NCBI GenBank assembly: GCA_003024175.1
Contig: MDYQ01000018.1
Coordinates: 1-64,000 of the forward strand
Length of the DNA stretch: 64,000 bases
Reading direction: 5' to 3'
From: Planoprotostelium fungivorum
Taxonomy: Eukaryota; Evosea; Variosea; Cavosteliida; Cavosteliaceae
Part shown: positions 1 to 64,000 of the stretch, piece after piece
How the letters are laid out: each line of letters opens with the position of its first letter
Numbering within the stretch: the first letter of the stretch is position 1
Translations under genes and position numbers: made by a program
The notes under the pieces: model-generated
The model's database searches: none
What the model saw: the letters and a program-made list of their open reading frames with translations, nothing else
What the model was told of the DNA's origin: nothing

Positions 1-46
1 GACGATTCGTACAGGTGAATACCTCATCGACACAACTATGTACAAT

Positions 47-1452
47 CTACTTCTTTTTACTCTTCATCTTCTTCTTTCCCTTTCCCTTCCTCCCTTTGAA
101 CGCTTTCGGTGTCGTCTGTGTTACTAGATGTGTCTGTTCTGTCACATTACCCTCCACCTCCGTCGTAACCATCTCTGTACTCTTCTCTACCTCCTTATCT
201 TCTTCCTTCTGTTCACCATCACCATCATCATCATCATGATCACGATGGTTCACCTCTTCCACCCTCTGAACTTTCGGTTTGGGTGACGTCATCACCTCTT
301 CTTCTCTCTGTCTCTTCTCTTTCTTCACCACAACGCTCGTACCACTCTTTGCTAAACCGACGACATTCCTCAGGTTAAAGACGGCGGTCAGCTTGCCCGT
401 GTTCTCTCTCATGTGACTCGTCATGATCTTCTCGTTCTCCAGCATCTCTTCAAACTTCCTCTTTAGAGCTTCGGTCTGGCTCATGGCACCTGATCCGTAT
501 CTCATGGTGGAGTCATCTTGTCCTCCACGGTCTGTCAGTTGTTGTCTGACGGTGCGTAGTTGGTTGCTGTGGGTGATGAAAGACTGCTGCGCTTCCGCGT
601 TGTTCTTTCGCAGGGTGGATTCTAAGACATCGAGGTGATCGGATGATGCAAACATGATGTGTTCGGCGCAGGTGTTGTAGGTGCTCTTCTGGACGGCGAA
701 GGCATCGAGGAGTTGACTGGTAGAGATCAATTTTGAATTTTAAATTCGAGATGTGGCGGGAGACCCACTTGATCTGGCTCGGACCCAACGTGTCGATCTC
801 GCTCATCTTGGACAGAACATCCGTTACATCTTCCATCGATTTGATAAACTGGCCCACTCTGACATTTGCCTCCTCTGGAGTACTCGAATTAGAGGTGCCC
901 GAATTGAACATGATGTCCGTGATCTCCGTCGCTCGACACCGACTCAACGCTTCCTCGAGGGGTTTCAAGCGTTCGACTTCGTTCGGGGTAGAGATCTGCA
1001 TGCAGATGTGATGGAATGTGATGACGATGCAGTGGGTCTTCTGTTCCGGTTTGAGTGATGAGATGGAGTCTGGAGGAGACACGCAGGTGATACGAGATGG
1101 GATGAGGAGGTGCAGTTTCTGGGCGAGGAGGCTCTGTGGTTCTCGTTGTTGTCGGAAATGGATGAAGATCCTGATGATGTGAGTGTCGATGAAGTTACGA
1201 GTGAGCTCACTTTTCGTTCAGAGAGTAGATCTCGCAGTGCTGTTGAACATGAGATGATGATTGGAGGGTGTGTCTCACCGTGAGTGCGTAATCTTCATCG
1301 CCATCGACTTTGAAGGACAGAAACAGTTTAGTTTTGAGCTCTCTCGTGATGCGATCTGCGGGAAGCACACCATGGACGTGCTGCAATTGATCTTCTGACA
1401 TGTAGAAACAACAATCTCCTTCGAATATCTTCATATTTGGCTCCAAGGCCAT
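47..1452 (-). CDS. Unrecognised protein with basic Lys-rich tail (left copy)
   Basis: Spliced minus-strand gene. Exons, in coding order, lie at about 1279-1452, 1211-1239, 769-1170 and 47-716, joined by GT-AG introns that keep frame. The protein is about 425 residues. It starts MALEPNMKIFEGDCC, has a beta-rich first 150 residues, then a predicted helical middle with repeated hydrophobic heptads (LDVLESTLRKNNAEAQQ), and ends in an acidic stretch (DHDDDDGDGE) followed by a Lys-rich tail that could be a nuclear signal. I do not recognise the family. It is divergent from the DEAD-box helicase gene, with about 200 bases between the two starts, which suggests a shared promoter. Splice sites are inferred, but the in-frame joins make coding status convincing. 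Confidence 0.75.
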
Positions 1453-1654
1453 CTTCTCCTCTTACATACGTTAATCATAAAGTGGATTCAAGTTGTATCA
1501 CCTTGAGTAGCCAGACGGATCCATCTTTGAGAGGAGAAAAATAACGATCGATTCATGCCAGCTCCTCAGACATTCATCTAACAGTTACTTCATGTGATGT
1601 GATGTGATCTCCCGCCATTCTACAACCCACAGACCAAATTGCACAGAGGCAGAG

Positions 1655-3851
1655 ATGATGGAGGGAGAGGTAGAGGAAGAACCTGAATTCGTACCACTTC
1701 GAAAGAAACAGAGGAACGATTACGGACAAGAAGATAATCATGTCCCGTCATACTACCAAGAGACAAGCGAGGCGTCCAATCGATCAGAAGAAGACGTGAT
1801 GATGTTGAGGAAGATATATGGTATAGAGGTGAATCAGATGTCACATGATCACCATCTGATCTTGATTCAGATCGATGGAGAACACTGTCCCAATCCAACC
1901 ACCAATTTTTATGAAATGGGCCTGCCTACAGACATCATCTATCGTCTCTTCCATCTTGGCATAGAGGTCAGATGTCATCTTTCACTTCTTTCTCACGTCT
2001 CGCAGTATCCCACACCCATCCAGATGCAATGTTGTCCAGCCATTCTCAGCGGTCGAGACGTGATCGGTAATGCAGAGACGGGATCCGGAAAGACATTAGC
2101 TTACGTCCTGCCCCTCCTCGTTCATCTCCGACACAGAATGCAATCCGAAACATCTGTAGAACCGAACCGAGGTGATCATCTCCGCTTCCAGACATCTCGA
2201 TCATGATCCCACCCTCCATCATCGAGATCTCATCTGACGATAGGTCCCATCGGTTTGATTCTCGTACCTACAAGAGAACTGGTCGAGCAAATCTTCCAAG
2301 AGATCGAAAAATTCACGAGCCCAACTCGAAATCCTTATTTGAGCCACACGATACCCACAACTCATCAGCATGAGGTGATACCTCGAATCGAATTATCATC
2401 GATATCTCTCTTCGTGGGCAACGGTAAAACCATTGAACGAACGACAGTACCTCCCACAGGTGCAAGAGTACAGAGATGGAGACCTATTGTACAGTCACGT
2501 GACTCCAAATCTACCCACCGCCAAGATATTGGGTGTCATCGGAGGTGATTTTCCTCGATTTTCACCGAATTTCCACCGACATCCTCAGGCGTCTCGGTAC
2601 AGTCCCAATTGTCATCGATTCATAGATCTGGCGTGGACGTTGTCATCGCTACACCCGGCAGGCTATTAGACCTCATCGATCGTGGCGCCATAACAACCGA
2701 CAGGTGAGACGAAGTTGGTATCCTACTCTTCTCTTCTTCTCTTCTCCTCCATCCTTAGCTTGAAGATGCGTTCGTTTTCTCAGGAGTATTTTAAAGGCTG
2801 ACGTACTTGGTGTTCGACGAGGCCGATCGCATGCTGTCCTTGAACATGGAAGACCAACTCAGGAAGGTAGGATGTCGACGTCGACACGCGTACAAGTCGA
2901 CATGACTGAGATGTCGACAGTTTGTGGCGGGGTGTACGCAGAGTGTGAGGCAGACGCTGTTGTTCTCTGCCACCATGCCTACCTCTGTCACTCGATTGGC
3001 CAGATCAGCCGTAATGAATCCTATCTACATCGCGGTGGGAGAGGTAAAGTGTCGACGTTCATTATTCCTCTGCAGAGATTGAACGGGACAGGTGGGACAG
3101 TTGGCACAGTCCGTCATACACAATGTCGTTTTCGTCGACAACAAGGATAAGAGGGTGAGGGAGGTATCATGTCACGTGACTGATGACGTCATCAGTCGTC
3201 ACTGTTACGGCTGCTGCGTGAGACACCTCGCCCACCCGTCATCGTCTTCTGCAATCACTCTTACGTCGTGGATCGCGTTGTAGATTGGCTGAAGGAGGAA
3301 CAATTTCACGCGGTAGGTATCCATAGCAACAAATCCCAAAACTACCGTAATACCGTAATGAAGACTTTCAGAGAGGGTGAGAAGTTTCCGAGAAAATCTG
3401 ATGAGATCTCAACGTCGACAGGAGGCGTCGACGTCCTCGTGGCCAGTGATCTCGTCTCGCGAGGTATCGACGTGGCAGAGGTATTTTATTTCCATTTAAT
3501 TAGCATCTACAACGAGGCAGGTGGAGCACGTGATACTGTACGATATACCGGACACCATCGAGGATTACGTGCATCGATCGGGCAGGACGGGTAGGAAGGG
3601 AAGGGAAGGCTACTGTTCGTCTCTACTAACTTGGCATTGCAAAATCGCCCCCGAGTTGAAAAAGTTGTTGAGAGAGGCGCAGCAACAGATGCCCGTGGTG
3701 AGTCGACGAGATGATGGAAGATGAAGAGGTGACGGGAGTTGATGATGGACAGGAGTTGGAGAGGGATACGAGGTTGTTTGGAAAGGATATCGTTTCTACC
3801 GAGTTTGGAGACCATCCGAGGGACAAGATGAAGTATAAAAGTTTGAGATGA
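1655..3851 (+). CDS. DEAD-box RNA helicase, DDX59-like (left copy)
   Basis: ATP-dependent RNA helicase encoded in about eleven short exons. Motifs read in order across introns: Q motif (YPTPIQMQ), motif I AETGSGKT, Ia [10 protein letters not shown], Ib [14 protein letters not shown] (VFDEADRML), III SAT ([10 protein letters not shown]), [17 protein letters not shown] and [12 protein letters not shown]. All catalytic motifs are present, so the enzyme should be active. The N-terminal region (RKIYGIEV, then a conserved DGEHCPNP) and the PTPIQMQ form suggest the DDX59/DDX41-like group. The assignment to DDX59 is by memory of family sequences and is only moderate. The start at 1655 ([11 protein letters not shown]) is preferred; an in-frame codon at 1604 is possible. 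Introns at 2867-2920 and 3155-3195 are full of short palindromes. Confidence 0.85.
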
Positions 3852-3874
3852 CCCGTTTTATCATACAAACAACA

Positions 3875-4200
3875 TCACGCCTGTTCATCATCGGACGGTG
3901 GCTGTTGTATCTGTGTGTCTACGTCAGAAGATTCGAGAGGATGATAGTCACCAGCATGAGCTTCGCATAGAGGGAGGAGTGGAAATGTTGCTGAAATAGG
4001 GGGCTCTCATTGATGAGAAGAGATGTCAAAGATTCGTATGTCTTTTCTTCGATAGAAAATCCTCTCGTCGAATGAAAGACAATATCCAATGTCCCTCCCT
4101 CTAATGTCTCAATGCATACCCGTCTTTCGTCGATACAGGAAGCTTTTCTAACGCCTCCTATTCGCTCTACCTCCGCGACGGCGTCTCTGGCCTCTGACAT
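3875..4200 (-). CDS. GSKIP-domain protein (left copy)
   Basis: A small protein of about 94 residues that matches the GSK3-interacting protein domain: VCIETLEGG near the start of the core, then YESLTSLLINESPLFQQHF and AKLM. In animals GSKIP binds GSK3-beta and PKA; the domain also occurs in CLUH-type proteins. A final intron (right-arm equivalent 31906-31946) joins AKLML to a short tail IQQPPSDDEQA; without splicing the frame ends at once in a similar-length tail. The gene is convergent with the helicase gene, whose stop is 24 bases away. Confidence 0.7.
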
Positions 4201-4436
4201 GGCAGTCGTGCTGATGATTGTTGATCGTTGATTGAGACGAATGACAAGAAATTTTCAAGAATCCATCGTATAGAAGCTTTACGTGAAGGTGCGTTATCTG
4301 TCATGGAACATCTTGCAGAGAATGTGTGTCGATGAACGAGTACAGTTTTCATACTATCGTTTATTCCAGCTCTTCATTGTTGAAAAATGGGTAAAGACCC
4401 GCGTCTATGTATAATGGTATGGTGATCGTTTTGTGA

Positions 4437-4697
4437 TTATCCTGCTGAGACGACACGTACAACGCCTCTTGGGTTGGCAGTAGAGTCCATCTTCTGTTCT
4501 TCCATCGTCTTCTCAGGCTTCGTGTCCTTCGTGAAAAAGTGTGGACTGCTGTGTCTCCTCTGAAGCATCGATGCGTTGGGCTTGAACTCCTTCTCCTCCA
4601 TCTTGATGAAACGCACTCGTGGGTGCTCGAAGCTCTTGCGCTCCTCCACCATGTTGTTGTTGCTCTGTTCTGGACGGTGTATGCTCAAGTTCTCCAT
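4437..4697 (-). CDS. Small hydrophilic orphan protein, 86 aa (left copy)
   Basis: A single uninterrupted frame of 86 residues, rich in Glu, Lys, Asn and Ser, with the core FEHPRVRFIKMEEKEF and a C-terminal RGVVRVVSAG. It has no predicted membrane segment or recognisable domain. The frame is preserved in both arms. It is preceded by an A-rich leader of about 50 bases and followed by an AATAAA-type signal about 80 bases downstream, as expected for a short expressed gene. Function unknown. Confidence 0.55.
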   Translation of the reverse strand: MENLSIHRPEQSNNNMVEERKSFEHPRVRFIKMEEKEFKPNASMLQRRHSSPHFFTKDTKPEKTMEEQKMDSTANPRGVVRVVSAG

Positions 4698-4911
4698 CTT
4701 CTTTGTCTTTTCTCTTTGGTGTTGGTGTTACGAATGTCTTTCGCTGTTCGTGTTGTCCGTTCGGTTTATGGCTTTTCTTTGAGCGTGCTTAGTTCTCACT
4801 TTTTGTGGAAGGCTTAGGTGATTTGAGACGCTTTACAATGAAATTTCCCATAGAAATAGCATTTTCATCATTATCGGAGGCACCCTTCAGAGAAGCAGAC
4901 GAAAGGCGATC

Positions 4912-7824
4912 ATGTCGGGTGATGCTCATAAAGAGAAGGATTAAATGTTCTGAATGATTTCGTAGGGTGGTTCGATACCAATCGTTTCGTTGCGTTTGAG
5001 ACGGTGACAAAAGATGAGATCGCGGTCTATTTGGATCTGTTTCATCAGATGGACAATGGGACCGGTGTTGTGACGGGTGAATTGTTCAATAGAATAGCAA
5101 TTGCTGACTGAGTCAGGCGCGGATGCAAAGTCATTCTTTCCTCAATCGGGTCTTCCAAAGCAACAACTCGCAGTCATCTGGTAGTGTACATTTTGAATTA
5201 CTGCAAAAATAGTAAACAGTGAATGATTCCATCTCAGGAGAACTGCTGACGTCGATCTTGATTCCCGCCTGAATTCTGCGGAATTCGTCTTAGCCATGCA
5301 TCTCTGTTCAGCTGCTCTACTGGGTTACGAGGTACGACCCTCAAGATCGACTTTCATTCGCTCGTCTGAATCATCGCAGATACCCACTTCGTGGATGTAT
5401 CCCGTCCCGGACATCGCCTCTGCCGATTTAGCGAACAACATGCAAAACATGCACATCCACGCTGCACCCAATCATCAGGTAACCTCCTATTCACAAGAAG
5501 AACGACACCTCATCCCTCGTATCAGGCACCTGCAAGAGGCGCTCGACCTCCTCCACCCAATCATCCTCCCAACACATCTCGTCCACAACAGCCTCCACCA
5601 CATCACACCGTACAACCACACCTCCCGCCAAATCCAATCCACCAGAACGCACCATCCACCTACAACCAGCCCCCTCCTCCCTCCCGTGTTCCCGCGCAAA
5701 CTGTACAGAGGGGACCCCACCAGCCCCTCCCCCAGCCCGTACGAACTACAACTGCCGTCGTACCACCTCCAGCTGCCGCGGCAGCAAACCAAGCTAGAGG
5801 AAGGGTCTTACCTATGGCCAAGCGAGCCGAATTAAAGGCGGCCAAATTCGCGCAAGAAGAAGCTGAGAGGGCCGCGGCAGCTGCGGCACCCGTTGTCCTC
5901 TACGGTTTCGAGGATCCACAGGCGATGAACTGGTTGTGGGTGAGGAGATGACGTGGAATGACGTGGAATGACGTCACCAGCCGAGTCACGGTGTTGCGGT
6001 GAATCAGCAGAACGTACCACCTTATGTCATGCCGACACCACCGCCTTCAGTTCAGACGACGATCGGGTTCTTCTGGTCTTTCATCAATGTGATCACTTTT
6101 TTATCCACCATCATCACCCAACATCGGTGGATCCAACCATCACATCATCCATCATCATGACCTTCACCATCGCACCTTCCACCACCTGACATTACGATCA
6201 GCAAGACTGGACATCGATACAGAACTACGTCGTCCCCCAGATGAACAGTCAATCCTTCACTGAATCCATGCTCAACATCCGCAGCTCCATGGGCTCTTCC
6301 GATCAGCTTCGCCTCTTCCCACTCAAGGTCTTCGACAAGGGAAACATCACCACTGTCTACTTTTTATTTCTCGTCGACAACCGCAAATGGGGCATGATGA
6401 CGAGAGTACAAGGTGGGAAGATCTGCAGTTTCTGGGCCAAGACGGATCCGTTAGATGGAGACTTTCCAGAGGTGTGAAATTTCATCGAAATGAAACTGAA
6501 GGGTGAAGCTGACGGAGGGGCTGACACCCAAACTGGTGATCGCGCAAGAGCCACGCAGAATCCTGTGTTACGATGGAAAAGTCATGGAAATCTACGACGA
6601 AGAAGACGAGATAGCGGCCATGTGAGTACTGTGAAATTCTGATGAAATCTCACTGACATCCGTCAGGCGTGACCCAAACGTCCCGTTGGGTCTCATGGTC
6701 GGAGAGACCATGGGATGGAGCATTCGAATGTCATCCACTCTCAAATTCGAGAGCCACACGCCCAAAGCCATGATCTACCACCCTCCCGAACTCTCCGGAC
6801 AATGTCTCGTCCCCGGAACCATCGTTACCAAGCCGACCCAAAGTGACGTACCCGAATTGGGCGTCACCATCATTGAATCGAAGAGTGGTGCGGTGGATCC
6901 ACTGGTGTTACAGTACCACATCGCCACCAGGGCCACACGTCTGAGCCCGATGTATGTCAACGAGAGGTGAAAACGAGGTCGAGTGATGCGGTGATGACGT
7001 CATAGGTTCGTGCAGTGTCCCCGCCCGACGGACAGGCAGATGGCCGGTCTGAAGGCCCCCACTCTGAAGATCAACTATACCGTCCCAGCCGTCCAGCGTT
7101 ATTTAGATGTGAGACATGATGATGACGATGATGTCGATCGCGATGATGAGCTCATTCGTGTCAGGATACTGGACTTCGAATCCAACCTGGAGAGAGCGTC
7201 ATAGAGTTCGCCAAGAGAGGTTACGCACAAGTGGCTCTGGATTTCACCTACATCATGCCATCCGAACCCAACATGAGCGGTGTCATTGAGAGGAGAATGG
7301 GCGACTGCGGAGGTTTAAACTCCGTCTTTGTCGGTATCCTGAGGTGACCATCACATCATCACGCATCATCTGATGGAGGGAAGGGCCAACGGTGTACCGG
7401 CTCGACTTCTCTATGGGAGACACGCAAAGTCTACGGGTGTGGGACAGACAGAAGAGATCCACATTCAGAGTCAATTTTACGTCGATCATATTGGCTGGAT
7501 ACCCACCGATGTGACCATGTGTGTTCACGGAAAGAACCCCAGGTGAAGAGACGATCACCATCACCATCGCCACATCACATTAGACATGAAGACGGAAGGT
7601 TGACAGGTTGCAGGTATGATCCTCAGGACTGGAAGAGCTTGTTATACAACTTTGGCTGGGACAATGGAAAGTTTCTCACTTTCACCATTCAGCTCTCGTC
7701 CGAATTTGACAGCAACGCCCACCTCTTAGATCGCAGGAACCTCAACGATTACCCGCAGTCCTTCTCTTTCTACGGAAAGTGTGTCGCCTCTTCACCTTCA
7801 TTCGAGGCAGAACGCCTCTTCTGA
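4912..7824 (+). CDS. EH-domain / transglutaminase-like fusion protein (left copy)
   Basis: About fourteen exons (first at 4912-4918, last at 7614-7824). Residues 1-130 form an EH domain: MSGWFDTNRF, LDLFHQMDNGTG, SGLPKQQLAVIW, NSAEFVLAMHL, then IPTSW. EH domains bind NPF motifs in endocytosis. A Pro/Gln/Ala-rich linker of about 150 residues follows. The C-terminal half contains a beta-rich region and a transglutaminase-like core: catalytic Cys in RMGDCGGLNS, GVPARLLYGRHA, His in IHIQSQFYV and Asp in GWIPTDVTM. The triad is intact, so it could be a protease or cross-linking enzyme. The junction between linker and catalytic half (exons 5981-6088 and 6202-6471) is the least certain splice, and two adjacent genes cannot be wholly excluded. 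Confidence 0.7.
6480..6495. repeat. Intronic hairpin TTTCAT-CGAA-ATGAAA
   Basis: A 6-base stem with a 4-base loop inside an intron of the EH/transglutaminase gene. Related stems lie in introns at 52490-52507, 59622-59639 and 60249-60270, in other genes. Confidence 0.75.
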
Positions 7825-7986
7825 TAAATGTCCTTCGTTGGTCCTTCTTACTCTTCTTTTCTTTGTCGTCTGACTAGGATTTGAGTGATAAGCGATGGGT
7901 GCGGCGCATTCGCATTATGCAGTCGAAGCGCGAATGTCACTTCGTTTCGGAAACAAGCATCATCATCGGTGCGGGCCTCTATATAT

Positions 7987-8901
7987 ATGGTAGAATTCAA
8001 AGTGGTCGTGGTGGGCGGTGGAGGCGTGGGGAAATCAGCTCTCACAATTCGTTTCATGAGAAACTTTTTCGTTGAAGAATATGACCCAAGTGAGTATGCA
8101 ACGATCCAAACCGATTTCATACGAGTCATATCATATATCAATTTATCCGCTGAACGAAGAGATCACACCATGATGGTCGATTACATCTACATCTTGGGAA
8201 CATACAAAGATTATATACAAATAGACTGAAACAAGTTTAGCGATAGAAGAGAATTACCGAAAGCAGGTCCAAGTCGACGAGGATGTTTGTCTGTTGGATA
8301 TCCTCGATACAGCCGGACAGGAAGAGTTCAACGCCATGAGAGATTCCTACATGCGAGGTGGACAGGTATGTTCTCATTCACGTAAATTCTCTTCCTTCTC
8401 ATCACCATCCCAGGGGTTCATTTTGGTCTACTCCATCATTGACCGAGAGAGCTTCAACCGAATTCCATTATTACACGCACATTTACTCCAAACGAAAGAG
8501 AATCCAATAGTTCCCTGCGTTCTCGTGGGTAACAAGAGTGATATGGCCGAGGATCGAGAGGTCTCTCTCAACGAGGGACAACAACTGGCTAAATCCTTCA
8601 ATTGTCCGTATCTAGAAGCTTCCGCGAGAGATCGTGTCAATGTGGACGAGGTGAAGACATGCGGAATGAGCTCCATCTGATTCTCATTCTCAGATCTTCT
8701 TCGAAGTGGTCCGACAAGTGCGAACGCAGGACGATAAGAACCCAAACAAATCGAAGAAAAAGAAGGCAGGTTTCTGCTCTTTACTGTGAACGTCTCTTCT
8801 TCTCTGTTTGTGTCGGTCGTGGGAGGACATATTTCATTTCTTTTGTCGAATTATTTGTGATCTACAAAGCGCAAGAAGCGGTTGGCCTGTTGCGGTCTTG
8901 A
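7987..8901 (+). CDS. Ras-family small GTPase (left copy)
   Basis: Five exons. The first encodes [20 protein letters not shown], a P-loop with the Ras-type start; next come [21 protein letters not shown] and EASAR, i.e. G1 and G3-G5 intact. Gly replaces nothing at the codon-61 Gln, which is present. The effector loop reads [12 protein letters not shown], close to Ras/Rap. The polybasic KSKKKK precedes the final intron (8770-8869). With the best splice the tail is [11 protein letters not shown] and has no CaaX cysteine. The alternative frame of the last exon reads [10 protein letters not shown] and continues, so the real C-terminus and lipidation are unresolved. A TATATATA run overlaps the start codon. 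Confidence 0.85.
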
Positions 8902-9166
8902 CACGTTATTTCAAGCTAGGAGACCTGACACAAAGTCCGTCAAGTTCTAGCCTCTAAATACACTCTAATAGCCTGCAAAAGGTAAGAGTTCGAGAGAGAA
9001 TGTTGTCCATCTGATTGATTGGCTAATCAGAGAAAACTCGTCCTGCATTCAGCTCCGCAGCTATTTCTGTATCATCCGAATCATAGCTAAGCCACGTAGA
9101 GAACATACAGGTATCATTTTGGCCTTTACGGCTCAAAGCTGATTGCGTGATCTAGGTTGCATTTCG

Positions 9167-10626
9167 ATGGATCATTCACCAGCAACGCCCACTCGAGCGA
9201 ACGGCTCTCAACCGGTCGTAGATAGTAGTACCCGTGGTTTATTCGCACAGGTGCTTCGCCATTCTATTTCAATGGCACGCGATCTGTCAAGGCTCTCAAG
9301 CTGACCTCCACACAGGTATTCGATCTCATCAACAACTTCGTGGACGATATCCACAAGGTCGAAGCTGCCGAACAGAAGAAGCAACTCTTGATTGGGGTAA
9401 TCATTCCATTTGTCTCCCTCTGATGCATCAAGATTGGAAACCTAAGATTGCACATGGAGACTCTCAAGAACAATATAGAGTCTAAGGAGGCCGCTCTCAC
9501 TTCCGCAGAAGAGGCCGCTAGACGTCGCGTAGAAACACTCATTCCGACACCACCTCCGGCACCCTCTAAGAAGACGAAAGCCGTCTCTACCCCTCCACAA
9601 GGAGATGACGAGAGTAAATCACCAGATCGTCCTCGATCCGCCCGCATCGCCAACCGAAAGAAGAAGCAGAAGAAAGATGTGTCTTCTCCAACCATCCTCG
9701 CAGCCCCACCTCCATCACACAAGAAGCCACCGACAGAAGAACCAACACCTATGGTCACAGAGAACAGACCCGACACCCCTGCAGATGTGGACTCTGCAGA
9801 CATGATGGAAGGTACCGACGAAGGATACGACACTGCTGAAGAAGACATGCGCGAGGAGGGATCTGGAAAGAGGAAGCCCATGACCGAAGAAGAGAAGTCT
9901 AACCGAAAGAGGAGGGGCAACCTGCCCGAGATGATCACCAACGCCCTCAAGAGATGGATCGTAGAGCACTGGGCCCATCCTTATCCCAGCGATGAAGAGA
10001 AGGTCAACCTCTGTGCCACGACGGGCCTCACCCTCACCCAGCTCAACAATTGGTTCACGAATTCGAGGAGGAGATACCTCAAGCCCAAGCAGGGGGGATA
10101 CAGGGGTCAGTTCGAGCCGCCCACCACTCACCAGGTACATCATCTACCTCTAATCATCACGATGCAACGTTGACGCGTCCTACAGGTGGAAGCCATTCTG
10201 ATCGATGAGATCACCAACTCGGCCATGATGGCCAGACATCAGACCGCAGCCGCCGCAGCTGCCCTCGTGCAGAGCTCCGGCCTCGTTCAGCCCGGTGGTC
10301 CTCTTCCCTCCTACTCCCTTCCAGCTTCTCAAGATCCTGCCGCCTTCGCTAACGGCCCCATCTACGGCATCAACGGCCAACCCTACGCATACGATCCCGC
10401 CTACATGCCCTACAGACCTCCCTACGGACGCCCCGGCTACCCATACGTACCCATACCACCACACGGTATGCCTCAGGGATCTCACGGTGAGGCACCACAG
10501 GCTCCTACACCAGCAGCGGCTGCGGCGCCACCTGCATCAGAGGTAGCAACGCCAGCGGCACCGGCTGCAGCTGCACCTCCAGCTGCGTCGCAGGCTGAGC
10601 CCGCTATTAAGGAGGAAGGTAATTAA
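9167..10626 (+). CDS. TALE homeobox transcription factor (left copy)
   Basis: Four exons (9167-9250, 9292-9396, 9433-10134, 10186-10626), about 443 residues. The N-terminal 110 residues are helical (VFDLINNFVDDIHKVEAAEQ) and could dimerise. Residues about 220-280 are a TALE homeodomain: RRGNLPEMITNALKRW, HPYPSDEEK (the three-residue loop), then LNNWFTNSRRRYL with the helix-3 WF-N-R signature. A Thr at the position usually Ile or Gly in MEIS/PBC factors is unusual. The C-terminus is Ala/Pro/Tyr-rich and disordered. It is followed by an AATAAA signal right at the stop codon. The arms differ only near the 3' end by a 6-base indel in an Ala/Pro run. Confidence 0.88.
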
Positions 10627-10639
10627 TAAACGTATAGAA

Positions 10640-11138
10640 AGGCGGGGTATGTTGAGTCCACACCATCGCGCACCTACGATGTGCTGATGAGGACGACCCT
10701 CACCTCTACCAGAACCAAGACGTATCCACGATATCGTCTTCACTTACAGCTACCCTCGTTTAGACGTGCACGTGTCTGTCAATCTCAACCACCTTCTGAA
10801 ATCTCCCCTCTGCGTACATTCGAAGATGGGAAGGGTCTGCGTACCTTTCGATCCACACAAGTGTGATGATTTTGATCCCTCGAGCATATCAGACCTTTCC
10901 ACCCTCGTCGAACAGTTGAGAGACAACCGGTCGATAAAGAGGAAGGTGAGATGATGATGACGGTGGACATGTCACCGTGATGATGATGATGGAGGCTGAA
11001 AGAGAGACAGACGGTAAAGAGGTCGTGCTGACGGATCTGGACGAGCACGTAATTCTTCTCAGAGAAATTTGTGGTTCCTTGAAGGCAGCCATACAGAAGG
11101 AGAAGGCACCCGCAGTCAAGGACGCAACTGATTTTTAA
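10640..11138 (+). pseudogene. DNA primase small subunit, 3' fragment (left copy)
   Basis: The sequence encodes the C-terminal part of eukaryotic PRIM1: HDIVFTYSYPRLDV, NHLLKSPLCVHSKMGR and FDPHKCDDFDP are close to the family consensus, and after an intron the frame ends in KDATDF and a stop at 11138. The N-terminal two thirds with the catalytic Asp residues are absent; the upstream space is taken by the homeobox gene. This copy also lacks 4 bases just before the IVFTYSYPRL codons compared with the right arm, which breaks the frame there. It is most likely a partial duplicate left beside the homeobox gene. Confidence 0.7.
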
Positions 11139-11350
11139 ATATTAATACAAGATGGAACATGATCTTTGTGATGTGATGAACACGGTTACTGGCTGTCTTT
11201 GTAAGCAATATATATACATCACTTTGTCTAAAGTGGACGAATACTGCGATCCACGAAATATTGAAATGTCGCTTGGGGGAGAGAATTTTATCTTCCCATC
11301 ATCAAAACATACAAGTTCGACGAGCAACAACAGTAGCAGTGCACAGAAGG

Positions 11351-12575
11351 ATGGGTTCCTCTCAACAACCTCTACTAGGTGGTGAAGATCTTCACCTGTC
11401 ACCATCTGAAAAGGATCAAATATTACACAAGATCAACCGCCAGTGAGCGTGAATCCTCTCGATCTCTTCCTTGATTGTTTTCTCAGGTGGAATCTAAAGT
11501 TCGTAATGCCCGTCTTTATAGTTTTCACCGTTTGCGGCTGCATCGGAATCTTCCTGACAGCCAACATCCTCAAAAATGACCAAATCTTGATCTCTCTATC
11601 CGGACTCGCCCTCGTCGCTCTTGCATATGGAATCGCGAGTTGGGTGTGGATGAAAAACGATGCAAGGTGAAATTCACCAGTCATTCTGGAACTGAAACAA
11701 ACACAGGGAAAAGGCAGCGGCGGCCCAGCTCTTCGAAGAGCAGTACATTGGAGCTTGGAGGTTTGAGCCACACATGTGGAGAGATTTCGCCAGATACCTC
11801 TTCGAACAGAAGTCGATGCAGACGTGGATCATGGTCGCCATGTCTGTCTTCGTCTTAGCCGGGGGCATCATCTCCTTCAGTATGTCGAACGCATCTTCTC
11901 TATCTTTCGTTGACCCTTCCCAGTCGCCATCGCGGCAACCAATCATACATTGAGCGTGGGCGTCATCTTCTGCATCACCATGATTGTTTCCCTCGTTAAA
12001 TTTACACTTTTTGCCGGCCTCGTCGGTGGGCAAGCTTTCTACCCTCGTTACAGAAGGTGATGTCATCCCCGATACCGGTGCCGACGGTGTCACAGTTACT
12101 CTCCTACCGTCCACTGTTGCGTGTTAGGCAGAGGCTCCATCTACCTACTCGGCACCATGTACATTCTGCAACCCGCTGCAGCTCGTTCTGCTTCAATGGT
12201 CTACAACTTGATATCTGTCACCTTAGAGGAGAAGATGATCGAAACCAATATGACCAAGATACTTCGTTTCGACACAATAACGCAGGCCAAGAAGGATGCA
12301 GTCAAGTTGGAGGTGGATGAGAAGAGTTAAAGGAGTCTGACATACGGTAGGTACCCGTGCCAGATCAGTTTGTGCAGAACGTCGGCAGATGGATGTACAC
12401 TCTGGCAGAAGGTTACACGGAGGATGTGACAAATACGTTGGAGGGTGCGGCAATGAAGGGAGAGGTGAGAGGAATGATCATGTCGTGAGAAGGAAAGTGA
12501 TGACTGACGAGACATCAGGTTGTACCTCAAGCTGTGGCAACGACGTACGTGACAGAGAATGACATCACACCATAA
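11351..12575 (+). CDS. Uncharacterised polytopic membrane protein (left copy)
   Basis: Seven exons (11351-11442, 11487-11666, 11707-11879, 11924-12056, 12132-12312, 12351-12464, 12519-12575) splice in frame to 309 residues. At least four hydrophobic segments can be seen: FVMPVFIVFTVCGCIGIF, ILISLSGLALVALAYGIA, WIMVAMSVFVLAGGIISF, and LSVGVIFCITMIVSLVKF. The C-terminal 110 residues are soluble. I do not recognise the family. The copy in the right arm has a 19-base deletion in the first membrane segment and a different C-terminus, so this left copy is the intact version. Confidence 0.7.
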
Positions 12576-12991
12576 GAAAGAATGTGATATTGTGAACAAT
12601 TATATAGATCTCACCTGTTCTATCTGATCGTCGCAAGCTTTCCATTCATGCTATATGAAGATTCTAAACGTTTCCTAAAGAGATGCAAGTCTTAATCTGG
12701 ATCTTGCTGGTACGGAAGATCACACAACTGGTTCCTTCATTTCGACCGACCATCATGCCAGAACATCTTGAACTTTTGTATCTGATCTTGGAACTTGGGC
12801 GTGGTCATGATAGCGATGAATAACTAGACAGAGTATGCCGCCAGTCCACATTTGGTGGCCATGTTCCACTTGTATAGTCTGTCGAACACATCTCTCGGCA
12901 TGGTGGAGGACTTCTCATCTTCGCGAGGAATTATCAATTTTATTTTTCTTTCCGCGAAGCGAATTTGCAACATGGGCGGGTGATCTTTGCC
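12576..12991. other. Intergenic stretch without a supported gene (left)
   Basis: About 415 bases between the membrane-protein stop and the polymerase start. It lies in a diverged tract: the right arm has about 80 extra bases here and many substitutions. It contains the promoter side of the polymerase gene; no conserved coding signal was seen. Confidence 0.5.
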
Positions 12992-15450
12992 ATGTTCTCA
13001 GGTCATCACTTTTTCATCGTCCATAAGAACATCGGTACCGTTCAACGTCGAGTTCTTCAACAGCAGATCTTGAACAAAGGTATGAATGTTTCTCTGAATG
13101 AAAGGCGTTCATATTAGAAAGGCGGTCGTGTCGTGGAGTCACCCAATGATCGAAATATAACTCACTACCTCGTCGAATCATCCGATGCATCATCAACCAT
13201 CTCGCAACAGCCATTTCAGGTGAGACTCACGCTCGTCTGATCGACTCACGCTAACGAATAGAATACGTCACAATTCGTCTTGCTGTCTTACGTCACAGAG
13301 AGTCTCAAGAAGGGTTCTCTCGTCGATGTTCAGCATCATCGCATCACTATACAGTCGATGCAACCAGTAGCTGACCAAAATCGTGGTACCAATCATCATC
13401 CATCCGCAAAGAAGATCAAGGTTGAATCATTGCATCATTCAGAAGATGGCATTCCCAAATGCAATCACGGTCTACCAGCAGCTCTACGTCAAGTGGTAGG
13501 TGTTCACCGTCCATCAGTTCATGATCTTTCATCAGAAGAAGGACGGTCCCAACACGGGGAAAATGTTTTATTGTTGCCAACAGCAATATCCCATGAAGCG
13601 ATGTAATTACTTTAGCTGGGGCCAGCCCAATGAAACCGTCATCACATCACCTCCCGCACCATCGGTAGTGAAGAAGGAGACCAAAGAAGGCAAAGGATGG
13701 TTGCATTACAGTTTCAGCGATGAAGAAGATGCAGAAGATCGTCTTGATGATGTGAAGATCGAGGTGATGAGACACCACGAGAAGTCCTGAGCCTTTCAGT
13801 ACCCACACACAGATGATCCCACGAATAACATCACGTGTCGATCTCCCCAATTATCCGGTTCAGAAGGTGTACAAGAAGAAATGTCGACAAAAAATAAGAG
13901 ACCATGGCAAGAGACATTACAGTCCACATACAGAGAAGAAGAGAGGGAGAAGAAAGAAGAGAGGGAGGAGAAAGGAAAGAAGGAGAAAAAAGAGAAGAGG
14001 AAATTGGGATGGTCAGAGATGTCATACGACACGGACGATTCGTCCCAAACGCCACCGAGCCCTCCCATCGCTCCGACGCAGGCCGATTCTACAACGAGCC
14101 AGATCCCTCCACCACCCGACCGATCGGCCAAGGGTGAGATGATGTCATCACGTAGGTCACGTGACCCGTACAGGTATGTGGAGGAAGGGGTTCGCTTGCC
14201 AACAGAACCCAAGTCAGATCGTTCAGAAGGAATCCCACCCCAACAAACACATCACCGACATCTTGTCCGTTCTACAACAGAAGAGCACGAGCCTGGGTGA
14301 CAAGTGGAGGGAATACGCCTACCGAAAAGGTGGAGCTGTAGCTCCACGATCGTTCTGACTCCATAGCCATCACCGCCCTGAAGAATTACCCGCAGAAAGT
14401 GGAGACGCTGGAAGAAGCGAGGGCCATCCGTGGTATCGGAGAAAAGATCGCAGTCAAGATCGGAGAGATCATCGATACCGGAGAATTAGGTCAAGCCAAG
14501 CACAGGGACGAATTCTCCGACGCATTAGAAGTCTTGTCTAAGATATGGGGTGCAGGTCCAACGACCGTACAGAGGTGGATCTCGCAGGGAGTCAGGTGAG
14601 GTAGAGGATAAGGAGGATGGTGATGGAGAGAAGAGGATTGGAAGACCTGAGGGGGAGACCTCAACTGCTGAATCACCAGACGAAAATTGGGCTGAAGCAT
14701 TACGAAGACTTTCAAAAGAGGATACCCAGGGAAGAAGTGTCGGCGATAGAAGCGAAAGTACAGCAGGTGCTGTCATGAGATCATCGATCGTCATGCACAT
14801 TGTGATGATGGTGGATGATGACACCGAACAGGTCTTGTATTCCATCGATAAGACCCTCAAAGGTTGCGCCGTGGGTTCTTATCGGAGGGGAAAGAAAGAT
14901 TGCGGTGATGTTGACATCATCGTCACATCGAAGAAAGGCCTCGATGTCGACAGAGTGAATGAACGTCGACACCCCCTTATATGACACCCATCAGATACTA
15001 GTGGGTTTAGTGGGTCTATTGCGTAAATGTGGATTGCTGACAGACGATCTGGCTGGTGCAAATGACAGAGAATCGAACAAGTACATGGGAGTCTGCCGAT
15101 TAGAAGGAAAAGAGACGTATAGGAGGATCGATATTCGGTGAGAAGACATGAAAGACCTCAACTCAATTGGACAGAGTGTATCCTCTTCACGAGTGGCCTC
15201 TGGCCCTTCTTTACTTCACGGGCTCGGATCATTTCAATCGATCGATGCGACTGTGGGCGAAGAAGAATGGATTTCATTTGAGGTGAGACGAACAGGGAGG
15301 GACACCGATTGAGAGGGAGATAGTGAGCACGAGATCACGAGGAGACACGTGAAGGGTTTGGAATCAGATCCGATCATGGTGACGAGTGAGGAGGATATCT
15401 TCAAGGTGCTGGGATTGGAATATAGAGCACCCGAAGACAGGGATGTATGA
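12992..15450 (+). CDS. Family X DNA polymerase with BRCT and GRF zinc finger (left copy)
   Basis: A multi-exon gene of about 11-12 exons. Domains in order: BRCT ([54 protein letters not shown]); a GRF-type zinc finger ([39 protein letters not shown], with C-H-C-C ligands); an acidic/Lys-rich linker; then the Pol beta/lambda core with the helix-hairpin-helix [15 protein letters not shown], 8-kDa/fingers [16 protein letters not shown], the catalytic [18 protein letters not shown] (two metal-binding Asp), RRIDI (third Asp), [15 protein letters not shown], and the C-terminal [13 protein letters not shown]. It should be a gap-filling repair polymerase. The GRF finger is the odd part: this module is known from APE2, TOP3A and NEIL3. 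The intron near 13867-13898 (32 bases) is the least sure. Confidence 0.88.
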
Positions 15451-15639
15451 TAAAGTATCGGTAGATGTGATTGTAAATGGAGCAGTTTAGGCTTATCGTC
15501 ACACTCGTAACCCAGTACCAATTTAAATTGAGCAAATTCAGTTCGCAGTAAATATGCATTGCTCTTGACGACACTGAATCGCTTGTTTATTCGCAAAAAA
15601 CATAACGAAAAATAAGAACTGTTTTCTTTATAGTATTGC

Positions 15640-17419
15640 TCAATCGTCTGCCAGAGGATTGGCGTGGGCGTTGATATTATCTTCGTACAGAGGATTGTTC
15701 TGTCAACGATGAGAAGAGACGTACGGGATGATTCCACCTGAATTCCTCCCGAGGATATACTACCAGCTTGGAGGTAGTCGAATCCCTTCTTACCGGCCAT
15801 ACCCAAAACAGCAGCTCCGGCAACACCTCCAACCACTTTTGAAGAATGAGAAACATAATCAACATGACACGATGATCGCGATGATGATCATGTCGATGAT
15901 GCGATGATAGTCACCTGCTCCGGCGACGACACCAGCGCTGATCCCTGCGATAGCTCCAATCGATAGTGGCTGGCACTGACATCCATCCTGACGCGTGTCA
16001 TCTTCCTCAAGCTTCACAAGCTCACCTTGGGATCGCATCTACAACGATCCGAAGGATAGCAGGGGTAAGATGTATTGAAGATACCGATCTATCTCCATCA
16101 GCTCTTCAATGTATGAAGTATCACCTGTGAGTCACAGTCCGTGATGATGCATTTGTTACCATAGTCCGGAACGGTTACATTCTTCGCCACACAACCCACG
16201 TTCGCCACACATTGTACGTCCTGATGACATCAGTGTCATCTCTATTTACATCACACCTGACACTTGTCATCGTTCGGACAGGTGAAGTTGACTGGTACGA
16301 TGGTCTTGTTGACACAAGTTAATACTATGCAAGGGTCCAAACTGTTTCGTAACACGTTCTCGCAAGAGGCCGTACCGTTCACCACGGTACACGTATCGAT
16401 GGTGCAATCGTTTCCATCGTCGCATGGATTGATGGTGTCTGAGCAGACGGCAGCAGAGCCACTCACTCGACAGGTCCTAGGTTGACAGATATCATCCGCA
16501 GAAGGACAAGCGGATTCGGTGGAACATTGTCCGGTCGTCAAGTTGCAAGAAGATACGAGGCAGGGAGAAGGGCTGACACACTTGTCTGCATGCTGACAAT
16601 TTCCATTGGCATCGCAAAATGCGATCTGTGAATGTTGGAAGATGTGAGAACTCTCCACGAAATCTCACCTTGCAGTTATCTTGAGGAAAGCAAGTTGTAC
16701 TGTTACATCCCTTGCAGTCTTGGGGTGTGTAGGTACCCTTGGCACAATTGTTCGAAGTCTTGTTACAATAGCCCCATCCACAGTCAACTGGGTTACTGCA
16801 ATCGATCGGCTTGTACTGACAGCCTCCACTCAGCGAGCATCCGACATATTCTTGACAAGCTACATTCTTCGGACAAGCATCCACCTCCGTGCAGCCACCA
16901 TTCGTGGGATTGCAAGTTCTCTTCGTACAGATGTCAGAGTCACATCCTCCCTTCTATTCACTCCATCAGCTTCTCCTCTTCCCTTGTTTTCACCTTCTGC
17001 GACCAGCAGCCGCTGTCCTTCGAACATCCATAGTTGTAACACTGATCGGCCAAATTGCACTGAGTCGATGTGTCTCTGTGCTGACAACCGTCGACGGCAT
17101 CACAAGTGTCCGCAGTACATTGGTTCTTGTCGTCACAGCTGATGGGAGCAAAATTGCACTTCTGGTCGATTGAGTTGGGATCGCAAGAGTCGACGGTGCA
17201 GACGGAATTATCGTTGCAAGTGCAGCAGCTCTGTCCATTGCCCCAGCAGATGGAGCATCGATCGATCTGGTCGCAGGTGAAACCCACGGAGGTGGAGGCG
17301 TAGAAGCCGCTACCGGGGGTATGTCTCTGTCGACATGTCAGATGACGTCACGCGATGTGGTGCGGTAGGGTGTCACCTCGCAGTAGAACATGTGGAAGGG
17401 GTAGGATCTGTTCACTGTT
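15640..17419 (-). pseudogene. PA14/fibro-slime cell-surface gene, 5'-truncated (left copy)
   Basis: Minus-strand copy of the cell-surface gene whose 5' end is in the spacer. It begins abruptly at the repeat edge within the exon encoding SYPFHMFYCE, so signal peptide and most of the PA14 domain are missing. The rest reads well: cysteine repeats of the CTDC type (DDGNDCTIDTC, DDKNQCTADTC), including KDCKGC-like cysteines that are frame-shifted in the right copy, then a Gly/Ala/Val membrane span (GVVAGA, GAAVLGMAGKK) and the tail NNPLYEDNINAHANPLADD. It has no start of its own in the spacer on this strand. Confidence 0.75.
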
Positions 17420-18407
17420 CTGACGGCTACTTTTAGAGATGTATGGCCTTGCTCACCCAATGCGTTGGGCGCTCCTGCTCCTTATAAGTGTGGCCAGAAG
17501 ACAACCGACCAAGTGGATTGTGCGAACAACACCTGCAGTCAGAATTTTGAATACACCGATTTCGGAAGGGTGACCATCCACAATGATCAGCCTCTTCTGA
17601 CATCATCCCGAGGTCTATTCTGGTAATGATCCGGACCCCGGCATCGTTCAGAACACGTTAGACAAGGACAACAAGCCTCAGTTCAATCCCAATTACAGAG
17701 GAAGATCGATCATCGATCCGACAGAGTTTCCACAATGGTTCCGCACTACCCCCAACTTCAATTTCCCCATCATCCAGAATCTCACATTCTTCAACTGTGA
17801 CCCTAAGGTCACCCAAGGTTGTGACGATCGTCTATATGTGAGTAGAGCAGAGAGACGATGTCGGTGACACCTTGCAGGTGAAGGACAACAGATGGAATGA
17901 TCAGACCGGTGTGGGTTACTGGTGAGTGTCATCAAATTACCCAGACACCATCTGATCTCATCGTCACACATGTTAATGGAAGGACAGGCCTTTAGATAAT
18001 AGAGGCTGGGGTGATTGGTGGAATCTCCCCGTGTCCAGGACTGACCACAACTTCGGTGGGATCCATCCTCACGTTTGAAACTGATGAAGGAAAGGTTTCA
18101 CCATGGAGATCGCCACACGATTCGTCTACAGAGGAGGAGAGGTGTGACCCTCACTTGCTCATATGATGAGCGACACATCACATTGACACATGATTACAGA
18201 TCTTCACCTTCAATGGAGACGATGACCTCTGGATCTTCATCAAGTGAGACGGATCTCGCAGCTCCGACTGACCACACATCCAGCAACAAGTTAGTCGTCG
18301 ATCTCGGAGGCGTTCATAACGGTCTACAACGAACCATCAATCTGGGTGGGCTTCCACCATTTAGATATTCTTTCATCTTTCTGAAGCTCCACAGACTCTC
18401 TCAGCTT
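17420..18407. other. Unique spacer at the centre of the inverted repeat
   Basis: About 988 bases present once. The spacer contains the start and most of the PA14/fibro-slime domain exons of the cell-surface gene that continues into the right arm. On its left edge the homologous reading frame in the left arm is cut in mid-exon near 17419, just upstream of the codons for a YPFHMFYCE-like motif. Confidence 0.85.
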
Positions 18408-20183
18408 AACGGTGAACAGATCCTACCCCTTCCACATGTTCTACTGCGAGGTAATACCCTACCGCATGACATCGCGTGACGTCATCTGACACGTCGACAG
18501 AGACATACCCCCGGTAGCGGCTTCTACGCCTCCACCTCCGTGGGTTTCACTTGCGATCAGATCGATCGATGCTCCATCTGCTGGGGCAATGGACAGAGCT
18601 GCTGCACTTGCAACGATAATTCCGTCTGCACCGTCGACTCTTGCGATCCCAACTCAATCGACCAGAAGTGCAATTTTGCTCCCATCAGCTGTGACGACAA
18701 GAACCAATGTACTGCGGACACTTGTGATGCCGTCGACGGTTGTCAGCACAGAGACACATCGACTCAGTGCAATTTGGCCGATCAGTGTTACAACTATGGA
18801 TGTTCGAAGGACAGCGGCTGCTGGTCGCAGAAGGTGAAAACAAGGGAAGAGGAGAAGCTGATGGAGTGAATAGAAGGGAGGATGTGACTCTGACATCTGT
18901 ACGAAGAGAACTTGCAATCCCACGAATGGTGGCTGCACGGAGGTGGATGCTTGTCCGAAGAATGTAGCTTGTCAAGAATATGTCGGATGCTCGCTGAGTG
19001 GAGGCTGTCAGTACAAGCCGATCGATTGCAGTAACCCAGTTGACTGTGGATGGGGCTATTGTAACAAGACTTCCAACACTTGTGCCAAGGGTACCTACAC
19101 CCCCAAGTCTGCAAGGGATGTAACAGTACAACCTGCGTTCTTCAAGATAACTGTAAGGTGAGATTTTGGATAGAATCTTACATTTTCTAACGTTCGCAGA
19201 TCGCATTCTGCGATGCCGATGGAAATTGTCAGCATGCAGACAAGTGTGTCAGTCCTTCTCCCTGCCTCGTCTCTTCCTGCAACGTGACGACCGGACAATG
19301 CTCCACCGAATCCGCTTGTCCTTCTACGGATGACATCTGTCAACCCAGGACCTGTCGAGTGAGTGGTTCAGCTGCCGTCTGCTCGGACACCATCAATCCG
19401 TGCGACGATGGAAACGATTGTACCATCGATACGTGCACCGTGGTGAACGGTACGGCCTCTTGCGAGAACGTCTTACGAACCAGTCCGGACCCGTGCATCG
19501 TATTAACTTGTGTCAACAAGACCATCGTACCGGTCAACTTCACCTGTCCGAACGATGACAAGTGTCAGGTATGACATATATAGAGATGAAACTGACGTCA
19601 TCAGGACGTACAATGCGTGGCGAACGTGGGTTGTGTGGCGAGGAATGTCACCGTTCCTGATTATGGTAACAAATGCATCATCACGGACTGTGACTCCCAG
19701 GTGAGATATCATAGACATTGAAGAGCTGATGGAGATAGATCGGTATCTTCAATACATCTTACCCTTGCTATCCTTCGGATCGTTGTAGATGCGATCCCAA
19801 GGTGAGCTTGTGAAGCTTGAGGAAGGTGACACCTGTTAGGATGGATGTCAGTGCCAGCCACTATCGATTGGAGCTATTGCAGGGATCAGCGCTGGTGTCG
19901 TCGCCGGAGCAGGTGACTTCATCGCATCATCGACATGATCATCGCGATCATCGTGTCATGGTGGTTATATTTCTCATTCTTCAAAAGTGGTCGGAGGTGT
20001 TGCTGGTGCTGCCGTTTTGGGTATGGCCGGTAAGAAAGGATTCGATTACCTTCAAGCTGGTAGTATATCTTCCGGAGGAATCCAGGTGAAATCATCCTGT
20101 ACGTCTCTTCTCATCGTTGACAGAACAATCCTCTGTACGAAGATAACATCAACGCACACGCCAATCCCCTGGCGGATGGATGA
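17439..20183 (+). CDS. PA14/fibro-slime, cysteine-repeat membrane protein (right copy)
   Basis: A cell-surface protein of the kind found in Dictyostelium (PSI/prespore-inducing type). A signal peptide (MRWALLLLIS) is followed by a fibro-slime PA14 domain: VYSGNDPDPGIVQNTL, GYWPLDNRGWGD, FTMEIATRFVYRGGE, FTFNGDDDLWIFINNKLVVD and YPFHMFYCERHTPGSGF. Cysteine-rich CTDC repeats follow, then one transmembrane segment with GxxxG-like spacing and a cytoplasmic tail containing NPLY. The start exon is uncertain (a 53-base intron at about 17493-17545 is assumed). Relative to the left arm this copy lacks 1 base in the cysteine region near 19100, which shifts the frame, so it may be non-functional or carry a sequencing error. 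Confidence 0.75.
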
Positions 20184-20376
20184 TTCAGCGGCACTATAAA
20201 AATTGCGGTCAGGAAAACTGATCTTATTTCTCGTACAAATAAACGAGCGAGCGATTCATAGCAATACTATCTACTGCGGACTAAATTTGATCACAAGGAA
20301 GTTCAGATTGAAACTGGAGTGCGAGTATGACAAGCCCTAAACCGATCCATTCACAGTCACATCTGCCGATACTTTA

Positions 20377-22835
20377 TCATACATCCCTGTCTTCGGGTGC
20401 TCTATATTCCAATCCCAGTACCTTGAAGACATCCTCCTCACTCGTCACCATGATCGGATCTGATTCCAAACCCTTCACGTGTCTCCTCGTGATCTCGTGC
20501 TCACTATCTCCCTCTCAATCGGTGTCCCTCCCTGTTCGTCTCACCTCAAATGAAATCCATTCTTCTTCGCCCACAGTCGCATCGATCGATTGAAATGATC
20601 CGAGCCCGTGAAGTAAAGAAGGGCCAGAGGCCACTCGTGAAGAGGATACACTCTGTCCAATTGAGTTGAGGTCTTTCATGTCTTCTCACCGAATATCGAT
20701 CCTCCTATACGTCTCTTTTCCTTCTAATCGGCAGACTCCCATGTACTTGTTCGATTCTCTGTCATTTGCACCAGCCAGATCGTCTGTCAGCAATCCACAT
20801 TTACGCAATAGACCCACTAAACCCACTAGTATCTGATGGGTGTCATATAAGGGGGTGTCGACGTTCATTCACTCTGTCGACATCGAGGCCTTTCTTCGAT
20901 GTGACGATGATGTCAACATCACCGCAATCTTTCTTTCCCCTCCGATAAGAACCCACGGCGCAACCTTTGAGGGTCTTATCGATGGAATACAAGACCTGTT
21001 CGGTGTCATCATCCACCATCATCACAATGTGCATGACGATCGATGATCTCATGACAGCACCTGCTGTACTTTCGCTTCTATCGCCGACACTTCTTCCCTG
21101 GGTATCCTCTTTTGAAAGTCTTCGTAATGCTTCAGCCCAATTTTCGTCTGGTGATTCAGCAGTTGAGGTCTCCCCCTCAGGTCTTCCAATCCTCTTCTCT
21201 CCATCACCATCCTCCTTATCCTCTACCTCACCTGACTCCCTGCGAGATCCACCTCTGTACGGTCGTTGGACCTGCACCCCATATCTTAGACAAGACTTCT
21301 AATGCGTCGGAGAATTCGTCCCTGTGCTTGGCTTGACCTAATTCTCCGGTATCGATGATCTCTCCGATCTTGACTGCGATCTTTTCTCCGATACCACGGA
21401 TGGCCCTCGCTTCTTCCAGCGTCTCCACTTTCTGCGGGTAATTCTTCAGGGCGGTGATGGCTATGGAGTCAGAACGATCGTGGAGCTACAGCTCCACCTT
21501 TTCGGTAGGCGTATTCCCTCCACTTGTCACCCAGGCTCGTGCTCTTCTGTTGTAGAACGGACAAGATGTCGGTGATGTGTTTGTTGGGGTGGGATTCCTT
21601 CTGAACGATCTGACTTGGGTTCTGTTGGCAAGCGAACCCCTTCCTCCACATACCTGTACGGGTCACGTGACCTACGTGATGACATCATCTCACCCTTGGC
21701 CGATCGGTCGGGTGGTGGAGGGATCTGGCTCGTTGTAGAATCGGCCTGCGTCGGAGCGATGGGAGGGCTCGGTGGCGTTTGGGACGAATCGTCCGTGTCG
21801 TATGACATCTCTGACCATCCCAATTTCCTCTTCTCTTTTTTCTCCTTCTTTCCTTTCTCCTCCCTCTCTTCTTTCTTCTCCCTCTCTTCTTCTCTGTATG
21901 TGGACTGTAATGTCTCTTGCCATGGTCTCTTATTTTTTGTCGACATTTCTTCTTGTACACCTTCTGAACCGGATAATTGGGGAGATCGACACGTGATGTT
22001 ATTCGTGGGATCATCTGTGTGTGGGTACTGAAAGGCTCAGGACTTCTCGTGGTGTCTCATCACCTCGATCTTCACATCATCAAGACGATCTTCTGCATCT
22101 TCTTCATCGCTGAAACTGTAATGCAACCATCCTTTGCCTTCTTTGGTCTCCTTCTTCACTACCGATGGTGCGGGAGGTGATGTGATGACGGTTTCATTGG
22201 GCTGGCCCCAGCTAAAGTAATTACATCGCTTCATGGGATATTGCTGTTGGCAACAATAAAACATTTTCCCCGTGTTGGGACCGTCCTTCTTCTGATGAAA
22301 GATCATGAACTGATGGACGGTGAACACCTACCACTTGACGTAGAGCTGCTGGTAGACCGTGATTGCATTTGGGAATGCCATCTTCTGAATGATGCAATGA
22401 TTCAACCTTGATCTTCTTTGCGGATGGATGATGATTGGTACCACGATTTTGGTCAGCTACTGGTTGCATCGACTGTATAGTGATGCGATGATGCTGAACA
22501 TCGACGAGAGAACCCTTCTTGAGACTCTCTGTGACGTAAGACAGCAAGACGAATTGTGACGTATTCTATTCGTTAGCGTGAGTCGATCAGACGAGCGTGA
22601 GTCTCACCTGAAATGGCTGTTGCGAGATGGTTGATGATGCATCGGATGATTCGACGAGGTAGTGAGTTATATTTCGATCATTGGGTGACTCCACGACACG
22701 ACCGCCTTTCTAATATGAACGCCTTTCATTCAGAGAAACATTCATACCTTTGTTCAAGATCTGCTGTTGAAGAACTCGACGTTGAACGGTACCGATGTTC
22801 TTATGGACGATGAAAAAGTGATGACCTGAGAACAT
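20377..22835 (-). CDS. Family X DNA polymerase with BRCT and GRF zinc finger (right copy)
   Basis: Mirror copy of the gene at 12992-15450. The coding sequence is the same in nearly every exon; one visible change is Val for Ile in the last exon (EEDVFKVLG against EEDIFKVLG). All domains described for the left copy are present, so two polymerase genes would be functional if the palindrome is real. Confidence 0.85.
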
Positions 22836-23330
22836 GGCAAAGATCACCCGCCCATGTTGCAAATTCGCTTCGCGGAAAGAAAAACAAAAGCGAATAAAAT
22901 TGATAATTCCTCGCGAAGATGAGAAGTCCTCCTCCACCATGCCGAGAGATGTGCTCGATAGATTGTACAAGTGGAATATGACCACCAAATGTGGACTGGC
23001 CGCATACTCTGTCTGGTCATACATCGCTAGACCACGCCAAGTTCCAAGAGCAGATACAAAAGTTCTAGTTGTTCTGGCATGTTGGACGGTCGAAATAAAA
23101 CAAAAGAACCAGTTGTGTGATCTTCCGTACCAGCAAGATCCCGATTAAGACTTGCATCTGTTTAGGAAACTTTTAGTCGAATCTCAGATTCTATGATAGC
23201 GTGAATGGAAAGCTTGCGACGATCATTTCTTTTTCTCCCTGACTCCAACGCCAAGGATGAAGGGCGTATCTCTCCAGCACGAAAAAAGAAGTTCAGACAA
23301 ATTGAGATAGAACAGGTGAGATCTATATAA
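22836..23330. other. Intergenic stretch with an arm-specific insertion (right)
   Basis: Counterpart of 12576-12991. It holds about 80 bases (near 23233-23312) with no match in the left arm. In this arm the frame of the membrane-protein gene stays open through the insertion to about 23162 because a 7-base difference removes the stop used in the left copy. Confidence 0.55.
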
Positions 23331-24552
23331 TTGTTCACGATATCACATTCTTTCTTACGGTCGTTCTCTGCCACGTACGTCGTTGCCACAGCTTGAGGTA
23401 CAACCTGCTGTCTCGTCAGTCATCCCTTTTCCTTCTCACGGCATGATCATTCCTCTCACCTCTCCCTTCGTTGCCGCACCCTCCAACGTATTTCTCACAT
23501 CCTCCGTGTAACCTTCCGCCAGAGTGTACATCCATCTGCTGACGTTCTGCACAAACTGATCTGGCACGGTTATCTAACATATGTCAGACTCCTTCAACTC
23601 TTCTCATCCACCTCTAACTTGATTGAATCCATCTCGGCCTGCGTTTTTGTTTCAAAACGAAGTATCTTGGTCATATTGGTTTCGATCATCTTCTCCTCTA
23701 AGGTGACGGATATCAAATTGTATACCATTAAAGCGGAACAAGCTGCAGCGGGTTGCAGAATGTACATGGTGCCGAGTAGGTAGACTGAGCCTCTGCCTAA
23801 CACGCAACAGTGGACGGTGGGAGAGTAACTGCGACACCATCGGCACCGGTACCGGGGATGATATCACCTTCTGTAACGAGGGTAGAAAGCTTGACCACCG
23901 ACGAGGCCGGCAAAAAGTGTGAATTTAACGAGGGAAACAATCATGGTGATGCAGAAGATGATGCCCACGCTCATGTATGATTGGTTGCCGCGATGGCGAC
24001 TGGAAAGGGTCAACGAAAGATAGAGAAGATGCGTTCGACATACTGAAGGAGATGATGCCCCGGCTAAGATGAAGACAGACATGACGACCATGATCCACGT
24101 CTGCATCGACTTCTGTTCGAAGAGGTATTTGGCGAAATCTCTCTACTTGTGTGGCTCAAACCTCCAAGATCCAATGTACTGCTCTTCGAAGAGCTGGGCC
24201 GCCGCTGCCTTTTGTTTGTTTCAGTTCCAGAATGACGTCAGGTGAGTCTCACCTTGCATCGTTTTTCATCCACACCCAAAACTCACGATTCCATATGCAA
24301 GAGCGACGAGGGCGAGTCCGGACAGAGAGATCAAGATTTGGTCATTTTTGAGGATGTTGGTTGTCAGGAAGATTCCGATGCAGCAAAGACGGGCAGTACG
24401 AACTTTAGATTCCACCTGAGAAAACAATCAGCGAAGAGATCGAGAGGATTCGCGCTCACTGGCGGCTGATCTTGTGTAATATTTGATCCTTTTCAGATGG
24501 TGACAGGTGAAGATCTTCACCACCTAGTAGAGGTTGTTGAGAGGAACCCATC
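23162..24552 (-). pseudogene. Membrane protein gene, damaged right copy
   Basis: Counterpart of 11351-12575. The start MGSSQQPLLGGEDLHL is kept, but 19 bases are missing from the exon that encodes the first membrane segment, shifting the frame. At the 3' end a 7-base difference changes the C-terminus to YVAENDRKKECDIVNNY and onward. Exons in between match the left copy with scattered substitutions. Confidence 0.6.
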
Positions 24553-24749
24553 CTTCTGTGCACCGCTACTGTTGTTGCTCGTCGAACTTGTTATATTTTG
24601 ATGATGGGAAGATAAATTCTCTTCACCAAGCGAGATTTCAATATTTCGTGGATCGCGGTATTCGTCCACTTGAGACAAAGTGACGTATCGCTCACAAAGA
24701 CAGCCAGTAATCGTGTTCATCACATCACAAAGATCATGTTCCATCTTGC

Positions 24750-25205
24750 ATCAGTGCTTTGACTGCGGGTGCCTTCTCCTTCTGTATGGCTGCCTTCAAG
24801 GGTGCCACAAATTTCTTTGAGAAGAATTAAACATGCTCGTCCAGATCCGTCGGCCCGACCTCTTTTCCATCTGTCTCTTTCAGCCTCCATCATCCTCATC
24901 ATAGTGACATGTCGACAGACCATCGTCACCATCATCTCACCCTTCCTCTTTATCGGCCGGTTGTCTCTCGACTGTTCGACGAGGGTGGAAAGGTCTGGCA
25001 TTCTCGTGGGATCAAACTCGTCACACTTGTGTGGATCGATAGGCACGCAGACCCTTCCCATCTTCGGACAGACACGTGCACGTCTAAACGAGGGTAGCTG
25101 TAAGTGAAGACGATATCGTGGATATGTCGGCCTTGGTTCTGGTAGAGGTGAGGATCGTCCTCATCAGCACATCGTAGGTGCGCGATGGTGTAGACTCAAC
25201 ATACT
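24750..25205 (-). pseudogene. DNA primase small subunit, 3' fragment (right copy)
   Basis: Counterpart of 10640-11138. Here the upstream part is in frame (ADEDDPHLYQNQGRHIHDIV, YPRLDVHVSVNLNHLL, GRVCVPIDPHKCDEFDP), but 2 bases are missing at the start of the last exon and the stop region present in the left copy has been lost. The two arms thus carry different lesions in the same fragment. Confidence 0.65.
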
Positions 25206-25224
25206 CCGCCTTTCTATACGTTTA

Positions 25225-26690
25225 TTAATTACCTTCCTCCTTGATAGCGGGCTCAGCCTGCGACGCAGCCGGAGATGCAGCTGCAGCCGGTACCGCTGGC
25301 GTTGCTACCTCTGATGCAGCCGGAGGTGGCGCCGCAGCCGCTGCTGGTGTAGGAGCCTGTGGTGCCTCACCGTGAGATCCCTGAGGCATACCGTGTGGTG
25401 GTATGGGTACGTATGGGTAGCCGGGGCGTCCGTAGGGAGGTCTGTAGGGCATGTAGGCGGGATCGTATGCGTAGGGTTGGCCGTTGATGCCGTAGATGGG
25501 GCCGTTAGCGAAGGCGGCAGGATCTTGAGAAGCTGGAAGGGAGTAGGAGGGAAGAGGACCACCGGGCTGAACGAGGCCGGAGCTCTGCACGAGGGCAGCT
25601 GCGGCGGCTGCGGTCTGATGTCTGGCCATCATGGCCGAGTTGGTGATCTCATCGATCAGAATGGCTTCCACCTGTAGGACGCGTCAACGTTGCATCGTGA
25701 TGATTAGAGGTAGATGATGTACCTGGTGAGTGGTGGGCGGCTCGAACTGACCCCTGTATCCCCCCTGCTTGGGCTTGAGGTATCTCCTCCTCGAATTCGT
25801 GAACCAATTGTTGAGCTGGGTGAGGGTGAGGCCCGTCGTGGCACAGAGGTTGACCTTCTCTTCATCGCTGGGATAAGGATGGGCCCAGTGCTCTACGATC
25901 CATCTCTTGAGGGCGTTGGTGATCATCTCGGGCAGGTTGCCCCTCCTCTTTCGGTTAGACTTCTCTTCTTCGGTCATGGGCTTCCTCTTTCCAGATCCCT
26001 CCTCGCGCATGTCTTCTTCAGCAGTGTCGTATCCTTCGTCGGTACCTTCCATCATGTCTGCAGAGTCCACATCTGCAGGGGTGTCGGGTCTGTTCTCTGT
26101 GACCATAGGTGTTGGTTCTTCTGTCGGTGGCTTCTTGTGTGATGGAGGTGGGGCTGCGAGGATGGTTGGAGAAGACACATCTTTCTTCTGCTTCTTCTTT
26201 CGGTTGGCGATGCGGGCGGATCGAGGACGATCTGGTGATTTACTCTCGTCATCTCCTTGTGGAGGGGTAGAGACGGCTTTCGTCTTCTTAGAGGGTGCCG
26301 GAGGTGGTGTCGGAATGAGTGTTTCTACGCGACGTCTAGCGGCCTCTTCTGCGGAAGTGAGAGCGGCCTCCTTAGACTCTATATTGTTCTTGAGAGTCTC
26401 CATGTGCAATCTTAGGTTTCCAATCTTGATGCATCAGAGGGAGACAAATGGAATGATTACCCCAATCAAGAGTTGCTTCTTCTGTTCGGCAGCTTCGACC
26501 TTGTGGATATCGTCCACGAAGTTGTTGATGAGATCGAATACCTGTGTGGAGGTCAGCTTGAGAGCCTTGACAGATCGCGTGCCATTGAAATAGAATGGCG
26601 AAGCACCTGTGCGAATAAACCACGGGTACTACTATCTACGACCGGTTGAGAGCCGTTCGCTCGAGTGGGCGTTGCTGGTGAATGATCCAT
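25225..26690 (-). CDS. TALE homeobox transcription factor (right copy)
   Basis: Mirror copy of 9167-10626. Identical through the homeodomain. The last exon differs by 2 extra codons and a few substitutions in the Ala/Pro tract, which marks the edge where the two arms stop being identical. Confidence 0.85.
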
Positions 26691-26955
26691 CGAAATGCAA
26701 CCTAGATCACGCAATCAGCTTTGAGCCGTAAAGGCCAAAATGATACCTGTATGTTCTCTACGTGGCTTAGCTATGATTCGGATGATACAGAAATAGCTGC
26801 GGAGCTGAATGCAGGACGAGTTTTCTCTGATTAGCCAATCAATCAGATGGACAACATTCTCTCTCGAACTCTTACCTTTTGCAGGCTATTAGAGTGTATT
26901 TAGAGGCTAGAACTTGACGGACTTTGTGTCAGGTCTCCTAGCTTGAAATAACGTG

Positions 26956-27870
26956 TCAAGACCGCAACAGGCCAACCGCTTCTTGCGCTTTGTAGATCAC
27001 AAATAATTCGACAAAAGAAATGAAATATGTCCTCCCACGACCGACACAAACAGAGAAGAAGAGACGTTCACAGTAAAGAGCAGAAACCTGCCTTCTTTTT
27101 CTTCGATTTGTTTGGGTTCTTATCGTCCTGCGTTCGCACTTGTCGGACCACTTCGAAGAAGATCTGAGAATGAGAATCAGATGGAGCTCATTCCGCATGT
27201 CTTCACCTCGTCCACATTGACACGATCTCTCGCGGAAGCTTCTAGATACGGACAATTGAAGGATTTAGCCAGTTGTTGTCCCTCGTTGAGAGAGACCTCT
27301 CGATCCTCGGCCATATCACTCTTGTTACCCACGAGAACGCAGGGAACTATTGGATTCTCTTTCGTTTGGAGTAAATGTGCGTGTAATAATGGAATTCGGT
27401 TGAAGCTCTCTCGGTCAATGATGGAGTAGACCAAAATGAACCCCTGGGATGGTGATGAGAAGGAAGAGAATTTACGTGAATGAGAACATACCTGTCCACC
27501 TCGCATGTAGGAATCTCTCATGGCGTTGAACTCTTCCTGTCCGGCTGTATCGAGGATATCCAACAGACAAACATCCTCGTCGACTTGGACCTGCTTTCGG
27601 TAATTCTCTTCTATCGCTAAACTTGTTTCAGTCTATTTGTATATAATCTTTGTATGTTCCCAAGATGTAGATGTAATCGACCATCATGGTGTGATCTCTT
27701 CGTTCAGCGGATAAATTGATATATGATATGACTCGTATGAAATCGGTTTGGATCGTTGCATACTCACTTGGGTCATATTCTTCAACGAAAAAGTTTCTCA
27801 TGAAACGAATTGTGAGAGCTGATTTCCCCACGCCTCCACCGCCCACCACGACCACTTTGAATTCTACCAT
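26956..27870 (-). CDS. Ras-family small GTPase (right copy)
   Basis: Mirror copy of 7987-8901 with no difference seen in the translated exons. The same uncertainty over the C-terminal splice applies. Confidence 0.82.
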
Positions 27871-28032
27871 ATATATAGAGGCCCGCACCGATGATGATGC
27901 TTGTTTCCGAAACGAAGTGACATTCGCGCTTCGACTGCATAATGCGAATGCGCCGCACCCATCGCTTATCACTCAAATCCTAGTCAGACGACAAAGAAAA
28001 GAAGAGTAAGAAGGACCAACGAAGGACATTTA

Positions 28033-30945
28033 TCAGAAGAGGCGTTCTGCCTCGAATGAAGGTGAAGAGGCGACACACTTTCCGTAGAAAGAGAAGGACT
28101 GCGGGTAATCGTTGAGGTTCCTGCGATCTAAGAGGTGGGCGTTGCTGTCAAATTCGGACGAGAGCTGAATGGTGAAAGTGAGAAACTTTCCATTGTCCCA
28201 GCCAAAGTTGTATAACAAGCTCTTCCAGTCCTGAGGATCATACCTGCAACCTGTCAACCTTCCGTCTTCATGTCTAATGTGATGTGGCGATGGTGATGGT
28301 GATCGTCTCTTCACCTGGGGTTCTTTCCGTGAACACACATGGTCACATCGGTGGGTATCCAGCCAATATGATCGACGTAAAATTGACTCTGAATGTGGAT
28401 CTCTTCTGTCTGTCCCACACCCGTAGACTTTGCGTGTCTCCCATAGAGAAGTCGAGCCGGTACACCGTTGGCCCTTCCCTCCATCAGATGATGCGTGATG
28501 ATGTGATGGTCACCTCAGGATACCGACAAAGACGGAGTTTAAACCTCCGCAGTCGCCCATTCTCCTCTCAATGACACCGCTCATGTTGGGTTCGGATGGC
28601 ATGATGTAGGTGAAATCCAGAGCCACTTGTGCGTAACCTCTCTTGGCGAACTCTATGACGCTCTCTCCAGGTTGGATTCGAAGTCCAGTATCCTGACACG
28701 AATGAGCTCATCATCGCGATCGACATCATCGTCATCATCATGTCTCACATCTAAATAACGCTGGACGGCTGGGACGGTATAGTTGATCTTCAGAGTGGGG
28801 GCCTTCAGACCGGCCATCTGCCTGTCCGTCGGGCGGGGACACTGCACGAACCTATGACGTCATCACCGCATCACTCGACCTCGTTTTCACCTCTCGTTGA
28901 CATACATCGGGCTCAGACGTGTGGCCCTGGTGGCGATGTGGTACTGTAACACCAGTGGATCCACCGCACCACTCTTCGATTCAATGATGGTGACGCCCAA
29001 TTCGGGTACGTCACTTTGGGTCGGCTTGGTAACGATGGTTCCGGGGACGAGACATTGTCCGGAGAGTTCGGGAGGGTGGTAGATCATGGCTTTGGGCGTG
29101 TGGCTCTCGAATTTGAGAGTGGATGACATTCGAATGCTCCATCCCATGGTCTCTCCGACCATGAGACCCAACGGGACGTTTGGGTCACGCCTGACGGATG
29201 TCAGTGAGATTTCATCAGAATTTCACAGTACTCACATGGCCGCTATCTCGTCTTCTTCGTCGTAGATTTCCATGACTTTTCCATCGTAACACAGGATTCT
29301 GCGTGGCTCTTGCGCGATCACCAGTTTGGGTGTCAGCCCCTCCGTCAGCTTCACCCTTCAGTTTCATTTCGATGAAATTTCACACCTCTGGAAAGTCTCC
29401 ATCTAACGGATCCGTCTTGGCCCAGAAACTGCAGATCTTCCCACCTTGTACTCTCGTCATCATGCCCCATTTGCGGTTGTCGACGAGAAATAAAAAGTAG
29501 ACAGTGGTGATGTTTCCCTTGTCGAAGACCTTGAGTGGGAAGAGGCGAAGCTGATCGGAAGAGCCCATGGAGCTGCGGATGTTGAGCATGGATTCAGTGA
29601 AGGATTGACTGTTCATCTGGGGGACGACGTAGTTCTGTATCGATGTCCAGTCTTGCTGATCGTAATGTCAGGTGGTGGAAGGTGCGATGGTGAAGGTCAT
29701 GATGATGGATGATGTGATGGTTGGATCCACCGATGTTGGGTGATGATGGTGGATAAAAAAGTGATCACATTGATGAAAGACCAGAAGAACCCGATCGTCG
29801 TCTGAACTGAAGGCGGTGGTGTCGGCATGACATAAGGTGGTACGTTCTGCTGATTCACCGCAACACCGTGACTCGGCTGGTGACGTCATTCCACGTCATT
29901 CCACGTCATCTCCTCACCCACAACCAGTTCATCGCCTGTGGATCCTCGAAACCGTAGAGGACAACGGGTGCCGCAGCTGCCGCGGCCCTCTCAGCTTCTT
30001 CTTGCGCGAATTTGGCCGCCTTTAATTCGGCTCGCTTGGCCATAGGTAAGACCCTTCCTCTAGCTTGGTTTGCTGCCGCGGCAGCTGGAGGTGGTACGAC
30101 GGCAGTTGTAGTTCGTACGGGCTGGGGGAGGGGCTGGTGGGGTCCCCTCTGTACAGTTTGCGCGGGAACACGGGAGGGAGGAGGGGGCTGGTTGTAGGTG
30201 GATGGTGCGTTCTGGTGGATTGGATTTGGCGGGAGGTGTGGTTGTACGGTGTGATGTGGTGGAGGCTGTTGTGGACGAGATGTGTTGGGAGGATGATTGG
30301 GTGGAGGAGGTCGAGCGCCTCTTGCAGGTGCCTGATACGAGGGATGAGGTGTCGTTCTTCTTGTGAATAGGAGGTTACCTGATGATTGGGTGCAGCGTGG
30401 ATGTGCATGTTTTGCATGTTGTTCGCTAAATCGGCAGAGGCGATGTCCGGGACGGGATACATCCACGAAGTGGGTATCTGCGATGATTCAGACGAGCGAA
30501 TGAAAGTCGATCTTGAGGGTCGTACCTCGTAACCCAGTAGAGCAGCTGAACAGAGATGCATGGCTAAGACGAATTCCGCAGAATTCAGGCGGGAATCAAG
30601 ATCGACGTCAGCAGTTCTCCTGAGATGGAATCATTCACTGTTTACTATTTTTGCAGTAATTCAAAATGTACACTACCAGATGACTGCGAGTTGTTGCTTT
30701 GGAAGACCCGATTGAGGAAAGAATGACTTTGCATCCGCGCCTGACTCAGTCAGCAATTGCTATTCTATTGAACAATTCACCCGTCACAACACCGGTCCCA
30801 TTGTCCATCTGATGAAACAGATCCAAATAGACCGCGATCTCATCTTTTGTCACCGTCTCAAACGCAACGAAACGATTGGTATCGAACCACCCTACGAAAT
30901 CATTCAGAACATTTAATCCTTCTCTTTATGAGCATCACCCGACAT
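28033..30945 (-). CDS. EH-domain / transglutaminase-like fusion protein (right copy)
   Basis: Mirror copy of 4912-7824; every exon-length frame translates identically, including the EH core and the DCGG/His/PTD triad. Introns are also the same, among them the one with the TTTCAT-CGAA-ATGAAA hairpin. Confidence 0.68.
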
Positions 30946-31159
30946 GATCGCCTTTCGTCTGCTTCTCTGAAGGGTGCCTCCGATAATGATGAAAATGCTA
31001 TTTCTATGGGAAATTTCATTGTAAAGCGTCTCAAATCACCTAAGCCTTCCACAAAAAGTGAGAACTAAGCACGCTCAAAGAAAAGCCATAAACCGAACGG
31101 ACAACACGAACAGCGAAAGACATTCGTAACACCAACACCAAAGAGAAAAGACAAAGAAG

Positions 31160-31420
31160 ATGGAGAACTTGAGCATACACCGTCCAGAACAGAGCAACAA
31201 CAACATGGTGGAGGAGCGCAAGAGCTTCGAGCACCCACGAGTGCGTTTCATCAAGATGGAGGAGAAGGAGTTCAAGCCCAACGCATCGATGCTTCAGAGG
31301 AGACACAGCAGTCCACACTTTTTCACGAAGGACACGAAGCCTGAGAAGACGATGGAAGAACAGAAGATGGACTCTACTGCCAACCCAAGAGGCGTTGTAC
31401 GTGTCGTCTCAGCAGGATAA
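31160..31420 (+). CDS. Small hydrophilic orphan protein, 86 aa (right copy)
   Basis: Mirror copy of 4437-4697, identical in sequence. Read on the plus strand it sits after an A-rich leader with repeated AAAGAAA-like runs. Confidence 0.53.
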   Translation: MENLSIHRPEQSNNNMVEERKSFEHPRVRFIKMEEKEFKPNASMLQRRHSSPHFFTKDTKPEKTMEEQKMDSTANPRGVVRVVSAG

Positions 31421-31656
31421 TCACAAAACGATCACCATACCATTATACATAGACGCGGGTCTTTACCCATTTTTCAACAATGAAGAGCTGGAATAAACGA
31501 TAGTATGAAAACTGTACTCGTTCATCGACACACATTCTCTGCAAGATGTTCCATGACAGATAACGCACCTTCACGTAAAGCTTCTATACGATGGATTCTT
31601 GAAAATTTCTTGTCATTCGTCTCAATCAACGATCAACAATCATCAGCACGACTGCC

Positions 31657-31982
31657 ATGTCAGAGGCCAGAGACGCCGTCGCGGAGGTAGAGCGAATAGG
31701 AGGCGTTAGAAAAGCTTCCTGTATCGACGAAAGACGGGTATGCATTGAGACATTAGAGGGAGGGACATTGGATATTGTCTTTCATTCGACGAGAGGATTT
31801 TCTATCGAAGAAAAGACATACGAATCTTTGACATCTCTTCTCATCAATGAGAGCCCCCTATTTCAGCAACATTTCCACTCCTCCCTCTATGCGAAGCTCA
31901 TGCTGGTGACTATCATCCTCTCGAATCTTCTGACGTAGACACACAGATACAACAGCCACCGTCCGATGATGAACAGGCGTGA
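31657..31982 (+). CDS. GSKIP-domain protein (right copy)
   Basis: Mirror copy of 3875-4200. Exon 1 is 31657-31905 and the proposed exon 2 is 31947-31982, in phase. Identical protein. Confidence 0.68.
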
Positions 31983-32005
31983 TGTTGTTTGTATGATAAA
32001 ACGGG

Positions 32006-34202
32006 TCATCTCAAACTTTTATACTTCATCTTGTCCCTCGGATGGTCTCCAAACTCGGTAGAAACGATATCCTTTCCAAACAACCTCGTATCCCTCTCCA
32101 ACTCCTGTCCATCATCAACTCCCGTCACCTCTTCATCTTCCATCATCTCGTCGACTCACCACGGGCATCTGTTGCTGCGCCTCTCTCAACAACTTTTTCA
32201 ACTCGGGGGCGATTTTGCAATGCCAAGTTAGTAGAGACGAACAGTAGCCTTCCCTTCCCTTCCTACCCGTCCTGCCCGATCGATGCACGTAATCCTCGAT
32301 GGTGTCCGGTATATCGTACAGTATCACGTGCTCCACCTGCCTCGTTGTAGATGCTAATTAAATGGAAATAAAATACCTCTGCCACGTCGATACCTCGCGA
32401 GACGAGATCACTGGCCACGAGGACGTCGACGCCTCCTGTCGACGTTGAGATCTCATCAGATTTTCTCGGAAACTTCTCACCCTCTCTGAAAGTCTTCATT
32501 ACGGTATTACGGTAGTTTTGGGATTTGTTGCTATGGATACCTACCGCGTGAAATTGTTCCTCCTTCAGCCAATCTACAACGCGATCCACGACGTAAGAGT
32601 GATTGCAGAAGACGATGACGGGTGGGCGAGGTGTCTCACGCAGCAGCCGTAACAGTGACGACTGATGACGTCATCAGTCACGTGACATGATACCTCCCTC
32701 ACCCTCTTATCCTTGTTGTCGACGAAAACGACATTGTGTATGACGGACTGTGCCAACTGTCCCACCTGTCCCGTTCAATCTCTGCAGAGGAATAATGAAC
32801 GTCGACACTTTACCTCTCCCACCGCGATGTAGATAGGATTCATTACGGCTGATCTGGCCAATCGAGTGACAGAGGTAGGCATGGTGGCAGAGAACAACAG
32901 CGTCTGCCTCACACTCTGCGTACACCCCGCCACAAACTGTCGACATCTCAGTCATGTCGACTTGTACGCGTGTCGACGTCGACATCCTACCTTCCTGAGT
33001 TGGTCTTCCATGTTCAAGGACAGCATGCGATCGGCCTCGTCGAACACCAAGTACGTCAGCCTTTAAAATACTCCTGAGAAAACGAACGCATCTTCAAGCT
33101 AAGGATGGAGGAGAAGAGAAGAAGAGAAGAGTAGGATACCAACTTCGTCTCACCTGTCGGTTGTTATGGCGCCACGATCGATGAGGTCTAATAGCCTGCC
33201 GGGTGTAGCGATGACAACGTCCACGCCAGATCTATGAATCGATGACAATTGGGACTGTACCGAGACGCCTGAGGATGTCGGTGGAAATTCGGTGAAAATC
33301 GAGGAAAATCACCTCCGATGACACCCAATATCTTGGCGGTGGGTAGATTTGGAGTCACGTGACTGTACAATAGGTCTCCATCTCTGTACTCTTGCACCTG
33401 TGGGAGGTACTGTCGTTCGTTCAATGGTTTTACCGTTGCCCACGAAGAGAGATATCGATGATAATTCGATTCGAGGTATCACCTCATGCTGATGAGTTGT
33501 GGGTATCGTGTGGCTCAAATAAGGATTTCGAGTTGGGCTCGTGAATTTTTCGATCTCTTGGAAGATTTGCTCGACCAGTTCTCTTGTAGGTACGAGAATC
33601 AAACCGATGGGACCTATCGTCAGATGAGATCTCGATGATGGAGGGTGGGATCATGATCGAGATGTCTGGAAGCGGAGATGATCACCTCGGTTCGGTTCTA
33701 CAGATGTTTCGGATTGCATTCTGTGTCGGAGATGAACGAGGAGGGGCAGGACGTAAGCTAATGTCTTTCCGGATCCCGTCTCTGCATTACCGATCACGTC
33801 TCGACCGCTGAGAATGGCTGGACAACATTGCATCTGGATGGGTGTGGGATACTGCGAGACGTGAGAAAGAAGTGAAAGATGACATCTGACCTCTATGCCA
33901 AGATGGAAGAGACGATAGATGATGTCTGTAGGCAGGCCCATTTCATAAAAATTGGTGGTTGGATTGGGACAGTGTTCTCCATCGATCTGAATCAAGATCA
34001 GATGGTGATCATGTGACATCTGATTCACCTCTATACCATATATCTTCCTCAACATCATCACGTCTTCTTCTGATCGATTGGACGCCTCGCTTGTCTCTTG
34101 GTAGTATGACGGGACATGATTATCTTCTTGTCCGTAATCGTTCCTCTGTTTCTTTCGAAGTGGTACGAATTCAGGTTCTTCCTCTACCTCTCCCTCCATC
34201 AT
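32006..34202 (-). CDS. DEAD-box RNA helicase, DDX59-like (right copy)
   Basis: Mirror copy of 1655-3851 with identical exons and introns, including the intronic CGTTGTAGAT motif at 32342-32352. Confidence 0.83.
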
Positions 34203-34404
34203 CTCTGCCTCTGTGCAATTTGGTCTGTGGGTTGTAGAATGGCGGGAGATCACATCACATCACATGAAGTAACTGTTAGATGAATGTCTGAGGAGCTGGC
34301 ATGAATCGATCGTTATTTTTCTCCTCTCAAAGATGGATCCGTCTGGCTACTCAAGGTGATACAACTTGAATCCACTTTATGATTAACGTATGTAAGAGGA
34401 GAAG

Positions 34405-35810
34405 ATGGCCTTGGAGCCAAATATGAAGATATTCGAAGGAGATTGTTGTTTCTACATGTCAGAAGATCAATTGCAGCACGTCCATGGTGTGCTTCCCGCA
34501 GATCGCATCACGAGAGAGCTCAAAACTAAACTGTTTCTGTCCTTCAAAGTCGATGGCGATGAAGATTACGCACTCACGGTGAGACACACCCTCCAATCAT
34601 CATCTCATGTTCAACAGCACTGCGAGATCTACTCTCTGAACGAAAAGTGAGCTCACTCGTAACTTCATCGACACTCACATCATCAGGATCTTCATCCATT
34701 TCCGACAACAACGAGAACCACAGAGCCTCCTCGCCCAGAAACTGCACCTCCTCATCCCATCTCGTATCACCTGCGTGTCTCCTCCAGACTCCATCTCATC
34801 ACTCAAACCGGAACAGAAGACCCACTGCATCGTCATCACATTCCATCACATCTGCATGCAGATCTCTACCCCGAACGAAGTCGAACGCTTGAAACCCCTC
34901 GAGGAAGCGTTGAGTCGGTGTCGAGCGACGGAGATCACGGACATCATGTTCAATTCGGGCACCTCTAATTCGAGTACTCCAGAGGAGGCAAATGTCAGAG
35001 TGGGCCAGTTTATCAAATCGATGGAAGATGTAACGGATGTTCTGTCCAAGATGAGCGAGATCGACACGTTGGGTCCGAGCCAGATCAAGTGGGTCTCCCG
35101 CCACATCTCGAATTTAAAATTCAAAATTGATCTCTACCAGTCAACTCCTCGATGCCTTCGCCGTCCAGAAGAGCACCTACAACACCTGCGCCGAACACAT
35201 CATGTTTGCATCATCCGATCACCTCGATGTCTTAGAATCCACCCTGCGAAAGAACAACGCGGAAGCGCAGCAGTCTTTCATCACCCACAGCAACCAACTA
35301 CGCACCGTCAGACAACAACTGACAGACCGTGGAGGACAAGATGACTCCACCATGAGATACGGATCAGGTGCCATGAGCCAGACCGAAGCTCTAAAGAGGA
35401 AGTTTGAAGAGATGCTGGAGAACGAGAAGATCATGACGAGTCACATGAGAGAGAACACGGGCAAGCTGACCGCCGTCTTTAACCTGAGGAATGTCGTCGG
35501 TTTAGCAAAGAGTGGTACGAGCGTTGTGGTGAAGAAAGAGAAGAGACAGAGAGAAGAAGAGGTGATGACGTCACCCAAACCGAAAGTTCAGAGGGTGGAA
35601 GAGGTGAACCATCGTGATCATGATGATGATGATGGTGATGGTGAACAGAAGGAAGAAGATAAGGAGGTAGAGAAGAGTACAGAGATGGTTACGACGGAGG
35701 TGGAGGGTAATGTGACAGAACAGACACATCTAGTAACACAGACGACACCGAAAGCGTTCAAAGGGAGGAAGGGAAAGGGAAAGAAGAAGATGAAGAGTAA
35801 AAAGAAGTAG
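34405..35810 (+). CDS. Unrecognised protein with basic Lys-rich tail (right copy)
   Basis: Mirror copy of 47-1452. Exons 34405-34578, 34618-34646, 34687-35088 and 35141-35810 join in frame (NEK|IFIHFRQQ and QIN|QLLDAFAV). Identical in sequence to the left copy. Confidence 0.73.
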
Positions 35811-35965
35811 ATTGTACATAGTTGTGTCGATGAGGTATTCACCTGTACGAATCGTCTAGATTCAAACAGAGAAAATGAAATGGGATGGAAATCGAGTCGA
35901 CGCGTTGTAGATGAATGACCATTTGGTACAGAACTATTCTGTCATCATCATCCACACGATAGGTG

Positions 35966-37801
35966 ATGGATGGTGATTCGATGATCATGGAGCAAGAGAC
36001 TCCTTCAATCGGTACGATTGACGAGCAGTCTTTATTCGCGTTGATCAAAGGTTCCCTAAGATCTAGACCACATCATGTTATCACATCACTGTCGCAAGTT
36101 CTTTTGCGAGCAGATGGTGAGTCCTTCCTTTCCTTTAGAGGATGACCTTGCATCAGAGCGACAGATTGAAATGCTCTCTAAAGTACTTTTTGAACAACCA
36201 GAGACACAGAAGGTAACATCTTGTGCGTGATTGTCTGACAAACTGAAGGATAAAGTTGCTCCTCTCCGTCTAATCACACAATCCATCCTTCATACAGTGC
36301 CCATCTTGGCCTCTACCTTCGATGGCCTCGAAGATACAGTGATACATCGAGTGATTCACCCAAATGGAGAAGATGTCGATCATCCTCTATCTCAATTACA
36401 AAAGAAGATCGCACCTCTCGTCGAAGCTTTCATCATCGATCTCCTTCAGGTAAGACGTAACGTCTCATCTGTTATTAAGCCTAATCGATCAGACGAACAC
36501 AACTCCAGCATTCCACCACTCCGACACTTTTCGCCTTGCCATGGCACAAGCCTTCCAGTTTCTCGAGACAAGACATCCTCAGAAGGATCATCGCTTAGAC
36601 ATCGAATCTCTCATTTTCACGTCCCTCATCTTTCAACCCAAACGAAATTTGAAGAGAGCGGAGGTGACATCACACACACCATCATCACACCTCTCCACGC
36701 GATCATCCACTCAGATGACCGTGAACAGGGATTATTGAACGTCATACCAAGCCTTCTCTCCTTCTTAGTGGGAGCCAATCGGACTTTTGGAGTCAGGGCA
36801 CTGTCTACATATCTGAGGTACAATTCGAATCGAAATCTCAATCGATCGATCGCCAGACACTTGTTTCACGATCAGGTGAGGCAGAATGTAGAGGTCGATG
36901 AAATCAGATGATGACGTCGATCAGGTGGTCCTGACAGAAAATCCACATCTTGCACATATTCCAAGCGTATCTACATCTCTTTACTCGTGTCTGGTTTCTG
37001 CTAGTTTAGAATGGTTGGCTCCTGAAGGTGAAGATGTCATCTGCATCACGTCGCATCATCCACTCAAACATCTTCTCCGAAATCATCGTCACCACGCAAC
37101 ATCTCATCTCACTATTGTTCCACCACAACTCCCCACGACATCATCCGATGTCTCCATCCCATCCTCATCATCCTCCATCCCATCCACATCCTCTCATCAT
37201 CATCCATCTGATCTCCGCATCAGATCCCACGTCTAAACTCCCCTTCCATCCGAGAACGACCGATCGAATTTACTCGTTGGTAGCCCGCTGGGTCACCCAA
37301 GTCAACCCTTTCCTCTTACCTCCCGCTCAAGACCGACTCATGGATCGAAACATTCTCAAAACAGGTGAGAAGCCAACCTCTTCGTTCTTCTCACGAAGGG
37401 AGGTGTGTCTGCCTGTGTCTTAGGAGCGGCAGAAACGTGGCCGACCAATAGAGGGTGAAGAGAAGCAGCTCGTGGAAGCTCTTCGATTGAACGGGAACAG
37501 ATACCTGGTGGAAATCCACTCAGCCCTATTGGGTGCCTTCTTTCAGGTGTTGGAGGGAGAGCTGAAACCCAGCCAAGGTGATTTGGTGGCTCTGGTGAAC
37601 AAGTTACTCGGCAAGAGGGGAGAGCTGTCAGGAGCCGTCGACCATCTACTCGGAATCGTTCAGGTGCAGATTCGTCCTGACAGTTTGTGAATTAAGTCGA
37701 GACAGATCTTATATGGAGGACAAGTGCAGGGGGAGCTGTTGGATGTCTTAAAGAGGCTGCCGGCGGCATTATTGACCCCAGTGGTGCTGGGGAATAAATG
37801 A
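35966..37801 (+). CDS. Unrecognised alpha-helical protein
   Basis: First gene outside the palindrome. About ten short exons translate to a Leu-rich helical protein of roughly 480 residues: LFALIKGSLRSRPHHVITSL, APLRLITQSILHTVPILAST, TFRLAMAQAFQFLETRHPQ, VARWVTQVNPFLLPPAQDRL, ALLGAFFQVLEGELKPSQ, and a final VLKRLPAALLTPVVLGNK. The pattern resembles HEAT-like scaffolds, but I do not recognise a family. One join near 37370-37423 cannot be made in frame with a normal intron, so either a 21-base intron is used or there is an error there. A CGTTGTAGAT motif lies just upstream at 35903-35912. Confidence 0.6.
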
Positions 37802-37983
37802 TTCTTCTATTCTAGAACATCCCGCACCCGTCTGACGGATCTACCGAGATCTACTTCGTAAAACTGGAAGCGTGAGAATTGAACCTAAAATTGAAAAGGC
37901 AGGCTAAGGCTGGTTCTTGTTCATCTATTCCAAGCGACTGTATCAACAGTGGGGGTGGATAGCTTCCTCTCATCTTGGACGTT

Positions 37984-40632
37984 ATGGCCGCCGAGACTTA
38001 CACTCGGTCACGTCACGAAGATGGCTGGGTCAATTCCCTATTCAAGAAGAGATCGGATCATCACGCGAGATCGTTCAGTCAGCCAGCCCCATATATTCGC
38101 ACGAGTTTACCAGAACCGACGCACACGGCAGAGATGGAGAGGCCATCGACAGCAGGATCCAGCTTCTTTTCACCGCCTTCACCTTCTTCTCCGAGATTCT
38201 CTCTCAGGAGGACATCTCACTCCACATCGCAATCAGAACCTGGTAGTCCAGCGAAGAGCTCTCTTTTGAAGCCCAGATTGACGGAGCTACATGAGGCCGT
38301 CAAGTGTATGGATACGAGAAAGGTTAAGAAGCTTTTATCCAAGAAGAAGACCAGAGTGATGCTAACAGAAGTCGATGACAAAGGACTCACGCCCATTCTG
38401 TGGGCGACAAAGAGAGACGACCTCGCGATGCTTTCTATACTCCTCGAAGCCGCCACGAAAATCAACTTGAATCAGAAATACGAAGAGGGGATGTCTTTAG
38501 CACATCTTTTGGTCATACACAGCAACGAGAGGACATTACATGTGATGCTCCAATCAACACTCGTGGACTGGCAAGCTACGACCGACAGACTCGAAACGCC
38601 GCTCCACACCTTCGCAGAGAAATTCAACGGCACCAATCCATCTCAGACGTTCGAGTTCTGGCTGAAACGAAGCACGGATTTGGAACCTGTGGATTTACTG
38701 GGCGAGACACCTCTCCACAAATCACTCCGCAATCAGAGACACATCATCACCAACATCCTCTTAGTGGCCGGCGTCAACGTGAATCCTCAGAACAAAATGG
38801 GTGAAACACCGCTTCATCAAGCTATTCGCTTGGGGAAGGTAGAGAGTGTCAAACTCCTCGTGAGATCGGGTGCCCTATGCAGTCTGGAGGACAAGTATGG
38901 CTTTACCCCTCTATCTCTATCCAACACAGCCGAGCCAGAGATTCAGAAGACTATCTCTGCTGCCGTAGGTGAGTGCTGCGACCGATCGTAACACTTGTGT
39001 GACATCACGCAGACGTCTGTACATGGCTGAGAGATGTGGGGATGTCAGAGTACCAACTTTTGTTTCTGAAGGAAGATATACGAGTGGACATGCTTAGCAC
39101 GGTAGACGAAGGTTTCCTCAAGAGACTCGGTGTCGAAGTGGTGAGGTCTCTCCGCTTCATCTCCGCCTGACTCGATCAGGCCGGCCACCGTCTGCGGATG
39201 CTGCAAGCGGTCAGCTCCAGATCAGTCCCTTCTTCTCCCAGATATTCTGCACAATCGAGGTCTTCCCCGAAAAATCCACTGTCTATGTCAAGTACGTCGG
39301 TACAATTGAACGCGAACTCCAACAAGGAAGCTTCCAGACTCTCTCTACCTCCTGCGGTAAGTCTCTGAGGATGATCATCTCGTTCCATCTCGTGTTGATG
39401 ATCAGCTGAACAAGATAGGCGTTTAAGGGAATTAAGGTCGGACGGGCCAATTCACTGGTCAACATGAAACTACAACAAGCCATATCTAGTTTCACTCATC
39501 TGAAGCACCATCAAGACTGGCTCATCGACGAAGAAGATCTCGAAGTCATCGAGAAGATCGGCATGGGCTCCCAGGGGAAGGTGAATCGATGTCGCGCCAG
39601 AATGAGCCACTCATCACACCACGCAGGTCTACAAGGGACTGTACAGAGGAGAAGTAGAGATCGCCATCAAAACGATAAAGGGGGCAGATTCTTCTTCGGA
39701 TGCTCTGAAGAAAGAGATCGAGATCATCAGCAGCATTCAAGATCCCAACATTGTCAGGTTCTATGGAATGACATTCGAACCATATACGGCTATTGTGCGT
39801 CGAACTTCATTATGATGTCATCTGACGTATGTTCAGATCATGGAATACTGCGGCCGAGGGAGTCTCTACAACGTCATGCAGAAACCTGAAAGTTTCGGCT
39901 GGGTAAAATTGCTTCGGTTTTCCAAACAGATGGCCAAGGGTATGACGACACTTCACTCCTTCGAGCCACCTATTGTACATAGAGATGTCAAGAGTTTGAA
40001 TCTACTGGTGAGATGTCGACGTCGATCGCTCTTTGGTTGAACTGGGCTGACCAGAATAGGTGACGGAAGATTGGGACTTGAAAGTGTCCGATTTTGGACT
40101 GTCACGCTTCAAGACGGAAGATAATCTAGAAACTCTCAGACAATTACGAGGCACCCCCCAGTACTGCGCTCCGGTATGTTGTGGAAATGCTCGTGATATC
40201 ACTCACTCTCCACAGGAATTAGTCTTGGGCATGAATTGTACCACGCAATCAGACGTCTACGGAATGGGCATCGTGTTGTGGGAGATGGTCAACACGGTCA
40301 TCACTCGCAATTACCAGCGGCCGTTCGCGGAATATGCCGAGCTGGTCTACGACTTTCAGATTCTCATGCAGGCCGCCAACGCCGGAAAGAGGCCCACGAT
40401 ACCCCCCACGACTCCAGAGTCACTCGTGACCCTTATGTCCAAGTGTTTGGACTCGAAACCGGAAAATCGGCCGACGTCGAGTGAGCTCCTTGACTGCCTG
40501 AGGCTCGTCGAAGAAGACTATGCGACAGACCCCGACGCTTGGGAGGCAAAGAGGGAGATGAAACTCATTCGTGGAACGAGCGGGACTTCATTAGATTCGG
40601 ACTCCTCTTTAGAGATGCTGAACAGCGAGTGA
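37984..40632 (+). CDS. Ankyrin-SAM-TKL protein kinase
   Basis: A long first exon (37984-38967) encodes a Ser/Pro-rich head and about five ankyrin repeats (GLTPILWATKRDDLAML, GETPLHKSLRNQRHIIT, GETPLHQAIRLGKVESVKLL, GFTPLSLS). Next come a SAM domain (VCTWLRDVGMSEYQLLF, FLKRLGVEV), a Ser-rich linker, and a kinase domain: IGMGSQGKV glycine loop, IAIKTIK lysine, EIEIISS glutamate, VHRDVKSLNLL, VSDFGLSRF, GTPQYCAPELVLG. All catalytic residues are present and the order is that of amoebozoan tyrosine-kinase-like enzymes. It probably signals through SAM- or ankyrin-mediated complexes. The intron before IMEYCGRGSL starts GTGCGT. Confidence 0.88.
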
Positions 40633-40873
40633 TGTATAGAATAGATTGTGAGAGTTTTGGGTTTGTCCTGGTGTATTATCCATTGTAGATCGGAGATTTT
40701 TGTCTGTCTGCGTTTTCAACACGTGTCGACTCAAAGAGCGATCCGCGTGTATCATTCGCTGATAGGTGAGATCATGCTGTCTTGTCTTCGTTCTCCTTTG
40801 TCTGTGAACCATCCTGTTACCGCTTGATCTCATATACCTGATGGTGTCGGGCAGGTTCAAAGAAGACGACGTA

Positions 40874-41053
40874 ATGCAACAGCAGAGCTTCCTCGTCATT
40901 CTCCTCCTCTTCCTCTTCTCGCTCGTCACACCCGTCTACGCTGCCAAGTGGAACGCCGGTGACACGATTGCCCTCCTCCTCGGTCTCCTGATCGGATTTC
41001 TCGCTCTGTGCGCTGGTCTCGGTTGGTACGCTAGAAGAAGCGGAGCCGCTTAA
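40874..41053 (+). CDS. Small secreted or membrane protein, 59 aa
   Basis: Uninterrupted frame from MQQQSFLVILLLFLFSLVTP. It has a signal peptide ending near VYA, a short ectodomain KWNAGDT, a second hydrophobic segment ALLLGLLIGFLALCAGL, and a tail GWYARRSGAA. This looks like a tiny type I membrane protein. An in-frame start at 40841 would add 11 residues. No family recognised. Confidence 0.5.
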   Translation: MQQQSFLVILLLFLFSLVTPVYAAKWNAGDTIALLLGLLIGFLALCAGLGWYARRSGAA

Positions 41054-41475
41054 GAGGTGACGTCGTAGTCCACCTTTTCTACCTAGATCGTCTCGCATGG
41101 ATAATGACTGATGTACAACAGATGAATGAAAATAATATTAGAATCGGTGTATAGGTGTCACACCACCATATAAATCTTTTTTATGTGCACAGAGACCTTC
41201 CATTCACTTGATCATTCCTCGAAAGAATTCGCGATCCATTTTTCTCTTCTTGTCACGTCATCGCAGACTTTGAAAATTTGGAAGTGGGCCAAAGAACCAC
41301 CTCTGTCTCCTCTCATCGTCTATAGCTATCTCAATGGGTGAATTGGATCGTTTTCGAGACGTTTGGGCTGCTGGACAATAAAAAGATTATAAATTTAGCC
41401 GTTAAGGTTTTGAGGCGGGTAAGCACGAAGAAACATTTTCAAACCGACAGGGGATCACAAACAGTCATCTCCATC
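41054..41475. other. Intergenic stretch, no gene seen
   Basis: About 420 bases, A/T-richer than the genes. The frame of the next gene is open backwards to 41338, but nothing in that extension looks conserved. It probably holds the 3' end of the small gene and the promoter of the next one. Confidence 0.4.
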
Positions 41476-42760
41476 ATGGCTTTGGACTCTCATCTGCGTC
41501 TGAAGACAGACAGCCCCGCTCGTAAGATAGACCTAGAGACATACGAGAGACAGAAGGAGGCATTCACGAGACAACAGGTCGGTCTCTTGGCCGATACCAT
41601 CCGCAGGAACCCCAAAGTGGCGAAAGATGCAGCTCACTTCCAGACACAACATCTTGAAGCGGTGAAGAGGGAGGTCTTCCTCCGTTTTGCCATTCTCGGT
41701 GCATTCGGCGTTTATCTGATCTATCTGGCTCGCATTGTGTCCTTCCCTTTCACTCACGAGGACGTCCAATACCACGAATTCTCTCTGCACCTTCATCAGA
41801 GGCTTCCAGAGTTTCTGTGCGAAAGCAACAGTTTCACGAGATTCTTGAACCAATTACCCACCGTCTTTGGTTTCGCATCGTTCATCTTCATTATCTTGGT
41901 CCTCAAGCAGGTGAGACATCAACAGTTTGCAATCGTCACCATTCCGGATCATATCACCATATCTCAGATCTGATCATATCAACAGTATCTCAAGAACAAA
42001 TCTATCGAGACCCGAGTTTCCGTGGCCGAACAGGTGCTCGATCAACCGTTCCATCCTCTCACCTTCCATAGAGCCTCAAGATCGTCGTCGATAATCTCTT
42101 CCCCCTCAGCATCATCTGCGTTCTCACCCTCGCATCTCTCTTCACCTTCACTCATACGACCGAATACGATGCCCAAGGCAAGGCCCACCGCTGCGTCCAC
42201 CTTCCAACCAACGAGATCGAGTCCACTCTCCTCCCATCTCTGCGAAACTTCTTCTCTGGAGTCTATTCCCTCGTTCTCAAGCAGTTAGTCAGCCATCCCA
42301 GGTCATATCATCATATCCAAATCACCATCCACTCATGTCATTTCAGATTCACACCCGATGTCTTCAACCACACTTGGATCCTCTTTGGAACCATCGCCTC
42401 CCTCTACGCCGTCTGGCTGCAGATCTACTCTCTCATCCACTACAAGAACCAGAACCACTGGCTCGCCACCGTTCTCTTCGGACTCTCCATCTGTTACATC
42501 CAACTCAACGGTGAGACGTCTACATCCCTTCTTTTAGACGATGTCTGATGATGGTGACAGGATGGCACACCGTTGTGGCAGGAGAATTTCTGGCTATCTC
42601 TTTTGTCTTCACTCGGGCCATTTCGGCTGGTGTTCGTTATCTCATGCTGGAGAGAAGTCAAAGGAAGTACGTGAAGACTTCTCAGGAGCACAGACGTGTG
42701 ACGATCGAACCCAACAGCGAGGACGAGGCCATCGATGAGGACGATGACAATGGTTATTAA
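41476..42760 (+). CDS. Uncharacterised polytopic membrane protein
   Basis: Five exons or so splice to about 350 residues: MALDSHLRLKTDSPARKIDL, a charged helix, then membrane segments FAILGAFGVYLIYLA, VFGFASFIFIILVL, PLSIICVLTLASLFTF, WILFGTIASLYAVWLQI, and WLATVLFGLSICYIQL, ending in an acidic tail (NSEDEAIDEDDDNGY) on the cytosolic side. The gene ends 200 bases from the convergent TACO1 gene. I do not recognise the family. Confidence 0.68.
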
Positions 42761-42959
42761 ATCTTTTTTATTACGAAGTCGTTCTGATCGTGCATCGATG
42801 ATGTCTCTCCATCGTGCGGAGATGTAGTGTGGATGATGAAGGACGGTGATGGATGACTTGAATGAGTGACGATGAGTTTCTTTTTTTTATTCTCACGATT
42901 CGATCTGGTAATTGTGAAAGACCTGCAATCATCAACAAGTCTGTCATCTGATGATCGAA

Positions 42960-44028
42960 TCAGCCCATCATTACCTCCTGCACGTCTTCATCATCGTTCA
43001 ACAATTGGATGAGCCTCGTGATCTGATCCTTCTCGTCTCCAGAGACCTCCGTGCTATCGCCGGTGGACTCGAAGATGAGCTGGGCCGTATCACACTTGTA
43101 ACCTTTGCCTTCGATATACTTCTTAAAATTTCCCAGTTCCTCTCGTGGACACAAGACCTGATGACATCACGTGTTGATGGAAGATGGAAGTGACGATGAT
43201 GTCACCTGCACTTCGGCCTGTGTTTTATCTTGCCAATTGAATTGGACATCATCAGCACCGCCCTCCATCACATCTTCCATTACTTGTTCTTCTGATCTCC
43301 CATCGTTTCCAAAGAGAAAGAGGGACTTTCTCTCGAACGCCCAACCGACAGAACCGGTTGCACCTAGAGATCCACTGCGATGGTGAGACGATGAGAAGAT
43401 GTTATCGTGGACACCCGTTGTTGGCGAAGATGAACTTGAGATTGTTCGATGTGCGATTCTTATTGTCGGTTAGAGCCTCTACGATGATGGAGCCACCATT
43501 GGGTCCCTGGTGATGAGGTCAAGGTTGATCTGGTCGACGAAGGTGAGACGGAGAGGATACAACTCCTTCGTATGTGCAAGCATCATATAGAGGAGAGTTT
43601 TTGTCTGCAGATGATTTCGTCAATATGGCCTCGATATTCTTATTTGGAAAATTGCATTGCCGGGCCTGTTTCAGTATTTAGATTCAAATGCACAAAGTGT
43701 GCAGACCTTCATCAGAGCAGATGCCAAAGTTAGATTGATGACAGGATCCGTACCTCCCACTGATGATGGTGAGGACATTGTGATTCGACATCTACATCAG
43801 ATAGAATGATTAGGGCTCACAACGAATGGCAGTGAGGAGACTCTTCGAAACTTTTGCAAAGACGGACATCTTGGCTCGATCATTTCGATCCTTCTTGTGT
43901 TTGATGTTGTTGAAATGAGAGTGACCCGCTCTGAGACCACTCCATACTGAGAAACTTCTGTTTACATTGGCAGATGGAGAGACCTCTATCGTTGGTCGAA
44001 GCAAGCTTCGGGTTGCGATGCTGATCAT
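42960..44028 (-). CDS. TACO1: Mitochondrial translational activator, TACO1/YebC family
   Basis: Minus-strand gene of about seven exons. The N-terminus [18 protein letters not shown] is a likely mitochondrial presequence. Then comes the YebC signature [28 protein letters not shown]-like helix, [54 protein letters not shown] and the C-terminal [13 protein letters not shown] followed by a Glu-rich end. TACO1 helps translation of COX1 at polyproline stretches. The start is about 80 bases from the divergent CX9C gene, which also looks mitochondrial; shared regulation of the pair is plausible. Confidence 0.85.
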
Positions 44029-44109
44029 CTGGGGTGGGTCTTCATATGAATGTAATCCGCCAGAATTTTTTGATATTTTTATGGATGTTTTATTTGATAT
44101 AGAACAGAA

Positions 44110-44292
44110 ATGACTGCAGCACAGAAGTGTAAGGATCTGATGAATGAAATGAGCCAATGTGTTGACCATGATGATGCATTCTTAAGATGTAACGTTATAT
44201 ACAGGAGAATTCAGGCAGGTATCCCTCCTTCACCCATAGAGGTGGCCCGATTAGGTCGAAGATACGCAGCACAATCCTCTCAGCATCCTTAA
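44110..44292 (+). CDS. Small CX9C protein, 60 aa
   Basis: Uninterrupted frame MTAAQKCKDLMNEMSQC, with cysteines spaced C-X9-C-X9-C at residues 7, 17 and 27 and none later. Proteins with CX9C motifs are usually imported into the mitochondrial intermembrane space by Mia40, but they normally have four cysteines in two pairs; three in one run is atypical. The neighbour on the other strand is mitochondrial, which supports this reading weakly. Confidence 0.55.
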   Translation: MTAAQKCKDLMNEMSQCVDHDDAFLRCNVIYRRIQAGIPPSPIEVARLGRRYAAQSSQHP

Positions 44293-44375
44293 AGGGTTTC
44301 ACTCCTGTTTGTCGTTGTACATCGTTCCTGTCACGCGGTATGAAACAAATCCGATTATTTTACAGAGCCAACTCG

Positions 44376-46438
44376 ATGTTGAGCACGAGGGGCCTTTGTT
44401 TCTTGGCGCTGCTGTCCATCTCCTTCGCGGTCAGTGATTTTGTCGTCCCCAAGCACATCACTACAGAGGGGGCAAAGACATGCTGGATGTGCGAGGCCAC
44501 GGTAGGGGCGGCTCTCAAAGCGGTCAGCCTTGGTGGTGATTTCATGGGCACTCTCCATTACATCTGCAACATCGTCCCCTCCGCTGAGAGAACTAAGGTG
44601 ATGATACATTCCATCTTCCTCGTCGGAATGATGTATCACATCACATTCCATTTTCCACATTCCAACTTTCGATCAGTGCGAACAACTGGCATTGGTCGTT
44701 TCGAAATACGGAAAGGACCTACCTTATCTCATCGCGAGAGAGGGTTACGATGCCAAGACCGTCTGCACGTGAGGAGGTGACCATCCTGTCCGCATGCATT
44801 GACTGTCCACAGTATGTTCTCCATCTGTAAGCAGTCCTGCTGCACACAGAATCAACCGGAACAAGTCCATCTCGCTCTCGCTGGAGATGGAACAAACTCT
44901 ATGGTCGCCATGTGGGTCACGATGAACCCGGACACCTCCATCGTCAAGTGGGGAGTATCTCTGGACCTCCTCGATGTGAACGTGCTCGGAAACTCTACGG
45001 TGAGGCGGAATCTGGGCGTGAGATGATGTGATCTGATGTCTTTAGACATACACTTCTGGTGGGTGGTCGGGAAGGATCCACAGAGCTGTCATGACGAATC
45101 TGAAGCCCAACACCAAGTACTATTACCAAGTCGGCGGCGCAGCCGCAGGTTTCAGCGAGGTGACGCATCTGCGAACTACTCGAACTGACTCACACAGGTC
45201 TACTCCTTCTACACGACTCCCTCGCGTGATGTCTACCGCTTCGGTGATCTCTCCTCTAACTCTAACGTTTCTCATCTGATCAGCTGTCATCGGCGATATG
45301 GGTGTAGATCCAGAGGCTGAGCCCACCATCAACTCTCTCACTGGCATCGTCAATTCCTCTTCCATCGACGTGTTGATCCACAACGGTGACATCTCTTATG
45401 CAGGTGAGGAGTTTCTTCTCGGAGGAGGTGTGACTCGTTGTAGATGGATTCCAACACCGTTGGGACGCTTATTTCCGCAGGATGCAGACGGGTGAAGGAG
45501 GATAATGAATTTTCATCGAAATTTACTCGTACAGTTCTTGGAAATATCCCGTACATGGTCTGTCCAGGTAATCACGAGATCAACTTCGTCAACATGATCG
45601 GACTCTTTGGCTACCGCTATCGGTAAGTCCATCTACAACGTTGTAGAGGCTCACTCGAATAGCTTCTCCATGCCCGGCGTCGAGAGTGGATCGAACAGTA
45701 ACAATTATTATTCTTGGAATTACGGTCCCGTTCACTTCATCGCCCTTAACTCGGAATCAACGGAAGATCTACCCGCGGTGGGAAAGTGAGATGACGTCAT
45801 CACGATCTACAACGAGCCACGACTGACTGGGGCAGTGATCAGATCAAATGGCTGAGAGCAGATCTGAAGTCGGTGAATCGTCAGGAGAGACCTTGGGTGG
45901 TAGTTTATCTGCACAGACCTCTCTACTGCAGCAACGATGGTGTGGCTCGTTGTAGAGGATGATGACACCTAACAAGCACAGATATCGCCTGCAAGGGACA
46001 AGCCCAACAGTTGAGAGATGCATTGGAGGATGTCTTCTACAATGGAACTGTAGATCTCGTCATTCAAGCACACAAGCACGGTACACCATCATGATCACCA
46101 TCATCATCTGACACATGAACAGCCTACGAGCGCACAGCCCCCGTCTATAAGAACCAGATGAAGAAGGGAGCACCGGTATATATCGTCAACGGTGTCGGTG
46201 GCAACAGAGAAGGCACCATCGGCTTCCCCCCCGTCACACCCGATTGGTCTCTGAGGAGAGTGGTGGACTGGGGCTACGCTCTCTTAGACGCTTCTTCCTC
46301 GAAATTGTCTATCAGGTGATGAATGACCTAATCAGACGATCATATCACATCACAACACATCAGAAGCTGAAGAATTTGAACAGATTCTTGACGAGCTCTG
46401 ATAATCTGGTGAAAGACACTGTAACTCTCGAAAAGTGA
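44376..46438 (+). CDS. Purple acid phosphatase with saposin B domain
   Basis: About a dozen exons. A signal peptide (MLSTRGLCFLALLSISFA) is followed by a saposin-B-like domain (CWMCEATVGAAL, CNIVPSAERTKCEQL, VCTMFSICKQSCC), then a fibronectin-like domain (WVTMNPDTSIVKWG, LKPNTKYYYQVGG) and a metallophosphatase: VIGDMG, HNGDISYADG, CPGNHE, RFSMPG, YYSWNYGPVHFIALNSE, VYLHRPLYC, QAHKHAYER and NGVGGNREG. All iron/zinc ligands of the PAP fold are visible. It is presumably secreted or lysosomal and dephosphorylates phosphoesters. The intron at 45624-45669 contains a 16-base self-complementary motif. Confidence 0.87.
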
Positions 46439-46533
46439 TAAAGGGTCACATAGATTTTTATTCTGTTGTGGATTTCGTTTTCGATTCAAATTTCGTTTCA
46501 CGTGACCAGCAACACACGCAAGACTTCAACATC

Positions 46534-46880
46534 ATGGCTGCTCTCTTCAAAATCGGTGTGGGCGTCAATTTCTTGCTCACAGCTTACCTCGTTGGTCGCA
46601 TTGAACAGATCCATCAGGTGCAGTGTATACGTAGAGAGGCCATCTCATTCTGATATCAATTCAGAATCAAGAGAAGACGTTCGAGAAAGTGAACGAAGGA
46701 GTCGATCGCATCAACGAGAGTCTGATGAGAATCGATCTCAGACAAAATGAGACGACGGGGTATTTCGAAAAAGTGAGCCAAAGAGTAGAGAAACTGGAGT
46801 CACTTGAGAAGAAAGGTGAATCACTTTCGATTGATAGATCTGTATGTTGATCTGACGATGTCGCAGAGAAGAAGAAGTAA
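46534..46880 (+). CDS. Small coiled-coil membrane-anchored protein
   Basis: Three exons give about 82 residues. An N-terminal hydrophobic segment (FKIGVGVNFLLTAYLVG) is followed by a charged helix (KVNEGVDRINESLMRID, VSQRVEKLESLEKK) with heptad spacing and a lysine tail EKKK. The last intron is 46802-46866. It looks like a signal-anchored small coiled coil. The family is not recognised. Confidence 0.5.
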
Positions 46881-47024
46881 ACATTTGAAGATACTCACGC
46901 AGCAATCGCAGCAATCTATGAATAAACGAACGTTCGCAGTGTCTTCGATCAAATCATGAAGAGCTATCGAGTCAAGGGTGCCTACAATTTGCGTCCATTT
47001 CGCAGAATTCAGTCATTGTAATAC

Positions 47025-49839
47025 ATGAGCCCCCCTGATCAGATTGCAGCAAGGATGCACACTGCAAGCGCAGGGTCACGACAATCTGACCCTGCATTCT
47101 TCACATATCCACGATTTCTACTCACTCTGTGTATATTCGTTCAGTTCATATCATGCTTCTTTACAGAATACAGCGCCGATGCCAGTGAAGGTAACGACGT
47201 GAGTGGACTCCAATGTTATCCTCTCATCTGGAATGCATCGTCACCGATCTCCACATAACATCTCTGACACGTGGCCTGGCAGGTGTGGGAGCCTCTTCAC
47301 TATCTATTATACGGCAAAGGCATACAATCTTGGGAGTGGAGTAGAGAATACTCTCTCAAATCACCCCTCCTCCCATTGATCCTCTCCATCGTCGGCAAGA
47401 TCTTCCAGGTGATCATCACGATCCTCCGCGATCACCCTCTCTCGTTCGTCTCTGATGTCTTCAGACTCTGGGCATCCCAAAATTTGGAACTTTCTATCTC
47501 ATCCGTTTCACATTAGGCGTCTTTGGTAGTTACGCTCTCTATTTTTTTCACGGAGCGGTACGAAAAAAATTCGGCGAGATCGTTGGCATCACCACCCTAC
47601 TACTCGTTCTATTTAACCACACGGTCATCCTCTATCTCAATCGCCTCTCATTAGATGCCTTCATCGCCATCCTCAATCTCTTCGTCTTCTCATTTTGGAT
47701 GAACGATCAGATCTTCCTCTTGATCTTCTTGTCGGTGAGCCTTTGTGATGGAGTATAGTTCAAATATTTTTAGACGTTCACGGCATTTCTGAGGCTGAAT
47801 TATCTTCCCATCTTTGCCATCATCATGATGCATCTCATCTTTACCTTTGAAGAAAAGAAGACACCGATCAAAATCGGTGAGTTTGTCGTGATGACGAACA
47901 CATCATCTTGCATCGTCGATCGTGATGCTGACAAGATCAGTGATGATGTTGTACGCGATCGCGTCCATCATCGTGATGACCGGATTATTCTCAGCCGTAG
48001 ATACAGCTTGGTACGGCAAATTCACCTTCACCCCTCTCAATTCCTTCCTCCACAACATCCTCAGGTAACCGAATTTTCTCGGAAATCTCTCACGTCGACA
48101 GCGTGTCGGATCATTTGGGAGTCCGAAGGCCCGACAGTCCATTCATCTACATCGAGGCATTGATCAGAGAGAATAATATTCTCATTTTCATCGGTGGTAT
48201 CCTGGGTGTAACAGTGACTGTTCGCCAGCACATTTACGCTTTTCCGTACGGCGTCACCTTCTTCTATCTGCAGGTGAGAGAGTCATCAACTTCTCATGTT
48301 GATCTTGTCCTTCAGATGTTGACGAAGAGGCAAGAGAGGTACATGTACTTCCTCTATCCCATATTGTGTCTTTACACCAGCATCTTCTTCTTTTGGATCG
48401 CACAAGCTTCCTTCTACACACCACCACCCGTCGCTGTCGACAAAGAGGGTGAGTGGAATTCTCACGAAATTTCGGTCACGTGACCAAGAAAAGACGTGGA
48501 ATTGGTGACGGACGGGTTACCTCCCATAAACATCGACCCGTCTAAAATGTCGACACACAGTCACGACAGCACAATCGGTAAGAAAGTCAAGCTGACGAGA
48601 AGACACGGAGGCCTCGTGAAGGCCATCACCGCTACAAAGAACACACACTACACCATGGGTGAGTCGACTTTGGGACAAATACCGCTTATTTATCGGACCG
48701 TTCAGAGAACGGAGAGATCGTGTACAGAGAACAAAGATTCATCTTTCCGTGGAGAGCTTACGTCATCATCTCCATTCTACTCCTCTACTCTTCTTCAGGT
48801 GATGTGTCGTATTGAGATGGGAGCTCAAGTCTTGCAGGGATCAGCTCGATGTGTCACAGAGTATACCGACACAGTACGTATTACTCTTTCTTTCATCACA
48901 ATGTACGACCAACGATGAGGGATAACATGAAGTACGTAATCATCCACTCATCCATTCATCATCATCTCGTTGATCATCATCACATCATCTCTTCTCATCA
49001 TCATCTCGTTGATCATCATCACATCATCTCTTCTCATCATCATCTCGTTGATCATCTCACCATCATATCATCATCTCACCAGCACATCATCTCATCATCA
49101 CATCATCTCAATGATCTCTTTTTCCATTTCTCACACGCTTTGAATCACGATGATGAGACCTCACACTCTCACAGCTGCATGTCCACGACACCTTGGTCAT
49201 CGTGGCTCCTCCCTGCCGAATGTGAAACGTTGTACACCATCAACATCCAAGACGAGATCTTCCAGGGCTACAATCGCATCGCATTTCGCAGATTCGAGGA
49301 CAACCAGAAGACGGCGCTAGTTCCCCTCGAAATTCCGAATCGAATCTTACTCATGCCAGCCACCAAGAGCGTCCTCAATGACACACAGAAATGCGCTAAA
49401 TTGGGGTGGGCGTCTACAACCCGCCACGACTCACCCTCTCAGGTCCCTCGCCCCGAAATTATCCTTTGATAACACGCCGCTACATCAGGCACCGGTGGAC
49501 TACATCTTCATCTTTGGTGGAGAGGGTATAGACAAGAGAGCCGCGGACATCTTTCTGTCTTGCACGAACAAACCACTGCGTAACCCTACGATGGTGAGAC
49601 CAACCCACAGAGTTTGAAACTGACACGAGCAGTCGAAGAACACCTTCTATCACGAGTTGGTGTTGGGAAAATATCTGACGTCACACTACCGGCTGTTGGC
49701 TGAAGTGCAAGCGGGGGAAAACTTTTACGAGAGGTCGATGGTGGACAGAGTCATCGGGAGATGGATGTTTGAATACGAGACGGAAGAGGACAACAGAGTT
49801 ACGACACTCACTGCTTGGAAGAGACGACGTAGGGAATAA
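47025..49839 (+). CDS. Dol-P-Man-dependent mannosyltransferase, ALG9-type (GT22)
   Basis: Polytopic ER enzyme with many short introns. The strongest landmark is VWEPLHYLLYGKGIQSWEWS, which matches the first loop of ALG9 and related GT22 enzymes (WEP-HYL-YG-G-QTWE). Next come GTFYLIRFTLGVFGSYALYF, a run of membrane segments, DTAWYGKFTFTPLNSFLHNI, and KRQERYMYFLYPILCL, equivalent to the HKEERF-YP loop. The soluble C-terminal part ends in WKRRRRE. ALG9 adds mannoses to the lipid-linked N-glycan precursor in the ER lumen. ALG12 or PIGB cannot be excluded. A 240-base intron (about 48932-49171) holds a 39-base tandem repeat. Confidence 0.72.
48961..49062. repeat. 39-base tandem repeat in an intron
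   Basis: The unit beginning ATCATCTCGTTGATCATC starts at 48961, 49000 and 49039; the first two are the same and the third is partial. It lies inside the longest intron of the mannosyltransferase gene, amid degenerate ATC/CATC repeats that extend it on both sides. Confidence 0.8.
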
Positions 49840-50077
49840 AAGGTCCGAGAGATGGTTGATTTGTATGCATTGGACTGGCGAGAAGCCATGATGCAACGAT
49901 CGTAAGCACACTGTGCACCCCATTGACCAATCCCTAGATGGGTTCGCATGCCTTCTATGATGATGGGTCACAATTGATCAACAGTACCAGCGAATGAGAA
50001 TCATCTCTCATGTTCCTCTGGAAGACATAGATAATCCACGGAATGTTTAACGACTCATTATCACATGCAGAGTTTAT

Positions 50078-50460
50078 TTAATAGACAGCACCGATGGCCA
50101 CAGGTTTGGCGGGTTGAGAGAGGTCAGCACCCATCCAGTGACGCTTCAATTCCTCGAAGGAAATGGCGGAGAGAGGACCGATGTCGACTGCCATTCATAT
50201 CAGCCCGAGCCGTAAAGAATCACATTTCACCATCAGTGTGTGGGTGGGCTCCCATCATGTTCTCGATGTTCTCGGCGAAGGCAACTCTACCCTTCACCAT
50301 GTCTCCTTGATATCCATAAGTGGTGGCCCATCTCTGGAATGCGAGATCCAACTCCGCATCTGTTTCAACACGATCAGTCTCACCTTCGAACAATCGCCTT
50401 CTCACCGGAGAGAGCGGCAGCGGCGGCGAAACAGAGGACGAAGAAGATGAACACTCGCAT
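50078..50460 (-). CDS. Stand-alone secreted I29 cathepsin-propeptide inhibitor
   Basis: Three exons give about 97 residues. The signal peptide is MRVFIFFVLCFAAAAALS. The mature part has the I29 propeptide pattern: AFQRWATTYGYQ, then KGRVAFAENIENM (ERFNIN-like helix), and a tail FEELKRHWMGADLSQPAK. There is no protease domain after it. In animals such free I29 proteins (CTLA-2, crammer) inhibit papain-family cathepsins. It is divergent from the CAP-WSC-papain gene, 307 bases away, whose own product lacks a propeptide. Confidence 0.78.
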
Positions 50461-50767
50461 GTTTGTAATGGTGCCCGAAAAGAATAAATAGGTCTAAGTG
50501 GGAGTTGTCGCTGTCACCTGTCAAGATGTTTCGACCGGCCAGATTGCCTCTCAAATGGCTCGTTTGGATGCAAAACCATCAGGGAAGCTGTGGTTCAATA
50601 ACTCTCCTCCGCTCATTCAGAGGCCATAGACAAGGGTTGGCATGAATGCCTGTCCTCACGCCAGCAAACGCGAGCAAAAGCCTTGAAAAGGGCGTCAGAA
50701 GTTTCTCTAAGGTGTTTGTTTGGTTTGTGTCAGCCTGTCTCCATTCCTTCAAAAGACCACATCGAAC
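50461..50767. promoter_or_regulatory. Divergent promoter region between I29 inhibitor and papain fusion
   Basis: A gene-free 307-base interval between two start codons that point away from each other. No single promoter element is convincing. It is the natural place for shared control of inhibitor and protease. Confidence 0.5.
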
Positions 50768-53700
50768 ATGAGATCCTTGTGTGTCTTCGCCCTGTTTGCG
50801 GTCGCGGCGGCTGCTCTCTCCGGACAGGAGCAGGTGATTCATCTTCTACATCGGATCGTGATTCTAATGTCTGGTGTAGAGACAAGTGCTCGACTCCATC
50901 AACCAAGTGAGAGCTTCTGTCTACCCACCTGCTTCCCCTTCTCTCGCCCCTCTCAGCTGGGATGAAGAACTGGCAACTAGAGCCGCCGATTGGGCAGCCA
51001 AATGTGTCGTAGCTCACAACCCTTCCAATAGGTATGCATCTCTCCATCATCTCCCGCTCTCTTCACAGACTCACACGTATGATTTAGATTCTTACGCACC
51101 GAAACCTTATGGGCTACTCATGGCAATGCCGACGTCACCTTCTCCCACGTGAGCTCCCTCTCCATACCACCTCTCCCATTGACACGATCCAATCATTGAC
51201 ATTCTATACAGGCCGTCGAGGGTTGGTCCCACGAGTCCAGAGTCTTCTCCTGGAACCTTGACACCATCCGAGAGGCCAAGAACTACACCGCCATGGTATG
51301 GCAGAACACGACATCGGTCGGATGCGCCCAGCAAGATTGCGGTGGTTCCATCGGTACCATCTTCCACTGCGTCTTCGATCCGAGAGGAAACTACCCCGGT
51401 CTCATGCCTTACAGCACCACCTGCCACCCCAAGCCCGACACCAACTGTGCTCACAAGTGCGGAAGAGTCTGGGACGGCTGCACCATGCACCAATGTGCAC
51501 CATGCAACGAGCCTTTCTCTCTCGAAAGAAGGTATTCCAATTTCGGCGGGGAACATCAGCTGATGAGACGACAGGAACAAGAGAGCCGCCGATGGACAGT
51601 GCTTCACCTTGAAGGGTTGCACCAACTCAGATCCCAACGAGCCCATTCTGACTGGTGGGAACGATGACGAGTGATGACGCCACTGACACGTCATAGGAGC
51701 CAAGTACACCGACGACAAGGCCATGACCGTGGAGAAGTGCGCGCAATTTTGCATCAACAAGGGATACAGCTACGCCGGTGAGTCCATCTACAACGAGACC
51801 GTTCTGAAAGGGTGATAGGTCTCGTGAACGGTTCAACTTGCGTCTGTGACTGGAATTTTGGAGAAAACGACTCGAACCAGTGCACCAGCAAGTGCCCCGG
51901 CAACCAAGCTCAGTCCTGCGGTGGACAGAACAAGTACCTCATCTACAACGTGGAGAAATGCATTTCCCGTGAGTTTTCCGGGAGATCTCCACCACTAACG
52001 GTTCCACAGAACCAGCCTGCAAGAACAACGCTTGTCTCGCAAAGTCCGATCTGCAGTGGAGAACTGGACTCACCATCAGCAACGTCCCCGGCTGCATCAA
52101 CTACTGCGCTCAGCAGGGTTACTCTTACATGGGTATCTCCAAGGTCTGGTGTCTGTGTGCCAACAGCTACAGTGAGTCTGACATCCATAGACGCACGTTC
52201 TGAATGGAGACAGCCACGAACAAAGCTCTACCCACCGCTCGATGCAACAACTTTTGTGGTGACAACTCCACTTGCGGTAACACTGATGACTCTGTCGTCT
52301 CTGTCTACTCCACCGTCGGCTGTTCTGCCAAGGGGTGAGATCGGGAGATTTCGATGAGATGTCAATGAAATTTCAGTTACGAGTACACACCCGCCTTTGA
52401 TTGGCGTAAGAAGGGAAACGTAGTTGGAGCCGTGAGAAACCAAGCCTCTTGCGGTACCTGCTGGTCTTTCGCTTCTACTTCCGCTGTGAGTTTCAACGAA
52501 ATGAAACCCACACTGATTCTACCAGTTGGAATCTGCCTGGGCCATCAACTACAACCGAACTGCCCCCGTATTGTCCGAGCAACAGGTGGGTGTCCGTCTA
52601 CAACGAGCCACGTCTGATGGAGACAGATCACTGCCTGCTCCAAGCAGGGAGGATGTGGAGGTGGTAACAACGGTGACGCCTGGGGTTGGGTTCAGAAGAA
52701 CGGAGGACAGGCTTACAGCAACCAAGTCGATCCCTTCCAAGCCAAGGACTCTAACTCGGGCGCCAGATGTCTCACGGTGAGCCAAAGATGTCTGAAAAAT
52801 GATATTCAATTCTTTTAGACCAAGAGTGAAGTCACCATCGCACCCAATGCACCCAACACGATCGTCAGAGCGAAGGGTGAGCATCTACAACGTTGTAGAC
52901 GAGTGACGAGGAGCAGGTAGCGAGGATGCCATCGTGAAGGCCCTCGAGTACGGACCCGTCTACATGGGTATCACCCTGGCCTCTTGGTTCGGAGGGTACA
53001 GCGGTGAGGCTGTTCCCGCCAAAACGTCAGGTGACTGTTGCAGGTGGAGTGTACATCGATGACAAATGGGCCACCACCCAGGGTGAAGGAGGACACGCCA
53101 TGACCATCGTCGGTTACGGAACAGACTCAAAGACCAAGCAGGACTACTGGATCGTCAAGAAGTGAGCCACCATCTACAACGTTGTAGATTGACGTTGTCA
53201 GCCAATGGGACATCACGTTCGGTCTGAACGGTTACGTCCTCTGGGCCAGAAACAGAGCCGGAGGTACCGGAGGTATCCTTGTGAGTCGAACGTTCTGGGA
53301 AATTTCCCTGAACATTCTCAGAACAGCATCGCCCATCCCAACATCCCCGTGACACCCAAGGACAAGACCCTCTTTGGCAAGCAGGTACAGATCAGACAAG
53401 TTAGCAGTGGAAACTGTGTCACTGCCAACACTTGGTTTGACGGCGGCGAGCTCACCCTTGCTCCCTGCGCAGGAAAAGAAGGACAAGTCTTCACAGTGAG
53501 TCGTGGCGTTGTAGACAGAGGAATGACTTGTTGTAGATTGCCAACAACGGTGTTGACGAGCAGTACACCCTTGGGATTAGCACAAAGAAGGGATGGTTCA
53601 TCGATTCTTGGTACGCCAACAAGGGAGAGAGTGTGAGTCATCATCATGATGATCGTGTCACTGACGATGTCTATAGGTACACTGTGCCAGCTCTGGAACT

Positions 53701-53871
53701 GGTGACAAGTCTCGAATCACATTCATCATCAAGAGCTTGGGATCAAAGCAGTACCAGATCAATGGAGTAGGAAACTCTTACTCCTTCTCCACCAATGGAG
53801 ACGGTAAGCTCAAATTTCTGGACTATGTTGTCAGCGGCCCCACCAATGATGGGAAGTGGGTCTTGGCTTAA
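50768..53871 (+). CDS. CAP - WSC - WSC - papain-like protease fusion
   Basis: A secreted mosaic protein in about seventeen exons, roughly 740 residues. A signal peptide (MRSLCVFALFAVAAAALS) is followed by a CAP/SCP domain (LSWDEELATRAADWAAKC, ADVTFSHAVEGW, YTAMVWQNTTSVGC, DPRGNYPG). Two WSC-like carbohydrate-binding domains come next (FCINKGYSYAG, CPGNQAQSCGG; then CINYCAQQGYSYMG). The protease is a C1A papain with NQASCGTCWSFA (Gln and catalytic Cys), GGHAMTIVGYG (His) and YWIVKNQWD (Asn). A C-terminal beta-trefoil-like region follows (VQIRQVSSGNCVTANTW, ITFIIKSLGSKQYQING). No I29 propeptide precedes the papain domain. Domain identities are firm; exact exon edges are inferred. Confidence 0.85.
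53172..53189. repeat. Perfect copy of the intronic palindrome ATCTACAACGTTGTAGAT
   Basis: An 18-base perfect palindrome in an intron of the papain-fusion gene. Half-sites or near-full copies are found in introns at 3505, 45435, 45631, 45805, 45947, 51786, 52596, 52883, 53507, 56261, 56491, 59751, 59781, 59992, 60328, 61332 and 61356. Confidence 0.85.
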
Positions 53872-54912
53872 TGCAAGATGGATTGTATGTCTATGATGAT
53901 GTGAGACAACCAATAAATGATCTCTCTATTTCCAATTGCATGTTCTATGATAGGGCAAGGCAGTTCGATCCTATAGTTTGAAATCTCCAACTGGGTTGTG
54001 TGTCCACCGTAAGCTCACCAAGTCAGAAAGTGCCAAAAGCACTCCCCAAAATAAGAAGTGCAGGGATTACAACAAAATATTTGTTTGAAAGAGTTTGTAC
54101 AAAGCAGAATGGCAATGATAAAATGAGAACATATAGATTTGTGATAGGATCATGCAACCTGAAAATGATGTAAGGTTACATCAAACAACATTAAGTTCAT
54201 GTACTGTGATCAATGACTTATGATGATGTGCGTATCAGCCATTTCACCACTGGGGCAAGTTGGGGTCAGAAACCCCAGCATACATCAATCTGACTCGGAA
54301 CTGCACATCATCCACAAGTCACTTAGTCATTTCATGTCTGACTTTTCTCCTATTTTGGCATTTGCGCTTTTATGGGAAGCCTCATTATGATACAATGACA
54401 TCTCTCTTCTGTCTCTCTTCTTTGTTTATTGTTTTTTCAGACCATTTTTTACTTGATGTTCTCTTACTGTGTTAATCACAAATCAGATGATTTCATCTTC
54501 TTCAACCCCTCAAGTAAAAACACCACCATTATCATAAGGGAATATTGATGGCATCACCTCTGGATGATGTATCTTAGGTGGTTGCTCTTTTCTGAAATGA
54601 TGTGCACATCATTTTAGTTCACAATGGACAGCACACTTTGGTGGAGGTGTTTGAACTGTTAACAAGAAAAGCAAATAAAGAGATGTGACTCTGTTTTTTT
54701 TTAAACAATGTGTGTTGCATGTGCAACAGATTTTGAAATCTGGTCTAGGAGATGCACTTGAGTTGATTAAGGGTTAAGAGGATATTCCATCGTGTTGTCT
54801 GCTGATCGATCTCGTCCGAAAAATCCCGATTCTCGTTTGTAATTCTTTTTGGATTTGTGTGACGAATGAGCCATTACAGAACGAAAATTCAGAAACGCTC
54901 CCGCACGCCAAC
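53872..54912. other. Gene-free, A/T-rich stretch of about 1 kb
   Basis: After a polyadenylation-type AATAAA near 53914 the sequence becomes clearly richer in A and T than the rest of the window, with only short frames. No tRNA, transposon end or conserved protein is apparent. It may be a long untranslated region, a non-coding RNA gene or a decayed insertion. It is the longest stretch without a gene in the window. Confidence 0.6.
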
Positions 54913-57268
54913 ATGCAACACAAGAGAGGCTCGAGAGACTTACAAGGTGAGTTATCCTCTCACAAAACCTTAGATCTCACACTCCATTAGACAACTTTGC
55001 ACCGGATAGTCCATCCATCCAAAAGTTCTTAGACAAACCGTCGCCCTCTACCTCTACCTACAAGAGAGATATCCTTTCTTATCGTTCAAATTTTCAGTCA
55101 TCTTTCCATCGGATGACGTCATGTCGCATAGCCCTTATTATTCCCTTGACTCTTTTCACCTCTAAACAGTCGTATCTTCGTGAATCGTGATTTGAGGCTG
55201 GACAAGATCAAATGGATCGGATGTGAGAATCCATCCTCTGGATGAAACTCACCCTCACAGTTGACATGGATTACACGTTGGCCTCTTACAACTCCCCCGC
55301 CTACGAGAGTCTGACCTACGATCTCATCACGGAGCAGCTAATCAAGATGGGTTATCCACACCAGCTGTCTTCCATGTCTTACGACCCAGAATTCCCCGTC
55401 AGGTGCGTCCCCCATTCCATTTCCATCTCATCTTCATCTGTGATCGACAACATAATCCTCACGTCTTACAGAGGAATCTATTTCGATAAAGTCTTGGGTC
55501 ACCTCATCAAGGTAATGATCCATCCCACCATGATGGAGTGCATCGTCTGAATGAATTAAATAGGTTGATTCCTTTGGAAGTATCGTTCGATGCCTTCATG
55601 GGAGGCGAACACTGACCAAGCAAGAGATATCCGAACTATACCCTTCTTTCACCGTTCCCACCCAAGACATTGAAAAACGGTAATCTCTCTTCCATCTCAT
55701 CACTGCATCATGATCTCACATCATCTGTGATCATCTGTGATCATCTTCGCCACACGACAAGATTCCCTTATTCTTGCGTAGTTACTGGCCATTACCCACT
55801 TTGTTCAACCTCCCCGAAGCTTGTCTATATGCCAACTTGATCGACTATTTTTTCAATCGAGACGAGAAACGCCTATTGAGACAGTCCAGAGAGGACGTTT
55901 CCTTCGAGGGTGAAGAGACAGCGAAGAAATCTGCATCTGATGGATCTGATAGGATCTGGTCCCACCATCACGAATTTGTTCCAGGACGTCAGATTGGCCA
56001 TGGACCACGTTCACCTCACCGGTTTACTCAAGGAGAGGACACTGGCTGACAAGGAAAAGTGATGGAATCTTCAGTCGATTTTCGAAGAAAATTCTGACGT
56101 AAGACAGGTACATCAAGAGGACACCCGACACTGCCGTTCTGCTCGATCGCCTGCAGAAGGCGGGAATCAAGGCTTTTCTTCTGACCAATTCTGAATTCTA
56201 TTACACTCACGCCGTCATGTCTTATCTGCTGGAGGGACACGGTGACGGAGTGAGAATCTCGTTGTAGATCGTCTCATTCTGATGAAACGACAGGTGTCGC
56301 TCAACAAATCGTGGAGAGATTTCTTCAGTGAGTGATTGTGATCACCTATCGATCGATATTAACCTGTACAGCTGTCATCATTGTGAGCGCGGGAAAACCG
56401 AGTTTCTTCTCGCAGGGTACCACTCTTCGTGAAGTCGACATCATAACGGGAAATCTCATGGTAAATCTCGATGAAAATTCGTTTTTAACCTCGTTGTAGA
56501 TTTCGAAGATCGAGAAATTCAACCAGGGCCACGTGTACCAGGGTGGATCAATTGGTTTATTCAACAGCCTCACGGGCATCAAGGGCAACGAAGGTGAGAT
56601 GAAATCTCGATGAAATCTCACCGAAGTATCAGTCTTGTACGTCGGTGACCACATCTACGCCGACATCATAAAATCGAAGAAAATCCACGCTTGGAGGACA
56701 CTCCTCGTCATCCCCGAATTAGAGAAGGAGCTCAACGTGTGGGTGCGTACAGTACGTATCCATATCTCCACTCACCCTGTCTCAGCAAGAGTGTACCGCA
56801 CTCGTCCAACAATTGAGAAAGTTGGAATGGATGAAAGCAGAAGTCTTCCGTAATCTCACATCAGAAGACACGCAACCCCCCGTGAGACACGTTCGAGTAA
56901 AGACGGGACGCTGACAGCGTCACAGGACACGACAGACATCAGGAAGCACAAGAAGGTCGTCGTAGAGAGGATCGATCACTCGTACAACTCTTACTTTGGA
57001 TCTCTCTTCTCGAGCGGATCGAAGAACACTTGGTTCGCCAGCCAAGTCATGAGATACGCCGATCTGTACTCATGTGAGAGTCATTCGTATCATTTTGTCG
57101 AGATGGTCCGATATCTTGTGAAATGATGGTATCACGATTCTACGTCTACAACGTGCCCGGTCGTAACTGATGATGAACAGACGACTACCTCAACCTGTTG
57201 AACTATCCTCTCTTCTATCACTTCACGGCACAGTATCAGAACATGCCACACGTCCAAGAGGAGAAATA
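54913..57268 (+). CDS. Cytosolic IMP/GMP 5'-nucleotidase, cN-II family
   Basis: About fifteen exons. The HAD motif I DMDYT is in [20 protein letters not shown]; conserved cN-II stretches follow: [69 protein letters not shown]-like motif [26 protein letters not shown] (motif IV), [14 protein letters not shown] and [12 protein letters not shown]. It hydrolyses IMP and GMP and sets purine nucleotide pools. It lacks the long acidic tail of the human enzyme and ends HVQEEK. Confidence 0.87.
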
Positions 57269-57368
57269 AAGACGTTCTAGTATATACAGTTCTTTTATAC
57301 TTCTACCGAAGACATCGTCAGAAGCTCTTTCTTCAGAGGTGACCGATAGAACAAACTGTCGGTCGTCC

Positions 57369-57926
57369 TCATGCACTGTCTCCCGCGATCTTCGAGTGTG
57401 CCGCTTGGAATCTCTCGACATGTTCGTCTGAAATGAAGAGGGAGTAATCGATGGCGGCCAGGAATCGTCTTTCCCATGCGGACAGATCGTCTTTGGGAAT
57501 GTTGGTGACTTCCGATACGATGGCACTGTCTATCCCCCAGTCCTCCCAGAACTTGATGGTGACCATTGCTGATGTGAGGAGGAGGCGAAAGAGACTGGAA
57601 GCGGGGATGGAGCCCTCCCTCTTGATGAAGCGATCGGTGTAAATGAGAGTGGGGAGGAGGAGATGTTTCTTGTAGCGGTAGCCCATCAGACCGACGAGGT
57701 CTTTGATGCAATCGAAGTACTCTCTGAGGAGTCGATGCTCGAGTTTTCCTCCCTCGACCCAGCTGTCGATGGCTGAGTATGTCGTCTGTCTCCTTCTCTT
57801 CTTCTCCAGGTGTCTCGCGTTGATGATGTGCTTGGGAAGTCTATGATTGCTGGACTTCCTCTTCCTGCCGACCTGAGGCGGAGTGTCTGTGGGGAAGGTG
57901 ATGTCTTGTGTCTCTCTTGTGTTCAT
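57369..57926 (-). CDS. PHO80-like cyclin
   Basis: Single long exon with a basic head (GRKRKSSNHRLPKHI, EKKRRRQTT). A cyclin box of the PHO80/cyclin U-Y kind follows: KKHLLLPTLIYTDRFIKR, SSLFRLLLTSAMVTIKFWED, IPKDDLSAWERRFLAAIDY. Such cyclins pair with Pho85/CDK5-type kinases. The start MNTRETQD is chosen. An upstream exon ending before an intron at about 57978-58012 (frame FSRRRRPK) may add residues. Convergent with the 5'-nucleotidase, 100 bases apart. Confidence 0.75.
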   Translation of the reverse strand: MNTRETQDITFPTDTPPQVGRKRKSSNHRLPKHIINARHLEKKRRRQTTYSAIDSWVEGGKLEHRLLREYFDCIKDLVGLMGYRYKKHLLLPTLIYTDRFIKREGSIPASSLFRLLLTSAMVTIKFWEDWGIDSAIVSEVTNIPKDDLSAWERRFLAAIDYSLFISDEHVERFQAAHSKIAGDSA

Positions 57927-58259
57927 TCTGTCGTGGCGTGAGTGTCTGATCTTCAGAAGAGGCAACTCGAGTGCCTGCACCAGGAGGAGGGTGTCAAATC
58001 GAACTCACTTTTGGACGTCTGCGTCTGCTGAACCCTTCCAGTGTGTGGATGTCTCGGAAGATGCAAACTGGAAATGGAAAGACCAATTGGGCTCGGATGC
58101 TGTCTTCCCTTCGCCTTTGCTTCTCTGTGAAATTTACGATCCCTGTTCACCAGTGCTGCGGAGCGCGACGTCAGGTTCGCACGACAACCTTTAGAGGAAT
58201 CTCATAGATCCTGTGGATCTGGGGAAGACAAATATCACTCAGTCGTATCTCGACAGGCT

Positions 58260-61200
58260 CTATTCTATTAAAATACCATTCTCTATGACCTTCTCCTCTT
58301 CTCCTGGTGCGGTTTGTGCGATGGTGTCGTCCGATATAATTGCCTCTATGAACTTGTCTTCGTTCTGGAGGTCGCATGAGAGGTGTCGCACGCATGATGA
58401 TAGAGGATACGAAGGTGTCGTGAGATCAAAGAGATACCTGGGTGGGGACGTCTGGGTGTGGTTGTGTCTGATCTGGTGTGGGAGTGACCTGGTCGGGGGG
58501 AAGGTCTTGGGCTGGATCTGTCGGATCTGACATCCTATTTAGATCTTCCTGCTCTTTCACAAATTGCTCGCGAAGGTGGCGAAGCTGCTCAGGGCTGAAA
58601 CCGAAACCGGCGACTGATTTGATTCAGTGACGTCAGGCAACATGGAAGATGCAAGATGCAAGATGGAGATGTGAAGAAGATGGAGATGTGAAGGAAGATG
58701 GAAGATGTGAAAATGGGTGAGATGATTAAGAGGAGGATGGAAGATGTGAGATGTCGAGCGATATCATATCAGATGAGCTGAATGACCTGCAGCTGCAAAG
58801 GTCTTCTCATCGATGTTGGTGTTGGTCGTCTCGGGGTTCTCGGATGTGATGGCAGGTGATGCGAGCTCCTGATTAAGAGTTCAGTTATCTCATACACCCT
58901 CATTCTCACCACAGCAGGTGAGCCACTGATGGCACCCGTAGACATTGCTTCGTCCGCGCTCCCCACGCTGCTCGTATCAAAGTGACGTGGACTGCATGGG
59001 TCATCTTCTGTATGAGTTGGAAGATGTCCATCTCACTTTGTAAAATACTTTGCAAAAGCGGATGTGAGGAGAGGACGACCTTGAGATTGGGATGCGAGCT
59101 CTAAGAGGGACTCGGCTGTCTTGGCGATGTCGGGTGTCTGATGATGGAGATCAGATCGTATGATGGTGAAGGAGATGCATCTCACGCTGTCGATGGGTGC
59201 AGTCTTTACGAGAGGCTCTTGGATGCTGCTCAACCTCTGATTACGCTCTTGCTTCAACTTGATGATATCATCTTGACGTTGCTGTCGTCTCTCAGTCTCA
59301 TTGCACGATGAACGTCGCTGATGATGGTTCATCATCACCTTTAAGAGGATGCCCTCTTCCGTCTGCAGGTCTTTGATCTCTTCCAAGTAGCTCCTGTCCA
59401 CCTGATACCTTCAGTCTTCCTCTCTTCCCTCTTTCACCTTTTGTATGACTTTGGAGAAGATCATCTCATCGTAGAGGAGATCTGACACGGACGAGATCAA
59501 GTTTTCCTTGTAGACTTGAATGTCTTTGTCCAAGTAAGAGTGGATCATGATGTGAATGGACTCTGCCAACTCATCGTCCATGAGCTGCGTTCGGTTTGTG
59601 ATGGATTCTGCAGAGGGTGAGGTTTCATTAGAATGAGACGACTGACCGATGGTGTACTTCTCCATGGTCTTTAGATTCTCCGAGGTAAATTTCCGGCTTG
59701 GGTTACCCTCCAAGAAATCGAGTATCAACAGATCCAACCTCTTCGTGATGATCTACAACGAGTCAATGACGTCTCTTGGCTCGTTGTAGATACCTGCTTG
59801 GCGAAGAATTCGTCCGTGTATTCCGATGACAATTCGGTCGCCTCCTCTTCCTGCTGCCACGTCATCAAACGTCATCGGTCACGTGATCACCTCTTCCTGT
59901 CTGTTCTCCTCCGCATTCACGTCAGTTACCGCACCTCCACGCGTCAGCGTGGATTCTTCCGTAGATTGTTCCGCAGTACTGCGGGTCGTCTGGTTGTAGA
60001 TCGTCAGATCCACACCAAATGCGTTTACTTCACCCTCTCTTTCGTCCACTGTTCAAAGTGCCTCATGAACTCATCTTCTAAGTCGTGTGACTTGATCTTC
60101 TGCAACAGTTGTAGAGCGTTGAGTAAGAAGAGACCATCGGATGGATGGAGGAGAAAAGGAGAGAAGGCTGAGGCGATTTCGGAACCGAGAAAATTCAAGA
60201 ATTCTTCCGGTTCTGAGATCACGTGATCGGAGTCTCCGCTGTCACATTGAGTTTCATTGGAATGAGACTCTCACCCTCCGATGACGTCAGTCAAGCCCAC
60301 GGTGTCTTCCTCCTTCTCACGTCATCCATCTACAACGAGACATCTCTCACCGTGACGATCTGCTCTCCCGCCTCTTCTTCTTTCACCTGCTGTGCGAATC
60401 TGACGTACTTTTGTTTCTCCTCTTTCGTCAATTGTGACACGTACTCAGGACTCAGTCCATCTAACGCTTCTTCCACTTCCGAATCGTCTTCCTTCTCGAG
60501 TTGAATCTCGGGAAAGTGGAGATGCTTCACCTCTGAGTCAGGGTCCACCATGTCTTGGGAGGCTTTGTCACCCTCATCACTGCTCTCTTCGATGTAGCGG
60601 GGTGAAAAATGCTTGGGAGCTGCTGGAGATCGATTCTGTCGGCTGTCGACGCCCAGGCTGTCGACGTTGATTACAATGGGTGGGGTTCGTATCACCTGCT
60701 GGCCTCTTGCTGAGCCTTGCGGAGTTGTAGACGGTACCTCTCGGATAATCTCATCTGGTCTGTGTCTTCTCTGTCGTCAGAGACTCCGAGTGACACCTGT
60801 CAGTGTCAAATCGATCACGTGACTGGTGATACCTGTGTGTAGGGGTAGCTGGGTTGATCGCCTCTGACTTGAACGTTATTGATGAATTGCAATTTTCCCT
60901 CCTTCTACAATCAGTTTCATCATTTTTCATCGTATGCAGAAATGAGAGACGCTTACCTTCCAAGCTCTGTACTCAGAGTCTGAAAACTCTTCAATTTCAG
61001 ATTCAGATCCGCTGGAGGAATCGTTGCGTTGTAGATTCGGCTTGGCTGGATTCAAGCTCGCGTTACGATTCTGGTTCTTAGGTGCAGAGGTCTGTTCTGA
61101 AGAACGTGCGACGTCACTCTTCAGCTGTCTCAATTCCGTCTGGACTGTGTCGACAGATCGCTTTTGTCGACTACGGTGACTCACTTGAATGGTGGAAATC

Positions 61201-62432
61201 TGTTCGGTTTGCATTCTCATGTAAGATAGAATGGCTTTCAAGTCTTCGTTGTAACTTCCACTGTTTCTATTGTTCTCCTCTTCTTCTTCCACGCTCGACG
61301 GATATCTGCTGGATTATTCATCACTTTCATTCTCTACAACGAGCCGTATCGTCTCATCTACAACGATCAGACGCACCTCTCGTTCCTCTTCGATGCCTCT
61401 TGGTTGGGAGACTGTCTCTTGTTCTTCTGTTGATTATTTTTCTTCTGAATGTCTTGTCTCTCCTCCTTCCTCTTCTTCTTTCCCTTGCCGTGGGGTAACG
61501 CTTGACCTCTACCGTGACATCACTCATGATATCGCAACGTAACGGTACGTACCTCGGTTGTTGGTTCTGTTTGGGAGGGTTGCGATGGTAACGACGTTGA
61601 CCCTCTTCTTCTGACCCCTCTGACTCAGTGATCTCATCCGACCCTAGATCATACTGAACATTCTTCGAATTGTTTCGAACCACGATATTTGGCCTAGATG
61701 GCTGGGATGATCATGAGAATTCGAGTCTGTTCACATCACGTCACCTCATCGTAGTCGACGTAGTTGTCTACGTCTCTGTACTGAGGGACGGGGGGTTGAA
61801 TGAGAGCCGCCTCTTCCTGGAGAGCTTTGAGGAGTTCTAAGATGTTATGTTCATCTGTAGCTCTCTTGTCGGCTGTCTTTTTCTTCTGTCCTGCATAACC
61901 TTCTTTGGAGAATCAGGAGGGAGGGAGCAGATGATGGACTCACCGAAGGGGGGTCTATTTCTATCTTCCGGCGTAGGTTGATGATTTCGGGAATGATCTC
62001 CTCCTCTGTTCATGATCTTGATGGGATGATCTGGTTTGGGTTCGAAACCTCCCATCACACGTTTGGATGATGATTCAATCTGTGCTGGTCGCTGATTTTG
62101 TAGAGCTTGTAATTCCGAAGCCAGACCTCTGTACTCGTTCAACGTTCTCTGAAGCTTTTCCAATTCATCTCTGCGGCTGATATAATGATCAATCGTGATA
62201 AATTCCGGGCGTCCATATCGGCACGCCAGCTTTACCTCTTCAATCTCTCGAGTTCTTGTAGGCTATTCAATAAATCGTGAGACACCTCCACATCTTCTTC
62301 CTGTGCGATATCTTCGTTTCGCCTGTGTACTTGCTTCACGGGTGTGTGTCTCTCTACGACGATGGTGGGTCGTCCCTGATTACGATTTGTCTCTCTTCTC
62401 CCCAGCCTTTCGACTGCTCTCTCCCAGTCCAT
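58260..62432 (-). CDS. Large coiled-coil protein, PCM1-like
   Basis: A long minus-strand gene with many exons, start MDWERAVERLGRRE at 62432 and end VIENGILIE near 58260. It encodes charged coiled coils (LNSLQELERLKR, KLQRTLNEYRGLASELQALQ, YNEDLKAILSYMRMQTEQI), acidic disordered linkers, and a helical core (DGLFLLNALQLLQKIKSHD, then SVSDLLYDEMIFSKVIQKV). The last segment resembles the PCM1 C-terminal core (a leucine-rich run with FDEL-F-K). PCM1 builds centriolar satellites. The match is short, so treat it as a lead. Introns contain the ATCTACAACGA motif (59751, 59781, 60328, 61356) and GTTTCAT hairpins. Confidence 0.6.
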
Positions 62433-62602
62433 CGTGCGTGGTTCTGAAATGGCACATCACGATACGTTTCATTCGAATGTGACCCATTTCTGGCCTTCGA
62501 CAACGTCACCATCGTGATGCAATAGACGACGAAAAGAAGTCGAGTTGGTTGAGAAGAGAGAAGACGAAAACATATCACAAATTTATCCTCGCGTCGCGTC
62601 TC

Positions 62603-63986
62603 TCAGTGTTGATCGTTGTTGGGCATGTTGTAGCCGACTTTCTGAAGAGTCTGCTGCATGGCCACAGGCAAGTTCCCCATGGAAGATGGAGGTCCCCCGT
62701 GTCCCATCAGTCCTCCCTCCGTCTTGATGTAATCACGCATGCCCGGCATCTGCTGCATGTTCGCAACTTGAGATGGATGGTGTGGACCCGGCTGGTGGTG
62801 TCCTCCAGGTTGATGGTGGGGCTGCATGTGATGATCGGACGGACCGCCCATCATCCTGGATGATGCCATGTGTTGGCCGTAACCTCCTGGACCGGAAGGA
62901 GGTAGAGGATAGCCTGAGCTCATGTTCTGTGACGAGTGTCCTCCATAGTAATGAGGCATGGACGGATTCGCCATCGGGTGATGTAGACCCATCAGCTGGT
63001 GAGAGGCCATGCCGTGAGGGCTCATGCCGGAAGACATCGGTTGTCCGTGTCCAGACATGGGTCCCATGAGTCCAGGTATCTGTTGTGGAGGCATTCCGTG
63101 TGAGAATCCGGGGTGCATCTGTGGGTGATACGGGCCAGAGATGGCGTGATGAAGAGGGAAAGAGGAAGAGTGACGCATGGGCTCTTGGTTTGGAGGAGAT
63201 GGAGGCTCTTTGTATCCCTTTCCGGCCTGAGCGGCGTGCTGCTGTGCCTTGTTCTTGAGAGTCAGAGAACCGTCACCACCGGCTTCCATCTGCTTGCTTC
63301 TCGCAGACTCGATCTGCATGTGTTGTTAGAGGATGACATGGATGGAAAAGAGTGGCTCACCATGGGTTGCAGGATACGTCTTCTGGCATTGATGAACCAG
63401 TTAGAGATTTGATTCAGCGAGAGACCAGTTTGAACGGAGAGAATTCCCTTCTCTTCTTCCGTGGGATAGGGGTGAAACTATGGAGAACATCAATCACTAT
63501 CGTTGAAGGATGATATCTCACAATGTGATTGAACAACCATCCCTTGAGAAGGTTTGTGGCTGATTTGGGAAGGTTTCCCCTTCGCTTCTTGTTGGAGTCA
63601 TCAGTGATAGAGGGTTGGATCTCCTGCTTGCTGCTCAAAGATGAAGATGAGGACTTATGTGAGGGGCTCCCAGAAGCAGGTGGAATAGACTCTTTGTCAG
63701 AGGGAGGGTCTTCTTCAGCGGGTCTCTTCTGTCCTACAAGAGGAAGGACGGGAGGAGGAGAGTCTGATTTTGTAGGGCTAGAGTAATCTCCATTGTCTGG
63801 AGGAGAGGAGGTTCTGTTCGAAGCGGTTGGATTATCGTACTGACTCTGTGATTCGGAAGATTGGTTCTGTTGAGATTCGGTTGGGTGGTAATTCTCTTCG
63901 GTTGGTCGAGCCATACTGGGTAAAGGAAGAATATGATGCGGTTGGTGATCCCATTCAGAGCTAGGGGCGGGTGGATTTTCATCCAT
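62603..63986 (-). CDS. TALE homeobox transcription factor, MEIS/PREP-like
   Basis: Minus-strand gene with three or more exons. A Ser/Pro/Gln-rich N-terminus ([15 protein letters not shown]) precedes the homeodomain [31 protein letters not shown], and [19 protein letters not shown]. The WFINARRR third helix is typical of MEIS, PREP and TGIF. The C-terminus is a Met/Pro/Gly/His-rich disordered region ([16 protein letters not shown]). The homeodomain is split by an intron at about 63479-63522. The N-terminal end lies 15 bases from the window edge, so an upstream exon may exist. Confidence 0.86.
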
Positions 63987-64000
63987 GTTGGGCTTTCCAG

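Follow-up and report, generated by a model that had tools for sequence, protein, structure and literature searches.

Our analysis of the window, by which we mean the whole 64-kb stretch of DNA, reveals an exact nine-letter word, TCTACAACG (consensus ATCTACAACGAGNC), that recurs, forward or reverse, within many very short introns belonging to a few neighbouring genes. The word is enriched in introns, nearly invariant, without preferred orientation, positioned far from modelled start codons and restricted to four genes plus one. The best reading of these features, in our judgement, is that the motif resembles a landing site for a protein on DNA more closely than it does a splicing signal or the copy of an intron. 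Specifically, we infer that it is a site for a factor that binds double-stranded DNA in the gene-body introns of a few genes and that this binding has an effect, a reading to which we give slightly less than an even chance.

The introns are those predicted from sequence by a purpose-written, constrained gene finder that uses dynamic programming and long open frames as its training set. It returned 26 models, 24 of them scoring >12, and in the unique half of the window 217 introns, of which 185 are ≤75 nt, mostly 36–50 nt, and 80/217 have a GTGAG donor. Pfam matches support the reading of g16 as a DEAD-box helicase, g21 as a purple acid phosphatase adjoining an Alg9-like mannosyltransferase (probably two genes), g23 as a CAP-WSC-papain protein, and g24 as a 5'-nucleotidase; the end of g25, a gene provisionally labelled PCM1-like in the preliminary description, matches a cyclin. 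Alignments to solved structures cross splice junctions in g24 and g16, and structure alignments plus Pfam ranges define a set of 50 protein-supported introns (g16, g21, g23, g24), 12 of which contain the motif. Because positions 1–17419 repeat 18408–35856 in inverted orientation, the site pairs 3276/32573, 3506/32343, 14088/21731 and 16038/19781 are mirror copies; unless stated otherwise, counts use positions from 17928 on, with the mirror removed, which leaves 29 oriented sites. No motif intron lies in the diverged part of the mirrored arms. The features concerned are these:

1..17419, no strand: arm of the large inverted repeat, mirror of 18408-35856 at 90.7-99.8% identity, not to be counted twice
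3481..3520, + strand: intron of the DEAD-box helicase model g02, whose forward motif (3506) is close to the 3' splice site; mirror of 32337-32376
32337..32376, - strand: g16 intron, mirror copy of 3481..3520 and the copy used for counts; protein-supported
39865..39873, + strand: 9-mer in modelled coding sequence (..LYNV..) of gene g19, outside the intron set; gene model
45404..45443, + strand: intron in the purple acid phosphatase part of g21, reverse motif, CTCGTTGTAG being its 3' end; protein-supported
45623..45662, + strand: intron with the 16-base palindrome TCTACAACGTTGTAGA at 45632; protein-supported
45786..45835, + strand: intron with a forward motif at 45806 and a GATGACGTCATC palindrome, 16 bases from the motif on in common with intron 52586; protein-supported
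45940..45981, + strand: intron with a reverse motif at 45948, its reverse complement sharing 15 bases with introns 45786 and 52586; protein-supported
51778..51818, + strand: intron of the CAP-WSC-papain gene g23, forward motif at 51787; protein-supported
51942..51950, + strand: 9-mer in modelled coding sequence (..LIYNV..) adjoining the WSC domain, outside the intron set; gene model
52586..52626, + strand: g23 intron, forward motif at 52597; protein-supported
52877..52916, + strand: g23 intron, 16-base palindrome at 52884; protein-supported
53162..53201, + strand: g23 intron, 18-base palindrome ATCTACAACGTTGTAGAT at 53172; protein-supported
53496..53536, + strand: g23 intron, reverse motif at 53507, a second TTGTTGTAG as the 3' end; gene model
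56250..56293, + strand: intron of the 5'-nucleotidase gene g24, reverse motif at 56260; protein-supported
56461..56508, + strand: g24 intron, reverse motif at 56492, which may itself provide an alternative 3' splice site in frame (56499); protein-supported
57074..57180, + strand: longer modelled g24 intron with uncertain exact borders, forward motif at 57145; protein-supported
59753..59793, - strand: g25 intron with the motif at both ends, inverted, folding at -16.5 kcal/mol; gene model
60313..60350, - strand: g25 intron, reverse motif at 60329; gene model
61306..61376, - strand: g25 intron with two direct copies (61333, 61357); gene model

The seven unique exonic copies include one read as RVVD inside the helicase alignment, besides the IYNV copy next to the WSC domain and the LYNV copy in g19; two of the seven lie in the doubtful model g09.

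Counting mirror copies, the window contains 19 copies of CTACAACGA where 0.29 are expected, and 0/100 dinucleotide shuffles reach 19; CTACAACG has the highest ratio to the order-3 expectation (33 vs 2.22) among 8-mers with at least 8 copies, with T preceding it in 33/33. The preliminary description had named a motif no more frequent in introns than in base-matched random sequence as the outcome that would refute it; the motif is in clear excess, modelled introns of the window holding 17 CTACAACG against 0.2 in dinucleotide shuffles. Its estimate of about twenty introns comes down to 17 modelled introns, or 16 of 217 without the mirror. That the motif is intronic applies to most sites: with the mirror removed, 21 of the 29 lie in 12.5 kb of introns (1.68/kb), the others being coding (7 in 29.5 kb of exons) or intergenic (1 in 4.1 kb; 0.24/kb each). 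Exons, too, exceed shuffles (7 vs 0.00 in 10 shuffles), at one seventh of the intron density.

The spread over unrelated genes proves to be real for five genes rather than general. Motif introns number four in the phosphatase part of g21, five in g23, three each in g24 and g25 and one in g16; other models have none, and the mannosyltransferase half of g21 has 0/17, so that 15 of the 16 fall within four genes at 44.3–62.5 kb. Among introns ≤110 nt the motif is present in 15/70 in the phosphatase part of g21 plus g23–g25 and in 1/130 elsewhere (Fisher p 6e-7), a post hoc comparison in that the region was picked once the per-gene counts were known. Among the 173 introns ≤60 nt, 14 motif introns are concentrated in 5/17 genes (permutation p 0.0016), and these introns show no runs of neighbouring motif introns within genes (1 adjacent pair vs 0.94 expected). 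Between 44.3 and 62.5 kb, site density is 3.6/kb in introns and 0.17/kb in exons, with no site in 1.1 kb of intergenic DNA, a small sample in which ~4 would be expected at the intron density; between 17.9 and 44.3 kb it is 0.15, 0.30 and 0.35 per kb in introns, exons and intergenic DNA, respectively. Since introns of the latter segment are not above exons, and exons exceed shuffles, intron specificity stems solely from 44.3–62.5 kb. Within the genes, none of the 16 motif introns is closer than 1056 nt to the modelled start codon, whereas 31/74 non-motif introns from these genes are less than 1050 nt away from it (permutation P 0.0004, post hoc); by mean distance from the start codon alone, motif and other introns of these genes differ at P 0.05.

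The core itself hardly varies. The 217 introns contain 19 exact copies and five one-mismatch variants (1.5 expected), three of which are altered at the last base alone, and 29 of the 36 copies of TCTACAAC are TCTACAACG, leaving few partial copies of the core. Around the 15 non-palindromic intron sites the recurring flank bases are mainly A(-1), AG(+9,+10) and C(+12), with a weaker C(+17); most flanks are otherwise unrelated, and the introns share little past ~13 bases, save introns 45786, 52586 and (reversed) 45940, which have 15–16 bases in common, starting at the core. Both orientations occur, as originally noticed, with six non-palindromic intron sites forward and nine reverse relative to the gene. 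Three further introns carry palindromes of 16–18 bases made of two overlapping motif copies: next to the 18-base palindrome already reported at 53172, there are 16-base ones at 45632 and 52884. The reported pairs within one intron are likewise present, inverted in 59753–59793 and direct in 61306–61376. With the branch region judged by eye, copies sit between donor and branch region or between branch region and acceptor, or they form the acceptor; since they occur in both orientations, and both before and after the branch region, the candidate role of a branch-point or snRNA-pairing element was dropped.

The lack of strand or place preference, together with a core that hardly varies while most flanks are unrelated, suggests recognition as double-stranded DNA. 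A site of this kind should show no strand preference relative to transcription, as the six forward, nine reverse and three palindromic sites do, and a bounded conserved core among unrelated flanks, which is likewise seen here apart from the three introns that share more. For fission yeast promoter motifs, occurrence on two strands has been argued to be a sign of action at the DNA level (PMC4770384). The original view that such sharing is not expected from splicing signals alone is supported, and of the three explanations it offered (intron spread, a structural splicing aid, a bound factor) the bound factor is the best supported, at the level of DNA, by the orientation-free and near-invariant core from which we infer binding.

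In the mechanism that we envisage, a sequence-specific DNA-binding protein would recognise ATCTACAACG(AGNC), either singly or where two inverted copies overlap to form a dimer (ATCTACAACGTTGTAGAT). In a compact, intron-dense genome, introns mostly of 36–50 nt would be the only intragenic non-coding DNA and may thus house the sites, which would be placed, forward or reverse, at any point left free by the splicing signals. Some genes carry several gene-body copies, >1 kb from the modelled start codon, and binding would probably affect transcription or chromatin of the copy-bearing genes. Should the motif indeed act at the DNA level and be limited to gene-body introns of ~40 nt, minimal introns would be seen to serve as regulatory sequence in a compact eukaryote genome, which would bear on the persistence of dense tiny introns.

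A transcription-factor site is expected in promoters also, and the simple transcription-factor version of this proposal is disfavoured by the lack of sites in nearby intergenic DNA (0 in the 1.1 kb nearby, 1 in 4.1 kb overall). Most factors tolerate site variants; near-complete invariance of the core is unusual and counts against a factor site. Compared with intronic transcription-factor or enhancer sites in general, the motif has a similar freedom of orientation, palindromic-dimer architecture and restriction to certain genes, but differs in occurring only in ~40-nt gene-body introns, in having few variants and in being absent from the nearby intergenic DNA. Unlike promoter-proximal intronic enhancers, 16/16 motif introns are distant from the modelled start. 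As described in PMC6760150, the Arabidopsis intron-mediated enhancement motif TTNGATYTG is short, enriched in introns, repeated and reportedly independent of splicing, and enhancing introns have no effect >~1 kb downstream of the transcription start. The motif here is also short, repeated and over-represented in introns, but it is unrelated in sequence to the one described there, orientation-free and no closer than 1056 nt to the modelled start codon, with 0/16 motif introns within the ~1 kb that intron-mediated enhancement calls for.

We also considered that the introns carry the remnants or seeds of a very short mobile repeat or of an introner, introns or pieces of them having been copied into genes with only a 9–13 base core, perhaps a terminal inverted repeat, still visible. 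Such copying would fit the two orientations, the inverted and direct pairs, the clustering in neighbouring genes and the 15–16 bases shared from the core by introns 45786, 52586 and reversed 45940. It has precedents in Amoebophrya introners, whose two ends carry inverted repeats and whose borders carry direct repeats (PMC7789003), and in introners with DNA-transposon features in many lineages (PMC9860276), both resembling the present case in placing a repeated, inverted-repeat-like sequence in introns of unrelated protist genes. However, in a target-site-duplication test patterned on that of PMC9860276, in which offsets within GT/AG are uninformative, flank matches did not exceed random pairing: the best z was 2.5, at one of 17 offsets, over the 185 introns, and 1.3 over the 15 of them that carry the motif. 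Nor did 5'–3' complementarity exceed that of random pairs over 13 shifts in the 185 introns pooled. Introners share sequence over their full or nearly full length, but column information for the 15 non-palindromic sites shows little in common beyond the core and four or five flank positions (mainly -1, +9, +10, +12, +17). Mutated copies are few, whereas decaying copies should vary; comparison of the window with itself at a threshold of E 1e-10 finds no intron repeat; and 14/16 motif introns retain the common length of 38–50 nt. Relative to the Amoebophrya introners of PMC7789003 and those surveyed in PMC9860276, these are GT-AG modelled introns with neither a direct-repeat or target-site-duplication signal nor a shared whole element, and end-to-end inverted repeats are found solely in intron 59753–59793, the one Amoebophrya-like exception among the 16. 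The symmetrical stwintrons of Hypoxylaceae (PMC8469720) are comparable as internally symmetric introns recurring in a genome, but there a whole nested intron recurs and here one short word. We therefore consider copying of this kind unlikely, and the introner-like intron spread proposed at the outset is not borne out.

Alternatively, motif and complement may pair in the RNA and aid splicing by bringing together or exposing splice sites. Intron 59753–59793 is almost one hairpin (-16.5 kcal/mol), the three palindromic introns are able to fold, and folding over all 185 introns is on average somewhat stronger than in shuffles (mean z -0.48, s.e.m. 0.09, against -0.03 for 250 exon pieces), with mean z of -0.96 for the 15 motif introns and -0.44 for the others among the 185. 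In the 170 introns that lack the motif, inverted repeats with arms of 4 are in weaker excess at spacers 7–8 (39 vs 27.5) and 17–24 (60 vs 44.4). With one mismatch allowed a weaker excess extends over all spacers 0–6, for which reason some general hairpin tendency may exist. Against this, both exact arms are present in just 4/16 motif introns and a single one in 12/16, the motif is seen by eye both before and after the branch region, and the strongest general excess is at spacer 0, with none at spacers 1–4 for perfect arms. Splice signals are self-complementary at close to the chance rate, the reverse complement of the first 4–7 intron bases being found inside the intron 40, 11, 4 and 3 times against 32.1, 8.9, 2.7 and 0.6 expected. 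Given the missing target-site-duplication and terminal-inverted-repeat signals and the rarity of introns with both arms, neither the introner nor the splicing-hairpin reading is supported. A structural splicing aid, as suggested before, is not supported as a general role, even if single introns such as 59753–59793 fold strongly, and we regard it as very unlikely. Pairing might instead join forward and reverse copies in different introns of one transcript, leading to regulated exon skipping or circular RNA. The copies cluster by gene, and the four genes with at least three motif introns each carry both orientations, but two orientations are likely by chance among many copies, a 12-base duplex is short, and ~40-nt introns would probably be gone before distant pairing, all of which makes this highly improbable.

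A separate anomaly, not readily explained by splicing signals or simple RNA hairpins, is an excess of perfect zero-spacer palindromes that is confined to introns. In the 170 non-motif introns, palindromes with arms of 4 number 52 against 24.6 in shuffles (2.1-fold) and those with arms of 5 or more 23 against 6.3 (3.7-fold), an excess that persists under order-2, order-3 and cross-intron nulls (23 vs 6.5–7.5). At arms of 4 there is no excess in exons (69 vs 65.6, 742 pieces) or intergenic DNA (11 vs 11.4, 112 pieces). In the 33 protein-supported non-motif introns the excess is weak, with 8 vs 6.3 for arms of 4 and 6 vs 1.8 for arms of 5, shuffles reaching 7. The palindromes have many different sequences and are present in 12/17 models; several are perfect in only one of the diverged repeat arms, one or a few changes apart, and are thus not strictly conserved.

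The palindrome excess may be a mutational or regulatory phenomenon of its own. On the mutational side, template switching in replication or repair could copy short tracts from one nearby intron to another or inside a single one, direct or inverted, and also yield zero-spacer palindromes; template-switch mutations that perfect inverted repeats have been described (PMC3820800). Besides the palindrome excess, the regional clustering of the motif and the 11-mers shared between non-motif introns in both orientations (28 and 23 pairs vs 10.1 and 7.8) would be explained as well. As an account of the motif, however, such local copying appears improbable in view of the few partial copies of the core, of non-motif introns sharing 10- to 12-mers, which do not clearly lie nearer to one another than random pairs do (0–18% vs 12% within 3 kb), and of intergenic DNA devoid of the excess at arms of 4. 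On the regulatory side, the landing-site reading could be generalised: tiny introns may be sockets for a DNA address code of dyad words (CTACAACG, TGACGTCA, CACGTG and many others), each gene group having its own word and introns being kept as a gene-body binding platform. The intron-specific palindrome excess would then mark such a code in general, with the CTACAACG motif as the clearest example, an extension that we regard as quite unlikely.

Beyond the window, the 18-base palindrome has 0 matches in viral contigs and 15 loci in the prokaryote collection, all titled bacteria, which is above the ~4 that simple arithmetic gives for 257 billion random bases; as five are Flavobacterium and three spirochaetes, the loci are not independent, and by their titles no link to the window is seen. 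The 17-base form occurs once in each of two viral contigs, which we take as chance, and a search of viral contigs with the g24 protein found no relative. Rfam gave no match at gathering scores. Among the literature matches listed, titles and abstract starts hold nothing on the subject for CTACAACGA with introns, and no description of such a motif for intron motifs in either or both orientations.

Finally, the motif end had been proposed as the 3' splice site itself in several introns, which the models reproduce for 45404–45443 and 59753–59793, both ending in CGTTGTAG; for the motif copy given as 56491 the modelled splice falls 9 nt further on (56508). The earlier placement may nonetheless be right there, because, as read from the alignment, an in-frame TTGTAG site would add three residues and shorten a gap relative to 5'-nucleotidases.

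Throughout positions 17928-64000, perfect zero-spacer palindromes, in which no bases separate the two complementary arms, are over-represented in introns that lack the motif (the near-invariant nine-base word found in either orientation in short introns of a few genes), and their sequences are diverse; for zero-spacer palindromes with arms of 4, no excess was seen in exons or intergenic DNA of the same interval. Other words also recur in introns, namely TGACGTCA, with 9 intron sites, 3 exonic and 0 intergenic, and TCACGTGA, with 6, 2 and 0, respectively.

Example introns for the recurrent words TGACGTCA / TCACGTGA: 32662, 45786, 28852, 21654, 48449

The motif itself forms one of two in-frame 3' splice sites, spaced 9 nt apart, in an intron of the predicted 5'-nucleotidase gene g24 (56461-56508, + strand), where it is possible that an alternative acceptor is used.

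Self-comparison of the window revealed an inverted repeat of ~17.4 kb (arms 1-17419 and 18408-35856, centre ~1 kb), whose arms are 99.8% identical over the outer 10.8 kb and 90.7% and 95.4% identical in the inner parts. The repeat (1-35856) may have arisen during assembly, with two haplotypes joined as a fold-back, or it may be a genuine palindrome. We also observed a short imperfect direct repeat at 48939-49109 (80.8% identity), one frame of which encodes a His/Ile/Ser-rich repeat.

Pfam matches place CAP, WSC and papain-type protease domains in one predicted protein (50646-54088, +), a fusion that is probably unusual. Judged by eye from translations, the predicted gene g19 (37963-40629, +) seems to encode ankyrin-like repeats and, downstream of them, a protein-kinase-like domain, and candidate stretches in the open frames 25687-26433 (-) and 63417-63998 (-) look like TALE-class homeodomains.
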